Assembly (NCBI GenBank): GCA_016748015.1
Contig: JAAOMT010000577.1
Location: 63,881-127,880 of the forward strand
Reading direction: 5' to 3'
DNA length: 64,000 nt
Source of the DNA: Geosiphon pyriformis
Taxonomy: Eukaryota > Glomeromycota > Glomeromycetes > Archaeosporales > Geosiphonaceae
Shown: piece by piece, positions 1 to 64,000 of the stretch
Layout: each line of letters starts with the position of its first letter
Numbering within the stretch: position 1 is the first letter of the stretch
Translations under genes and position numbers: made by a program
Notes under the pieces: generated by a model
Databases searched by the model: none
The model's input: the letters and a program-made list of their open reading frames with translations, nothing else
Told to the model about the DNA's origin: nothing

Positions 1-617
1 TATATGGTCCCAGCTACAATATCCTTTGCTATCTGAAGTTTTTGGGAATTTTCCAGCTGTTTTAGATCGTTTTCAAACCATTTAGAAAGTAATTCTCCAT
101 CACAATACTCCGTAACAAGAGACGAAAAACCAGTATTTTCTGGCCCTTGAAGTTAAAATAAATTCTTTTTACCCAGAAATTTTTTTAATTTTTCAAGCTA
201 AAATATGGTGATGTTTTTAATGGTTACCAAGGAATATGCCAAGGAATTTTAAAACGTTGGGGTGACTCAACTCCGCTTTTATTCGAAGCTGAGAAAAAAG
301 TTGATAATTAAAATTCAGATTCAGTCTCGAAAACTCAAAAAAGTCTTAAAAAAACATTTTACGTTTACCTCTTCGTCCAAAAAATCGAATTTTTTCTCCC
401 CTAGATTTTCAAATTCCATTAAGTTATGAAGAATTACTTTACAGGAATCAGTTTTGGCATCAGCAGTCAGTAAAGAACCAAATGCACCGTCTCCGATACA
501 ATCTAAATCGACAAGTTCTTCAACTTTATAAACTTTGACTACCCCAGCTTCCTTGAGATGGGCGAAGAAATCCCATTCATTAATTATTGGGTCTGGATCC
601 GGGAATTGGTTGGCCAT
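1..617 (-). CDS. protein kinase-like protein, 5' part, runs off the window
   Basis: The N-terminal lobe of a kinase fold is split over three exons: 617-369, 288-228 and 145-1. The ATG at 617 opens a protein whose glycine-rich loop reads IGDGAFG, followed by a beta3 strand. Exon 2 contains SHPNVLKFLGIF, and exon 3 carries the hinge EYCDGELLSKW and the start of helix E (KLQIAKDIVAG). These are standard protein-kinase landmarks. Exon joints keep frame (phase 0, then phase 1). The beta3 segment reads KVILHNL, where an active kinase usually has V-A-x-K, so the ATP-anchoring lysine appears to be His. The catalytic loop lies outside the window, so activity cannot be judged. Kinases joined to Sel1 repeats are common in Glomeromycotina, and the unseen C-terminus could carry such repeats. 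The family call is fairly sure; the pseudokinase reading is an inference. Confidence 0.75.
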
Positions 618-723
618 GGGAAAAAAGTATTCTCGATTACGGTGAAATAGTTTCTTAAAATTGGTTTTATAAAGAAACAATAGACACATGTAATGCAATA
701 AGTTACTCAAAAATGGCAATAAT

Positions 724-1214
724 TTAAAGCTTTTGTTTCACAACGACTTGTGTTACCTGAAATCCTTTTATAATTAAATGGTGATTGGGGAATGAAAGAA
801 ACTCTATATTGATATTATTTATATTAGTATCGCATCTCGTTTCTCGTAAATTGTTTGTAATAGAACCAAAAAGGACAATGAACGCTCTAAAATCTCTCAT
901 TTTATTTGCAACATCTATCAGGCACTTGTCATTTGTTAAAGTTGAGTATGATTCAAAATTGAATTTTTTATATTCCAAACCTGGCGTCTCTACACATATA
1001 AAACCTGAGGATGATACTTCCAACTTGTGAGTGTATCGAATATCAAGGTTTTGAATTGAAAACTCAGGGTGATATAGGGATCTTGACTTGAGATAATTTC
1101 GGGTTGGATGTAAAAATAAGTCTTTTATCGGCAAAAAAACCTTACCTTATTTCCTTTTAAAAGGCCGAAGAGTAAATTAGGCTTTGCGATACCTCTGGAA
1201 AATCCTCTCCCCAT
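724..1214 (-). CDS. hypothetical protein, two exons
   Basis: I do not recognise this protein. Exon 1 (1214-1146) encodes 23 residues from an ATG and ends at a clean GTAAGG donor. An acceptor at 1088-1087 joins it in phase 0 to exon 2 (1086-724), which stays open to a stop, giving about 143 residues. It contains a Gly/Arg-rich start (MGRGFSRG) and a middle part with alternating hydrophobic residues typical of beta strands, such as SSGFICVETPGLEY and DFRAFIVLFGSITNN. I see no signal peptide or membrane segment. It lies just upstream of the kinase-like gene on the same strand, with about 100 bases between them. It could be a remnant of a larger gene. The open frame across a good splice pair is the only support. 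Confidence 0.4.
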
Positions 1215-1483
1215 TTAAGTCACAAAAGGCATGCATCCAAGGATAGCCTGATATAACTATTGCAATGATTCAAAATTTTTTTCAAAGGATCTAATTAAAT
1301 AAGCAGGAGAAATTTAACTTGATAATGATTAACGATGCATATTAATCAGATGGAATATCTACAAAGCATATGATTATTCAAATTAAGGGAATCAAATATT
1401 TGAACTTGAAATATTTATGGGTAAAAAATATTTTTTGTAAAATCGAAGCGCTGAACTAAACATTGCTTAAAATTATTCTTAGA

Positions 1484-2837
1484 ATGAATATTAAATCAAT
1501 ATCAAAGTTCTATTTCTTTGTGTTTTTTATTCACATTATATTTTTTATTTCACTCTTTTTAAATTTCTTCCATCATTGTTTACTAATTAGAAACCACTTA
1601 GGAAATAATGCTCAAAAAAGTTCTCAATTTTTAAGAAATCCGATAAATTCTAACCTTTCAAAATTAATCACACGCAAAATGTTTGAAGAAAAAATTTCAT
1701 CAAATAATGGGAATGAACGAAGAAGTAATTCGCTACCATCGCCGCCAAAGGGTTTAGTCACAGATTTAAATACATTAGATATATTATATCGAATGGCAAG
1801 ACACGCTAATAGGGCATACTGTCTTTCAGAAAACATAATTGGAATGGATATACCAGGAGTCATTGGTATGTAAAAATAAATAAGGAATCGAGCTTCATTT
1901 TTGATTAAACAAGTTCAAACAAAAATTTAAGTATTTGAAATTTTTTTAAGCTCATTTTCACGAATCTAAAAGATTAAAAGAATTTGTTGCATATTTTGGA
2001 CAGAAAAGGCAAATGACAATGGCCAACTGGAGCAAAAGAAAACCTTCTTTGATACCTTACAATTCTGTTGAGGGTGCTTTTGTTGATAAGAAATGGCTTG
2101 ACACTTCAACTAAATTAGCAAGTAAACTTCAGTTGGCAGTGATTCGATTTTTCGTGGATATGCCTGGAGACAAATTAAAGATTTATTTTGTCGGACATGG
2201 AATTGGTGGTGGTAGGTAGAAAATCCATTCCATTTGCAAATTATCAAAAACTTTGAAAGTGTACATAGGATATTGGAGTTATTCATATGATTCGACTCTA
2301 TTACTTTACCAAAGCATATGCTATCCTAACAGGCCTATTAGTTTCAAAATCCTTTGAGTATTATTATGGATACCAAGATGAAAAGCCAAATATAAAATGG
2401 ATTGCTGTAACATTTGGCCAACCGCGTATCGGAAACAGTCAATTTGCGCAACACGTTAATAAAGTTCTTGAAACTTATCGTGTCACACATAAAAATGACC
2501 ATGTTCCACACCAACCCAAGTTTAATCCTACCTCTCATACGCTGATGCATCATGAATTGGAATTTTGGATTGAAAGTTGTGATTGCCAGGTTTATGCGTG
2601 TCCTGGGTTTTGGAATGATGATGTTTTCAAAGCTGGAGAAAGCAAGGTAATCCTGAAGGAATTTATTTTTAGTCGTTAGTTTTTTAAGTCTTTATGATTA
2701 TATTTTCATATTTTTTATTTTTTTTCCTACAGGTATGTAATGGCGTGACAGATGGCGAAGGTGAAACAGCCCATATGGGACCATATTTGGAAACTACCTT
2801 CAGAGATTGCACTCAATTTTCAACATCTTTAAATTAG
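1484..2837 (+). CDS. class-3 lipase-like protein with Gly in place of the nucleophile Ser
   Basis: Four exons (1484-1865, 1951-2211, 2315-2646, 2733-2837) give about 359 residues. ATG 1484 is chosen because a hydrophobic segment at residues 8-28 follows, a probable signal anchor. The alpha/beta-hydrolase core of the class-3 lipase family (PF01764) is clear: the nucleophile elbow at about 209-214, the block TFGQPRIGN, then RVTHKNDHVP with the likely acid Asp276, and MHHELEFW with the likely base His293. The elbow reads G-H-G-I-G instead of G-x-S-x-G, so residue 211 is Gly and ester hydrolysis should be abolished. The paralogue at 38.7-40.2 kb has the same change and the same three intron positions. 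A binding or regulatory pseudoenzyme role, secreted or anchored in the membrane system, is inference. Confidence 0.82.
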
Positions 2838-4179
2838 TCAATTCTCAAAACTAATTTAAACTAATTTTTCTGCTCACAGTTCCGAGAAATAAAATTTTAA
2901 ATGATAAAGATATAAATTAATATGAAAAAGACAGTAAATACCTTAAAAATTTATAAAGACACATTCAAATTTTCAATTATTTGAATTGAAACGCTTGACC
3001 TTAAGGATTTAAAATATTGCAACTATTATAGCCTACTATTTGAATGAACCTGATTAACAATACAGGTTACAGAAATTTGACCCAATTAAATCACTAGAAA
3101 TCTTAAGTCGTACCGGACACTTGAATTTTAGAGAATCCCTTCCGAGACCTTGGATTTGTTCAATTCTGACAAACTTCTAGTTTAAAGAGAGCGGCACTTA
3201 AGATTAATAAAATATTCTTGTAATTAAAGACGTTGCGAAGATAATTCTCTATGTAAACAAGTTTAATACAGTGGTCGGTTAATTCTGTTAATTATAGCCT
3301 CCATCAATCAAAGCCTGGAGAAAATTCCATGATCACACTTTGATAACTAAAGACCTTTTTTCCTTCCAACTTTTTTATGGATGTATCTCTTAAACAAAAG
3401 ATGCTTTCTTCCCAAACTTCTGATTTGATCATCTGAATCTTCCATACTTTTCTGCTGTTAATATTTTTGCTAATAAAGTTATTAAGATCTGGAAAAGCCA
3501 TAAAATAAAAGTAAAGAGCACCTTGGCATTTTTCTTAACAAAAGATAATTGTTGGCTAAACTCTTTGTCCGTGAAAAGAGAAAAAAGTTTTTCATAGAAA
3601 CTTATATTCTGTTGTTAATATTTTCACATTGTGAAAATAATAAAAACATTTCTTAATAACATATATCTTACAATCATTTTGTAAATAGACCTGTAAATAT
3701 GAATTAATGTTTTTCAGGAAATTGACCAGCTAAAATTTGATTATTTTAATAAAAAAATGAAAACCCGAAAAAAAAATGGAAATGATAAACAAAATATGTA
3801 AACTGGCAAATAAAAAAAAGAACCAAGTAAGTAAATGGGACCTTGATATTTTTCTTGTGGTCATACAATACAATTGAATTTCGCATGCTTAATAACATGA
3901 AATCTCAAATAGGCCGTGTAGAGTATATTCCAAGGCTCAAAAAATCTACTATTATCTTTTTTATTCAAAAGATTTGAATTAGCTGAAGAAAGTGTCAGAG
4001 CTTTATATATAGAGTAAAGATTTAACAAGATATCAAAAGCTGAGTCAGATAAATTAAAGTGATGATATGAATAAATTTTTAACTAGTTGTAAATTAAATG
4101 ACATTCTCAAGTTGATTAATATTAAGATATCCAAATATAACTAGATTTATTCTTTTTTTATTTTCTTTCTCCTGTTCAA
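2838..4179. other. intergenic, nothing recognised
   Basis: AT-rich stretch between the lipase-like gene and the acidic protein gene. A 65-codon minus ORF at 3304-3501 has no recognisable motif and I do not support it as a gene. Confidence 0.5.
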
Positions 4180-4976
4180 ATGTTCAAGGGAAAGACGATA
4201 AATGGTAGAAATGTTCCTCAAAATTTTAATGCTTTTGATCAACGAGGAAATATTACCTTTAATAACTTTGAGCCAGAAAAAAGATTAAACAAGGAATCTG
4301 AAGCAGATGTGAGCGAACTAAGCGGGATTTATTTTAGGTAAGGTCTTATAAGAAAGACATATATTTTTAAATGACTTGAAAAATAAATTCATAATTAGTT
4401 TCTCTTTTATGAAATTAATATGGAAATTCAAGTAATAGTTTTGAAATGGCACCGGTAAAAAGCGAGCGACCAACTTCATCTGAGATCTCGCAGAGTTGGG
4501 ATACTCAGTTGTCTGAGCAATTCATGGAGGGATACGATCTGGAATTATTTTCACTTATGCAAAATATCCCAACAGCGCCGGAACTTGAGCTCTTTGACCC
4601 GACCCAGAATATATCATTAGAGACTTTTGATTTTCAACAGGGGGACAGATATTTCGAAGGTGAAAACGGTTCTTCGACAGAAGAGGAAGAAGACATTGTG
4701 CTCGACACAAGCACCGACGCTCTAAAGCGCTTTCAGAAGACTACAGATAATTCTATGCAGGAGCAGGAAATCCCCCTTGGTGCCAGTACACAAAGTCTTG
4801 TAAGCAAGTGGGTCGGGCCTCATTTGGTAAACAGGTAGGAGAGATAAAAAATCTTCTGATTATGGGCATTACTCTACAAATATATTATCAGATTACCGCA
4901 AATAAGGCACAAGTACAAACCGTCCATTTTATCGGATCTGAGCCAGTCTAAAAATCAAACATATACGTGCCAGTGA
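4180..4976 (+). CDS. acidic low-complexity protein, three exons, unknown function
   Basis: ATG 4180 opens exon 1 (4180-4337), which ends at a GTAAGG donor. An acceptor at 4431-4432 leads to exon 2 (4433-4834). A GTAGGA donor and an acceptor at 4890-4891 lead to exon 3 (4892-4976). All junctions hold frame, giving about 214 residues. The middle exon is rich in Glu, Asp, Ser and Thr, with a run STEEEEDIVLD and hydrophobic-acidic stretches such as DLELFSLMQ and ELELFDPTQ. These resemble acidic activation or adaptor segments. The C-terminus turns basic (RHKYKPS). There is no DNA-binding domain, signal peptide or membrane helix, so a transcription-related role is only a suggestion. An ATG at 4446 inside exon 2 would be a shorter alternative start. 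Confidence 0.5.
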
Positions 4977-5696
4977 ATATTTGGATTAGAGGGTAATTTT
5001 TATAAGGAAATATCATCTTTTATCAGTATTTCAGTAAATTTACTTATAGGTAAACTGCGATTACAGACAAGTGTTTTTTGGGTTATATATGCACTCCGCT
5101 TTGGTCAAAAAACGCTGCAAACTATCCTTCCCAATTTTCATTTTCATTTCTAAGCAATTTATTTACGTCTGATGAAAGAATGATTAAATCACAATTTTTT
5201 ACAAATATATTAGTTTTTTTGAATTCTCCCGCAGTTAAGTTGTAGCGTTTGATCAGTTTTATAAAATAAATCTTCTACAAAAGGAATGGTTCAGAATGTG
5301 ATAATTTAGAAGATTTTTCCTGCCTGCGCTATAAATTGAATTTGAGTTACTCATTTGCTTCGGTTCACCTAATTACACAACATATATTACATTCATAAAT
5401 CTTTCAACCTTTTCGCTCCGCATAGGAGATGGAATCGAAGAAAGCCAAAATTTAAAAGCTACGGCAAATAAATTCACAATTTTTGGTGTGAATGCAACTT
5501 TGCATATTATTTAAATTCAATTTAGGCAGATCCTTTAGAATATATACAAAAGTTATTTCGAAGCTCTCCTATCAGGTATTTATTCCCTTTGTGTATAAAT
5601 AACGATAAAACTTTTCTAGGCCTTCGTAAGACCTGTCGGCGAATTTTATTTGGTTAGCCATTTAAAAAGCCAAAGGAATTGGAATCGACCATATAT
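4977..5696. other. intergenic, nothing recognised
   Basis: No reading frame, repeat or motif I can support between the acidic protein gene and the SLR pseudogene. Confidence 0.5.
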
Positions 5697-6442
5697 AGCC
5701 TTATTAAAATTATTTGCTAAATATTTCCTTAAGAACCTTAAGGTTTCATGTTTATCAAGATTCACTCCATAAGCTCTAGCAAAATAGCGGGTCAGATGCT
5801 ATTGACCCATCCCATGTCTATTGTTAGCAGCAAGTCGATACCAATGAACTGCTTTTATTTGATCGACTTTAGTTCCTTTGCCATGACGATAACAAAAACC
5901 AACGCTGTATTGAGCCATTAAATGGATATGTATCGCTTTTTTGAACCATTCAGAGGCTTTCTCCAAGTTTTTTTCAGTACTAATTCCATGTAAATAGCAG
6001 AATCCAAGGTTATATTGGCCAAGCGCAAAATTTAGAGCTGCTGACTCTTTGGCCCAGTGAAATTTTTTCTCTGTGTCAATTTTAGTGCCGATGCAATATC
6101 GATAGCATTTGGCAAGAAAATTTAGAGCATGTGTGTCCCCAATATCAAGAGCTTGATGGTCCCGATTCCAAATTCTTGAAAAAAGCCAAACAAACAGAGA
6201 CTATTTGGATTTCTTAAATCATTGCTGAGTGAATTGAATAAATCAATTGCTAATTTTTGAATTAAATTTAATCGTTCTGTAATTATATTTGGAAGTAATT
6301 TGAAATAAACCTCACAATTAAGAGCCGTGAAAAATATTTTAGAGATGCCATCAAGTAATTGCTGATCAATATTTTTTCCAATATTGTCACCTATGCTCTT
6401 AACTTCTTTCAAAGGATTAAAAGTATAATTCTGTGATGACAT
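5697..6442 (-). pseudogene. Sel1-like-repeat pseudogene
   Basis: Reading from ATG 6442, the first 80 or so residues match the N-terminal region of the SLR proteins at 19.6 kb and 41.8 kb, ending in the landmark FGFFQEFGIGT. The frame then breaks near 6155-6165. About 20 codons of the first repeat are missing, and homology resumes in another frame at DTHALNFLAKCYRYCIGT. Further units follow (GQYNLGFCYLHG, AQYSVGFCYRHGKGT) until an in-frame TAG at 5799-5801. Recognisable sequence continues past it (GVNLDKHETLRF, a degenerate last unit). A deletion with frameshift plus a premature stop argues for a dead copy. An assembly error could explain one lesion but hardly both. Confidence 0.75.
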
Positions 6443-6481
6443 TTTTGAACATAATTTATCCAGTTCACCGTTTTTAGACAA

Positions 6482-9126
6482 TCTAATTTAACGTTGTGGT
6501 TTGCAGTTCGATGGTTCCAAAAATTTCCACGGCGAGAAATAATGATCAAGTGGGAAAGAATTAGTGAAAAGCTGTGAAATGTTGTACGTGAAATGAAAAT
6601 TGTTTAATTAGCTTTTTATAATGAATTTAGCTGTGCTGCTGTGATATTTCCATTTTAACCATCGGATTCCTACAAACCAATAATATTACTACTTATTTGA
6701 GATACAAGTTGAAAAAATTTACAATTCAAAAGCTGCAAATTTGAGTCATTTTTATTCCCATATTAAAGGAAGTGGATAATTTAGCAAATTTAATTAATAA
6801 ACACCTATTTCAAAGCCTCCCTTTCTCTTGCAAGAATAACTGAATTTTATCATGGCTAAAGGCATTTTTCATATTTTTGATTGCAAATTATGGATCTGTT
6901 ATTCAATATATTACTAAAAAAAAAATAATAAACTTCTAATGCCTATAAATAACCGTAATTTCATCATAATTTTCGTTACGCTATCAAACCATATTTTGGC
7001 ATAAATTACCAATTCAACTAAACATCTTTCATGAACAAATCTGGTTTTTCCCCATTGAAAATATTTAAATGCAAAAAATGGGTTTAATCTTATAGCTTAA
7101 ACAGACAAAAAAATTTTGACACTTATCAAATCATTTATCATAAAATAAGCATACAGAAAAATTCTAAATTTACAATATATTTTCCAGCTTGTTATTAAAT
7201 TGGTTTATATTTGTTTTGATGTCTGAATATGGTTAAATAGAATTTTTTTTTGTATATTTTGTTTAATATTGGGTATCTAATTTTTTTAAAATAATTTATT
7301 GATTTAGGTGATTATTTATTTAAATGTATATTGTTTTGAAGTTTGAAATATATATCTTTAAGGTTTTTGAAAATTTGTAATATAAATTCATAACAAATAT
7401 AATTAATAATTAAAATTTCTCCAATTACTGTATTTTTTTGATAATTAATATAATGTTTAATTTTTTTTTAAATAAAACATTAAAAATAACTTGGAAACAA
7501 AGCAAAATTTATTTCTATAAACTTATAATAAAATATGATATTGAGCTAATTAATAAACTAATCTAAATATTTTAAGATTCATGTGGTTTTTAAAAAATAA
7601 AGCTTTAAATAATAACAAAATTAATAATACAATAGGTAATGTTTAAAAGAATTAATATAATTTTCATTTTTTCCCCTCACGAATTTGAGAATACTTTTTT
7701 TGAATATTAAATTATTGTAAACAGAACAGTTTTTTTTAAAAAAAAAAGTGGTATCTTAATGAATCGTCTCAGACATTAATTTTCAAAACACAAATTTAGC
7801 CCACTATGATAGGAAAAACAAAGGTTTCAAATTAATTTTTTGAATTTTCTTTTAAAAAAAAATACACCCAAATTGATTGATATGTTTAATTATTGAAACA
7901 TGACAGATCTAAGTTTTTAACAGCATTATAAAATTCTAATAATTATTTTCTTAATAAGTAGAATGAGAACATTTAAAATGCTCACATTTAGTTAGAGCAC
8001 TATTTGAATTTAAGACCTTCAAAATTAAAATCCCTTCATATTTCTTATAATTTCGGCTCCAATGCTTTAAAATGGTTCTTCTACACTTGAATGTTCTTAA
8101 ATATAATTCAGAAATATAATTCTTTTGGAATAATATATGAAAGCTTTAGCCCCATTATTTTCAAATCTCATCAACCATAAACCCAAATAATTTTTTTCTG
8201 GAAGCTGTAAAAAGTATTTTATTTAACCTAGATTGATATTAGTAAGATCATTTAATAACTCCCTAAATCATCAATTCTTTTGTAAGATCAGGCCAACACA
8301 TAGCCCATGACATTGAAAAATCATTTCATGTTTAAAAAATAATTCTCTTTAAGAAATTAAGAATCTTGAGTTTCTTGTTGAAAAGTTCGAAAGTCGTCTT
8401 TCTAAATAATCCAATAAGTGGTGCAGAACTTGGATCTAATCATTAGAAAATGAGTCATACTCTTCAATGCTCACGCTACCATTGTCAAGCTTGCTAGATG
8501 GTTGCTGCAGGATACTACTACATGTATTTGAATAGATGGCATTAAAATTTTAAAATCGATAAATACCACGTAGGCATAGAAATTAGACAAATTTTGATGA
8601 CTTTGATACCAAAAAACATGGCATTAAGATGTAAGGGCAAACGCGTATGATCCAGAAATTTCTATTAAGAATCTAACATTTTTAATTTGAGAAGATTAGA
8701 ACAAGGCATATGTTCCACTACTCTGGAGCCATAATCTGGGAACTCTTCAAACTTTCTAACCAGCTTTCAAAAGTTTTTGGTCTTAAGTGATCTTATTATT
8801 ATCTCGAAGCTTTAGAATTCGTTCATCATAAAATCAAAATAAAAATCCCATGGGAAACCTTAAAGTCAAGAATTATGTAAATACGGGGTATTTTCGAAAT
8901 GTACAAATAGTATGATTCGTTTTTTGAAAAAAAGTAAGTTAGTGTTTCTGTTTTTTTTTAAAAAAAAAACAGTTTAAAATCAATAAAACTACAGAGGGGT
9001 TAAAAAAATGTGTTTTTTGACATATTATCACGTTCATTTTTAAGTCTAAAATTTTCCCTCAAATCTGTTTTTTTCAAACTTTCAAGTCTCCCTTTTCCAC
9101 AAATTATATCTCAATTTTTTTCAAAG
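6482..9126. other. AT-rich intergenic stretch
   Basis: Very AT-rich, with many homopolymer A and T runs. On the minus strand around 8330-8560 some coding-like codons (for example DNGSVSIEEYDSFSND) are broken by stops and match nothing I know. No supported gene. Confidence 0.5.
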
Positions 9127-10143
9127 ATGTCTGAGACACAAATCAAAGTTGCTTTGTTCGAAAAAAAATTCAGCACTGACAACGTAACTCCACCAAACTC
9201 AACCTACGGCACAATTGCTCGTGATAAAAGACCCATTAAATCTCTTACTGGACCACAATTCTGGCCGAACTCTCATCCTGCATCACCAAATTCCTCTGAA
9301 GAAAGTCAAGAATCTTTTTTGTTAAAGTCAAATGGATTCCACTCGTCAAAAAAACCTTTACGAAAGTTCCTTCAAAAGATTTGGACCAAAGTAAAACCGA
9401 ATGATTCATTACGAGGGAAAATTCGGGGTTCATCGGCTGATAGTCAAAGTCAACATTACAGCTCAGATGACGAAGCTCAATTCTCCAGTGATGATGCTCA
9501 AAAAGAACATTCGAAGCCAGTTCAGGTAAAATCAAAAGGTCAAAGCTCAAGCAATCATATGCGTGAGAAAAAAAAAAGAACATTGAAGATTCTTTGTTGC
9601 CCGAACAATATCATTGCTGTTCAAAAATCCTTAGTTCTTTCAATGGACGATGCTTTTGGAGTGGTATTTCCAAGTGGTAATCCAAGAAATAATATTGCGA
9701 TTTCAAGATCACACACAATTAGCTATCCCCCGCGTAACAACATCAATCCTCTATGGACTCCAGATGAAAGAATTTCTCGACCTGTAAAAACTGTCCATTT
9801 TATTGTTCATATATATTGGAACTGGCCAAAGCAAATCAGCATTTCTATCCCAAGAGACACTCCTTTCTCTAGCTTTAAAATGAGAATAGCTGGGGAATTG
9901 AATCAACAAATCCCACGTGATTTTAAAGTATTATATCATACCAAACGATATAATGATGATGATGTAATGAAAGCTGGCGATGAACGTGATGAAGTTTTTT
10001 TAAAATATTTGGTACGGCGTCAAAAAATTCGTGTCATTGATCATGATGCGCTATGGAGTATTGGAATGTTGATGTGGCGCGAAAATGTTGAGGTTACCCT
10101 TTTTTCTGAATTATTGCTACATAAAAATTCATTTCAATTGTAG
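9127..10143 (+). CDS. uncharacterised protein with possible ubiquitin-like C-terminal domain
   Basis: A single-exon gene of 338 residues. ATG 9127 is used because the in-frame codons upstream contain no ATG. Residues 1-180 are Ser/Lys/Pro-rich and probably disordered, with acidic-serine clusters (YSSDDEAQFSSDDAQ) resembling casein-kinase-2 sites, then a basic patch (REKKKRTLK). From about residue 225 the sequence becomes ordered: VHFIVHIYW, then KQISISIPRDTPFSSFKMRI, then DFKVLYHTKRYND. The strand, strand, helix, strand order resembles a beta-grasp (ubiquitin-like or PB1-like) fold, but no diagnostic residues confirm it. A closing segment is rich in Trp and acidic residues (DHDALWSIGMLMW). 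I do not know its function. The clean 338-codon frame in AT-rich DNA makes it a convincing gene. Confidence 0.65.
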   Translation: MSETQIKVALFEKKFSTDNVTPPNSTYGTIARDKRPIKSLTGPQFWPNSHPASPNSSEESQESFLLKSNGFHSSKKPLRKFLQKIWTKVKPNDSLRGKIRGSSADSQSQHYSSDDEAQFSSDDAQKEHSKPVQVKSKGQSSSNHMREKKKRTLKILCCPNNIIAVQKSLVLSMDDAFGVVFPSGNPRNNIAISRSHTISYPPRNNINPLWTPDERISRPVKTVHFIVHIYWNWPKQISISIPRDTPFSSFKMRIAGELNQQIPRDFKVLYHTKRYNDDDVMKAGDERDEVFLKYLVRRQKIRVIDHDALWSIGMLMWRENVEVTLFSELLLHKNSFQL

Positions 10144-10992
10144 GATTGAAAAAATATCAAATCGTTTTTAATTATATATTTTATGTTATTAAAACATGTA
10201 AAATTGAAAATGGTTTAGAAAATATAAATGATCAAATTATATAATGTAGAAGGTTAAATAATAGGTCTAAATTTTTAGGATTGGCTTCCAAAGAGACATC
10301 TTTTTGTATATGCACACAAAATTAGTAAAATAGAGGTAAAAACCTTGGCCTTTCCTTATATGTATTTACACTTTTTAGAAATGGTGCATAATCAAGAAAA
10401 AAAAAGAGTCTATGGTTATTTTATATATATTTTTATTTTTCGACAAAATATAATACAAATTTTTACATGGTTTTCCCGTTTTTAGATTTAAAGCTCTATT
10501 ACATATATGACTCATAATTGTATGATTTTTTTCATGAGCAAAATTCTTTTAATTACTAATAAGAAAGCTTTATAAATCTTGTCAAAAAAAATTTGGAGTA
10601 TTAAAGATTGTTTCAATAATCAATAATTCAGAAATTTCGACATGCTTATTGTTTTTCTGATTAATAATTTTTATCAATCAAGCTATCATTTTTCTTAAAA
10701 TCCGTCTCAGTTACACAATTTGAAAACCCTTTATTTGGGTGCAATCGCCGTCTTTCTGGATTGATTATAGCTGTAAAGTGTAACATACTCCTATGCTTTA
10801 CAAAGTTCGCCAGCATTATTATTTGACAAATAAATTAGGTAGTATGAAATAAATTGACCAATGAATGAAAACCAATTTTTGCCCTACCTGTCACTACTCT
10901 TTCTTTTTCCAACTCCCAAATAAATAATAGAAAGGCTCAAATATATTATAGATCCTCTTTGTTGTTTTCTTCAATAATAAATCTAATTTATT
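10144..10992. other. intergenic, includes upstream region of next SLR gene
   Basis: No coding signal. Near its end is the AT-rich segment AATATATTATAGATCC, about 50 bases before the SLR start, which could serve as a core promoter. This is weak. Confidence 0.4.
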
Positions 10993-11625
10993 ATGTCATT
11001 TCTTCGAAGCTTATACATCGATTTCAATTCTATACTGGATCCTGGTGGTGAGGATGAAAATCTAATTGAATGTATCTCAACATGGTGTTATGACAACAAG
11101 TATAAACACGACCAGCTTTTTAAAGAACTCTATGAAACCACCCGAAAAAAATTGGAATTTTCTTGCATGCTCGCATTCTGTTATCATCATGGTATTGGGA
11201 CAGCGCAAGATCAGCAAGCTGCTTTTAAATGGTATTCGAAAGCAGCTGAAATTGGGGATTCATTTGGTCAAAATCAATTGGGTTGGTGCTTTCATACCCC
11301 GTTGGGTACTCAAATAGATTGCAATAAGGCATTTTATTGGTACGAGAAAGCTGCAGAGTCAGGAAATCCTAGTGGTCAGGCGAATCTAGGGTTTTGTTAT
11401 CGAAATGCTGTTGGGACAAAAGTCGACTTGAAAAAGGCTTTTTATTGGTATAGCATGTCGGCCAAGGCTGGAGATTGTTTGGGACAATGTAATTTTGCCC
11501 GTTGCTACTTATCAGGCTGGGGGACAGAATCAGATATACATTTAGCAATAAATTGGTACAAAAAGGCTCAAAAAAACCGATCCGAATTCGCACCTTTAAC
11601 TCTTAAGTGGTTGTTTCGAATATAA
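10993..11625 (+). CDS. Sel1-like-repeat protein, single exon
   Basis: 210 residues from ATG 10993. The N-terminal helical region (residues 1-60) contains LDPGGEDENLIECISTW and leads into CYHHGIGT. Four Sel1 units follow at 36-residue spacing, with the family signature A-F-x-W-Y-x-K-A-A-E-x-G (KWYSKAAEIGD, YWYEKAAESGN, YWYSMSAKAGD). The last unit carries DIHLAINWYKKA. Sel1 units are paired alpha helices that stack into a superhelical protein-binding scaffold, so a scaffold role is the family expectation; the partner is unknown. No signal peptide or membrane segment is visible, so it is probably cytosolic. It is one of the shortest members here and closely resembles the gene at 46.4 kb in its N-terminal region. 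Confidence 0.85.
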   Translation: MSFLRSLYIDFNSILDPGGEDENLIECISTWCYDNKYKHDQLFKELYETTRKKLEFSCMLAFCYHHGIGTAQDQQAAFKWYSKAAEIGDSFGQNQLGWCFHTPLGTQIDCNKAFYWYEKAAESGNPSGQANLGFCYRNAVGTKVDLKKAFYWYSMSAKAGDCLGQCNFARCYLSGWGTESDIHLAINWYKKAQKNRSEFAPLTLKWLFRI

Positions 11626-14600
11626 AACATGTCTTTATTGATTGGAGTCAATCGATTAATTTGGAATTCCACTTTCAGCTTATTTTTATCAGGGCATTTT
11701 AATTCCTTGATTTCCGCGAAGATTTGGACTCTGGACACCGAATACTATTTGCTTGACAAACTTTATGTTAATGATGAAATCCTTGAATTATGCCCTATGA
11801 TCTTCAAACGTATTCAATTGAATCCTTGAGCCCTCATGTCAACTTCAGATTTTTTACTTTGAACTGGATTTCCAAACAAGAATATTCAAACCATATAACA
11901 CATTAAAACTAAGGATAAACTCCAAGGTTTTTCTCAAATGAAATTAATTTTATAATGACACCTTTCGATTAAGGAGTTAATTTAACTGACCATTAATATT
12001 TCCAAGTCTTTTGTTCAGATCTCAAGGTTGCCTCATTGAAAATTTATAATCAAATCTTGAACTTTCGGAAATTGGTCTCTCACAAGCTGGTTCTGTTTTG
12101 ATTAATATTAAACAACTTATTTGTTTATAATCAAATGAATTGTAAGATCAAATATGTATCTTGGTCTCCTTAGGTGATCAAACTTTATAAGCACTTAATC
12201 AAAATTTGTTTTTGAGTGAATTTCACAAGTTTTGTTCAGAATTCGCCTTGAAATATTTTTTTAGGGTCTCATCAAGATTATTGTTCATTATTTGCAAATT
12301 ATCCTTTGACTTTTAAATATTGATCTCAAATATTCGAAAAAGTTGCATACCTGTATTTATTTTATGTGAAATTAACAAAAAAAAACTAAAATATTCAAAT
12401 CAAAATCTTTGCTTCCAAGAAAAAATTTCAGTAATTTTACCCAAATAATAAAATATTTTTGATTTGAAGCTTCCCAATCGGATCTCTCAAAATAGTTAAT
12501 AAAAGTCGAAAAAGTGAAGATGAAACAATATCTATTTTATTTTAATTATTCCCCCAACCCTTTATCAAAATAATTGATGAACTTTCCACATAAAACCCTT
12601 ATGAAGTTTTAAAGGGTAATAAGTGAATTATTCTACAGGAGTAATTTTCTAATATTAAATTTGTTTCACATTTTAGTTCTAGTCAAGTATGGAAATATAT
12701 TTCTTTAGCTCCTTAAATTTTTAAAGTAAAATTCATTGTTATAAATTGAAGTAACAAGCTAGTGAATGAGCATAAGAAAAAGAAAATAAAGAATCTCAAA
12801 GAAGTTCAAAATAAAATATAGTATGTAAATATTTTATATAAAAATCATTAAACAAATTTATGTTTAATTGAGTTTAATTTTATATAAGAAAAAGAATTTG
12901 AGATGCATTCCTTGTATAGCTAAAAAATGTTATCAATAATTTAGTGAATAATCAGGTCTAAATAAGATTAATAAATATGATAACAAATACAAAAATTAAT
13001 TGCAACAATATTATTAAATTTTTTTATAGATTGCTTACATTTTCCTTTCCTTCCACACAAAATATAGTAAAATCCCACTGAAAGCGATATTCAGAATTCG
13101 AAGATTTTTATTTTTTTATTTTTTTATTTCTTGAAAGTTTTGTTTCAATAAGATATAAAATTAATTACTTTTATTGCTTTCGATGTTATAGGCTTTTAGC
13201 AGTCTTCAGAAAATATAAGCTATAAAGTGAAAAATTTTTGCATTTCAATTGAGTTACTCATAGTTGATATCATAATATTAGAACAGTTCCGTTCTAGCAT
13301 CGAACAGGTTTGAAAAAAGCGAAGGAGCTAATGTCATCCATGAAACAAAAAATTCATATATCCTTTGCTTTCAAAATCGAATTTTACTAGAAGATGAAAA
13401 TTTATAATTTCATGTATCCTAGAGTTTCCGTAACCTGAAAACATTCTCGTATTCATGAGTGGGGTTATTTAATTCTCAAAGTTCAGATTAGATAATTTCT
13501 AATCCATTCAGAGTTCGAATTTTCTATTCGTAAAGCTACTCCAATTAAATTTTTGCTTCAGATTAAATTCTCTCATGATTTATGAGAATATATTTGCGTG
13601 TAATCTGACTAGGAAAAAGTATTCAAGTCAATCTTTAGTTTTGAAATAAATTTTACTTTGGATTTTAAACATTTGTAATTGGTGTACCTGAATTAAATTT
13701 TGATTTTAAGTTATGATTTTCATACTCACTTGTGAAACCTAATTTCAAAAAATTCCAAATCACTTCTTTCTACATTAAAGAAACAAAAAAACCATCAATT
13801 TTCTTTAAATGCTAATAAATTAGTTTTTAGGTCAAAATAATTGTTTAGAAAGAATCAAAAGCAATTAGAATTCCTTTTAGTAAAAATTAATGAGTCACAT
13901 TAAAAATTTTTTAATAAATTAAGATTTAATTGAAAATAGTAGTATTTATTCAATATTTTTCGCAACCTATTTTAAAGTATTAACTGATTTAATATTAAGG
14001 TTTTATGTACCATGATTTCTTGTATTCCGAAATTAAAAATCAAATCAAAAATATTTTTTATACTTAAAATAAAAATTGATTTTAAATTTTTCAATTATTA
14101 AACTTAGAAAACCAAAATTTTCATTTATTATTAATAATAAAAGTTTTTTCTGTTTTATATAAGCTCATTAATTGGTTAACAAACTTTATTTTTACCAAAA
14201 AAATGAATTTTTTCAAAAATAACAAAATATAAAATTATTATTTAACAAAACTAATAACAAATAATATTTAATAGTATTACATTAATTAATAATATTGTAA
14301 TAGTAGAAAATTTTATATATTAACTATAGTAATTATTTTTATTTATATCAATCGTGTATTAACCACTCTATTTTTATAATTAATTATTTGCTTGATTATT
14401 GACCTAATCAATGACTTGATTTTTGGCTTAATTTAATAATTTCTTTTTAATTGAAGCGATAAATTTTGAATATTTTTTTAGAATGCCAAATAACGTTTAA
14501 AATCATAATGGCGTGGCTAGTTGCATGTAGAAAACGCGTGATTCACATATACTTTGAGCTTATACATGTTCTTTTCATACATGTTTCATCTTGGTAAATT

Positions 14601-15104
14601 GTGATTGAACTACACTCTTAAGCATAAAAAATAATGATGATAAATCATAACAGCCATGTCATCTTTTATTGACAATTTCTTTATCTTCAGATTTGATCAT
14701 TGAGATATTCAATTTGCTTCTTTTTAAAAAAAATTTGATTAGTTTTATATTGTTTTCAGTTACTTTCCTTTCATTCTGTTAGCATGTTATTCCTACCTGT
14801 GACAACATTGGTTTTTTGTTAAGAATAAAATAATGTATATACACATTTATTCCCTTCCAATAGCCTAATTATTTGGCTTTTTTATCTTTAACCCAATTTT
14901 AGAGATTTTATTAAAACATTTTAAGTTCGCAAAAACTTCAAGTTCTTGGCTCCCTAAAAATTAGTTGAGCAAAATAAGCCTCATTAGTATTCTGTGCTTT
15001 AATTCTTTATTTTTATTCAGGGCACAATATTTTCATAAGATTTAGCATTAAAAGAAGCTGATTTTGGTTATAAATGAAAAGTTTCAGAGGAAGATTGAAA
15101 GTGA
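11626..15104. other. long AT-rich intergenic stretch
   Basis: Three and a half kilobases with no supported gene. It is strongly AT-rich, especially 13600-14500. A 66-codon plus ORF at 11629-11829 directly follows the SLR stop but has no homology signal and is probably chance. Confidence 0.5.
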
Positions 15105-16696
15105 TCAAAGTTTTCCAAAACGGAGTCCTCCATCAATTCTTACGATTTCACCATTCATATAAGTATTCTCGATCAAATGAATTACGAGTTTGGCAAATTC
15201 TATTTATATATAGCAAAAGAAAAAAGCTTAAACATGAAAAGAAATCAGAATGCTGAAGAGTTTAGCAGGTTAATAATTACCTGATGGTTTTCCAAACCTC
15301 TGGGGAAATTCTGCCATATTCTCGAGTTTGACCCGTGCTTCATCCGGAAGTATTTTGATTAAAGGTGTATCTGAATTAAGAGGAAAAGATTTTTTGAACC
15401 CGAATTGGTGAAAATATAAATAAAGCTGTGAATTTTAACCCGCATAAAAACTTACCGAAGCCTCCTGGTGCGATAGCGAGAACCCTAATTCCATATCCAG
15501 AAAGGTCACGTGCCATTGGGACTTCAGGGAATAAAATTATTTAAATATCAAATTCTTTAAAGTGTTTATTATTTCAATTTTAAGAATCAAACGGAAGGTC
15601 CAATGCTCACGCGTAATCCCAGCAATGCCACCCTTTGATGCACAGTATGCAACTTGACTAGAATCACCTTCAATATATGTGACTGAGGAAACGTTAATGA
15701 TAGCACCACGTTCACCTTTGCGAGAGGAGAATATATTTAAATAAGGTTTCAGATAAACCAGAATTTAGCAAGTGAGGTTAAAAATATTTTAAAACCTACC
15801 ATCTTCTTCAGGCTCTTGTTTACTTAGGAGTGCTGCTACTTGACTTGCAACATTAATTGTCCCAATCTAAGGAAATAAAATTTTCTTTGTATTCAGTTAA
15901 AAAACGCTTGATAATTAAACTAACGGGTGATACTTACCAAATTCACATTGACTACTTTTTTGACCTGCTGTAAATCTATTGCTGTTCCATCATCCACGGT
16001 CTATTTCATAACAAAATCAATATAGGTGAGAAATAGAGGAAGCTTATTACTTCATTAGTTAATGCAAAGAAGGATACAAACTTTCCCTGGAATAAATATC
16101 CCAGCGCAGTTGATCACTCCGCCAAATGTTAAGCCAAACTTTGCGACCCCTTCTTCAATTGCTTTTTGGACTTCTTCCTATTATTAAGATCGATTCTTTA
16201 GATACAAATTTAGAAGGAAAGCATTTTTTATATAAAGATAAAGAATGCTTATTTCTTCTCAAGTTACCGTAGAAGTAACATCAGCCTTTACATATAAGCT
16301 CTGTGATTGTTTTTCAGCAAAATCCTTAGAAATTTTCGGAGGTTGTGTATCGATTATCTGATTTGAAGATTTAGTATGAAGTTAGTATCTTGCCAAAAAA
16401 AATAAATTATAACCACTCTGAGCTTGGAATATTATTTTTCAGAATCTGACCACCACGTTTGCCTCAAGTTCCAAAAGCATAATCACAGTGGCTTCGCCTA
16501 AACCACTTGATCTGCATAGATAGCGATGTAAAAGATTAGAATATATGTGGGAAAAACACCACTCTCAGTTGCAAAATGTCGAATCTGTCAAATGCGCCTA
16601 AAAAGGGAAATAAACGAGACTTTGGATGGATAGAAAAATCGAAATTTAAATTTCTTACCCTCCCGTAATGAAAAAGGACTTTCCTTTAATTTTCAT
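15105..16696 (-). CDS. short-chain dehydrogenase, 3-hydroxyacyl-CoA dehydrogenase type-2-like
   Basis: Ten short exons splice into about 258 residues of a classical SDR. ATG 16696 begins MKIKGKSFFITGG. The first intron, ending at the CAG before 16511, interrupts the cofactor motif T-G-G-S-S-G-L-G (residues 11-18). Then come IID (end of beta2, Asp favouring NAD), ADVT, INCAG, the catalytic Ser149 in INVSS, Tyr162 and Lys166 in YCASK, and the C-terminal block GEIVRIDGGLRF. The segment GIRVLAIAPGGFDTPL and the closing PSEFAKLVIHLIENTYMNGE closely follow the 17-beta-HSD10/HADH2 family, mitochondrial enzymes that oxidise short branched 3-hydroxyacyl-CoAs in isoleucine and fatty-acid breakdown; in animals the enzyme is also a subunit of mitochondrial RNase P. 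No obvious targeting presequence is seen, as in the animal enzyme. Every junction keeps frame, so the gene is intact. Confidence 0.9.
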
Positions 16697-17099
16697 TTTA
16701 AAAAAATTTATTTTGAGAAATCAAAATTTGTAAGGTAAGTTTGTTTAAGAAGTAATGGTGAGAAGAAGTTGACCACTGACGCCAAAAAAAAGCTCTTTAT
16801 AATTTTAGGAAACGCCAATTGTTAACTGTTTTAATAGATGCATAGTTTGTTATCTCGTATTAAATTAATAAAGATCTCTAGAATATATCTTTAGATGACT
16901 AAGGTTAGTATATCAAAAATCTTAAGATAGCACACTATCTTAGAATGAAAATTTCACTTCAAAAGTTTTGTTTTATTTTAAATAATGTTAGATCTATTAC
17001 TTGCATTTTTATGAAAATTCTAAAATTTGAAGTTCTCAACACATGCTCCCGCACTCTCAGTAAAATATCTTCCAAGATTTTATCTTTTAGCGAGCTTCG

Positions 17100-17465
17100 A
17101 ATATATTTGTTTACTCAATATAAATTTTGTGGGAGACAAACATGGCTGATTTTCAGAATACGTGCCAGTTTCAAATCTTTGTTTAGTACTAATGCCAGTC
17201 GTATGGAAGAATCTAAAGCAATGGCCCCAAATTGATGGGCTCCTTTAGTTGCCCTTTTATACCACATAATTGTTTTATACAAATTTTCACCCACCCAAAT
17301 CTCACATGATAAAAAGAGATAAGATATACTCGTGTACATGCAGATATCTCAAACACCTGATAGCAGAAATTTTGTCCTGTCAATGTCTTCCTCCCATCGA
17401 GTAATAAATCCAAGATAACTTAAAGCCCGACTATCACCAATGTTAGCAGATGGATTGTAATATAT
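17100..17465 (-). pseudogene. Sel1-like-repeat scrap downstream of Fanzor relic 1
   Basis: Directly after the end of Fanzor relic 1 on the same strand, two separated pieces look like Sel1 units. The first reads SANIGDSRALSYLGF. The second, in another frame, reads YKTIMWYKRATKGAHQFGA, with the W-Y-K-R-A core. Stops and frame changes separate them. There is no ATG, N-terminal region or terminal unit. It is best read as a leftover of an SLR gene next to, or split by, the transposon insertion. The match is short, so the call is moderate. Confidence 0.45.
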
Positions 17466-17474
17466 CAATAGACA

Positions 17475-18905
17475 ATGCGTTATTACTAGTTCCTGCATGG
17501 TCACTATAGGACATACCTTTATCAAACAATTTCCGGAGGAAGATCCTCGAGCGCCATTTTCATCTCTGCTTATCACAATCCCGATTCTGGATGTTGCCAC
17601 ATTGACAAGTCTTGGATGTGTAAAGTTCGCTCTGGATAACAACGTGGATCCCTAATTCCTCGGCCTTGGTTATCACACGTTGTCGAAAGTGATAATGCGC
17701 CTAACAAAGCATCTTTCTTGTATTCCGATTCATAATATCCGTTAACTCAGAGTAATGAAAATAGTATCAAGTTCGTGAGTGAAAAATGCGACAAAATTTC
17801 TGTCTGCAAGTGTAAGATCTATTTATGCATCCACCAGTCCCCTTTTCTAATCTTCCGGCTTTTGTTTTGAGGTAATCAAGTTATTTTTCTTTGAGCAAAG
17901 GCCATCCATAAATTTGCAGAGGCGAACAATACGATTAGTGTCAAGAGCGCCTATTTTGCCTACATCTTTTGCTGGGTAAATGGAGTGCAAATGCCAGGAT
18001 CTATGGAGACTGCATGAACAGACCCATTCGCTTGGGTTTCGTGGAACTGTTTTTGCGTCTCGTATACTCAAGCAAACTTTCGCTCATTAGTTTTGCGATA
18101 GTAAGTGAGCTTGCCATCACTGTAATCTTGTATGGATTGAGCCAATTGTTATTTTTACGATTTTTCTCGAAGTAGAAAGGCCATAGTACACGTTTAATCT
18201 TAAAAATAAAGAATAAAAAATTGACATGAATAATTAAAAAAAACCAAAAACGTAAAAAATATATTTTCTTTACCTTGTGTCGATGTGCATGTGCATATAT
18301 TGCTGGAATGTGAGTGTAAGATACATAGAAGCGATTCTAGGTTAACTCCTCAAAATTCTGAGCACGAATTGTTATGGTGTAACGCAGTTCCTTATGAGAT
18401 TGAAAAGAAAGATGATGTGTTGAAGCACCTTGTTGTCGCCATGCATTACGTTTAAAAACTTTCTTTCGCTTGATCAACCACTTCGTCTGTAATGTTGGCA
18501 GGAGCTGAGCTTAAACGAACTCTTAAGAGCATGCCAAGACGGATGATGGTTCTGCGAGATTTTCTTTCACCCCAGATACCGAAAAAGATGAAAGTCATAG
18601 GTTTTAACCATCCTTTTCCCATGATACCATCTTATTTCATAATAATGCGACCCTTTTTGCTTCATCTCATCACAGTATTAAAGGCAAATCTCACCAAGCC
18701 ATCCATCGCTTCAATAGCTGCTTCTGAGGGTGGTTGGGGTACCTCTTGACTAGTAACATCGGACTAAAAGTTGTTTTTATCGTTCAAAATCCTCTTTTTG
18801 CTTTGCACTAAAGACATGGGCGTAGAGGTAACCTTTCTTGGTAGCGAAGGTGGTGATATTAGCATTTTGAAAAGTTAGCTCAGGTAAGAGGAAAAAGGTG
18901 GGCAT
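17475..18905 (-). mobile_element. Fanzor (eukaryotic TnpB-like) relic 1
   Basis: Pieces of a TnpB/Fanzor RNA-guided nuclease run along the minus strand through several frames. From 18905, an N-terminal part contains TFFLLPEL and KKGYLYAHVF. A middle part is shared with relic 3 (sequence around 18560-18760). At 18070-17850 the RuvC-I neighbourhood appears: KIGALDTNRIVRLCKFMDGL, with SIDPG-like codons broken by frameshift. Near 17620-17700 is RQRVITKAEELGIHVVIQ and then YTSKTCQCGN, the first half of the zinc ribbon. At 17580-17550 is SRDENGARG, matching the D-R-D-x-N-G-A-R RuvC-III motif. The bridge Y-T-S-K-T-C and the D-x-N-x-A-R end are hallmarks of PF07282. Multiple stops and frameshifts make it dead. 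No serine recombinase or clear terminal repeats are seen. Confidence 0.72.
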
Positions 18906-19576
18906 TTATTTTCGCGATTTTGAACTTGATAAGCATCATTTGCACATTATAACTTACAAATGAAACAAACTATAAAATTGTTCAGGATGATCGTACGTTT
19001 CAAATTGTCCTAATACAATGAATTTTTTCTTTAGTTATATATAGATCTTAAATAAATATATTCCCTAAAAAAAATTATCATGAAAAGTTTCTCGTGAAGG
19101 TGTTAGCACGATCTGCATTAAAATGAACTGGTATTTTTCAGATAGACACAGATCTGGACGCCAGAGTGAAAAAGGGCTAGATCCCCTGTGCTTAGAAAAT
19201 TCTTTTAAATGAACGAGATCAATCACCAAAACTATATCGCCATTGTTATATTATTAAAAACTTATTCTGTGCACATCAAAGGGGAATCAATGTATAATTT
19301 AACTCAATAATCAACGCAATTCACTTGTTACTTAATAGCGCTACTTTCTTTTTTCAAACCTTCGCTGGTCAGCTGTACATTTTCGACGAGTGACAAGGGA
19401 TGCATGCATAGTTACATTGTGTTTCAGCGGCATGATTCATTAGCTTCATTTAAAGGATAAAATCTCGGAGAATAGATCGCTTCTTTGTTTAATAGCCGTG
19501 GTATCACTTCCCTCATGCACAATAATATTATACAGCAGTCAATCAAAGAATACTAAATTTAAGAAGATACATTGAA
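18906..19576. other. intergenic, nothing recognised
   Basis: Separates Fanzor relic 1 from the SLR gene at 19577. No supported frame or repeat. Confidence 0.5.
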
Positions 19577-21067
19577 ATGTCTTCATCAACATATGAGACT
19601 CAAGCGAACGCTGACATTTTGAGTGAAGAAATGTTGAATAGTTTATTTGCTGAAAGGCTTTGTATTGACGGTTTAACTTCTATGCGCAACTTACAACCAA
19701 GTGATGAAATACTTTTAATTGAAGAGAGTAATACGGGACATATTTCAAATTGTCAAACTCTTTCTAATAAGCTTGAGAAAAACGAATCAGAAAATTGCGA
19801 TGAAGATTCTGAGCTGAGTCTTCTAAAACCCTTTTCAATAAAAGAATTAGTCGAGTCCCCGAGACTTGAAATAAAACGGATCGAGTTGAAGTCTCAAGTC
19901 ATTCGGATAATCCCGCAACCCTTGCCGCAAAGTGAACCTGAATCAATGGTCGACAAATCGATCAAATTATTTTCGGAATATCTTGCAAAGGCAATCTACT
20001 TGGACGCCATGAAACGTGAAATCAATAATTTTCTTGTCAACAACAATCAAAATCCGCAGGAATTTGTACAATTACTTTGTAGAGATTTTCGATCGAAATC
20101 CTTATGTTTACGTGGTTTTTGTCTTGAATATGGAATTGGTGGGTACGCTGATCTAATAGGAGCATTCGATACATACAAAAAATCAGCAGAGCTAGGGGAC
20201 ACTTACGGCCAAAACTTTTTGGGACGTTGTTATAGAGATGGAATCGGGACACGTAAGAATCAAGAAACTTCTTTTTACTGGTATCAAAAATCAGCTGAAG
20301 GCAATAATTCAACTGGTGCTTACAACTTTGCCGATTGCTTCAAGTATGCTCGAGGAACCGTCAGAGATGATAAAAAAGCATTTGAATGGTATAAAAAATC
20401 AGCAGAGGCTGGAAATGCAACTGGACAATATGATTATGGACATTGTTTCGAGAATGGAAAAGGGACCCCGAAAGATGACTGCAAAGCATTACAATGGTAT
20501 GAGAAAAGCGCTGAAGGCGGAAATACATCAGCACAATGTGCGCTTGGACACTATTTGAGAAAGGGGATTGGAACTGTAGCAAATCCCGAAAAGGCTTTTT
20601 ATTGGTTTAAAAAATCTGCTTTTGCTGGTTATGCCAGAGCACAAAGTAACCTTGGTAGGTTGTAGAATGAGTTTGATTACTTTTTTTGAATTTTTAAATT
20701 GATCTTTTCAATGTTTTAAGGATATTGCTATGAAAATGGGATTGGCACAAAACCAGATATCGAAAAGGCATTTTCTTGGTATCAAAAATCAGCCAAAAGC
20801 AATGATATTCAGGGATCATGTTACCTCGGTTACTGTTATCATAGCGCCATCGGCACAAAAAAAGACAGGCAAAAAACATTTTATTGGTATAGTCGGGCAG
20901 CTGTAAATTGTGATTCGTTTGCTCAATGCAAACTCGGTGGTTGTTATCATGAAGGACATGGTACTTTACCGGATATTCACGAAGCTATCAAATGGTATCG
21001 TAAAGCTCGTGATCATAATTACAGTAGTGCTGCAGGAAGGCTCCTTTCATTATTCTTGAAGGAGTAA
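19577..21067 (+). CDS. Sel1-like-repeat protein, two exons
   Basis: Exons 19577-20654 and 20721-21067 give 474 residues. The donor GTAGGT and an acceptor TTTTAAG join in phase 1 inside the Gly codon of SNLG-YCYENG. Residues 1-170 are a long acidic leader with no known domain (ESENCDEDSELSLLK). A helical region then runs to RGFCLEYGIG. Eight Sel1 units follow from about residue 195, for example YWYQKSAEGNN, EWYKKSAEAGN and QWYEKSAEGGN, and the last unit reads DIHEAIKWYRKA. The leader and helical region resemble those of the gene at 40.5-41.8 kb and the pseudogene at 5.7-6.4 kb, so these three form a subgroup. Expected to be a cytosolic scaffold; partners unknown. Confidence 0.88.
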
Positions 21068-22500
21068 AAGTAACGTGGTTGAGAAAAAATTTTGGCATTA
21101 TGAAATATTTTTTGCAAAAGGGACTATTAACCGCTTTCATCATACATTTTGAGCTTTAAAAATAGCTTCCCAAAACAGTTTTATTGTACATTTTAAAAGG
21201 GCATAGCATGCTGAATTTTAATAGAGTTTCGATTAATTTAAAATTCATGCTTAAGAATCTTCTCATCAATAAACATTATGAGTAGAGGGGAATTTATTAT
21301 ATTTCGAGTTGCTGGTGCTTTTAACGACAGGAAGATTTGTTTTAAAGAACTCTAGTCTAGCCTGAATATTTAATGTTCTTGTATATCATCCTATGGGAAA
21401 AGGCACACACATCAATTCCCATACGTTGGTTTCAAAATGACTACAGTTTACATGAATTTTTGATAGTTGGGAAAATCTTTGGTGTAAATCTATCATGTAG
21501 AAAGTGAATCAACACTCGGCTTTCTCTAAAATTTTCGAGAAATTTTCTTGTATGCGACTCTGATAGAATATTGTACGGTCAACTTCTTAAATGAACACAG
21601 TAGCTTTCGGTCCATTTTGTATACACCCACCCGAGGTTTATATTTTCACATATGACCATTTTTAGCTGCTTCCTCAAGCCAAAAAACAATCATAGCAAAA
21701 CCTGTAACATCTCGAAAGAATCGTCCCAAGCCTATTTTTCACTAGTTCTTGGGTCGCAGGAATTAAAGATTTTAGGCTCACTTGAACTTAATTGATATTC
21801 GCTAATGAATACAGTAATTAGAATATGAAGAGGTTTTTTATTTTCCCTCAAGATCCAGATCTAACAAATTTTTGATAAAAGTAAGGCCTATTTGTGAATA
21901 CATGTGATGAACAACTAGAATTTTTTTGTTTACCAGTTAATAACTTGTATTTTCTAATTATTCGTTCTAATTAGTGTTTATCAATGAACATAAGCATTTG
22001 GGACAAACAAATATACTTTTGTTTATTTTCCATCGTCCGCATCTTTTGAACCTATTTTCGCCATTTTTACCTTAAAGAATAATAATTTTCTATAGTCCGT
22101 GAGAATTTATTTTATTTTTAGGCAAAAAAGCTTCATACACTTATAAAGGATATATTTCTGGGCATTTTGCACTTATCTTAAAAATAGGTATCCTTTAAAG
22201 AATATGAAAATTTGGTTTCACAAACAAAATGTTTGTGAGCTGTTTCGGTTTTATTATTTAAACGGAGTTAATTCTAGTGTGAGAATGATTAAAATGAAAT
22301 TAAAATATCGTCATTATTATTATAATATGAGTGACTTACGTATTAAATGCCAGCAGTGAAGTTTCCTGAACTTTTTTCTCGCTTGTTTGAATCTCTTTTT
22401 CGAATAATAAGAAAATTCGTGGTTTAACTTTTAAATATTCCTAAAAAAAGGACGTGAGAATTTCTTATAATATATATTCAAAAAAAAGAAAGTCGCCTCA
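21068..22500. other. intergenic, nothing recognised
   Basis: AT-rich spacer with short scattered frames only. The 60 bases before 22501 contain TATAATATATATTC, a possible core promoter for the next gene. Confidence 0.4.
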
Positions 22501-23085
22501 ATGGACCCAACGCCAAATACTGAAACCCTTGAAGGAAAATCAAATAGTGCAGAAGTTAGAAAAGCTTCCAACAGCGATTTCATAATAATAACAATCTTGT
22601 CAAGCTTTTTAGGTCTTGCGTCCTTGTTAGCGATTATAATAATACTTGTGGGTCCAAAATGGAAGCGAACTCATGCAATGATGAGAAAGCGTAAGAGACT
22701 ATCGGATCCAAAATTAAAACCCCTCACAATCCTTGGCGAAACAAAAAGTGATTTTACATCGGAATACGTTTCTCAGACCTCTAAAGTGACCACAATTCTT
22801 AATATTCCGCAGGTATTACGCAAACCTCTGGTTAGAAACGGTAATAGAAGTTATTCTGATTTGAATGTGAAATCACGTAATAGTTTCGGTTATAATTTAC
22901 CGATTTGTAACACTTCAGAAGAACAAGTGATGGATGGGCTCTTGCAGGAGGATAAAGTCGAAGAAAAAATCGAGGACTTGCCAGAAGCAGCTGCGGAAAC
23001 TATAATCTTTGTGAAAAGTCCGGTAGAGATTCCGAAATCTGCTAAGAAAAACACTTTTTGGAAATCAGCTGATTATCATGTTTGA
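22501..23085 (+). CDS. single-pass membrane protein, unknown function
   Basis: A 194-residue single-exon frame from ATG 22501. A polar N-terminus of about 26 residues leads into one strong hydrophobic segment (about residues 27-50, FIIITILSSFLGLASLLAII), followed at once by a basic cluster (KWKRTHAMMRKRKR). By the positive-inside rule the long C-terminal part should face the cytosol. That tail is Ser/Thr-rich in the middle and acidic later (QEDKVEEKIEDLPEAAAE). There is no cleavable signal peptide. The layout, with a short outside part, one helix, a basic stop-transfer and a disordered tail, resembles fungal wall sensors and MID2-like proteins, but the Ser/Thr-rich ectodomain of those is missing, so I do not assign it. 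The clean frame and topology support a real gene. Confidence 0.6.
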   Translation: MDPTPNTETLEGKSNSAEVRKASNSDFIIITILSSFLGLASLLAIIIILVGPKWKRTHAMMRKRKRLSDPKLKPLTILGETKSDFTSEYVSQTSKVTTILNIPQVLRKPLVRNGNRSYSDLNVKSRNSFGYNLPICNTSEEQVMDGLLQEDKVEEKIEDLPEAAAETIIFVKSPVEIPKSAKKNTFWKSADYHV

Positions 23086-23571
23086 CAACATGCCTTTACT
23101 CAAGGATAACATTTCTTTTTCAATCATCGAAAGACTTTTTGTTCCGGTTCTTGTCTTTGAATCATTTAATATTTCTTGTTTTCACATTTTTGAAATTAAT
23201 AAATTTGTAAAATCTTCTTTGAGTGTTAGTAAATCATTTTGATCACCATTTCTATTATATTAATATTATCAGCCAAAAATCTCGATCTCAAAAAAGAATC
23301 CTTGGCAAAACTGCTTTAGTGGTACTAGTTTGAATTAGAGGATTAAATATTGTCTGATATGTACATAGGCTCGTTAGACAGAATAATATTAGTGATTGAA
23401 ACATACTCATTCAAATCTATTTTTATCACGTTCCTTTTTAGTTAAACAGATTTTACCATTAGAATTTTTGATGAACTAATAAGATATTCCGTACCTCTCA
23501 ATCGTTGAAAAACTGCCCCTTTTAAAAAAAAGAATTTGATGAACAATAATTTTTTCCACCTTCTAACCAAT

Positions 23572-23580
23572 TGACGTCAC
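23572..23580. promoter_or_regulatory. CRE/ATF-type palindrome TGACGTCA
   Basis: A perfect TGACGTCA followed by C, the consensus for CREB/ATF-class bZIP factors. It lies about 90 bases before a TATA-like ATATAAATAAAA and about 170 bases before a short frame. In AT-rich DNA such a GC-centred 8-mer is uncommon by chance, but occupancy is unproven. Confidence 0.35.
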
Positions 23581-23747
23581 CCACGAATCGGGTCTTATTA
23601 AATGGAAAGGATCGGAAATCGCCCAGATTTCGTGAAGGTCATATTTCAAAGGGAAAGAGATATAAATAAAACTCTCATTTATGCACCCAGATTGGGTGAA
23701 ATTAACTATATTCAACGTAGAGAAATTCTAGATTCAAAAAATCCATC

Positions 23748-23888
23748 ATGAAAGCACTAACAAAGAAGTCTTTCGTGATTTCTTTGTCTACTATAAATCA
23801 TTTTAAACAGCTTTCAGCAAGCCAACTTTTCGCTGTCTTAAAATATCTTCAATTGAAATCAATAGGGGGCAATAAACAGAATCTATGA
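23748..23888 (+). CDS. possible 46-residue small protein
   Basis: ATG 23748 opens 46 codons ending in TGA 23886-23888. The peptide begins MKALTKKSFVISLSTINHF: basic and hydroxylated with no acidic residues, a composition seen in mitochondrial presequences or small tail peptides. A TATA-like box sits about 85 bases upstream with a CRE palindrome before it, so the promoter layout is plausible. No homologue is recognised. The frame may also be the first exon of a longer gene, since GT donors exist downstream. Low confidence. Confidence 0.22.
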   Translation: MKALTKKSFVISLSTINHFKQLSASQLFAVLKYLQLKSIGGNKQNL

Positions 23889-26527
23889 AATTGGGCTAAA
23901 CTATGCAAAGACAATAAGTTTACCTGAATGACACACTTTTTGTGGTAAAAGTAATTTTCTTTCATACCATACAATCATTGCAATATAAGGAAATAAAAAA
24001 TAAGCACATAGATTTTTAGTTTTAGATCCTTATCTATTTACAATACTAGCCTGATATTTCATCAACCATAATTGAAATCTGCAGACCCAAATATACATCC
24101 ATTGGGAATTATACGATTCATTATTAAATTTTTAGTCCAGCGAGACTTAAAATTTTTAACATGGTCTAGTTAATATCATTCCGATTAAATTCATTAAATG
24201 TGAAATCAAAACTAAATAATAGAAAAAAAAAGCCAGACACGAACAATGCTGAAATTTTTTAATTCCACATAAATTGTAATATTTCTCAAAAGTATTACCA
24301 TTAATTCTGCATTTATATTGATATTTTTACACAATTCCCATATTTTTTAATATTAAAAATTGAACCCAATCACTTTTTTTATAGACTTAGAAATACTAAA
24401 AGCTTCTTGCAAACTTGTATATTATTGTTTTAAAAAAAGTAAAAAGTTAAAAACTTTTCACAAAATAAAACATGATATTGTTTTTTAAACGAATGCTTAT
24501 TTTTATTTATTTTTTGAAAAATCATTTCTATATCAGAAATGAAATGCTAAAAACCGATAATCCGAATATTTTTTACAAACAATAAATTTCTTATTAAAAT
24601 GGTATGAATGTGAATCAAAAAATCAAATAATCAATCGACCGTTTTACATGTATTCAAATTCATAAAACGGGAAAATGTAAATGTTTTTAGTTAAATTGAG
24701 TTTATACCCCGCCAGAAAAATCTAAATTCAATGAATCAAAAAAAGACATAAAATAAAGCCTTGCTCATTTAGATTTTATTCAAAAATATTAGTTAATCAA
24801 CCAGAATTCCGCAGGCCATTATATTGTTCCAGGAATAAGTGACACCAATCTGCAACAGAAGATGATGCGTGAAAACTGAGGGACGGTTGAATCTTTTAGT
24901 TTTTAGTTTATTTGATCTAAATCAGGATTTCATGTTTCATCGCATTCATTGTTAAAGCCGCAATTGTAGGAGTTGAGATGGAATATAGAAAATTATGGTA
25001 ATAATTTTAAACAAAAAGATTTTGTTTTTTGTTGATATTTCGTAAACGAAAGGGTTTGGTGATTTTTTGGAAAAAAGATAGCATGATTAAAAAGTTTTTT
25101 CACGTTCGCAATCATTATTTTATGAAAATAAATGCTTTGATTTTTCAAGAAAAATAAAAATAAAAACTTAAAAAACCAGCAGGCAAAACAGTTTCCTTTA
25201 CGTAACTTATTTCTTAGTTTCGCAAATAAAATGATCATCAAGAGAAATTTTATTAAATATATAAAAAAGATAAAAAAATAAATTTATAGTATTTAATAAT
25301 ATAGTTATTATTTAAAATGCATTTTTAAAATGTGTTGGTTCTTAAAGATTAAATAAAAATTTTACAATAAAAAAAATCTCGATAATGTCGAACAAGAACA
25401 ACAAGAAAATAAGTTAAACTGAGAGCAAAAAGTAGATGACCGAAAAAAATATATTTTAGAATCGAGCAATTACAATTAGCCAGAAAGGATTTAGAAGAGC
25501 AAGAAAATTTTAAGGAGTTTAAACCATTAAAAATGAAAAACTATCTTTTAGAGACAAAAAGGTTTCAAAATTTTTGGTACCCATAATTCACTTTGCCAAT
25601 AAAAAAAATTCTTCTCTACTCAAGGTCATCGTATATGTCAAGAATTGTTAACACAGTGTAAAGCTTACATATTTGGTTTCATATACACCATTGAAAGTTC
25701 ATTAGCGATTCTATGTCAGAAAAACCAATCAGATATTGTACGAATTTCTATGTTTCTCAGTAAAGACCTGGCGAATATTGTCCTTGGCTAGCGCAATAAA
25801 AAAAACATTAAATTCATTTAGAACATTCACCCAAATGAGATTCATTCAAAACTCCTAAGGCGTGATTAAGGTGTTCGCTATTTTAATAAGATGTTCTCAT
25901 CTTAATTAGTGTATCAATTGACTTCGAATTGGGAACAAGGACTATTCATAGCCCCAAGCTTTTGAAAAATAATATGCATTAAATAATGATTTCTTACATA
26001 ATAGAGGAGGTTGTTTCCATCAAAATACATTTAGATGGTTAATGTTTTCAATTTCTCCAATATCACAGCGCAAAAATTGTTAAACTTTTAGTTTCTCTCG
26101 CTTCATGTGCAAAAAACCCTAAAAATCCAAGATTATAAAAAGTTCTGGTTTGATAATGAGAGATGCTTTCTCCTCTTCTGCAACAAGTTGTATCCTTGGG
26201 CTCTTCGTCGACTTTTATTGTTATAAAGACCAGGGAATTTTTGGGAAATCTTGTTACAAAAGAATGTGATGATCCTATGATACCTAAATTAGGAAGACAG
26301 CCTCACTTTTCCTTGAATTCTGGGAACATAAGCCACAACTCATGAGCACTATCAAATTGGTGAAACATCAAAACCCAATTTTTAGACAACGTGGTTGTGC
26401 ACTGTAAAACGTCACGAAGTTATTACTTTCTGCTCTTTTTTGAGAATCAAATCCCCGATTTTGAAAATCTCCAACCCTTTACAACAAATCTGAAATCTGC
26501 AGCCATATTGCATACCAGAAATTCAAA

Positions 26528-27202
26528 ATGAACTTGCTAGAATTAGCCGAAGCTTTCTATTCTGAAGAACAGCCCGGCAAATCAGACCAAAATCTTATCG
26601 AAACATGTAACCGTTGGGTAGTTAAGAATAGGATTCCTTATGAACAAGTATTCTCAGAGCTCCTAGCCGCGGTTTTGAAATACGCGGAATATAGTTGTCT
26701 GGTTGGTTTTTTTTACCATCGTGGTCTTGGCACTCAAAAAGATCTACCAGCCGCGTTCAGTTGGTACAAGAAAGCAGCAGAAGCCGGTGACGAATTTGCA
26801 CAGTATCAACTTGCTTATTGTTATCGAAAAGCACGAGGAACCCCGCGTGATTACAATTTGAGTTTATATTGGCTGAAAAAATCGGCTGAATCTGGATATG
26901 TCAATTCTCAAAGTTTACTTGGTAATGTATATTTACGAGGAGCATGGGGTATTCGAAGGGATAAGCGAAAATCATTTCTTTGGAATAAATTGGCTGCTGC
27001 TGCTGGGAATCAAGAGGCGAGAGATATGTTGGGACATTTTTACTTGGATGGACAAGGAACAGATATGGATCTTCATCAGGCATTAAGGTGGTATTCAAAA
27101 ATGAATTCACCGCTGATTATTCAGAGTGATTTTACGTTCACTTCGAATTCTCGATTGCAAAGTTTGTATTTAACAGGGCTTATCCGTTTTTACCGATCTT
27201 GA
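26528..27202 (+). CDS. Sel1-like-repeat protein, single exon
   Basis: 224 residues from ATG 26528. The N-terminal region carries KSDQNLIETCNRWVVKN, matching the D-x-x-L-I-x-x-x-x-x-W pattern of its relatives, and ends at FFYHRGLGT. Units follow with SWYKKAAEAGDEFAQ and YWLKKSAESGYVNSQ. The next unit has an extra residue (YLRGAWGIRRD) that shifts the repeat spacing, and the last unit contains MDLHQALRWYSKM. After that the C-terminus runs about 30 residues in a non-repeat tail. Four to five helical pairs are expected, forming a short scaffold. No signal or membrane segment. It appears intact. Confidence 0.85.
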   Translation: MNLLELAEAFYSEEQPGKSDQNLIETCNRWVVKNRIPYEQVFSELLAAVLKYAEYSCLVGFFYHRGLGTQKDLPAAFSWYKKAAEAGDEFAQYQLAYCYRKARGTPRDYNLSLYWLKKSAESGYVNSQSLLGNVYLRGAWGIRRDKRKSFLWNKLAAAAGNQEARDMLGHFYLDGQGTDMDLHQALRWYSKMNSPLIIQSDFTFTSNSRLQSLYLTGLIRFYRS

Positions 27203-27732
27203 GAATTGTTAATTAAAAGTAGAGAGCAGTTTGAATTTTTTATCTGGGATGAATCAAAAATTTCTGCGCTTCGCATTTCATTTGCTGCAAAATTTCAATT
27301 GAAATATTTCTTATTATAATTGGAAAAAAAATTATCCCATTATGCAAAACCTGATTTATGCACCTGCCACAAAAAGCGTTAAAAAGTTTAGCCTGCAAAC
27401 GATTTTCCTTGAAAAATGGCCTTGATATCTTGATATAGATATTTTAATCTTTTAGTAGCAATTCAATATCAACCAATAACTTTAAATTGGTAGCATAATG
27501 AAAGCTACACATTTGTTTTCGATTTAAAAACTAATCAAGTTGATATCATCCTATAAATTCTGATTTTAAGCCATTGACTTGGCAATTTTTTAGCTGGGCA
27601 TTTGAATGGCATTTAATTTGATAGAAGAAATTAATCTTTTCATTAATACTGAATCAGAGTTTATGAAAAACCATCCAAGTTCCAAAAATTGAATTTAGAT
27701 CTAATATTAATCCCTTTCAAGTTCTGCAAAGT
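27203..27732. other. convergent 3' spacer
   Basis: Lies between the 3' ends of the SLR gene (plus) and the C2 gene (minus). No frame is supported; it probably holds both polyadenylation regions. Confidence 0.5.
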
Positions 27733-27763
27733 TTATTGCCAGCGCGAATCATTATCACTGCCG

Positions 27764-27798
<35 letters not shown>

Positions 27799-29408
27799 CC
27801 CATCACGCTTCTTATGTTTTTCTTTCTTCTGTTTTCCGGGTTTGTGTTTTTCAGTTTTATGTTTATTCTTTTGGTGGTGTCCTTCGTAAAGTTTTCCGCC
27901 AACAAATCCTAAAGCTGCAGCTCCTGCCGCAATACCAGCTGTCGCCTATAATAATATTTTTTATAGATTAGAAAAGTTTGGTGAAAAAATGAAGGACTCG
28001 AGAAAATCTGGGAATTAATAGATTACCGCCCAGCCAGGACCATCGCTGTGTGGTTTTTCTGGCTTTTCAGATTTACCACCTTGCTGGGGAGGAGCTCCAG
28101 AATATTGAGCAGCTTGTGGAGATGGGGCACCATATTGACTTGAAAATCCACTTCCAAATTGTTGATTTGGTTGGGGGCCACCATAAGGAGAACCTCCACT
28201 TCCAAATTGTTGATGTGGTTGAGGACCATAAGGAGAACCACGAGATGGCTCTACAAAACCTACAGCGGTATTTCCGCCATAAGCTCCAGCTTCTGGGAAA
28301 CCAATAGCTCCTGCTGGTGGATAGCCTGCAGGAGCAACTCCAAAAGGCGGTGAGACAACAGGAGGTGTGCCCACGCCATAAGATGTTGAAAAAGAACCAC
28401 CTTGAGGTCCTAAACTTGATGCATTAAATGCACCTGGCGATTGTTGATAAGAATGCTGTGGTGCAACAAATGAGCCAGATCCTTGCTGGAAGCCTGGATT
28501 ATAATTACCACCATGTGGACCTGCTACGGGTCCCTAGCAATTATTTTCAGAAATTCATTGAATTCGATACGCTATCATTGACCTGTAAGTAAATTAAAAC
28601 CTTTGGTCATAAAATTAACTCACCTGATTTTGAAAAGCTAAAATCAAACGAATCTCGCCAGCATGCTTACCATTTGGCCTTCTAATTCCAACCACTTGAT
28701 CAACGTGGCCAGATGCGAAGACTGGCCTCAAGTCAACAACAGCCCCGCCTATCAAAATTTAATGTAAAAAGCTTATTTCAAATTAGGCAGATAACTGACA
28801 AAAAAGCTTCAACCATTGATTCTTACCTATTATGTCATCGGTCCCAATGTCTTCATCAAACACCTCGATGTAAAGCTCGTTATTCCCCTCGATGATATTG
28901 CTATAATAAAGCGGAGGCAAATTCATCAATTGAACTTATAACTCAATGGACGGTTCCTAGCATGAACCTCATAGGAGGTTGAAATTTTACAAATTTTTTT
29001 GGTAACTTTAGACTGGAAGATGAAGGATAAAAAAGATAATCCAAACAATCGTCATCATCACTTACAATTTAAATGTTTCATTCCACGTCGCATTGCGGCC
29101 AGCGTCATTTTTGGTTTTGGTTTTTTGCTTATTATGCTTATCAACAGTTAAAGTCACATAAGGATCAGCTTTATCTGAAAAATTATCAGAACAATATCAT
29201 TAAAATGATAATTTTAAAATAAAAAGGCCTCTGTATAGTATTTTACACTCACCGAAAAAGTCGGTTTCCTTGAGATTTTTTGCCTCGACTTTTTGAAGAA
29301 ATAACAAGTTTGAATAATTCCCATGGGTTTTTAAGTGAAAATTTTACATTCTCTTTCATTTTGATTCAAAAACTCACCCACAGTTACAGTAAGTTGACCG
29401 TAGGGCAT
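27733..29408 (-). CDS. C2-domain protein with Gly/Pro/Gln-rich linker and poly-Ser tail
   Basis: Seven exons from ATG 29408 (MPYGQLTVTV) to TAA 27733, all junctions GT-AG and in frame. The N-terminal C2 domain has the usual order: VEAKNLKETDFFGDKADPYV (first calcium loop with its Asp residues), TWNETFKF, then EVFDEDIGTDDIIG (second loop Asp/Glu residues). The calcium-binding acidic residues are largely kept, so calcium-dependent lipid binding is plausible. After about residue 135 comes a low-complexity part rich in Gly, Pro, Gln, Tyr and Ser with repeats of the type GGSPYGPQPxxQFGSG. A short glycine-zipper-like segment follows (AGIAAGAAALGFVGGKL), then a His/Lys-rich stretch and a Ser run coded by AGC/AGT triplets. 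The architecture resembles plant SRC2-like and fungal C2 proteins at membranes. Expected on the cytosolic face of membranes; the role is inferred. Confidence 0.85.
27758..27798. repeat. CTG/AGC trinucleotide repeat
   Basis: A run of CTG/CTA triplets on the plus strand (AGC/AGT codons on the coding minus strand) encodes the poly-Ser part of the C2 protein tail. Such tracts change length by slippage, so alleles may differ in Ser number. Confidence 0.8.
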
Positions 29409-29634
29409 TCTTATATTTGGCTTTAGGGCAAAAATTTCAAAAATCTACCTAGGTGAAAGTGAAGTAGGTGATAATTTATGAAGATTGGGGATGGTTCATG
29501 TATTATGCACATCTTTTGAGATACCATAAAAATTAGTTTGATTTCAAAGCAATAATTAAAGTTCCATTTTTGCACAATTCAAACATAAATGCTATCTCCA
29601 AAAGTCTGACCAATCAAGTTAATCTATTCAATAT

Positions 29635-30251
29635 CTAGCATGATCGTTTTGCCCAACGCAAACTTTCATGACAATCCATTAGGGTGCCCATTCCAGATAA
29701 GTAACATTCACCAACAATGATAATTTCCGTTTAACGCAGATTTCTTATACCAAAGGAATGCTTTATGACAATCCTTTTTACAACCAATGCCCTCTTCATA
29801 ATGATAGGCAAGGGTTTTTTGCGCAGAATTTTGTCCTGCCTCAGCAGCTTTTTTAAACCATCGAAAAGATTCTTCAAAATTTTTTTCCGTTCCAATTCCT
29901 TCATGATAGCAGGCGGCAAGTTGGTTCTGCCCAAAAATTTCCCCATTTTCTGCTGAAATTTTGTACCACTGAAATGTAGCCTTGAAATGCAATTCCATAA
30001 TGATAAAATAAACCTATTATAAGAGCAAATTCGGTTTTCGAAATTGCTTTCAATTGAAGAAGATGAAAAATATCTTTTGGATCGAGTGATTTATCTTGAC
30101 AGAATTTTTTAAGGCATTCTTGAAGGTATTCATCATATGCACCAGGATCAGGAACCAAGTTAAACGCATGCAAGAGTTCTTCAAGTATTAGCATCTCATC
30201 CTCGTGGGGGATTACAATGGTAATTTTTTCGGTATTTCCTGGTTCGACCAT
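29635..30251 (-). pseudogene. Sel1-like-repeat pseudogene, two frameshifts
   Basis: From ATG 30251 the N-terminal region matches the family (PDPGAYDEYLQECLKKFCQ, then GLFYHYGI). Right after GI, where G-T plus a few residues should stand, about five codons are missing and the frame changes. Units continue in the new frame: FQWYKISAENGEIFGQ, RWFKKAAEAGQNSAQ and LWYKKSALNGN. A second frameshift follows near 29705, and the terminal unit resumes in a third frame (GECYLSGMGTLMDCHESLRW) to a TAG at 29637-29635. Two frame breaks within 400 bases, with no splice signals that would repair them, indicate a pseudogene. Fanzor relic 2 begins about 170 bases upstream of its start. A sequencing error at one site cannot be excluded. 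Confidence 0.72.
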
Positions 30252-30424
30252 CCTTATTTTCAAGTTAGTAGAAAATATAGACTATTTAAGCCCAAGCAAC
30301 TAGAATTGTTTTATCAATTATCAAACTTGTGAAATTAGTAAGCCGATAACATAAGATAATGATATCCTGGCATGATTTTACAAAATTGCAACAATCTGCG
30401 CAATGGTCTCAAAAATTGTGGTCA

Positions 30425-31870
30425 CCCAACGCGATAGGCTTTTGCCAATTTGCCTTCGACCTCTTCTGATATATCCTTTTTCTCCATTCTGTAAAACTCG
30501 TGGTTCTCTTCGACGATGCGACCTCTGACAAGCATGAGCTCTCACAAGACATTTTTACCATGAACACGACGAGATTTGCTTATAATACTGTCAACTGGAG
30601 TCGACATCACCGCTTTTATACTAAAAATCTACCTATCAGTCTATCATAACAGGCTTGGATAAGCCTCAATCCATCAAGGATAAACTTGAGCTTTAAGCGC
30701 ATGTTCGGGTAGATAAAGATGCTAATAAGCACGAAGACGAGAAACTCTGAAAAGCTGCAGTATGAGGCGAGTGCAAGTTCATGTGAATTGTTTTGTCTCT
30801 CGGAATGTTGCTTCGGGTATGCACAGCAAAGCACCCACGAATATAATCGATGAAGCCTTTACTGTTAGGGAAGAAATGATTAAGTATAATGCAAGATCTA
30901 TTAGCTCACTCTATCGTTTTGATCTTGAAAAAGATTTGTGTCAAACGATGATAACTCGTTCACAGAATTTTTCGAAAACCACATGGAGCCCTTTCTATGT
31001 CACTTATCTCCATAATCCGTTTATTCTTATTAAACGTCTTTATAAGCCTACCACCACTTTGGATAATGACAAGCGTGTTTTAGGGCCTCTTCATTTCGAA
31101 AAAAAGGCATAATAATAGGTGGCTCGTTCCTTCTAAGATAATGTTGGATGATAAGCTCACTTACTATTGCTAAATAAACGAATGGAAGTTTGTCTGGGTA
31201 TACGAGATGCAAAACAGCTCCGCGAAACCAAGAGGATGGCTCTGTCCATGCAGTCTCTATTGATCCTGGACTCCATGCACCTTTTACATCGTACTCTCAC
31301 ACAAAAGGCATAGCAAGATTGGCGAAGAAGTTATTGGATGTATATTTCGCATTTGCAAAGTATTTGGATGATCAGCAAAAAGAATAAGTTATTAGAATCC
31401 TCAATAAAATGGCCCGGCCCCTCGATAGACGATTTTTCGGATGCGGCGAAAAGTTTACGTCTACCAGGTGAAATTCACTAGAAATCAGTTAGATTCTTTA
31501 CCCGTGAGCTCGATACCACTGTCATTCCTCCTTCTGAAGTGTCGGACATGGTGAGTCGCAAGACAAGAAAGATTACACGAAAAACTTTCTGATAAATACT
31601 TTGTTATGCGCATTATTGCTTTCGAAAACGCCTGATCAGCAAGGCCGAGGAATTAGAGGTCCATGTTACTACCCAGAACGAATCTTAAATCCAAGACTTT
31701 AGTCTATGTGGCAAACATCCAAAGAATCAGAAGGTCTAAAGTGCGCAACTGCCGGGATTGTGATAGATAGAGATGAAAATGGCGCTTGGGGGACCTTCCT
31801 CCAGGGATTGCTTGATGGAGCCTTGGTCTACAGTGACCATGCAAGAAACAATATGTTTCGCGTAGTAATG
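30425..31870 (+). mobile_element. Fanzor (eukaryotic TnpB-like) relic 2
   Basis: Degenerate TnpB-like coding sequence on the plus strand. It opens with a block shared with relics 3 and 4 (around 30480-30530, coding KLVVLFDDAT). The longest open piece (30762-31110) includes TNIIDEAFTVREEM and FDLEKDLCQTMITRSQNF, which match the conserved strand before the RuvC domain (pattern F-R-S-K-K-D-x-S-Q-S). Near 31250 VSIDPG gives the RuvC-I Asp. At 31510-31590 S-E-V-S-D-M-V-S-R-K-T-R-K gives the RuvC-II Glu. At 31630-31690 is RLISKAEELEVHV. At 31755-31790 IDRDENGAWG gives the final Asp. Stops and shifts separate these blocks and the zinc ribbon cysteines are mostly lost. This is the copy that keeps the longest open segments. 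Confidence 0.75.
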
Positions 31871-34800
31871 TTTAATATTGCCTATTATTAATGTGTTACA
31901 ATCCATCCGGTTAATCTTTACTAAATTCTTTGTGATCTGATTATTAGAAATCAAGAAAACCGCTGGCTGGCTAATTTTTCTCCAAGAGGCCTTTTATATT
32001 TAACATATATTAAAATTACAGTTTATCAATTCTCGTCCCATAAATTGCAAACCTAAGCTTTTTTTTTGCAAAATCAAAAATTCTGGTTCCAATAAAGAAA
32101 ATCAATGACAAGCTTTATTCCATTTATGGAATTATATGAGCTGATAAATATACCTCTTTCAACAGTTTATGATAATATCAAAAAGCTCAAGAAAAATGGG
32201 AATATTGCAAAAAAATGATTAAAAGAATCATTGCAAGATATTTGATTTATATATAAGTTGAAAGATAATTATAAGTATTTTAAGATAACATCAATTTTTG
32301 TATACAATGTTATCAGTTAAAATTTGAACTAAAAGTTAGCATAAATTACTTTTAATTATTTATTTATTAGACCAAAAATAAAATAATAAAAAGATTGCTA
32401 AAATAAGTATAGTTTGAACAAAATTTGAAGAGTTTAACATGTTGAATGATTACTAAAATTCATATTTATCTTAAAAACATTTGCTGAAATCTTTGTAAAA
32501 ATAATAGTGTTAAACTTAAAATAATACAACTTAAAAATGTATTAAATCTATTTTATTACTAACTATTAACTTTGCATCAAATTTAGTTTTAATATCCATT
32601 TTTTATTATTTTATAAAATACTTTTTATATTATTTAAAATTTGAATATAGTATTATTGTAATTACAATGATAAACAAAAGCATAAATCAATTAATTTAAA
32701 AATAATTTAATATTGAACTTCTACACAAATTGAGATTTTTTAAATTTGAAATCTTAGACTCATTACAATCCTCTAAAAAATTGATTTTTAGATTTAAAAC
32801 ACAATGTCTTTGCTTTAAAAAAAATGATAAATATTTAATAAATATTTAAAAAAAATTAAGTAATAAACTAAGTGGTAAATACTTTTGACTTGAATATTAT
32901 TAAAAATTGATAAAACATAATTAAAAACAATATAGAAAAACAAATCTTGAAAATTTGATTAAATTAAAAAATAGAAATATTGACTTGTTTTTTTAATATA
33001 CATATATTATTATTGAATTCAGAAATTAAGTCGAATTATCAAAATATTTAACATGTAAAAGCTATATAAATATTATAAAACAATAAAATATTTTTTGTAA
33101 GATTTATTAATAAATTTTTATTTTTATTTTTACCTTTTTTAACAAATAATTTTTTTTAAAACAACCTATTTATTTCTACTTTGCAATTAAATAAAAATAA
33201 CTCAAATTACTATCAAAGAATCTATATAGATTTTTAAAACATAATATGTTAATTCTTAATTTAAAGGATATTAATTTTTATTTTATATTAAATTTTGTAA
33301 AACAAAATTCGCGTATGAAATAGGATGCGTAAAATAATTACATTTTTCTACTTGAATAAATGGTATTTTTTTACTCTTTCATTATAACTCATCACAAGTT
33401 ATTAATTCCACCACAATACCTCTATTTTCCAAAATACTTTTTTTTTGCTTAATTGTTATAATTAAAAAATTAATGCCAAAATAATTCATAATTTAAAAAA
33501 AGTTAAACGAGTTTTCTTATTAAAAATATCTTAAAAAAATAAAAATAAATTTTAAGCATTTATTTTTATAATAATTTTAAAAAACTCAAAGTATGTTTAT
33601 ACTAAATATTTAAATTTTAACTGATTGTTAACAAAAACAAATTGTAAAAATTTTTAAGTAAGTTATATATTTTATTAATAAATTTTATATAGTGTATTGA
33701 ATTATAAACAAAGTTATTAAAATAAAAGATCAAAGTTAAGATTACTCATTTTATTTTCTTCATTATTTTTATATTTAAATTATTGTAATATAAAGTTTTT
33801 TGTTATTAACTTTAATTATTCATATTATAAAGATTCAAATATGATTATAAACTCAAGATTAATATAGAAAAAAATTAAATTAACAAATATTTATATGAAT
33901 ATATAAATCTTGATTTTGACATTTACACTTTTTTCCTGGTATTTATTCACAATTAATCATGACAAGATTAACACAATTTATAATTTGCTTAGATTTTGCT
34001 TTTTATTTTTTTATTTTATATATTATTAACCTATTTGCAAAAAATATAAGTGATAAAATAAGTTCAAGTTTGTTTGAAAAGATACATTTGATGAAATACC
34101 AAAAAAAATTGATATTATGTTTTCCTAATTTTAATAGCAAATAAATGTTAGAAAAAGACTAAGAAATAAAAAAGTGTGTAAAATGTTACCTAAAAAACAT
34201 GCCAAATTTACTGAGAATTTCAATTCAAAAGACCATAACAAATTGTGATAGCATTTATATCTAAAACATACACTAATCAAATTTGCAATAAGAGCGTCTA
34301 AATGCAATAGAGGGGAGTTCCCATTAATCAAGTTTTAATTATAACTGATCGATTTGATTTATCTGTTCCCTTATAAGTTATCAAGATTAGTTTTTATATT
34401 AAACATTTAATGAAATATTTTGATTTAACAATTGATGTTTGTGTTACTTTTTACCTTATTTCAAGATTCTACAATCATTCATAAAATCAAAAGACCCAAA
34501 CCAGATATCTTTTTAGTGTATAAAAATAGCAAAGATAATATTGCATAGTTATCTGATCTTTTTTTTTGAATAACCCAAGCAAAAAATGATTGAAATCGAA
34601 CATTTATAATTAATCTGACACCAAAAGTCATTATATCTACTTATTTTTAAAACAATTCCAGCAAATAATCCAAATAAAATTAGTTGAATTAATATTCATT
34701 TCAAAAATTTATTCAAAAAAGTTCAAGGTCTTTTTAGAACATTACACAATTTTGAAAAATATAAGTTATGGAAATATTTGATGTTTGAATGTTTACAAAA

Positions 34801-37800
34801 ACTGGATCTTCTATGGACAAGAAACATTTAAAAAGAGCTATTTTCAAAATATAAATTTCTGATATTAATAGCAAAATATTTGATTCAATATGAAACCAAA
34901 TATTGTTTATTTACTTAAAGTCTTTTCCAATACATATAAAAAACGCTTTAAAGCCTTTCACTTAAAATAGTGCTTCTCTTTGTTTAAATAAATTTTCCAG
35001 TAAACCTAATTAAAAGAAGAGTAAAAATTTCCACAACTTTAAAATGTTGATGGAAATTACTTCTAAGACATGAAAGAAATCAAAATAAAGTTTTAATAAT
35101 TGTCCATGAGTTTACTTTTGTTCTAAAGCCAATATTTGGACAATTAAAATTTTTTTCTGTCACTCGAAAAATTGGAGCATACAAAAAATTTTGAAAAAAC
35201 GTTTGCACAGTTAATATTTTTGCATTGTATAAATTCCACAATAAAATGGAACAAAATTTCTCTTCATCTATCTTAAAAGGATTATGCGGCCTTGTCAAAA
35301 CATTTATTGCTGCTCAAAAAAGACCAAAATTTTATTTGTAACATAATAACTTACTTTATTATTAATTATTAAACCACTTAAATTAGTACATTATTTTTAA
35401 ATAAAGCCCCTTTCGCTCATTTAATTAAAAACCCAAGGTCGATTTATATGATCATTTTATCATCCTGAAATAAGCAAGCAATGATTTCCAAAATATCACT
35501 ATCTTATTTGGGATTTGATTAGAAAGCACCTGTTCAGGAAACAACTTCAAAAGACAATGTAAATTTTCAAATTCAAGGTTAAAACTTATTCTTTTGTACA
35601 TTAAAATTTTCTGTTTGAGGTTTAAAATTCAGAAAGTAGCAACCATTTTTTGAGATTTATAAGTTGAGAAAAATCTGTAAAATTTTTATATGAAAACAGA
35701 TAAGTTGACTTTTTTGAAGAATAATTCGCCTCATTTTTTTGTTCATGGGAATTTCAAATGTTGTTTTTTCTTTAATGTATATATATTAAGCTAAATTCTT
35801 TTAAAGAAATTTTGATATGCAATTTTATAATTTTGGTAGTATTATTTTAAAGATCTTTTTTGAGTAATCTTTATTGTAAAACTTTTCTAATTCACAAGCA
35901 ATTGAATAAAAGATTACAATTTTATTTTGCTATATAAGATTTATTTAATAATAGAAAACATAGTGTCTTACATTCCATTTATAAAAGTTTAAAATTATTA
36001 TTAGGTTTTTATTGTTATATGTAATACCAAACAATTTAAGCATAATAATAAAACTTAAACTGCAAAACTTATTTTAAAAAAATTACTTGGTATATTATCT
36101 AATTATAAAGTACTATTTTAATTAAAGCGTATTTAACAACAAATCTTTTTTTATTTACATTCCAAGTTTTTAATAATTTAGTTTGCCAATTGACAGAATA
36201 AATAATTTTATTATGTTGGAAAAAATTGAAATAAAGTAAATTCCAATATTTATAATCCAATTATAATTTTTTTTTCAAAATATTTGGCATAGTTTACACC
36301 ACCACATATAAAGTATCTTACAAACAAATAAACATATAATATACTAGTAATTCGGTTATTATAACAAAAAAAGAATGTTTAAATAAATCTTATTCTTTTT
36401 TTTTCCACAAAATATTTTCTTATTTTAATAATATTATATTTATATAAAAATAACTTATTTTCAAATTCTATTGTAATTATTGTGTTAAATTGAATAAACA
36501 AATTTTTATTCCAGTATATTTTTATTTAACTATAAAAAAAGAATACTTTAAATTGATTTTTATAAAGAATATTTATATTTTGGATATTTTAAATACAAAT
36601 CTTAATTTAATAATAGCTACAAACTAAAAACAATACAAAAAAGTAATTGTAAAATTTTGAAAAGAACTATATATATAAAAAACAGAACAAAACAGTAATA
36701 ACTTTTAAAAACCAGATATGTATGTAAGCATATGAATTTTTACTAATTTGTACAGTTATATTATATAGAGACAAATAATATTTTGTAATTCTTGGAATAA
36801 GTAATGCTTTTCATGTATTGTAAAAAGTGTTTGTATTGGAAACTTTTATGTTACATAAAAACAAAGAATGTTTTATAACTTTTAAAGTCAATAATGCTAT
36901 ACAAAATACTTTTATAAACTTTTATATTACATAAAAGCACATAATATTCTATAAATTTTAAAATAAATAAGACTTTTAGTATATTTTATATTTGTAAACT
37001 ACAGAAAAACAAATAATATTTTGTGATCTTTAGAATAAATAGTGTCTTTGGTTACAACATGTAGCAAGCTTTGAATGGTTATTATTTTTTAGAAATTAGT
37101 TATAACCTTTTTTTGTCTATTTCTTAAAAGCACAAAACCGAGTTAACAAGTTCTGAGAGTTTTTAAGAAGAAAAAAACCTTAAGAAAATAGTAGATATAT
37201 AATATGTTTTAATTATAAATATTTTTATGACTTTTCTATAACTGCCACAGTTTGATAGAAGTTTTAATCTACAGATTAGTACATCAAAAATAATGAATAC
37301 TTTTGCTACTTATTAAAAAAAGTAAAGTAATTAGGCATATAAAAGCTTGGAGCACTGATAATGACAAAAGCAACAGATTTAATGACAAGATAAGCTCATT
37401 ATGCATATGATTAATATATTTTATTATTAAAATAGAAACTAAAGATGAAAAAAATCTTGAGATGATAAGTATACAATGAAGTATTACCTTGTTTTTTTAT
37501 TCTAAATGTTTTAGAGTAATGAAAATGAAAAGGAAAATCGAAGCTTGGTGGAGTATTGGGAAGAATATGAATAAAAGTAAGAACAAAAGAAAGCATGAAG
37601 ACGATAAGGTACATGTTAACTGAAAACCACTGTGTTTCCTTGATTACTTCAATTATAGGCATTGGGCTAATTCATAATCTCTGTATTTATAGAATAATAA
37701 TGGGCAAAGTTTTGTTAAAAAACTTCTCAATGAATCACAACAATGCTCCATTGGTACTTCAAAGATTAATTCTTTATATATTTTGGGCATTAACCTTATT

Positions 37801-38664
37801 TATTCCAGAACTTTCTAATTTGAGTCTACATCGATTCAAAAAAACAATTATACAAATTTTAAATTTGACTTTTTATCCAAGAATATCATATTTCTCAAAG
37901 TTTGAAATAATCGTTTTAAGAGATCAAGTTTTTTATCGAAAATTCTTTTTATCTTTTGGAAAATTAATATACTAGAAAACCACCAGATAATGAATGGAAA
38001 TTACAAATAAACAAGAAGCTTGATTATGATTTTATCGCCTCTAATCTTCTTAATATTTAAAATTCCAATTTGCCTTACTACTAGACCCTGAAGATTGTGT
38101 TAACTTTGAAACAATAATATGCATGTCACATCGATGGGGTAATCAAATTTGACGATCGGCAAAGAATAAATATGGTTGTGAAAATCGCTCAAATCCTAGA
38201 AATTTGGAAAAAAGCTAACATGAAATTCAGGAATTTAGATTCCCTACGACGATATTTATTCTCACATCTAAATTTTATATCCCTTAATTTTATGAAGATA
38301 ATTTCTGGTATTTCACGAAAAGTCAGTCGAATCTTTTAACAAAATCGTTTCAACTTAATACTTTTGAATAATGCAATGAAATTATTTTATCTGAAAACAT
38401 ATTACATGTATTATGCGATCAAATAGAATAAAGAATTTCGGACTATTAAACGATTTGCTGTTGATCTTGAAAAAAATGTACACAATCTCTACCTTTAGGT
38501 TTATCAGTATCCCGATAGGAATAAACAGTTTAGAAACATGAAAGGGGAAAAAAAGGAGAAACTCACCAAGATATTTTAATACAGAACTTAGAAAATTATA
38601 AAAAATAGAGATATCTTGCAGCAGAAATGAAATATTTTATTCAAACGTGAGGTCGAAATTTTTA
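31871..38664. other. AT desert, no supported gene
   Basis: Nearly seven kilobases of extremely AT-rich DNA full of A/T homopolymers and TTATTAA-like words. Short frames exist but are AT-codon chance products. The longest, 37595-37975 plus (about 126 codons, hydrophobic), shows no family motif. No tRNA, rRNA or transposase was recognised. Confidence 0.55.
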
Positions 38665-40159
38665 ATGCACCATATATTTTCCTGCCAAGGCTGTCTCTCA
38701 AATCTTGAAATTTTCAAGAAAGATAAAAGAATAAAATGGAAAATTTTAAAACTAGCAGTTTTGTCCTTGCCTTGCATTTTCTTTGTTATTTGCGCAATAA
38801 TTATGTCGAACCCAAATATTAACGTTAGCTTTAAGAGACAACCTAGCAAGACTCTTTGGACAAAAACTCAAAATAACGTTCTAAACATTATAGATTTCCC
38901 TTCAAAAGTGCCACAAAGGAATAGAAATTTAAACCTATATAGTGACTTCAAAAAGAAAAAGAGAAATTCATATATTGAAAAAGAAGGCAAAAAAGGAGAT
39001 AGTCTGGCAATAAATTTACCTATCAAGGAACATTCTAAAGTTTCCCCAAAAATTCTTGTCCCTCTTTACGGTGACACTTGGCAACTTCTAGCTAGAATGG
39101 TAAGATTTGCAAACCTTCCACATTGCCGGTCAGACAACAATGTCGGAAAATCAGTCCCGGGAATTATAGGTTGTTGATCAATGAAATATTCCTTTAAAAA
39201 ATACAGAAGTAAATACCTGACCTCCTTTTATTTTTTTATAGCAAATGTTTTTCTGGACATTAGAACAAAAGATATTATAGGTTATTTTAGAGGCCCAGGA
39301 TTACGGATAAAAGAATTTGAAAATGAAAGGGTTGAACTTGCCATAGCTGCATATACATTTCCCCCTCCAATTGGAACAGTAAGGACGATGGTTCATCAAC
39401 TTTGGTCTTCGCAAGTACAAAAATTTCTCCCAGATTTGTACCGTAAAATTCAACATTTCATAGACGTTTCAACTCCCAGGACGAATTTAAAAATATATTT
39501 TAGTGGACATGGAATTGGTGGAGGTGAAAATTTATCATAATTTAGGCGAAAAGAGTCGTCACGTATTTCACTAATCGTTGAAAAATTTTCACAACTCAGC
39601 ATATGCATTGCTAGCTGCGATGTCACTTCAAGAACAAATTTTAAAGGTACCGAATAAGTGGGATTTCGCAATTCTCAAAGTAATAACATTCGGTCAACCA
39701 CGTGTTGGAATCGAATCTTTTGCAAATTTAGCAAATCGAGTGTTGCAAGTTTTTCGGGTCACCCATTCAAATGACCGCATTCCTCAATATCCACCTAGAG
39801 TCAAAAGATTCTTACACGTAGAACGAGAATTTTGGGTTCAATCCGATGATGATTGTAATTGTCAGGCTCAGTTTTCATTATTTCCAGGTTCAAATGTATT
39901 GGAATGCCCGGGAATCGATAAAATGGGGAACGGGATAGTTAAACCTGGTGAAAATCCGGTAAAAAAGCTTATTTCTTCTAAGCAATACCTAATTTCAGTT
40001 CTCTTCATATCTAATTTTTAAAGAATGCTCTTTTAGGAATGCAATGCGAGACAAGGTGGCTCTAAAATTAGTAGTTTAGCAGCACATCTGGGGCCATATT
40101 TTGGTGAAACAATTGGAAGCTGTAGCGTATTATTAGAAGATGGCTTTCGTGAAGATTGA
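38665..40159 (+). CDS. class-3 lipase-like protein, paralogue, also lacking the nucleophile Ser
   Basis: Exons 38665-39169, 39242-39523, 39600-39958 and 40037-40159 give 422 residues. The first ATG in frame is 38665. A basic N-terminus precedes a membrane anchor (about residues 30-48, LAVLSLPCIFFVICAIIMS), then a Lys-rich linker. The hydrolase core follows: FSGHGIGGG around 256-264, with Gly259 at the nucleophile position, VITFGQPRVG, RVTHSNDRIP (acid) and FLHVEREFW (base). Intron positions and phases match the gene at 1.5-2.8 kb exactly, including the intron splitting the Gly codon right after GHGIGG. The retained Asp and His with a shared Ser-to-Gly change suggest a family selected for a non-hydrolytic role. 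Likely a type II membrane protein entering the secretory route. Confidence 0.85.
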
Positions 40160-40541
40160 ATTAAAAAAGGGCCAATTTCAAGGAGCAATCAAAATGGATT
40201 TCATGAAAACTTCTCTATAAAATTGGGAAATTTTCCAAAAACTTTAGAAAGCAAAATTTTAAAAAGCTATATGCTCTGTATCTAGAAAAACATACAATTC
40301 AAGTATTTTAAATGCCTCATTACCAAAAATAACAAAGCAGAAAACCTATAAATTAAAAGACTCTAGTCACTAAGTTTTTGCGGGACCCAAGAGCTTTTTG
40401 CATCATTAACGCAGTCTGCAGGATAGTCATAATTTGCCTTGAATTTCATCTTTGTCTGTGAATTAACTCAATGAAAAGATACATAAGTGAGAATAAGCAA
40501 TTTTCCAAAATATTTGTTATTATAAAAATTGTTCAGTAATT

Positions 40542-41825
40542 TTACCTATAGCTAAAGAGCCCGAACAATACGTGTATATTTTTCTCCTGTCCACCCTTGA
40601 TACTTCTTCTGCAATATTTTATGGCTTGATGTGAATCTTTGGGGACACCATTGCCCCGCAAGTAATGCATAGCCAATTCACTTTGTCCAATGTAGTGTTC
40701 TCCATCAGCACTTTTTTGATACCAGTAGACCGCTTTTTTATAGTCAATCTTGGTTCCGATCCCTATCAAAATATAAATCGATTCTCTCGAAATATTTATC
40801 ATTATTGTTCTTTCAATCTGAGGATTTAACAAGAGCTTACCTCGAAAATAGCAAGAGGCAAGAACACATTGACCATGGGGATCTCCGGAATTCGCAGCTT
40901 TGAGATGCCAACCAAATCCTATTTTACTATCCTCCTGAACTCCAAGACCATTTCGATAACAAAAACCAACCCGATTTTGAGCTGGCTCATACCCATTTTC
41001 TGCTGACTTTATATACCAATTGAAAGCTTCCGCTTTATCCTCAGCTACTCCACAACCGTGATTATAGCAGAATCCGATTGCAAACTGTGCCATTGCATTC
41101 TCTGCTGTCATTGCAGATTTCATATACCATTGGTAAACCAAATCAGGCCTCCGCAATGTTCCAATGGCATTCTCATAACAATAGGCCAAGTTATATTGGC
41201 CAATTGTAAATCCATTCATTGCTGATTTTTCAGCCCAATAAAATGCTTTTATATCATCATTTTTCGTCCCTGTTGCATCACGATAACAGCGACATAAGAA
41301 ATTCTGCGCATATTTGTCATCACATTCGGCTGATTGGTGATAAATTTCAACTGCTTTTGATTGATTAATTGTTGTCCCAATTCCAAATTCATGACAAAAT
41401 CCTAGCAATGGCAAATGTCGGGTACCAGTTTTTGCGCGAAGAGCATTAAACAGTTCTACAGCTTCAATATCCTTCTTGCATATATTTTTGTAAATATATC
41501 TTGGTAATTTTTTGAAATACATTCCATTTTCCAATGCATCAATAAAGATTTCATTGGCAATTGCTACGATACGATCTGACCTTGACATTTCGCCATCATC
41601 GTTTGAAGGGATCGAAATTGTGGGTGAAGTTTCATTTTGCGAGCGTGAACATGGATCTACCTTTGGGCTTTTCGACAGGAGAGTGATATCCTTTACAGAT
41701 TCAGGCAGAGGAGATTTACGGGATTCATCTATGGTTATTGAATTTAAAAAATTCAATAATTCTTCCTGATCGTTTGAAATTCTTAAGCTTGGGTGTGGAT
41801 TAAATTTGGCATCAGAGAGCTCCAT
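40542..41825 (-). CDS. Sel1-like-repeat protein with a stop-free 78-nt intron
   Basis: ATG 41825 (MELSDAKF) is the first in-frame methionine. Residues 1-105 form an acidic/Ser-rich leader, then a helical region ends in GFCHEFGIGT. Exon 1 runs 41825-40841. A GTAAGC donor and a TTTTGATAG acceptor remove 40840-40763, and exon 2 is 40762-40542. Splicing restores the unit CYFRG-IGTKIDYKKA and gives about 401 residues with seven to eight units. The terminal unit reads KDSHQAIKYCRRS. The intron is a multiple of three without stops, so unspliced RNA would give a 26-residue insertion. The end AGCTATAGGTAA also holds a potential donor, so a further tiny exon is possible. Subgroup of the 19.6 kb gene. 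Confidence 0.85.
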   Translation of the reverse strand: MELSDAKFNPHPSLRISNDQEELLNFLNSITIDESRKSPLPESVKDITLLSKSPKVDPCSRSQNETSPTISIPSNDDGEMSRSDRIVAIANEIFIDALENGMYFKKLPRYIYKNICKKDIEAVELFNALRAKTGTRHLPLLGFCHEFGIGTTINQSKAVEIYHQSAECDDKYAQNFLCRCYRDATGTKNDDIKAFYWAEKSAMNGFTIGQYNLAYCYENAIGTLRRPDLVYQWYMKSAMTAENAMAQFAIGFCYNHGCGVAEDKAEAFNWYIKSAENGYEPAQNRVGFCYRNGLGVQEDSKIGFGWHLKAANSGDPHGQCVLASCYFRGKLLLNPQIERTIMINISRESIYILIGIGTKIDYKKAVYWYQKSADGEHYIGQSELAMHYLRGNGVPKDSHQAIKYCRRSIKGGQEKNIHVLFGLFSYR

Positions 41826-42750
41826 GCTTTTCAAAGATTTTCGGTTATCAAAAAATCAAGCAAAAATAGAAAATGCAAATATGTAAAAAGCGCTCAAGCA
41901 TGATTAAAATGTGATGCTCATTGAAAATAATAATTAAAAAGATAGAAGTATGTACAACTCCTAATTTGGTAAGCGTCGCACGTGACCTTACAGTTTAGCG
42001 CCAAATCAATATTCATAATTCATAAACCGAAGTTTCTCATATAACGTTAAAGTTTTTCCCTATCCATTAATCTCGCTGATGTTCCAACTCTCAGGCAACT
42101 TTTTGGGAAATTAACATACTATTTCGGAAATAAAAGTATAAATATTTTTTAATTTCCACCAAATGGATATTTATGAATTAGAATGTGAACAGCTAAATAC
42201 AAAAGAGAGCATTATAACAATTAAAAAGGAGAATATAAAACTCATCATAATGATGAGATCCAAATAATAATAATTTAATTAAAGTTATTCAAATAATCAT
42301 AATAAAATAATGTTTAATTGTTACATTTTGTCTTTAAATTACATAGTTGCAATTTACATATAGTTATTTGAAATAGAGAAAAGTTTTATGAAGTTACTTA
42401 AATTTGAATTTTATTAATAGAATATTATCGTGAATTTTTTTTAATAATTATACATAAATGTTGTGATCTTTACATCTTAAAAAAAAATGAGTGGATTTAT
42501 TTATCATATTTTCTTATTAGTCATTAATCTCTATCCATTGCTCTCTGTTAGCTTGGTCCTTTGAACCATAATAACACAAAAACAAGCCTACACCATATAT
42601 CCTTTATCTGTTATTTCCCTTTTAAAAGTGTAAGTAAAATAAGCTCTAGTGACATTGAATGAATTTTTTTTATAAATATATAAACGATTTTATTTTAAAA
42701 AAGACACTCTTACCATTTCTACTTCAAAGCAGTCTCATTCATAAAACAAG
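41826..42750. other. intergenic, AT-rich
   Basis: No supported feature. It contains the presumptive promoter of the minus-strand SLR gene and the upstream flank of the Fanzor fragment. Confidence 0.5.
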
Positions 42751-42754
42751 AAGT

Positions 42755-42930
42755 TGTGTTCTTCACTCGCGGGTTTGACGCAACTGTCATCCCATTATTT
42801 AAGGTGTCAAAAATGATAACTTGTAAGGCCAGAAAAATCACGCAAAAGGCACTCCAGAAAATGCTTTACTGTATTATCATTTCCGCTAACATTTGATTTT
42901 CAAGGCCGAGGAGTAAGAAAATTATTTAAA
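42755..42930 (+). mobile_element. Fanzor fragment, RuvC-II region only
   Basis: A short piece on the plus strand reads RGFDATVIPLFKVSKM and then KARKITQKALQKMLY, the same segment that occurs at 44140-44260 in relic 3. The RuvC-II Glu has become Lys. It lies about 120 bases before the first block of relic 3 and in the same orientation, so it is either an older truncated insertion or a partial duplication. Confidence 0.65.
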
Positions 42931-43039
42931 AAGTGCAAACCTGATTAGTACTTATTCTCTTAGAAAATTAATCTCGAAATAAAAAAAATTTGAAAAGCAA
43001 ATATTTTTGTTTTCTTTAAACCGAAAATACGACAATATA

Positions 43040-44390
43040 CTAAAATACCTGTCTTCAACCTCCATTTTGCAAAACTCGTGGTTCTCTTCAACGATGCGAC
43101 TCTGACGAGCTCAAACTCTTCCTGGATATTTTTGTCAACAAAGTCTTCATCTGCCCCTACTGAGGAGAGCGGAGGAACAAAAAAGCGCAAGAGAAGGGTA
43201 ACAGCAGCCCGTGGTAAACGCCAGACATCCTAAACTGCATGTTACTAGTCAAGATGTATCTCAACCACCCTCAGAAGCAGTTATTGAAACGATAGATGGT
43301 TTGGTGAGATGGAGCAAAAAGAGTCGCATTATTATGAAACAAGATGGTATCACGAAAAAAAGGATAGTTAAAACCAATAACGTTTCAACAAAAACGTCAT
43401 CTTTTCAATAATGTTTCAGGAATCTGCGGTGAGGAAAAATTTCGCAGAGCTATCTCCATCTTGGCATGCATTAGTTGCGCGAAAGGAAGTTTTTAAACCT
43501 AATGCATACGACAACAAGGTTTTCAACACATCATCTTTCTTTTCAATCTCATAAGGCATTAAACCATAATGATTCGTGCTCGGAGTTAACCTGGAATTGC
43601 TTCTATGTATCTTACACTTACATTCCCAGCAATATATGCATATGCACATCGACACAAGGTAAAGATGATAAATTTTTTACCTTTTTGGTTTTTTAATTAT
43701 TCATATCTTTATTTTTATGAATAAACATGTAATATGACCTCTCCATTTCGAGAAAAAAAACAATTGGCTCAATCCATACAAAATAAAATGTGATGGCAAG
43801 CTCACTTACTATCGCAAAACTAATGAATAAAAGTTTGCCTGAGTATAGGAGACGCAAAAACATCTCGGCAAAACCCGCACAGATGGCTCTATTCATAGAG
43901 TCTCCATAGATCCTGGCATCCGCACACCATTACCCAGGAAAAGATGTAGGCAAAATAGGCTCCTGTCGTATCAGTCGTATCGTTCGCCTCTGCAAATTTA
44001 TGGATGACCTTTGTTCAAAGAAAGATAAATTAAATACCTCCTCAAAACATAAGAAAGCTAAAACCGGAATATTTGAAAAGGGGATTGGGGGGATGCATCA
44101 AAAGATCTTGCACTTGCAGACATAAATACACAGAAAGGCCGTCGCATTTTTCACTCACGGGTTTGATGCTATTGTCATTTCTCCCTTTGAGGCATTTGAC
44201 ATGGTGAGTCGCAAGACAAGAAAGATTACGCGAAAACGTCTGATCACCAAGGCCGAGGAACTAGGGGCTCGTGTTATTATCCAGAACGAAACTTACGCAT
44301 TCAAAAACTTGTAGTCTATGTCGTAACATCCAAAGAATCAGAGGGTCCGAAGTGTACAACTGCCGGATTTGTAGAATTGTGAGATTTTAG
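43040..44390 (+). mobile_element. Fanzor (eukaryotic TnpB-like) relic 3
   Basis: Plus strand. The first block, 43050-43150, matches relics 2 and 4 at the DNA level (GTGGTTCTCTTC box followed by GATGCGAC). The stretch 43240-43420 matches relic 1 (VTSQDVSQPPSEAVIETIDG). At 43790-43920 is a block with GKLTYYRKTNE then SIHRVSIDPGIRTP, a well-kept RuvC-I. At 44165-44215 is VISPFEAFDMVSRKTRKIT with the RuvC-II Glu in place. At 44240-44290 the LITKAEELGARVIIQ-like segment follows in a neighbouring frame, then KCTTAGFV near 44355, where the final DRD motif is lost. Several stops and shifts make it non-functional. Confidence 0.72.
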
Positions 44391-46356
44391 CATATCCAAA
44401 ATCATAAAGCGCAGATGTTTAAAAAGAATTCATGAGTCATTAGGCCGCACAAAAATATTGGGCTGACTTTGGTGATCAGAAGCTGGCATCCTTTTGGTTG
44501 GTTGCTAAAGATTCCCATTTTTTTAAAGTCAATTTTTAAAGCAATAGCTTTTGATTTTTTTGCAAAATGTTGTTAAAATCAACTAATAAATGTTTTATTT
44601 CTTGATAGCAAAAACGCTTCCTGCCCACGATGTTACCAAGATTCAGTTCAAAAATATCAATTTCAAGTTATATTCTAAATTTATAACAATGTTCCAGATC
44701 TGCAAAATTTGTTTGAACCAATAGAATTTCACAGCTTTCCTTTGATCATATGTGTAACCCCCTACTCAGGAGAAATCTTTTTTTATTTTACTAGAAATTG
44801 CAATACCAATTTTCGATTTTGAATTAGAGAAAACCTTGGTAGCTTAATAATTTTTAGATCTGCATAACTACTATTTGATGAGTATGATGACTTTGAATCT
44901 TTTCAAACGTCACAAAAAGATCTGGCCAAAAAGTATTGTTTTACTGGATAAGGTACTTATGGCAAGAAATTCTTTTCCTAAAGTATCATAACTTGGAAAT
45001 TGAAAACAATAATAAAACTTTTAATTAAACTTTGTAGTTCTTCAATATTCTTTTTTCGAAAGACGAATTTTATAAACCAAATTCTGTCTGATTCAGCCCA
45101 ATAACAATGTTTCTAGATCTCTAATATCTCAATCATAAAGAACTGCATTTAATTTCCCTCTATAAACAGTTTATGACTATTGTCAAATAAATAATTATCA
45201 ATCACAATAGAAAATTGAAAGAATTAATTATATATTTTCATTTAATGTGATAAAAATCAAAAATTTGAACCCTTTGTTGATGTAAAGGCTGAGATTTCTG
45301 GGAGAATAATTTAATTTTCAAAACATGTCCAAGTAAACAAGTATTTAAAAATTTTGTTTTTTAATTACTAATTCAAGGTCACCAACAATCCTGCCAATAG
45401 AAATCAACCTGGCCGATTTCTGATATTGAAATCTATAACTTTACCACTTCGATTCATCGAACGTTTTGTGTACATTTTAATACTTGCAGATTAACACCTG
45501 AAACAAGAAATAAACATTTTTAACTTTCGTTAAAAAAAAATACAAAAACCTTTTTTATACGTTTCGATTTTTGACCCCCTGTTGAAAAAACCAATGAAAA
45601 ACAATCTCCAATGCTTTGTGATTTACACAATGGAATGGCGTTAACATGGAATAATTAATAGCGTTTTTTTTTCGCTGATCATTTAATATCAAACATTTCT
45701 AACTCCGTTTGTATTTGCATGTATATATATATTAAAATAGTTTGTTGATTAATAATGATATATTAACCAATAAACATCAAGCCACTTATACTGTTTATCC
45801 TTTAGTTTTAACCGTTTCCTCCCTTTTTTCTCTCCCTTTCTTAAAACGGTTATCTTGTTATCTTTTTTCTACCCCTTTCATTTTATCGTAATTTGCCAAC
45901 TATCAAATATTGAATTAACTAAGAAAAGGTGACAATATGATAAAGGCAATTACAAAGTTATGAGATTTAATGCCCGCAATAAAGCCTGGAAGCGAAAATT
46001 AGTTATAAGATAATTGGGTGTACAACATGGACCACGCTAGATCACACTACTCTGGGAGGTTAATCCAGGATTGGCCTTTAATAATGCAGTGCTACCTTTT
46101 CTTTACATCACCTTTTGAGCAGCAATTTCTGCATTGCCCCAAATAATGGCATACTAAGGGTAGTATTTATTTTTGGGAGTTATTTGGGTTAGGAAAGGAT
46201 TAAATTGAGACGGCAGGAACGTCAATTGAAAAAAAAAATTTTTTGCTTTTTTCTTGAATTAAAACCTCCATTCTTTGGAATAATTTCCTTGATATAATAT
46301 TATTTATTTTAACATTTTTGAAACATCTTGAAGAAAACTTTCTAAAACAAACGAAG
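44391..46356. other. intergenic, nothing recognised
   Basis: AT-rich spacer between Fanzor relic 3 and the next SLR gene. No frame or repeat supported. Confidence 0.5.
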
Positions 46357-47163
46357 ATGACAACAACATCGTCACCAACCATTGCCAGAACGAAAAAAGT
46401 TTCTGAATATGGATATCGAGAGGTTGAATATAAAGAAATAAGCTTTATCAATCGGATAAAACAATTATTTAAAAAAAATCAAAGTGGAAAAGCAAATATC
46501 AATAGCATACAAATAACTCCGGAATCAACAGCAATAAAGGAACTGTTAAACTCACTATCTAATATTATTGACCCAGGGGCAGAAGACCAACATTTACTAG
46601 CAGGCATAGAAACTTGGTTTTCTTCGCAACCGCAAACACGCAAAAAAATTTTCCAAGAACTAAGAAAAACTGCAAAAATTCACCATGAATACAATTTCCT
46701 CTTAGCATTCTTTTACCAACAGGGAATCGGTACACGAGTACAAACCAAGAAAACATTCAAATATTATAAGCGGGCTGCTGAAAAAGATGATTATTTCGGC
46801 CAAAATCAACTAGGATGGTGTTTTCAAAACGGTATTGGGACACGATGGGATTATGATAAAGCGTTTCAATGGTACTTGTCTTCAGCGAAAGGAGGGGATT
46901 TCTCAGGGATGTGTAACCTGGCTTATTGTTATACTGATGGGACTGGTACGACAGTAGATGAAAAAGAAGCCTTTTATTGGTTTTTAAAATCGGCTGAGTC
47001 TGGCATCGCAGTATCGCAAAATGCCGTTGCGGGATGTTTCCAAAATGGAAAAGGAACTACAAAGGACATTCACAAAGCTTTATATTGGTATCGAAGGTCA
47101 TTAAAGCATGGGTATCATTTTTGGCATTTAGGCTTAAGGAAATTGATGACTAAAGGTTATTAA
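46357..47163 (+). CDS. Sel1-like-repeat protein, single exon
   Basis: 268 residues from ATG 46357 (MTTTSSPTIARTKK). The first 65 residues are basic and polar. The helical region follows with IIDPGAEDQHLLAGIETWF and ends at FFYQQGIGT. Four units come next (KYYKRAAEKDDYFGQ, QWYLSSAKGGDFSGM, YWFLKSAESGIAVSQ), and the last contains KDIHKALYWYRRS. The N-terminal region is closest to the 11 kb gene and the 29.6 kb pseudogene, sharing the D-P-G-x-x-D-x-x-L core. Probably a soluble scaffold. No intron is needed. Confidence 0.87.
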   Translation: MTTTSSPTIARTKKVSEYGYREVEYKEISFINRIKQLFKKNQSGKANINSIQITPESTAIKELLNSLSNIIDPGAEDQHLLAGIETWFSSQPQTRKKIFQELRKTAKIHHEYNFLLAFFYQQGIGTRVQTKKTFKYYKRAAEKDDYFGQNQLGWCFQNGIGTRWDYDKAFQWYLSSAKGGDFSGMCNLAYCYTDGTGTTVDEKEAFYWFLKSAESGIAVSQNAVAGCFQNGKGTTKDIHKALYWYRRSLKHGYHFWHLGLRKLMTKGY

Positions 47164-49665
47164 CATTGAGAAATAGCGGTTGTAGGGAGAATTTGTAAAA
47201 TAATTATAAAGAGATTTTAGCGATCGAATACTTTTGTTGTAAAAATAATTGACTAAAACGAAAAATTTTCAATAAATTCAACTTCCAATCCTCGAAAAAA
47301 CATTATCTGATAATCTAGCCAAAAAAATGATTGCAAATTTTATTTAGAATTAAATGAATTTTTTTTTAACCAGCGAATCCAGATGTATTTTAATCTTATT
47401 TTAAGCGTCATTTTTTTCTATGAGCTACAGATGTCTGCGTTATTTTATTGTTTTGAAAGTGTATTAGTATAAGCCTGGGCGATGATTAATGAAAAATCAA
47501 AAACTGATGGATTAATTGTTGAACGAGCTTTGCGATGTTTAAAATAAACGAATGCCAAGCCTATCAAAAATAAATTCATTCAAGGTTTGGCTGATGTTGA
47601 TTCTCACCATGGAGTTGGAAATTTTCTAGATTCAAAAAATGGAGAAGCAGCAAAAATAGTCTAGGTGGTGTTATACAAATAATTGGAACCTCGATTAAAA
47701 TCTTATTAAAGCTGAATTTCGAAATTGATCAACTACTCTTATCAGATTTCAAATTTAAAGGCTTTAAATAGCCTTTGTTTTAAGATTTGGCACCCATCGC
47801 TGACACCTGAATTCAAAAGACACTTTTTAATAGCTTTAAGATTTGATTTTTTGACATTCCACCCTTATATGAAGCAAAGATTTAATTTTTCTGAAATTGA
47901 TTTGAAGCGATAATTACCTTCATAAAGAAAGTATCAAAAGATTTGCTATAAATAGGATATATAATTTGATAGTTGGTTTTCCAGAGGCATTTAAATCGCG
48001 TATATGGCTCTGGGTTTTTTATTTTCTTACTACTTAATAGAAAAATTGAAAACTTTAATAAATACCATATTCATATCCTCATTAGAGAAATATAATATTA
48101 ATAAGCTTTGATCTCATATTTGGAATTATTTTCCAATAGTTAGATAAATTAAAAAGTTGCTACTAAATTTATCAATCTGGATTCGAAAAAAAACAAAAGA
48201 TCATTAGTCAATAATTGAACTTGAAATTAAATTGTGTTTTATTTCTTGGTTTTAAATTAAAATAGTTAGTAAATATCTAAATTTGCATACGATATGATTC
48301 ATTAATTCTCTTACCAGTAAACGTTGAACGGCAAAAAGATTTCAACAACACTTTAACGCGATTCCTTATTAGATTAACAAAAGAAAAAAGAAATTAAACA
48401 TTGATTATTTGGGCATTTGGTTATTCAAACAAAAATCAAACAGCAGGTTATTCCAATTTTACAATTGTTTTTATATGAGCCCAATAATTACCTCGCATCA
48501 GAGTACATAAATTCATAAAATAGGGAGGTTGGCGTTTTGATTTTTTAGTTTATTCAAGTATCAGTTTCTAAATTTAACGCTTTGTATATACCTGATGATT
48601 AAAATATAAAATTTTTAATAGATACACCTTATCTTAAAAAGTGTGATACAAGATATTTTAAAAGTTTCAGTATTAAAGAATTTTTAAATAATCTTAAATA
48701 ATATAGTTTGTTTATTATCTTTGCCAGAAAATTTTTTTCCTAAATTTGAAGATTATATTTTGGCTGAAATTTTATCTTATTACCCAAAGCTTAAAGTAAT
48801 TAAATTCCTATGCTGTCTGTAAAGCCAATTGAAATTTGAATTATAAAATGGATATGACATAACATTTGGCAAGTAAGCATATCATTTAGATTTTTGCTAA
48901 TTTAAAAAGTCCAAGTAAAATGGATCTTTATTGTTTTTTGAGTAATTCAAAATTTCTTTAAATATTCAGAACTTACTTTTTGATAAATTGAATTATAAAC
49001 ATATATCTCATTTTTGGGTATTCCCGTTTTCTCAAATCAAATGAAATCTGTCTAGGTATCTAGTTTAGCTCTTCCATCTGGTTAAAGTGGTAATATTTGA
49101 AAAAGGAATCACAAATTGAAAAATTCTCTATCACAATTTAGGATTTGACTTTTTCTTGAAACAGTATTCAAGTCTTAATATTGAAGGTAAAACAAAACAA
49201 AGCAATTTGAAATTTTGACAATACGAGGATAATATTTTTGCAAGTAAATTATTTTTAACATAAAAACAATACGAGTAAAACATTTATCTGTCAAATTTGT
49301 AATATTCTGTTCTAACTCCTTCACTGAACTAGTGTAATTAAGAGGATATTTTGTTTCATAAAAACCCGCAGGCAATGCATGTAAATTCATTTTTATCGAA
49401 AAATCGGCAAAGCAGCTCATTTATTCAGGCTTCATTACTTTCCATATACATCCAGAATTGCGGGTGGCGCATGATAACAATTTCCAGTTGAGGAGTATTT
49501 TAACTAAAAATCTCAATTAGCGAAAAGCTGGATTACTAGAAAATTACAAAGTCAAAGACAAAAGTTTTATTCTATTATCTATAAAATTGATGATGATACT
49601 AAAGATTGGAATTTAAGAAATCTTTTAAATATATAACTCCTTTTTTCCATAGTTGGATCTCAAAA
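47164..49665. other. intergenic, with a weak coding-like relic
   Basis: Mostly AT-rich. Around 47470-47670 on the plus strand fragments such as KFIQGLADVDSHHGVGNF look once-coding but are cut by stops, and I cannot assign them. Confidence 0.4.
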
Positions 49666-50859
49666 ATGACATTCTTCAGACATTGCTTTCACTTTGACTG
49701 TTCTGTTTCATTTAAAATTAGAGTCAAACGTTCTAAAAATACTAAAATTCAAAAAAACAATTTAAAAAAATCTCAAGTAGCACCCAAAATAACACCAAAA
49801 TTAACGAGAGAAATGCAATTCAGTGTATATTCTGGTGCCAAAAAAGTATTCCTAAAGATAAAAAATAGGATTGTTCCAGAATTTCATTTGACGATACCCT
49901 TGAATCACATATCAGCCCGAAATACTTGTTTTGCTCCTTACACATCTGCAAATAAAATTCCATTCACTGGTATATCGGAATTACAGAAAAAAATTTTAAC
50001 GGACCTAATGGTGTACTTCACAGACCTCACCTATATTACTGGAGAAGATGAAGACATAGCGAAACAAATAAAAACATGGATAATAAAACAACATGAAACC
50101 CACGAGAATATTTTCAATTTATTACATTCACAAAGAACAATCGCACCTTGTGCATCCCTACTTGGAATCTTTCATAAATTTGGAATTGGGACTATACCAG
50201 ATATAAACGCAGCTTTTGAAGCTTACCAAATTGCAGCAGATGGAGGTAGTTATGCTGGTCAATCACAAGTAGGATATTGTTATTACTATGGCCTTAGTGT
50301 TCAACAAAATGACGAGAAATGCCATGAATATTTTCAAAAGTCTGCCGCTGGAGGGGATATTCATGGCAAGATCAATTACGCATTTTGCTTTGCCGATGGT
50401 GTCGGGCGATCAGTTGATAAAGAAATGGCATTTAAAATGTATCGAGAGTTGGCTGATATTAATTCACCTCTCGTTTTAAGACCTTTAGCCGATTTTTATC
50501 GAAATGGGTGGTGCGTTGGAATAGATGAGAACTATGCCTTTGAACTTTACAAAAGATCAGCAGAGGGTGGAAATTGTTCTTCAAAAAATGATCTTGCTTT
50601 ATCTTATATTGCTGGTAGAGGATGTGTACCAGATTTTTGCAAGGCTTATTATTGGTTTCGTATGGCAACGGAAAATGGATTTGAATCTGGGACATTTAAT
50701 CTTGGATATTGCTATGAGAAAGGGTTTGGAGTGGTAAAAGACTTTCATGAAGCTATTCGAATGTATATCAGCAGTTTCAAAACTGTTCAACAAAGAAAAT
50801 CGCGTGAAAATTCTTTTACAGCTTTGAGAACTATATTTCGGATAGAACAGAGAGCATGA
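49666..50859 (+). CDS. Sel1-like-repeat protein, single exon, paralogue of the 58.5 kb gene
   Basis: 397 residues from ATG 49666 (MTFFRHCFHF). A basic 95-residue leader precedes the helical region, which contains CFAPYTSANKIPFTG and YITGEDEDIAKQIKTW, and ends at FHKFGIGT. About seven Sel1 units follow, more diverged than in other members (EYFQKSAAGGD, KMYRELADINS, ELYKRSAEGGN). The last unit reads KDFHEAIRMYISS. The leader motif C-F-x-P-Y-x-S-A-x-x-I-P-F-x-G and the ITGEDE core are shared only with the opposite-strand gene at 58.5-59.7 kb, marking them as a recent pair. No membrane segment. Intact. Confidence 0.86.
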   Translation: MTFFRHCFHFDCSVSFKIRVKRSKNTKIQKNNLKKSQVAPKITPKLTREMQFSVYSGAKKVFLKIKNRIVPEFHLTIPLNHISARNTCFAPYTSANKIPFTGISELQKKILTDLMVYFTDLTYITGEDEDIAKQIKTWIIKQHETHENIFNLLHSQRTIAPCASLLGIFHKFGIGTIPDINAAFEAYQIAADGGSYAGQSQVGYCYYYGLSVQQNDEKCHEYFQKSAAGGDIHGKINYAFCFADGVGRSVDKEMAFKMYRELADINSPLVLRPLADFYRNGWCVGIDENYAFELYKRSAEGGNCSSKNDLALSYIAGRGCVPDFCKAYYWFRMATENGFESGTFNLGYCYEKGFGVVKDFHEAIRMYISSFKTVQQRKSRENSFTALRTIFRIEQRA

Positions 50860-51396
50860 AAATTTAGCCCTTTTCTATAAGCTTTGACCCGGAGTATTCT
50901 GTATAACCCAATAGCTTAAAGAGGGTCTGGCGCATTATAAAAATGATTTTAGAACATGGTCTCTCCTATTTTGTGTGTTGGAGTTACGAAAAAAACAATC
51001 AGGGGTATCAGAATCCTGAATCTACGTTTATTATTCTTTTTAAAACCATCCTCAAAAAGAATTTAGCCTGGCCGAACTTTGAATGCAAACATTTTGGTTG
51101 AAATATCAGGTTAAGTATCAACATTCTCAAAAATAAGTTAAGTTTCTTTGTGCACTGATTAAATCTGATGAGAACATTAGAGTTCCACAATTTTACGGTT
51201 TTAAAAAAGGCTTTCTTTTACTTCATCGCAAAAATTCAGTTATTTTCGCTCAGTCTTGTCGTATAAATATGAAATGAATAAAAAAAGTTAAGGAAATTTT
51301 GAAAATTTTGATGTCTTATTTTCAAAATAACTTTTGGAACTCTCACCAAAAGATAGAAAAGGTATCCGTGATAACAGTAACCTTCAAACATCCAAT
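50860..51396. other. convergent 3' spacer
   Basis: Lies between two SLR genes whose 3' ends face each other. Nothing else seen. Confidence 0.5.
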
Positions 51397-52716
51397 TTAA
51401 AATCGTAAAAGATAGTAAGCACCATAATATTGAACGCGATAATGCTCACCACCAAAAAAAGCATTCAGGCCATCTAAAGCACTGAGATTTCCTAATTTCT
51501 CTGCTTTTCGATACAATTTAACGGCCTCGTGCAAATCGGCTTGTGTCCCACATCCATGATGATGACAATAAGCAACATTATACAGACCACTCGAATTTCC
51601 TCCATTAGCCGATTTTTTATACCAATAAAATCCCAAAAGAGGATTCCGAGAAATAGCAACCCCGTACTGATAGCAATATCCAACTTCATTTTGTGCATAG
51701 TAATTCCCACCATCAGCCGCTTTCTTATACCAATCAAATGATAACTGAGTATTTATCTTACAACCAATTCCATTTCGAAGGCAAAATCCCAAATTCGATT
51801 CACCATCATGATTTCCCTGGTTGGCTGATATTTCATACCAATAAAAAGCTTTTGCTTCATCTTTCTCAACCCCTTTGCCCGATTGGTAGAGTCTTCCAAG
51901 TTGAATTTGTGATTCTGCATTTCTCTTCAAGGCGGCCTTATGAAACCATTCAAAGGCTTTTTGATCATCTTTAGGCACACCGATTCCTTTCAGGTAACTA
52001 TATCCCACGTTAAACATTCCATACTCGTTTTCGTGTTCTGCTGATTGCATATACCAATAAAAAGCCTTTACATAATCTTGTTTTATTCCAACTTGATCTC
52101 GATAACATGTGCCAAGATTACACGCACCTCCACTATCCCCTCCTTCAGCCGATTTCAAATACGATTGAAAAGCTTTTGTTTCGTCTTTTTTTGTTCCTAT
52201 TCCATTTTCATAGCAATATCCCAACCACCCTAGACCACCAGCATACCCTGCATCAGCCGATTTCTTGAACCAATAGAATGCCAACTCATAATCTTGTTCA
52301 GTGCCCATTGCGTCGTGATAACACCATCCAACTTGGTTAGCTGCCAATGAATCTTGCTGCGCATCCGCGGCAATATGATACCAGAAAAACATTTCCCGTT
52401 TGTTGATTTCGGTGCCGACTCCCCAACAGTATAAAAATGCTAGGAATGACGTATAACCAGGTCGAAATCGTTTGCTATATGTTTTTTCAAAAATTTGTTC
52501 GGCTTTATAATGCTGTGAATTTATACGAGCTTTAATTTCCTTAATTATAGTTTCATCGTCATCATAATGTTTATTTCCTGCGTTAAAGATGTTTAGTAAG
52601 TCGTCTACCGCCTCTGTTACGATTTGATCTTGCGTCTTGACATCGAGAACATGTTCAAATTCCTCCATCTCAACTTCCTGTATCGTCATTTCTGGGAATT
52701 TCTCTTGAGAATTCAT
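51397..52716 (-). CDS. Sel1-like-repeat protein with nine units, single exon
   Basis: 439 residues from ATG 52716 (MNSQEKF). It has the longest uninterrupted repeat array in the window. The N-terminal helical region is acidic (EVEMEEFEHVLDVKTQ) and ends at FLYCWGVGT. Nine units follow with near-perfect 36-residue spacing, for example FYWFKKSADAGYAGG, FEWFHKAALKRNAES and FDWYKKAADGGNYYAQ. The closing unit reads ADLHEAVKLYRKAEK. Nine helix pairs should make more than half of a superhelical turn with an inner concave surface. The frame remains open a little upstream of the chosen ATG without another methionine, so an upstream exon cannot be ruled out. Confidence 0.87.
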   Translation of the reverse strand: MNSQEKFPEMTIQEVEMEEFEHVLDVKTQDQIVTEAVDDLLNIFNAGNKHYDDDETIIKEIKARINSQHYKAEQIFEKTYSKRFRPGYTSFLAFLYCWGVGTEINKREMFFWYHIAADAQQDSLAANQVGWCYHDAMGTEQDYELAFYWFKKSADAGYAGGLGWLGYCYENGIGTKKDETKAFQSYLKSAEGGDSGGACNLGTCYRDQVGIKQDYVKAFYWYMQSAEHENEYGMFNVGYSYLKGIGVPKDDQKAFEWFHKAALKRNAESQIQLGRLYQSGKGVEKDEAKAFYWYEISANQGNHDGESNLGFCLRNGIGCKINTQLSFDWYKKAADGGNYYAQNEVGYCYQYGVAISRNPLLGFYWYKKSANGGNSSGLYNVAYCHHHGCGTQADLHEAVKLYRKAEKLGNLSALDGLNAFFGGEHYRVQYYGAYYLLRF

Positions 52717-53296
52717 TCTTAATTTTGAGACCGTTTGCGTCTTCAACTTTACTTCCTCAATTGTTTGTCTTCTGGCTATGAAAATTTAAATTTTGATCAA
52801 AAAGAGGCGAAATTAATGAAAAATAAAAAAATGCAAAAAGTTTTTTGACAAGGATTGAATATTATCAAAGAATACGCCAATTTTGGTTAAGTATAACGCA
52901 TTAAATTAAAGTGATACATGAAATTCGAACACAGCTCTACAAATTAACAATCCCTGCGCCTCAATGAAATTGTGTGTCATAATGTTTTGGGTTCACAAAT
53001 GAGATTTTTATACTTATTGATTATAGGATGTAAATGTAAATGTAAACATTGAGGCATAGCAATTCACCCATTGGCTGTAACAAGTTAGCAATTTTTCCAT
53101 TTGAGGAAATTCTTTTTCCGAATTGAGTGAAAATCACCATGTATTAACTATTAACAATTACAAAAATTGTATCCCTGATCGAATTTGACTACAGCCAGGA
53201 GTTTGAAAATCTGATTCGAAATACAAATGATTGAAGGTTTCTAATCTTAAATATTAATTCTATTTTACGCAGAAATTTTCTAAAAAAAGGACCGTA
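52717..53296. other. intergenic, nothing recognised
   Basis: Spacer between two minus-strand SLR genes; holds the promoter of one and the 3' end of the other. Confidence 0.5.
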
Positions 53297-54325
53297 TCAG
53301 GCTGATGTGAAAATGGAGGCTATTACTTTTGGGGCTGTTTCATTTCCTACTTGAATTGATTTTCGATACCAGCGAATCGCCTCATGAATATCTTGAACCT
53401 TACCCCATCCATACCGGCAGCAATTTGCATAATTGTATAGACCGGAAATATCTTTTGATTCTGCAGATCTTTGAAACCAATGACGCGCTTTTAAAGGTTC
53501 TTTTTTAGTCCCGATTCCTGAAGAATGAAAGTTTTTAATGAGAGCTCCGAGCTAGCGAAACTTTTTTTCTGGTAAAAAAATTTTTTGCTTAAATTTACCC
53601 TCATGATAGCAATAACCGACTAAATTTTTCCCCGTAGGATTTCCCCCATTCGCGGCTTGTTGATGCCAATATAAAGCTTTCATGGGATTACGAGTTGTAC
53701 CAATCTCATCACGATAGCAATCACCAAGATATAATTGTGCAAAAACGTCCCCGGCGAGAGCAGATTTTTCATACCAGAAGAAAGCTTTTTTCACATCCTG
53801 TTCAGTTCCCAGTCCTAGATTCCAAGATTTGGGGTAATTGGAGGTTAGGTTTATACGGGAATATAAAAGAGTGACAATTTAAAACTTGCCTGTTTGATAA
53901 AAGTACCCAAGATTGCATTGTCCTCTGGCACAACCACCTTCCGCTGATTTCTTATACCATTCAAGAGCTTTCATCACGTCTTTCTCGCATCCTAATTGAG
54001 CATAATAGCACCAGCCAACTTGATTCTGAGCAAACGGATCATCTAAATCGACGGCAGCAGATTGATATAAAGTCAACGCGTGTGAATAAGAAATTTTGGT
54101 GCCGATTCCGTAAAAGTAGAAAGAGGCAAGTAGAGATTTATATGCACAGTTATAAGGCTCGTATTCAATCAGCAATTCGAAGGCTTCTTTAGGAGATAGA
54201 TTATTGCGCTCAAGATATTTTTTGATCGCTTCTTGTACTTTTTCGTCGTTTTCAGCGTTTATGATGCAGGTATTGAAAATATAAAGAATAGCTGGCAGAG
54301 GTTTCATTGATATTGGTGTAGACAT
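53297..54325 (-). CDS. Sel1-like-repeat protein, three exons, GC-AG intron
   Basis: Exons 54325-53890, 53814-53599 and 53517-53297 give 290 residues. The N-terminal region (residues 1-72) contains AENDEKVQEAIKKYLERN and ends at FYFYGIGT. The first intron starts with GCAAGT, not GT, and ends in CTAG; no usable GT donor is nearby. The second is GTAAAT to CTTCAG. Both cut a unit at the same place, in phase 1 inside the Gly before I/L-G-T (YQTG-LGT and YHEG-IGT), so the middle exon is 216 nt, exactly two 36-residue units. The terminal unit reads QDIHEAIRWYRKS. All junctions restore the repeat consensus, which is good evidence for the model. Confidence 0.85.
53815..53889 (-). other. GC-AG intron
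   Basis: A 75-nt intron with the donor ACAG/GCAAGT and acceptor AATCTAG. Removing it joins YFYQTG to LGTEQDVKKAF and restores the Sel1 unit. GC donors normally need an otherwise strong consensus, as found here. Confidence 0.75.
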
Positions 54326-56159
54326 TATGATGAGATTTTGGTTAGTCGAAAAATTATTGGAAACTTTTAATAAATTGAAAAATGACGAAACTTATTGAGG
54401 GGAAGGGATATGAGTACTAGATTTCTTTCAACTTATAAGCACCTTCGTCTGCACGTGAAAGGCCACGTTGAAAAAAACTCTGATTGATTTTTCTTTGTAT
54501 TCTGACCCGTATCTCTTAAAAAATCATATATCTTATGCTTCATCTCGGGGGATTCGATTATTCTGGTAACAACGAAACTCTATTGTCTGTTTGGAAACAA
54601 ATATAAGACGGTTTTTGAACATTTAGAACAAATTAAATTCCAAGTTTGTTCGTGATCGGCCTGCATCGAGGTCCAAGCAAATTGCTGTGATCTGTGACAC
54701 AGCGTAAGGAGATCAGGCCATCCATTGAAGGTTCGCGATGATTGGAGCATAGATGAGTCGCGAACTGCAAGAAGTTTGCATTATCAGATAAATTGAGAAA
54801 TGGCTATTCAATTTCGGTTTGCCAAAGTTGGCAGAATCCGACGTGATGTTCCTGATAACCATATCAAAAAGAAAAAAGTGTGGTTTTTAGATTTGGCTAT
54901 CGTGAATGGTGAAATTTTCAGTGAAAGCAAACAATCTCAAGTATGAACAAAAGGTATCTTCAGCTGCCAAGGTATTAGTCCATGTTTGTGATTGTATTAT
55001 GGGTTAGCAAAAGTGTGAATTTCAATTTACAATAAGATCTTTAAATTTCAAAGGACAACTAGAAAATATGGCTGTGTTGCCAGTATTAGAATCTGTCAAT
55101 TTTTTCGCTAACAATGTGACTCCAATAATAAGAATCCCAAAGTCACATTTGCATATAGTTTTCTAGAATTTTTTTTGGATCGGGTTACTAAAAATATCTG
55201 ATTTCTAAACAGAAAACATTTGTGGAATCTTTGAAAAATTTAATCATATTTTACAATTAGCAAATAAGTTATTCTTTTTTCAGCCAAACTTTAATTAAAT
55301 TTAAGTTTCATTGTAAAACCTTATTTTAAGTCAAGTCATATTATTGGACGTTTATTAAAAATTTTCCTAGAAAAATTACCCCTTATATGCCTTTGGTTAG
55401 ATACCAAAAAACCATGCAACTATTTTAGTTTCTAAAAAAAATTTTTGATGGGGCTTAGATTTTGACGTTAAGTCAATTATTGATAGTGAGTTTTTGCCAT
55501 GCATTTCGTAAAAAGACAATTATTTTAACACAAGAATAATTTTTTAGCTTGGTGGGTTCCCATTTTTCTTTTGATCGAACAATTTGCAATTAAAAGAACG
55601 GTTACGTCAGAATAACGCCATAATCAAATAACCTTTGTAAATAGAGAATAGTGAGATAATAAAACAAATGAAAGTATTTGAACATATGGAATATTTGTTT
55701 TTTTTTGGTAGAAAAAATTAGAATGATTTCTCTGAAATTTTTCTGAATTTCTCCCAGAGGCTTTTATCTTCGGAACATCAATACACGAAGGACATAAACT
55801 GCGTGCAAGAATCATTGAAAGTAAACATCAGTTTTAAATCGAACGGTTTTTATATAGTGAAATTGAGCCCAAAATATCCAGACCTCAATTTTCTTGAGGA
55901 TCAGCTTAAATTCTCTAATTCGGCTGATTGTTACAATATAAGAAAATAGAACGCCTGAGCTGCCTTTGGATTTTGATAAGTTTAAATGACCGTATCAACA
56001 TTGCAATCTTGAACCATACTATTCCTGAGGTATCACTTTTCTATTAGATTCTGCATCCTGGATTTCAAAAGAGGCTCTTGTTTTCAAATCCTATATTCAG
56101 CAAATCTTTTAGATAATAATTTGTAGTCCACACTAAGCACTAGCTAAGACTACTATTTC
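54326..56159. other. intergenic with two unassigned coding-like pieces
   Basis: On the minus strand near 54600-54430 an open piece contains EMKHKIYDFLRDTGQNTK, and on the plus strand a 49-codon frame starts near 54800 (MAIQFRFAKVGRIRRD). Neither matches a family I know. The rest is AT-rich. Confidence 0.35.
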
Positions 56160-57718
56160 CTACATGAGCTCAAGTAATGTCCCAAGAGTATCTCCTGAGC
56201 GTTATTTTCATCTCTGAGCATTATTCTAGCCCATAATTCCGAGTTGTACACTTTAATGCTTTTTGTTATCACACCAGCCACAAGTTTTGGATGTATAAGC
56301 CATATTTTGGATGACAACAAGGGCTCCTAACTCAGGGCGTTGTCTATCAGATGTTGACGGGAAACGGTAATGCGTCCATAACATTTTGCGGAGTCTTTCT
56401 TGTCTTATGATTCATTATGTCTAACATTTCAAATGAAATGAAGAAGATTGTGTCAAACTCACGCGTGAAGAATATGACCACCTTTCTGTGGATTTTACTC
56501 TGCAGACGCACAATCCCTCGTAGTATGTGCGACTGTTTTGTTGAGTCGACAGGAGCTGCTTTGAAGTAGAGAAAGCCAGTCTGAAAGGAGGTTATCCATA
56601 TATTTTTGTGCAGGCAAACAATTCATCCGATGCACTAAAGCCTATCTTATCCACACCTTCAGATAAAAACTCTCAACTGAAACGTGTGCGAAACACCAGA
56701 ATAGAGACTGGATAGATGGAGTTTTCCGCCCGGGTTTTGCGGACTTGTTATTGTGTCTCATAGACCAAGGAATGTTGTTTTGTCGAGAATAGGCAAGTTT
56801 ACCGTCAGATTTAATCTTGCGCGACCGCCTATTCTTTTTACAAAAAAGGTAATTAAAAATTTAGTCATAGAAATTTTTTTCAAGAAACTAAAATTTTTCC
56901 TTGTCTCGACATGCATAAGCATGCAACCTCAAGAATATGCCCAGACGGATAACCAAAAAATAATTTAAAAAGAGGACATTTTTGTTGAACTGTTATAGAA
57001 TTGGCCATTTCTTTGCTATGATATCATTTTGCTTCTTTAACAATATAATTCTTTGTGTTCCATCCACTACAGTATTAAAGGCAAATCTTGCGAAGTCCAC
57101 CCGCCGCCTCAAGAGGTGCTTCTGGAACACCTTGAGCACCAATGTGTGGCTGAGAGCGTCATCGCTTTTTACATCATGCAATTTTGTTTGTTCTAATTTT
57201 CTCTTTTGTAGTTAGCTGCTTGTCGTCCTTTCATTCTGTAGATGAAGACAGTGTTGATGACAAAATATCTGCTTTCTTCGAGCAAGAGGATGCGACGTTG
57301 ATACAATCTATTCAAAAAATACACATTACTTCGTGAACCATTAAGACCAGCATATTAATTATACATAAAGTTACATCTATATGCTTAGAAAAAATTCCGT
57401 TTTCTTGGCTAGCTTCTTAGAAAGCTTGTGCTCATCGAAGGTTTTATGGTCGAAGAGAACCACGAGTTTTGCAGAAGAGAGGGAGAAGATGTTGAGCAGT
57501 TATAACTTCTAAGATAATCGCGCGACTTGCTCCTTCCCATAAGGCCTCAAGTCTTGTTGGAAGTTGACACCCCGAGTGGATATTGCTAAGCCGCTTTTGT
57601 CACCAGAGATTCTCTTTTTGCTTGGCCACAGAGTCACAGAAGTAACCTTTCTTAATAGCGGGGGCAGTGATAATGGCTGGATTTGGAAGTTGGAGAAAAA
57701 GGTGATATCTATTGTCAC
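56160..57718 (-). mobile_element. Fanzor (eukaryotic TnpB-like) relic 4
   Basis: Minus strand. The N-terminal part near 57718-57510 aligns with relic 1 (ITFF, then PPLLRKVTSVTLWPSKKR). At 57490-57430 comes the KLVVLFDHKTFDEH block shared with relics 2 and 3. At 57180-57040 is DFARFAFNTVVDGTQR, matching relic 1. Near 56800-56700 are KIKSDGKLAYSRQNN and SIQSL-like codons at the eroded RuvC-I. At 56460-56400 FEMLDIMNHKTRKT keeps the RuvC-II Glu. At 56240-56190 IMLRDENNAQEI is the weakened final motif. This is the most decayed of the four copies. It sits between two SLR genes. Confidence 0.68.
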
Positions 57719-58511
57719 GATTTAAGTATAATTATTATTCTGATCCCAGTAAAAATATTTTGACTAACCTATAATAAAATTCAATTATTCTTATCCCAGT
57801 TCATTTTGTTGTTGATCCAATGTTAAAGTTTAAAAAAAACACTGTAAATAATGAGATTCATAATTTAACAGAATGGAAACACCTCTGGTATATATTTGAT
57901 ATTTAAAATTGTATTTAAAACTTTGGATATTAAGGTGGACAATGTATAAATCTTAATTTTAAGTGACCAGTTATTTCTTATCATTGAGATATTTTCGAAT
58001 CAATGTTTTGATTACAAAAATAAAAAAGATAAAGGATTTGAAAGAAAAGGCCTGTTCTTGTTATTGAATTGCTTTTCTTCATCCCAAAAATTGAAAGGTG
58101 TTAAGCCAAAGTTTTGATCGAATATTTATATCAAATACGGGCTTTTTAACTTGTACACTGAATAAATTTTTTTGAAACCAGTACCTTTATTATTATTATA
58201 ACTATTTATTATTAAATAAATAAGAAAAAATTATTAGTTGAAGGAATTGGCATTATATTTCTGTTGGCGAAGGTTTGTTTTGCAGAATTTGCTATTTCTA
58301 AAGAAGCTTTAGAATTCGTATTGATAATTAAAAATTTCAGCAAATATCAGATGGGAGTTGGAATCAATTTTTTCGGTAATGACCAAGTTTCCCCAAATTT
58401 CAAAATCGAACTACTGGAAATTGTGTGGGACTCAAATAAAATGAAGATATATCAAAAATTTTTTGATAATTATAGACTTGGAAAGCCATTTCTTTTGTTC
58501 TAACATTAAAA
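57719..58511. other. intergenic, one open piece without ATG
   Basis: At 58220-58503 a plus-strand frame is open (contains QMGVGINFFGNDQVSPNF) but has no ATG near its beginning. It could be an exon of an unrecognised gene or chance. Confidence 0.35.
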
Positions 58512-59657
58512 TCAAGTAGCTTCTATAGTTTTGAAAAGAATCTTTAATGCTTGATCGCAAGTATAGGGACGATATTTATTGCCCTTGCTATAATACCTAA
58601 TAGCCTTATGAAGATCCAAAGGAACTCCGAGACCACCTTGATAACAGCGAGCTGTATTAAATGCTCCACATTTTGATTCATCTAAAGCGGCTTTGCGAAA
58701 CCAAAAAACTGCCTTTAATAAATCCTTTCTTGTTCCCAGGTTATTCAGATAACTCCAACCCAGATCATTTTTTGAGGTTGGGTTACCACCCTCCGCTGAT
58801 TCTTTATACAATTGAAATGCTCGCGTCTCGTCTAATGGCACACCAAACCCATTTCGGTAACATACAGCAAGGCTTCTTAATGCTCCAGGATATTTTGTCT
58901 CTGCTGCCTTTTGATATATCTGAAATGCCTTATGTTCATCTTTTAGGACACCGTATCCTTTAAAGTAATAATAAGCGAGATTCAATTGTCCATGAATTTC
59001 ACCATTAACAGCTGATTTTTGAATATATTCCAGCGATTTTTCCAAATTTGCTTTGATCCCAAGACCTTGGCGATAACAATAACCGGTCTGGGTTTGAGCA
59101 AAAACGTTACCCAGATCTGCTGCAAACCTATAACGCTTAAAAGCCAACTCATAATCTTTATTGGTTCCAATTCCATAGTTTTGAAAAAACCCTGATAGGC
59201 AAACACAAGGAGGTATAGACGATTGTCCTTCTAACAACTCAAAAATTTCCTCCTCTATCTGGTTTGCTTTTTTAATAAAAGTTTTGAGTCCAGCTGCGAT
59301 AAATTCATCCTCGCCAGTAATAAGTGTAAGTTTAGTGAAAACTCCCAAAAGGTTTGTAATCAAGTTTTTTTCGAATGAATTGAGCCCTATAAACGGTATT
59401 TCACTGGCACTTAAATATGGCGAAAAGCAATTTTCTGGGAAGAGAGCTCTCTCTTTTTGATTTATCGATTTAGATCCAAATTTTGCTGCTATACGCTTAT
59501 AAATAAACAAGGGTGAGTTTGATTTGTTACCAAGATTTGCTTTTTTGGAAGATAAATGGCGAGACACTAATCCATTGTGTTCGTTTCCTTTCTTAGCGTC
59601 GATAGGATTTGTGAACTTTTGACGAAAAATTTCAAAACAATTCTCGACAAATGGCAT
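58512..59657 (-). CDS. Sel1-like-repeat protein, single exon, paralogue of the 49.7 kb gene
   Basis: 381 residues from ATG 59657 (MPFVENCFEIFRQKF). A polar, basic leader is followed by CFSPYLSASEIPFIG and LITGEDEFIAAGLKTF, then SGFFQNYGIGT. Seven units follow (KRYRFAADLGNVFAQ, EYIQKSAVNGEIHGQ, QLYKESAEGGNPTSK), and the terminal unit reads LDLHKAIRYYSKGNK. Leader, helical region and unit count parallel the plus-strand gene at 49.7-50.9 kb, so the two arose by an inverted duplication or a duplication plus inversion. Intact. Confidence 0.86.
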   Translation of the reverse strand: MPFVENCFEIFRQKFTNPIDAKKGNEHNGLVSRHLSSKKANLGNKSNSPLFIYKRIAAKFGSKSINQKERALFPENCFSPYLSASEIPFIGLNSFEKNLITNLLGVFTKLTLITGEDEFIAAGLKTFIKKANQIEEEIFELLEGQSSIPPCVCLSGFFQNYGIGTNKDYELAFKRYRFAADLGNVFAQTQTGYCYRQGLGIKANLEKSLEYIQKSAVNGEIHGQLNLAYYYFKGYGVLKDEHKAFQIYQKAAETKYPGALRSLAVCYRNGFGVPLDETRAFQLYKESAEGGNPTSKNDLGWSYLNNLGTRKDLLKAVFWFRKAALDESKCGAFNTARCYQGGLGVPLDLHKAIRYYSKGNKYRPYTCDQALKILFKTIEAT

Positions 59658-60360
59658 TGGAAGTAACTAGAAATATATTGTATTTAAAAATTAAAAACTT
59701 TTGTAATGGGCCTTATCAAGACTTGGAATAAAGTTTATCTATGTGTTTTTATTTTGAGTGTTACTATTAATAAATGAGAGTGGCCCGTTGAATGTTTCTC
59801 TGCAGACTCTATGACATTCATAACGCATAGACTTAATCTAGAGTGACCAATAGTTTTACCTAAAAATCCCGATGCTCATTTCTACGCTTCATTGCAGGAT
59901 GAAGTTTTGATATGAAAGATTTTATAAAATGAACAATTATATTTATACCCAAAATATTATATTTCCAATGTAATGTTATCAGAAAATTTTACTGTTTTTT
60001 TTTCATGTGAAATACTTGTATAAACTGTTGTTGTTAAAAGTTAGTTTTTTCTTTAAATGTGTTTTGAATTCTTTGTTAATAACATAAGTTTCTCTTTTTT
60101 GAATTTTTAAATGATTTTGCAATTAATAAATTATATTAAATTTTTTGCTTGAAATATTTGTTTATATAATTATTTTAATATATTTTTCAGCTCAAAGATG
60201 ATCCAAAAATTATAATAGTTTCATTTCATACAAGTTGGTAGCTAATTAAATAATATCAAACCTCACCGTGAGGTTCATCAAATGGACATTCATTCGAGCA
60301 TTGCGATTAGACTACTTTTGAACGAAGGATAATTGAGGAATAAATTAAATTGCTGTATAG
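59658..60360. other. intergenic, nothing recognised
   Basis: AT-rich spacer; upstream region of the minus-strand SLR gene. Confidence 0.5.
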
Positions 60361-60363
60361 CAT

Positions 60364-60580
60364 ATGAAGATTGGTCAGTTCGCAAATGGAAAAACGTTAT
60401 ATGGAAGAATGGATCACATGGTGATACATTGGATATTTTTCGAAAAGGGTATTCATTTCAAAATGATAACGCCCTGTCCATACTGCAAAACATGTTCAAG
60501 ATTGGATAAAACAAGAGAAGATTCTCAATCTCCAGACCTTTGCTTCTAAGAAATCTTGGCAATTTTGAAAAAGCATTACA
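60364..60580 (+). pseudogene. Tc1/mariner-type transposase scrap
   Basis: In shifting frames the plus strand shows VRKWKNVIWKNGS, then FQNDNA, then HTAKHVQDWIKQEKI. This is the order and spacing of a Tc1-family DDE transposase: the W-x-x-V-I-x-x-x-x-S strand, the second catalytic Asp in Q-x-D-N-A-P, and the H-T-A-K-x-V-x-x-W helix. Only about 70 codons survive, with frame changes and a degraded P-K-S-P-D-L-like tail. No inverted repeats were identified. A short, old fragment. Confidence 0.5.
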
Positions 60581-61378
60581 AGAAAAATAAAATTTCCAAA
60601 GTAATCAAATTGCAATATGTATTATATAAAGACAAAATATAAATGGCATGAGGCTCTTGGAAGACATGGATTAAACATCTGTCATTAATCGCAGTTATGT
60701 GATACTAGTTGTCAATATTGAATAATAAATGTTTAGCTCTATATCAAAAAGAATATAATTGACAGAATTGAGAAAAATTTTTAAAACTGATAATTATCAA
60801 AGATTTGATTAATAATATATTGTGAATTCACAAAATTATTATTATTAAAAATGATACATAATTTATTAATTAATATAAGTTCAATTTTAATAATAATGGT
60901 TGATAATATATGAATATTTTTTAATTTATAATATTTTATATTTAACATATTTCAATTATTTTTATTTTCATTATTAAAGATTTGATAATAATATAAAATT
61001 TTATCAAATTTCTTTTTCTTTGATTAATTTTTGAATAATTAAATTAACAACAATTGAATTTTAATTTTATTTATCTTACCTTTTATATTTTGTTATTTTA
61101 AGAATTTTGCAATCATTAAATACCAAAAAAATAATTTCGAGAATAATATTAAAAGCAGTTATGAAATTATTTCATTTTGGTAATGGTAATTTTATTTATG
61201 ATTTTAAAGTAATATATTTTGAAATACAGAAAGTGGTGCAATTGTTCATACTGAAAACTTTTTTTTAAAAAAAACCCCCCTCTCAAAAAAACATTTTTTC
61301 GATCTGAAAATACGAGATAGAATGAATGATTGAGCATAGGATAACATTATACTTTTACGCTATGCTATTTACTACATA
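60581..61378. other. AT-rich intergenic stretch
   Basis: Dominated by A/T runs; nothing supported. Confidence 0.5.
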
Positions 61379-63103
61379 CTAATTGGATTTTGCTAATACT
61401 ATGGCCTTACAAATAATTCTTCGCTTCGTGGGATTATCAAGATAAATACCAATAGCTGGGAACCCGCAGATATCTACTACCCCATTTTCATAATCCCATG
61501 ATCCTTCCATCAATCCGCTATCTAAAGGAGTTCCCGCTCCGAAGAACTTAATTTGGGGAATTTGTTCTTGGGTGTTTATCCGATAGAGAAAAATACAGAT
61601 GACTTGACGAATCACTTCAGCTGCTTGACTTGGGAATTCGGCTTTGTATTCTTCTGAAAGTATTTCGCGATAGTTTTCAATTTTCTCGAGTATAATTCTC
61701 GTCAACTTTTTAAAAAAGGGTTGGTTTTGATCTGAAAACGCATGCGATCCTAGTACCGCATACACTTGTTGTCGAACCTTGATGGGAGCCATTTTGGCAA
61801 ATTCATCGTTAATAATAAGAGTACTGGAATACTTTTCCATTAGGCCAATTAATGAATCTACTGTTGAAGAAATTGAGACTTCAAGGTTTCCACTGTTGTC
61901 AAATGTTGATTGTATGTTTTGGTTTTGTGCATAGTACTTTTGAATCGCATCTTGAATGGTCATTATAGTAAGTCCTTGTAATGCAAAGCTTACAGCTGTT
62001 TTTCCCTTAAAACTTGAAATTTGGGCTTCACAATTGAAGGCCTGTAGAAGTTTTTGACAGTTTTTAGAATTTAGCTTAAAATTACTACCTCGAACCTTAG
62101 TAAAATCACGAACTAAGTTTTGCAAATTTTCAATATCTTTGGTAAGCTGAACCGTGTTATTAGGATCATCATCTTTCCAACTGATAGGGGTTGCGTTTGA
62201 AGAAGCTTCCTTAGATTTCAAGTCCAAAGAGTGCACTTTTTTTTGAAGATTTTCAATTTCAGATCGAGCTTTGATAGAACTCTCTGAAATATTTTCTGAT
62301 TGTTTAGATTCTTGAACAAAATTACTTTTGTTAAATATATTGGTGGTGGCAGGATGCAATAAATCCAGATCATTAACACCATCATCATAATCTTTAATAT
62401 CTTTAAACTCATTTAGGATAGATTTTGACTTTTTTTTTCCCTTCAAAACGTGACCAAAGGAGCGAAAAGCGAGAATGCGTTGAAGACATATCCAGCGTAG
62501 GCAGCGAGTTTCTGAAATGCGAACTTTGCTTAAATAATCGTTATGAAAACTTTTCCAGTTTTTGATTACACCAAAGACTCTCAAATTCTGAAAAATATAT
62601 TCCATTATTTGGTTCCTTTTATTCTCATCGTTTTGTTTTCGAGCTTTAGCATATGACTGGAGTAGATCTTTCATGAGTTTGTTGGATTCCATCTCTATAT
62701 AGCCCTCTTGACAACACTCATCTAGTATATCTCGGATTGTAAAGAATTTGGGTAATTGCGCAGGTTCCTCAACATCTGCAACCATAATGAAGAGTAATAC
62801 ATATTCCTCAATAGTTTGCGCGATTCCATAAGTGTTGAAAATTATACTATAATGGTCTTGAACGCAAATGTCACCGTTCCCTTCAGGAAGGGGATGTTGA
62901 GGGCGAGTGTGATCGCGATTGTAATAATATCCAGAATTTTTTCTCGAGTTAGAGGGCTGAGTTTGAGACCGGTGGCTTGAACGGTTTTGATGAGTCTTCT
63001 CTGGCTTGTGTACTAATTCATACTCTTGTTCACCTCCTGTGAAATTTTGATTTTGGTTCAAATTTTCAGGGGCGTACTTGCGAAGTGGGTCAGTTTGAGC
63101 CAT
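61379..63103 (-). CDS. large uncharacterised protein
   Basis: A 574-residue single coding exon from ATG 63103 (MAQTDPLRKY). A TTTTTTTAG acceptor-like site lies 20-30 bases upstream, so a 5' untranslated exon is likely. Residues 20-75 are polar and rich in Ser, Gln and His. Residues 85-235 look helical and ordered, with an acidic stretch and several Trp, Cys and Arg (RCLRWICLQRILAFRSFG). A basic KGKKKSK follows, then a coiled-coil-like segment (about 280-350, EIENLQKKVHSLDLKSK). The C-terminal 220 residues seem to form another domain, ending in DICGFPAIGIYLD. I do not recognise either domain and see no catalytic motif, signal peptide or membrane helix. The long unbroken frame makes it a firm gene. 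Confidence 0.7.
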   Translation of the reverse strand: MAQTDPLRKYAPENLNQNQNFTGGEQEYELVHKPEKTHQNRSSHRSQTQPSNSRKNSGYYYNRDHTRPQHPLPEGNGDICVQDHYSIIFNTYGIAQTIEEYVLLFIMVADVEEPAQLPKFFTIRDILDECCQEGYIEMESNKLMKDLLQSYAKARKQNDENKRNQIMEYIFQNLRVFGVIKNWKSFHNDYLSKVRISETRCLRWICLQRILAFRSFGHVLKGKKKSKSILNEFKDIKDYDDGVNDLDLLHPATTNIFNKSNFVQESKQSENISESSIKARSEIENLQKKVHSLDLKSKEASSNATPISWKDDDPNNTVQLTKDIENLQNLVRDFTKVRGSNFKLNSKNCQKLLQAFNCEAQISSFKGKTAVSFALQGLTIMTIQDAIQKYYAQNQNIQSTFDNSGNLEVSISSTVDSLIGLMEKYSSTLIINDEFAKMAPIKVRQQVYAVLGSHAFSDQNQPFFKKLTRIILEKIENYREILSEEYKAEFPSQAAEVIRQVICIFLYRINTQEQIPQIKFFGAGTPLDSGLMEGSWDYENGVVDICGFPAIGIYLDNPTKRRIICKAIVLAKSN

Positions 63104-63545
63104 TTTGGAGAGAATATCCAAGACCTAAAAAAGCCAAATGATTTATTGATGACTAGATGTTAAATCAACATTATTGCAATCAAAATCAAGCAAATAAGTA
63201 ATCTCCGCATTTGGGTGTTTATGGCCACAGATTCCGTTATATTTGCTGTTATTAAGATATCTTATAGGAGATTATTATTTGAGATAATTGTAAGATGATT
63301 AGTTGGCATTTCACATGACCACTAGTCAATTAGAAATTGAGAAACTTCATCTGATAATCAAAAAGAAATTAACAGGGGAAATGTTATTTTATTTTTATTC
63401 TATATACACAATTATTATATTTTGGGATCTTTTTACAAAGATTCTGTATCTAATAAGGAATTCTAGTGACATTTTGGATAAAGTACAAGAATTTGTAAAA
63501 TTTGCTAACTTCAAAATTGTACTTGCATATTATGGGGAGGATAAA
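63104..63545. other. short spacer
   Basis: Lies between the P450 3' end and the large unknown gene. A plus frame over 63315-63560 overlaps the P450 3' end and is not supported. Confidence 0.45.
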
Positions 63546-64000
63546 TTATGGATATCTTAATGCTGCGGCAAAATCAACTCCATCTCGTGTTTCAAATCTT
63601 AGTTTGATTTTGTCTAAATCCGCAATTTCAGCATCCAGGTTGATTTTCATTGGTTTACTTGTGTGCGAGTCGATATCTGGTTCTATTTTAAAAAGGGCGA
63701 GAGTATAGCCAGTAATCATAAACATTTCTCGGTAGGCAAGATTGATTCCGGGACAACCTCGGCGACCTTTGCCAAAAGTCTAAGCAAATGCAATGATAAA
63801 TTTTCAGACAATTATTGGATCACTAATAGGATAAAATATTGAAGATTAACTTACCCAAGGATCGAGATTATCGTCATGGGCGATGTAATGGCCTTGTTCA
63901 TCAAGATATCTTTCTGGCCAGAATTTTTCGGGATTTTGATAAACCAAAGGATTTTTATTGATTGGTCCAAGATTAAGTACGATGGAGGCATCGGCTGGGA
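63546..64000 (-). CDS. cytochrome P450, 3' part, runs off the window
   Basis: Two exons are visible: the window edge to 63855, and 63779-63546, joined across a GTAAGT...TTAG intron in phase 0. The first part reads VLNLGPINKNP and then PEKFWPERYLDEQG, the PERF-like region. The second begins T-F-G-K-G-R-R-G-C-P-G, the heme-binding loop with its axial cysteine, followed by the helix AYREMFMITGYTLALF. These are defining P450 features. The enzyme would use heme iron to hydroxylate a small molecule, usually at the ER face in fungi. The N-terminal anchor, I-helix and ExxR motif lie outside the window, so the subfamily is not assigned. Confidence 0.92.

What the first reader, a model, noticed from the sequence alone, without database searches (positions are those of the whole stretch)
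10993..59657. SLR family shares an N-terminal cap and a terminal-unit D-x-H-x-A signature
Apart from Sel1 units, the members carry a helical region of about 60 residues (often D-P-G-x-x-D-x-x-L or E-D-E-x-I-A, then a Trp/Leu-rich helix, then G-F-F-Y-x-x-G-I-G-T), and the last unit has D-[ILFS]-H-x-A-[ILV] in all intact genes. This looks like a capped solenoid with fixed ends and a variable number of middle units. The cap resembles the linker between kinase and Sel1 arrays in Glomeromycotina kinases, so these may be kinase-free versions.
Basis: partly seen in the sequence, partly recalled or inferred. Interest (0 to 1): 0.7.

Follow-up and report, generated by a model that had tools for sequence, protein, structure and literature searches.

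The report
Capped Sel1 solenoids with fixed ends
This fungus-like genome carries a large family of spring-shaped scaffold proteins whose two ends are always the same while the middle varies in length, and the same front end also sits on proteins that carry a kinase on one side or the other.

Summary
All 11 Sel1-like-repeat (SLR) genes in the window, two of them broken, share an about 55-residue N-terminal region. Pfam, PDB sequences and profile comparison do not match it to Sel1; it is predicted as a three-helix N-cap. In all 9 intact genes the last unit carries D-x-H-x-A. At that position H occurs in 10/10 terminal units but 1/51 internal ones. The pattern G-x-G-[AVTI]-x-x-D-x-H-x-A occurs 66 times in the 124.7-Mb genome, the reversed control 0 times. 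Of 20 loci found by cap alone, 17 have D/N-x-H in the last unit; two exceptions turned out to be kinase-cap-SLR genes. AlphaFold2 (pLDDT 90) places cap and tail as continuations of the superhelix. The cap is homologous to the stretch between kinase and SLR array in at least seven genes, and to the start of roughly 70-90 cap-SLR-kinase genes. The D-x-H end is nearly absent from kinase-linked genes (1 of 25). "Capped solenoid, same module as the kinase proteins" is therefore supported. Whether kinases were lost or gained is unresolved: linkage changed at least 3-4 times on the tree. Function is inferred: stand-alone scaffolds or adaptors.

The parts
10993..11625 (+). Gene b: cap + 4 SLR units + tail (210 aa, single exon); the start of the reported range
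   Evidence: ORF; Sel1 E 9e-35; AlphaFold2 pLDDT 90.4
10996..11166 (+). N-cap of gene b (three helices in the model)
   Evidence: alignments A1/A3; model helices 3-12, 21-34, 39-52; found by the kinase-type cap at E 2.6e-5
11533..11625 (+). C-cap of gene b: DIHLAI unit end, then L-x-x-L-F tail helix and stop
19526..21067 (+). Gene c: cap + 8 SLR units in two exons (ORF 19526-20665, intron, 20720-21067)
19949..20107 (+). N-cap of gene c
   Evidence: A3; cap HMM
20972..21067 (+). C-cap of gene c (DIHEAI ... LLSLF)
26528..27202 (+). Gene d: cap + 4 SLR units
26531..26698 (+). N-cap of gene d
   Evidence: A3
27068..27202 (+). C-cap of gene d (DLHQAL)
29656..30281 (-). Gene e: SLR gene broken by frame breaks; cap intact, last unit D-C-H-E-S
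30027..30188 (-). N-cap of gene e
   Evidence: A3
40542..41855 (-). Gene f: cap + 8 SLR units; one in-frame intron-like insert near 40.77-40.85 kb
41409..41573 (-). N-cap of gene f
   Evidence: A3
40542..40637 (-). C-cap of gene f (DSHQAI ... LFGLF)
46357..47163 (+). Gene g: N-terminal extension, cap, 4 SLR units
46531..46701 (+). N-cap of gene g
   Evidence: A3
47065..47163 (+). C-cap of gene g (DIHKAL)
49666..50859 (+). Gene h: basic N-terminal extension, cap, 6 SLR units
49990..50157 (+). N-cap of gene h (GEDEDIA type)
   Evidence: 49% identical to k
50740..50859 (+). C-cap of gene h (DFHEAI ... LRTIF)
51397..52716 (-). Gene i: cap + 9 SLR units
52450..52623 (-). N-cap of gene i
   Evidence: A3
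51397..51537 (-). C-cap of gene i (DLHEAV)
53297..54391 (-). Gene j: cap + SLR units in three exons; introns in the Gly codon of G-x-G-T
54134..54298 (-). N-cap of gene j
   Evidence: A3
53297..53392 (-). C-cap of gene j (DIHEAI)
58512..59657 (-). Gene k: disordered N-terminal extension, cap, 6 SLR units; the end of the reported range
   Evidence: model
59199..59366 (-). N-cap of gene k (helices 94-113, 117-130, 135-143 of the model)
58512..58616 (-). C-cap of gene k (DLHKAI, tail helix 364-380)
5656..6487 (-). Gene a: SLR gene with a frame break and a stop; cap at 6194-6361, last unit D-K-H-E-T
62..737 (-). Probable N-lobe exons of a kinase-cap-SLR gene whose rest lies left of the window (L062); the fragment alone has no Pfam hit
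   Evidence: C-lobe PF07714 E 1.3e-5 in L062, N-lobe fragment none

Best explanation
The window holds members of one large family of stand-alone Sel1-like-repeat solenoids with two specialised ends. N-cap: about 55 residues, three helices that extend the superhelix ahead of unit 1. C-cap: a modified last unit (D-[IVL]-H-[EKQ]-A-[IL]-[KR]-W-Y-R-K) followed by a short L-x-x-[IL]-F helix that stands for the first helix of a missing next unit, then a stop. The ends are fixed and 3-9 units between them vary. The cap plus array behaves as one exchangeable module: it stands alone, behind a kinase (kinase-cap-SLR) or in front of one (cap-SLR-kinase), and the cap always stays at the N side of the array whichever side the kinase is on. 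Most likely working (inferred): the caps seal the exposed ends so that the array is a soluble protein-binding scaffold. The kinase-free members act as adaptors, regulators or competitors in the same intracellular signalling network as the SLR-kinases. Shown: homology, positions, architectures, predicted fold. Inferred: capping energetics, partner binding, role.
For: Cap in 11/11 window genes; a cap-only HMM gathers 59 members from the genome. The cap is not a Sel1 unit: hhalign probability 0.2, no Pfam hit, no PDB sequence relative. Terminal H 10/10 against 1/51 internal in the window, 45/46 against 5/229 in fetched loci. Cap-selected loci that had missed the strict pattern still show D/N-x-H in the last unit in 17/20 (read by eye); two of the three exceptions carry a kinase upstream. 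Tail length from D to stop clusters at 30-40 aa. Terminal units also differ at positions not used for selection: 20 becomes I/V/L, 24 F to I, 28 to R, and the near-invariant A31 is lost. AlphaFold2 of gene b: pLDDT 90.4, pTM 0.84; gene k repeats the cap and tail helices. The full model including cap and tail overlays internal stretches of solved SLR superhelices, Z 20.5 over 187 residues. Cap homology with kinase genes: probability 95%, E 3e-8, reversed control 0.1; reciprocal single-sequence hits.
Against: Function is not tested by anything here. The cap could be a very diverged SLR/TPR-like unit, since it overlays one structurally. L099 shows no D-x-H end in the stretch read, L106 has N-L-P-H-A, and L062 is kinase-linked yet has the D-x-H end. 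AlphaFold2 used only 5-6 sequences and the tail helix of gene k scores 66-74.
Confidence: 0.66

Rival explanations
1. Kinase-free descendants: the ancestral protein was kinase-cap-SLR, and the window genes lost the kinase and acquired the D-x-H end.
For: The cap is exactly what stands between kinase and array in at least seven genes. Kinase-linked caps appear in four places on the cap tree. L062 next to the window is kinase-linked with a D-x-H end.
Against: The tree is unrooted and weakly resolved. Most cap diversity sampled is kinase-free, and the big kinase clade is a recent, homogeneous expansion (60-80% identical) nested among kinase-free genes such as c and f, which fits kinase gain at least as well.
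Confidence: 0.25
2. Ordinary Sel1 proteins: the cap is a decayed repeat and the D-x-H end is only shared ancestry without a structural role.
For: The cap overlays an SLR-like unit in the model; the genes are paralogs; SLR expansion in Glomeromycotina is well known (PMC9453076).
Against: No sequence relation of cap to Sel1. The His is kept while neighbouring positions vary and terminal units are only 30-40% identical. Positional exclusivity is about 97% against 2%. The cap stays at the N side of the array even when a kinase precedes it.
Confidence: 0.12
3. Skt5/Chs4-like chitin synthase regulators or SEL1L/Hrd3-like ERAD adaptors.
For: Both are eukaryotic SLR proteins without catalytic domains; SEL1L is among the solved relatives.
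Against: No CaaX box at any window C-terminus. No long hydrophobic segment seen in the window proteins and no ERAD domain in Pfam (by reading). Dozens of members with unique caps.
Confidence: 0.04

Closest known systems
Sel1-like repeat proteins (Pfam PF08238); solved examples 6ok3, LpnE 6deh, HcpC 1ouv, c5321 4bwr, SEL1L 5b26
   Same: 36-residue helix-turn-helix units and the same superhelix
   Different: None of these chains is matched by the cap profile; the D-x-H terminal unit is not a feature of the Sel1 profile
Expanded Sel1 and kinase (high-copy signalling) gene families of Glomeromycotina such as Rhizophagus irregularis; MLKL-like kinase proteins with Sel1 repeats
   Same: Large SLR and TKL-kinase expansions, Sel1 joined to kinase (PMC8647823, PMC8778642, PMC9453076)
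   Different: The papers read count domains only; no end caps, no D-x-H terminal unit and no account of kinase side are described in the passages found
eEF2 kinase (kinase followed by a C-terminal SLR domain; 7shq, 8gm4)
   Same: Kinase coupled to an SLR solenoid (own knowledge); structural match
   Different: Alpha-kinase, not a PK_Tyr_Ser-Thr kinase; no homologous cap detected
Skt5/Chs4 chitin synthase regulators
   Same: Fungal SLR scaffold without catalysis (PMC12561907)
   Different: CaaX prenylation box and disordered regions; window proteins lack CaaX

Membership tests
Sel1-like repeat proteins (PF08238) | Tandem 36-residue Sel1 units above the Pfam cut-off | tested here: met
   Nine window ORFs, E 1e-14 to 3e-72
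Sel1-like repeat proteins (PF08238) | SLR superhelix fold | tested here: met
   Gene b model: Z 20.5 to 6ok3, 187 residues, rmsd 2.6
SLR-kinase family of this genome | Homologous N-cap directly before the first SLR unit | tested here: met
   hhalign probability 95.1, E 3.1e-8; reciprocal hit of gene b by the kinase-type cap, E 2.6e-5
SLR-kinase family of this genome | Protein kinase domain in the same gene | tested here: not met
   No kinase in any window SLR ORF; only L062 at the left edge is kinase-linked
SLR-kinase family of this genome | Array end without D-x-H-x-A | tested here: not met
   Window 10/10 terminal H; kinase-linked genes 1/23 by script, the one being L062, and 1/25 with L096/L109 and L100/L108
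Skt5/Chs4 regulators | C-terminal CaaX box | tested here: not met
   Window C-termini read directly
SEL1L/Hrd3 ERAD adaptors | Signal peptide, membrane segment, ERAD-specific domains | tested here: inconclusive
   No such Pfam domain and no long hydrophobic segment by reading; no dedicated signal-peptide predictor was run
Glomeromycotina Sel1/kinase expansions | Presence of the same caps in named Glomeromycotina genomes | not testable with these tools
   No named fungal genomes or proteomes are held

The most novel reading that the evidence does not exclude
The cap plus array is the recognition module of a large, fast-evolving intracellular receptor-like repertoire. Kinase-linked members (including pseudokinase forms such as L062) give the output, and the D-x-H-ended, kinase-free members are dedicated partners, helpers or decoys, in analogy to sensor/helper systems. 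The conserved terminal His end would be a docking site that marks the kinase-free class.
Probability: 0.12. Interest if true: 0.8.

Novelty: new variant of a known kind. Interest (0 to 1): 0.55.

Why it matters
Sel1 and kinase expansions are among the most striking and least understood features of arbuscular mycorrhizal genomes; the papers found here mostly count domains. Two sequence-defined ends allow genes to be called correctly (start, end, number of middle units), classes to be separated (D-x-H-ended and kinase-free against kinase-linked), and a concrete question to be asked: do the kinase-free members regulate the kinases with which they share a cap?

Tried and rejected
A scan of prokaryote genomes with the cap alignment was not possible: no stretch conserved enough. 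PDB sequence search with the cap gave only chance matches, E about 1 and higher. Sel1 as the origin of the cap by sequence was rejected (hhalign probability 0.2). A first regex for the kinase-type caps failed and was corrected. In the first tree L096 was labelled kinase-free; after its upstream kinase was found it was relabelled and the tree rebuilt. Skt5-like identity for L096 and L100 was considered because of their low-complexity N-termini and rejected when a kinase was found upstream. Kinase neighbours were looked for only with the L062 kinase and PF07714 top hits, so the number of kinase-cap-SLR genes is a lower bound.
Full report
Setting. The window is G000:C387:63881-127880 of a 124.7-Mb, 406-contig assembly. 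Published work reports very large Sel1 and kinase expansions in that group: a mean of 3400 Sel1 and 1500 Pkinase_Tyr motifs in Glomeromycotina genomes, 1066 and 349 in Paraglomus (PMC9453076); Sel1-like and kinase genes as high-copy signalling families in Rhizophagus irregularis (PMC8647823); MLKL-like homologs found only in Glomeromycotina and carrying Sel1 repeats (PMC8778642). None of the passages found describes end caps.

The observation. Eleven SLR genes (a-k) lie in the window; two (a, e) are broken. Nine ORFs score E 1e-14 to 3e-72 for Sel1. The region before the first unit aligns in all eleven, with nearly invariant F and L positions and an overall pattern [ED]-L-L-x-I-F-x(9)-D-x-x-I-x-x-x-I-x-x-W-(about 12)-I-F-x-L-L. 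The "G-F-F-Y-x-x-G-I-G-T" part belongs to the first Sel1 unit. The last unit carries D-x-H-x-A-[ILV] in all nine intact genes.

Is the terminal signature real? Aligning every unit to a unit profile, His stands at unit position 21 in 10/10 terminal units of the window against 1/51 internal ones (Fisher 1e-10). A DNA pattern for G-x-G-[AVTI]-x-x-D-x-H-x-A occurs 66 times in the genome and the reversed pattern never. I fetched the stretches around the hits outside the window as loci L009-L064. In 45 of 46 genes with three or more detected units the H unit is the last (9.6 expected by random placement), with 5 of 229 internal units bearing H. Because those loci were chosen for the motif, I also took 20 loci found by the cap alone and lacking the strict pattern. 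Read by eye, 17 of 20 end in D/N-x-H (for example DKHEA, DVHEV, DLHQC, NLHKA). Of the three exceptions, L099 appears cut short, and the other two turned out to carry a kinase upstream (L109 for L096, L108 for L100). From the D to the stop is mostly 30-40 residues, usually with L-x-x-[IL]-F near the end. Terminal units also differ at positions not used for selection: 20 is I/V/L, 24 shifts from F to I, 28 becomes R, and the near-invariant A31 of internal units (93%) is lost.

Is the cap real and distinct? A cap-only HMM iterated on kinase-free loci gathers 59 members. It has no Pfam match, only chance PDB matches, and no profile similarity to a Sel1 unit (hhalign probability 0.2). AlphaFold2 on gene b (six window paralogs as alignment) gives pLDDT 90.4 and pTM 0.84, with cap helices 3-12, 21-34, 39-52 before unit 1 and a tail helix 200-209 after the last unit. 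Gene k repeats this (cap helices 94-113, 117-130, 135-143; tail 364-380 at pLDDT 66-74; residues 1-72 at pLDDT under 50). The whole model, ends included, overlays internal stretches of solved SLR superhelices (6ok3 Z 20.5, 187 residues, rmsd 2.6; 6deh 19.8; 1ouv 19.7). So cap and tail continue the solenoid geometry at both ends.

Relation to kinases. Kinase hits lie downstream of many long arrays on the same strand. Reading such loci (16 fetched) gives cap, 8-34 units mostly of N-x-E-K-A type, then a PK_Tyr_Ser-Thr kinase (unit counts). The kinase-type cap query finds roughly 70-90 close copies, and also window gene b at E 2.6e-5 and gene L027 (C269) at 7e-6. A second arrangement, kinase-cap-SLR, is present in at least seven genes: L062 just left of the window, L076, L101, L102, L104, L096/L109 and L100/L108. 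Cap of kinase-free genes against cap of kinase genes: hhalign probability 95.1, E 3.1e-8; reversed control 0.1. The cap stays on the N side of the array regardless of the kinase's side, which argues that it serves the solenoid, not the kinase. One gene, L103, is kinase-SLR with no cap seen. The D-x-H end is nearly confined to kinase-free genes: 1 of 25 kinase-linked (L062) against 27 of 28 kinase-free in the sets not selected for it (Fisher 8e-13). By reading, L062 lacks the HRD and DFG aspartates and so looks like a pseudokinase; its exon boundaries are unproven.

Direction of change. A tree of cap plus first unit (65 rows, 104 columns, many forks unresolved) needs four changes of kinase linkage, at least three forced by well-supported branches; the main kinase clade is nested beside window genes c and f. 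The root is arbitrary, so "kinase lost" and "kinase gained" both stand.

How it most likely works. The ends of a solenoid expose hydrophobic faces (general knowledge of repeat proteins). A three-helix N-cap and a modified last unit with a truncated helix would seal them, leaving the middle free to change in number (3-9 units detected in kinase-free genes). The kinase-free members would then be soluble scaffolds or adaptors, plausibly sharing partners with, or competing with, SLR-kinases that carry the same N-cap. The structural part rests on prediction; the functional part is inference.

Verdict. A real, genome-wide, two-ended SLR family that is a new variant of a known kind (Sel1 repeat proteins), with a defined link to kinases.

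Noticed in passing
window 17560-17700 (-), also fragments near 56256-56411 (-): TnpB/Fanzor-like nuclease remnants: Cas12f1-like TNB zinc-finger domain (E 5e-9 at 17560-17700; below the cut-off, E 0.002, at 56.3 kb). Similar-looking broken fragments lie near 30.4-31.9 and 42.7-44.4 kb, where Pfam gave no significant hit.
   Followed up: partly
genes c, f, j; 20665-20720, about 40770-40846, about 53590 and 53880: Introns inside SLR arrays sit repeatedly in phase 1 in a Gly codon (of G-x-G-T or L-G-x-C-Y), including a possible GC-AG type in gene j; this would help repeats duplicate as exons.
   Followed up: partly
L062 (C387:62263-64244) with window 62-737 (-): Kinase-cap-SLR gene with a D-x-H end whose kinase seems to lack the HRD and DFG aspartates (pseudokinase), read from exons.
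   Followed up: partly
window 38602-40021 (+); also 1460-2679 (+): Two class 3 lipase-like genes; the one at 39575-40018 has PF01764 E 1.5e-10; the other is similar by reading only.
   Followed up: partly
L104 against L065-L074: A kinase-first gene (L104) has a cap that groups with caps of the kinase-last clade, so the kinase appears to have changed sides at least once.
   Followed up: no
L108 (C257:875000-878600): Kinase-cap-SLR gene with a very long Ser/Thr/Asn/Pro-rich tandem linker between kinase and cap.
   Followed up: no
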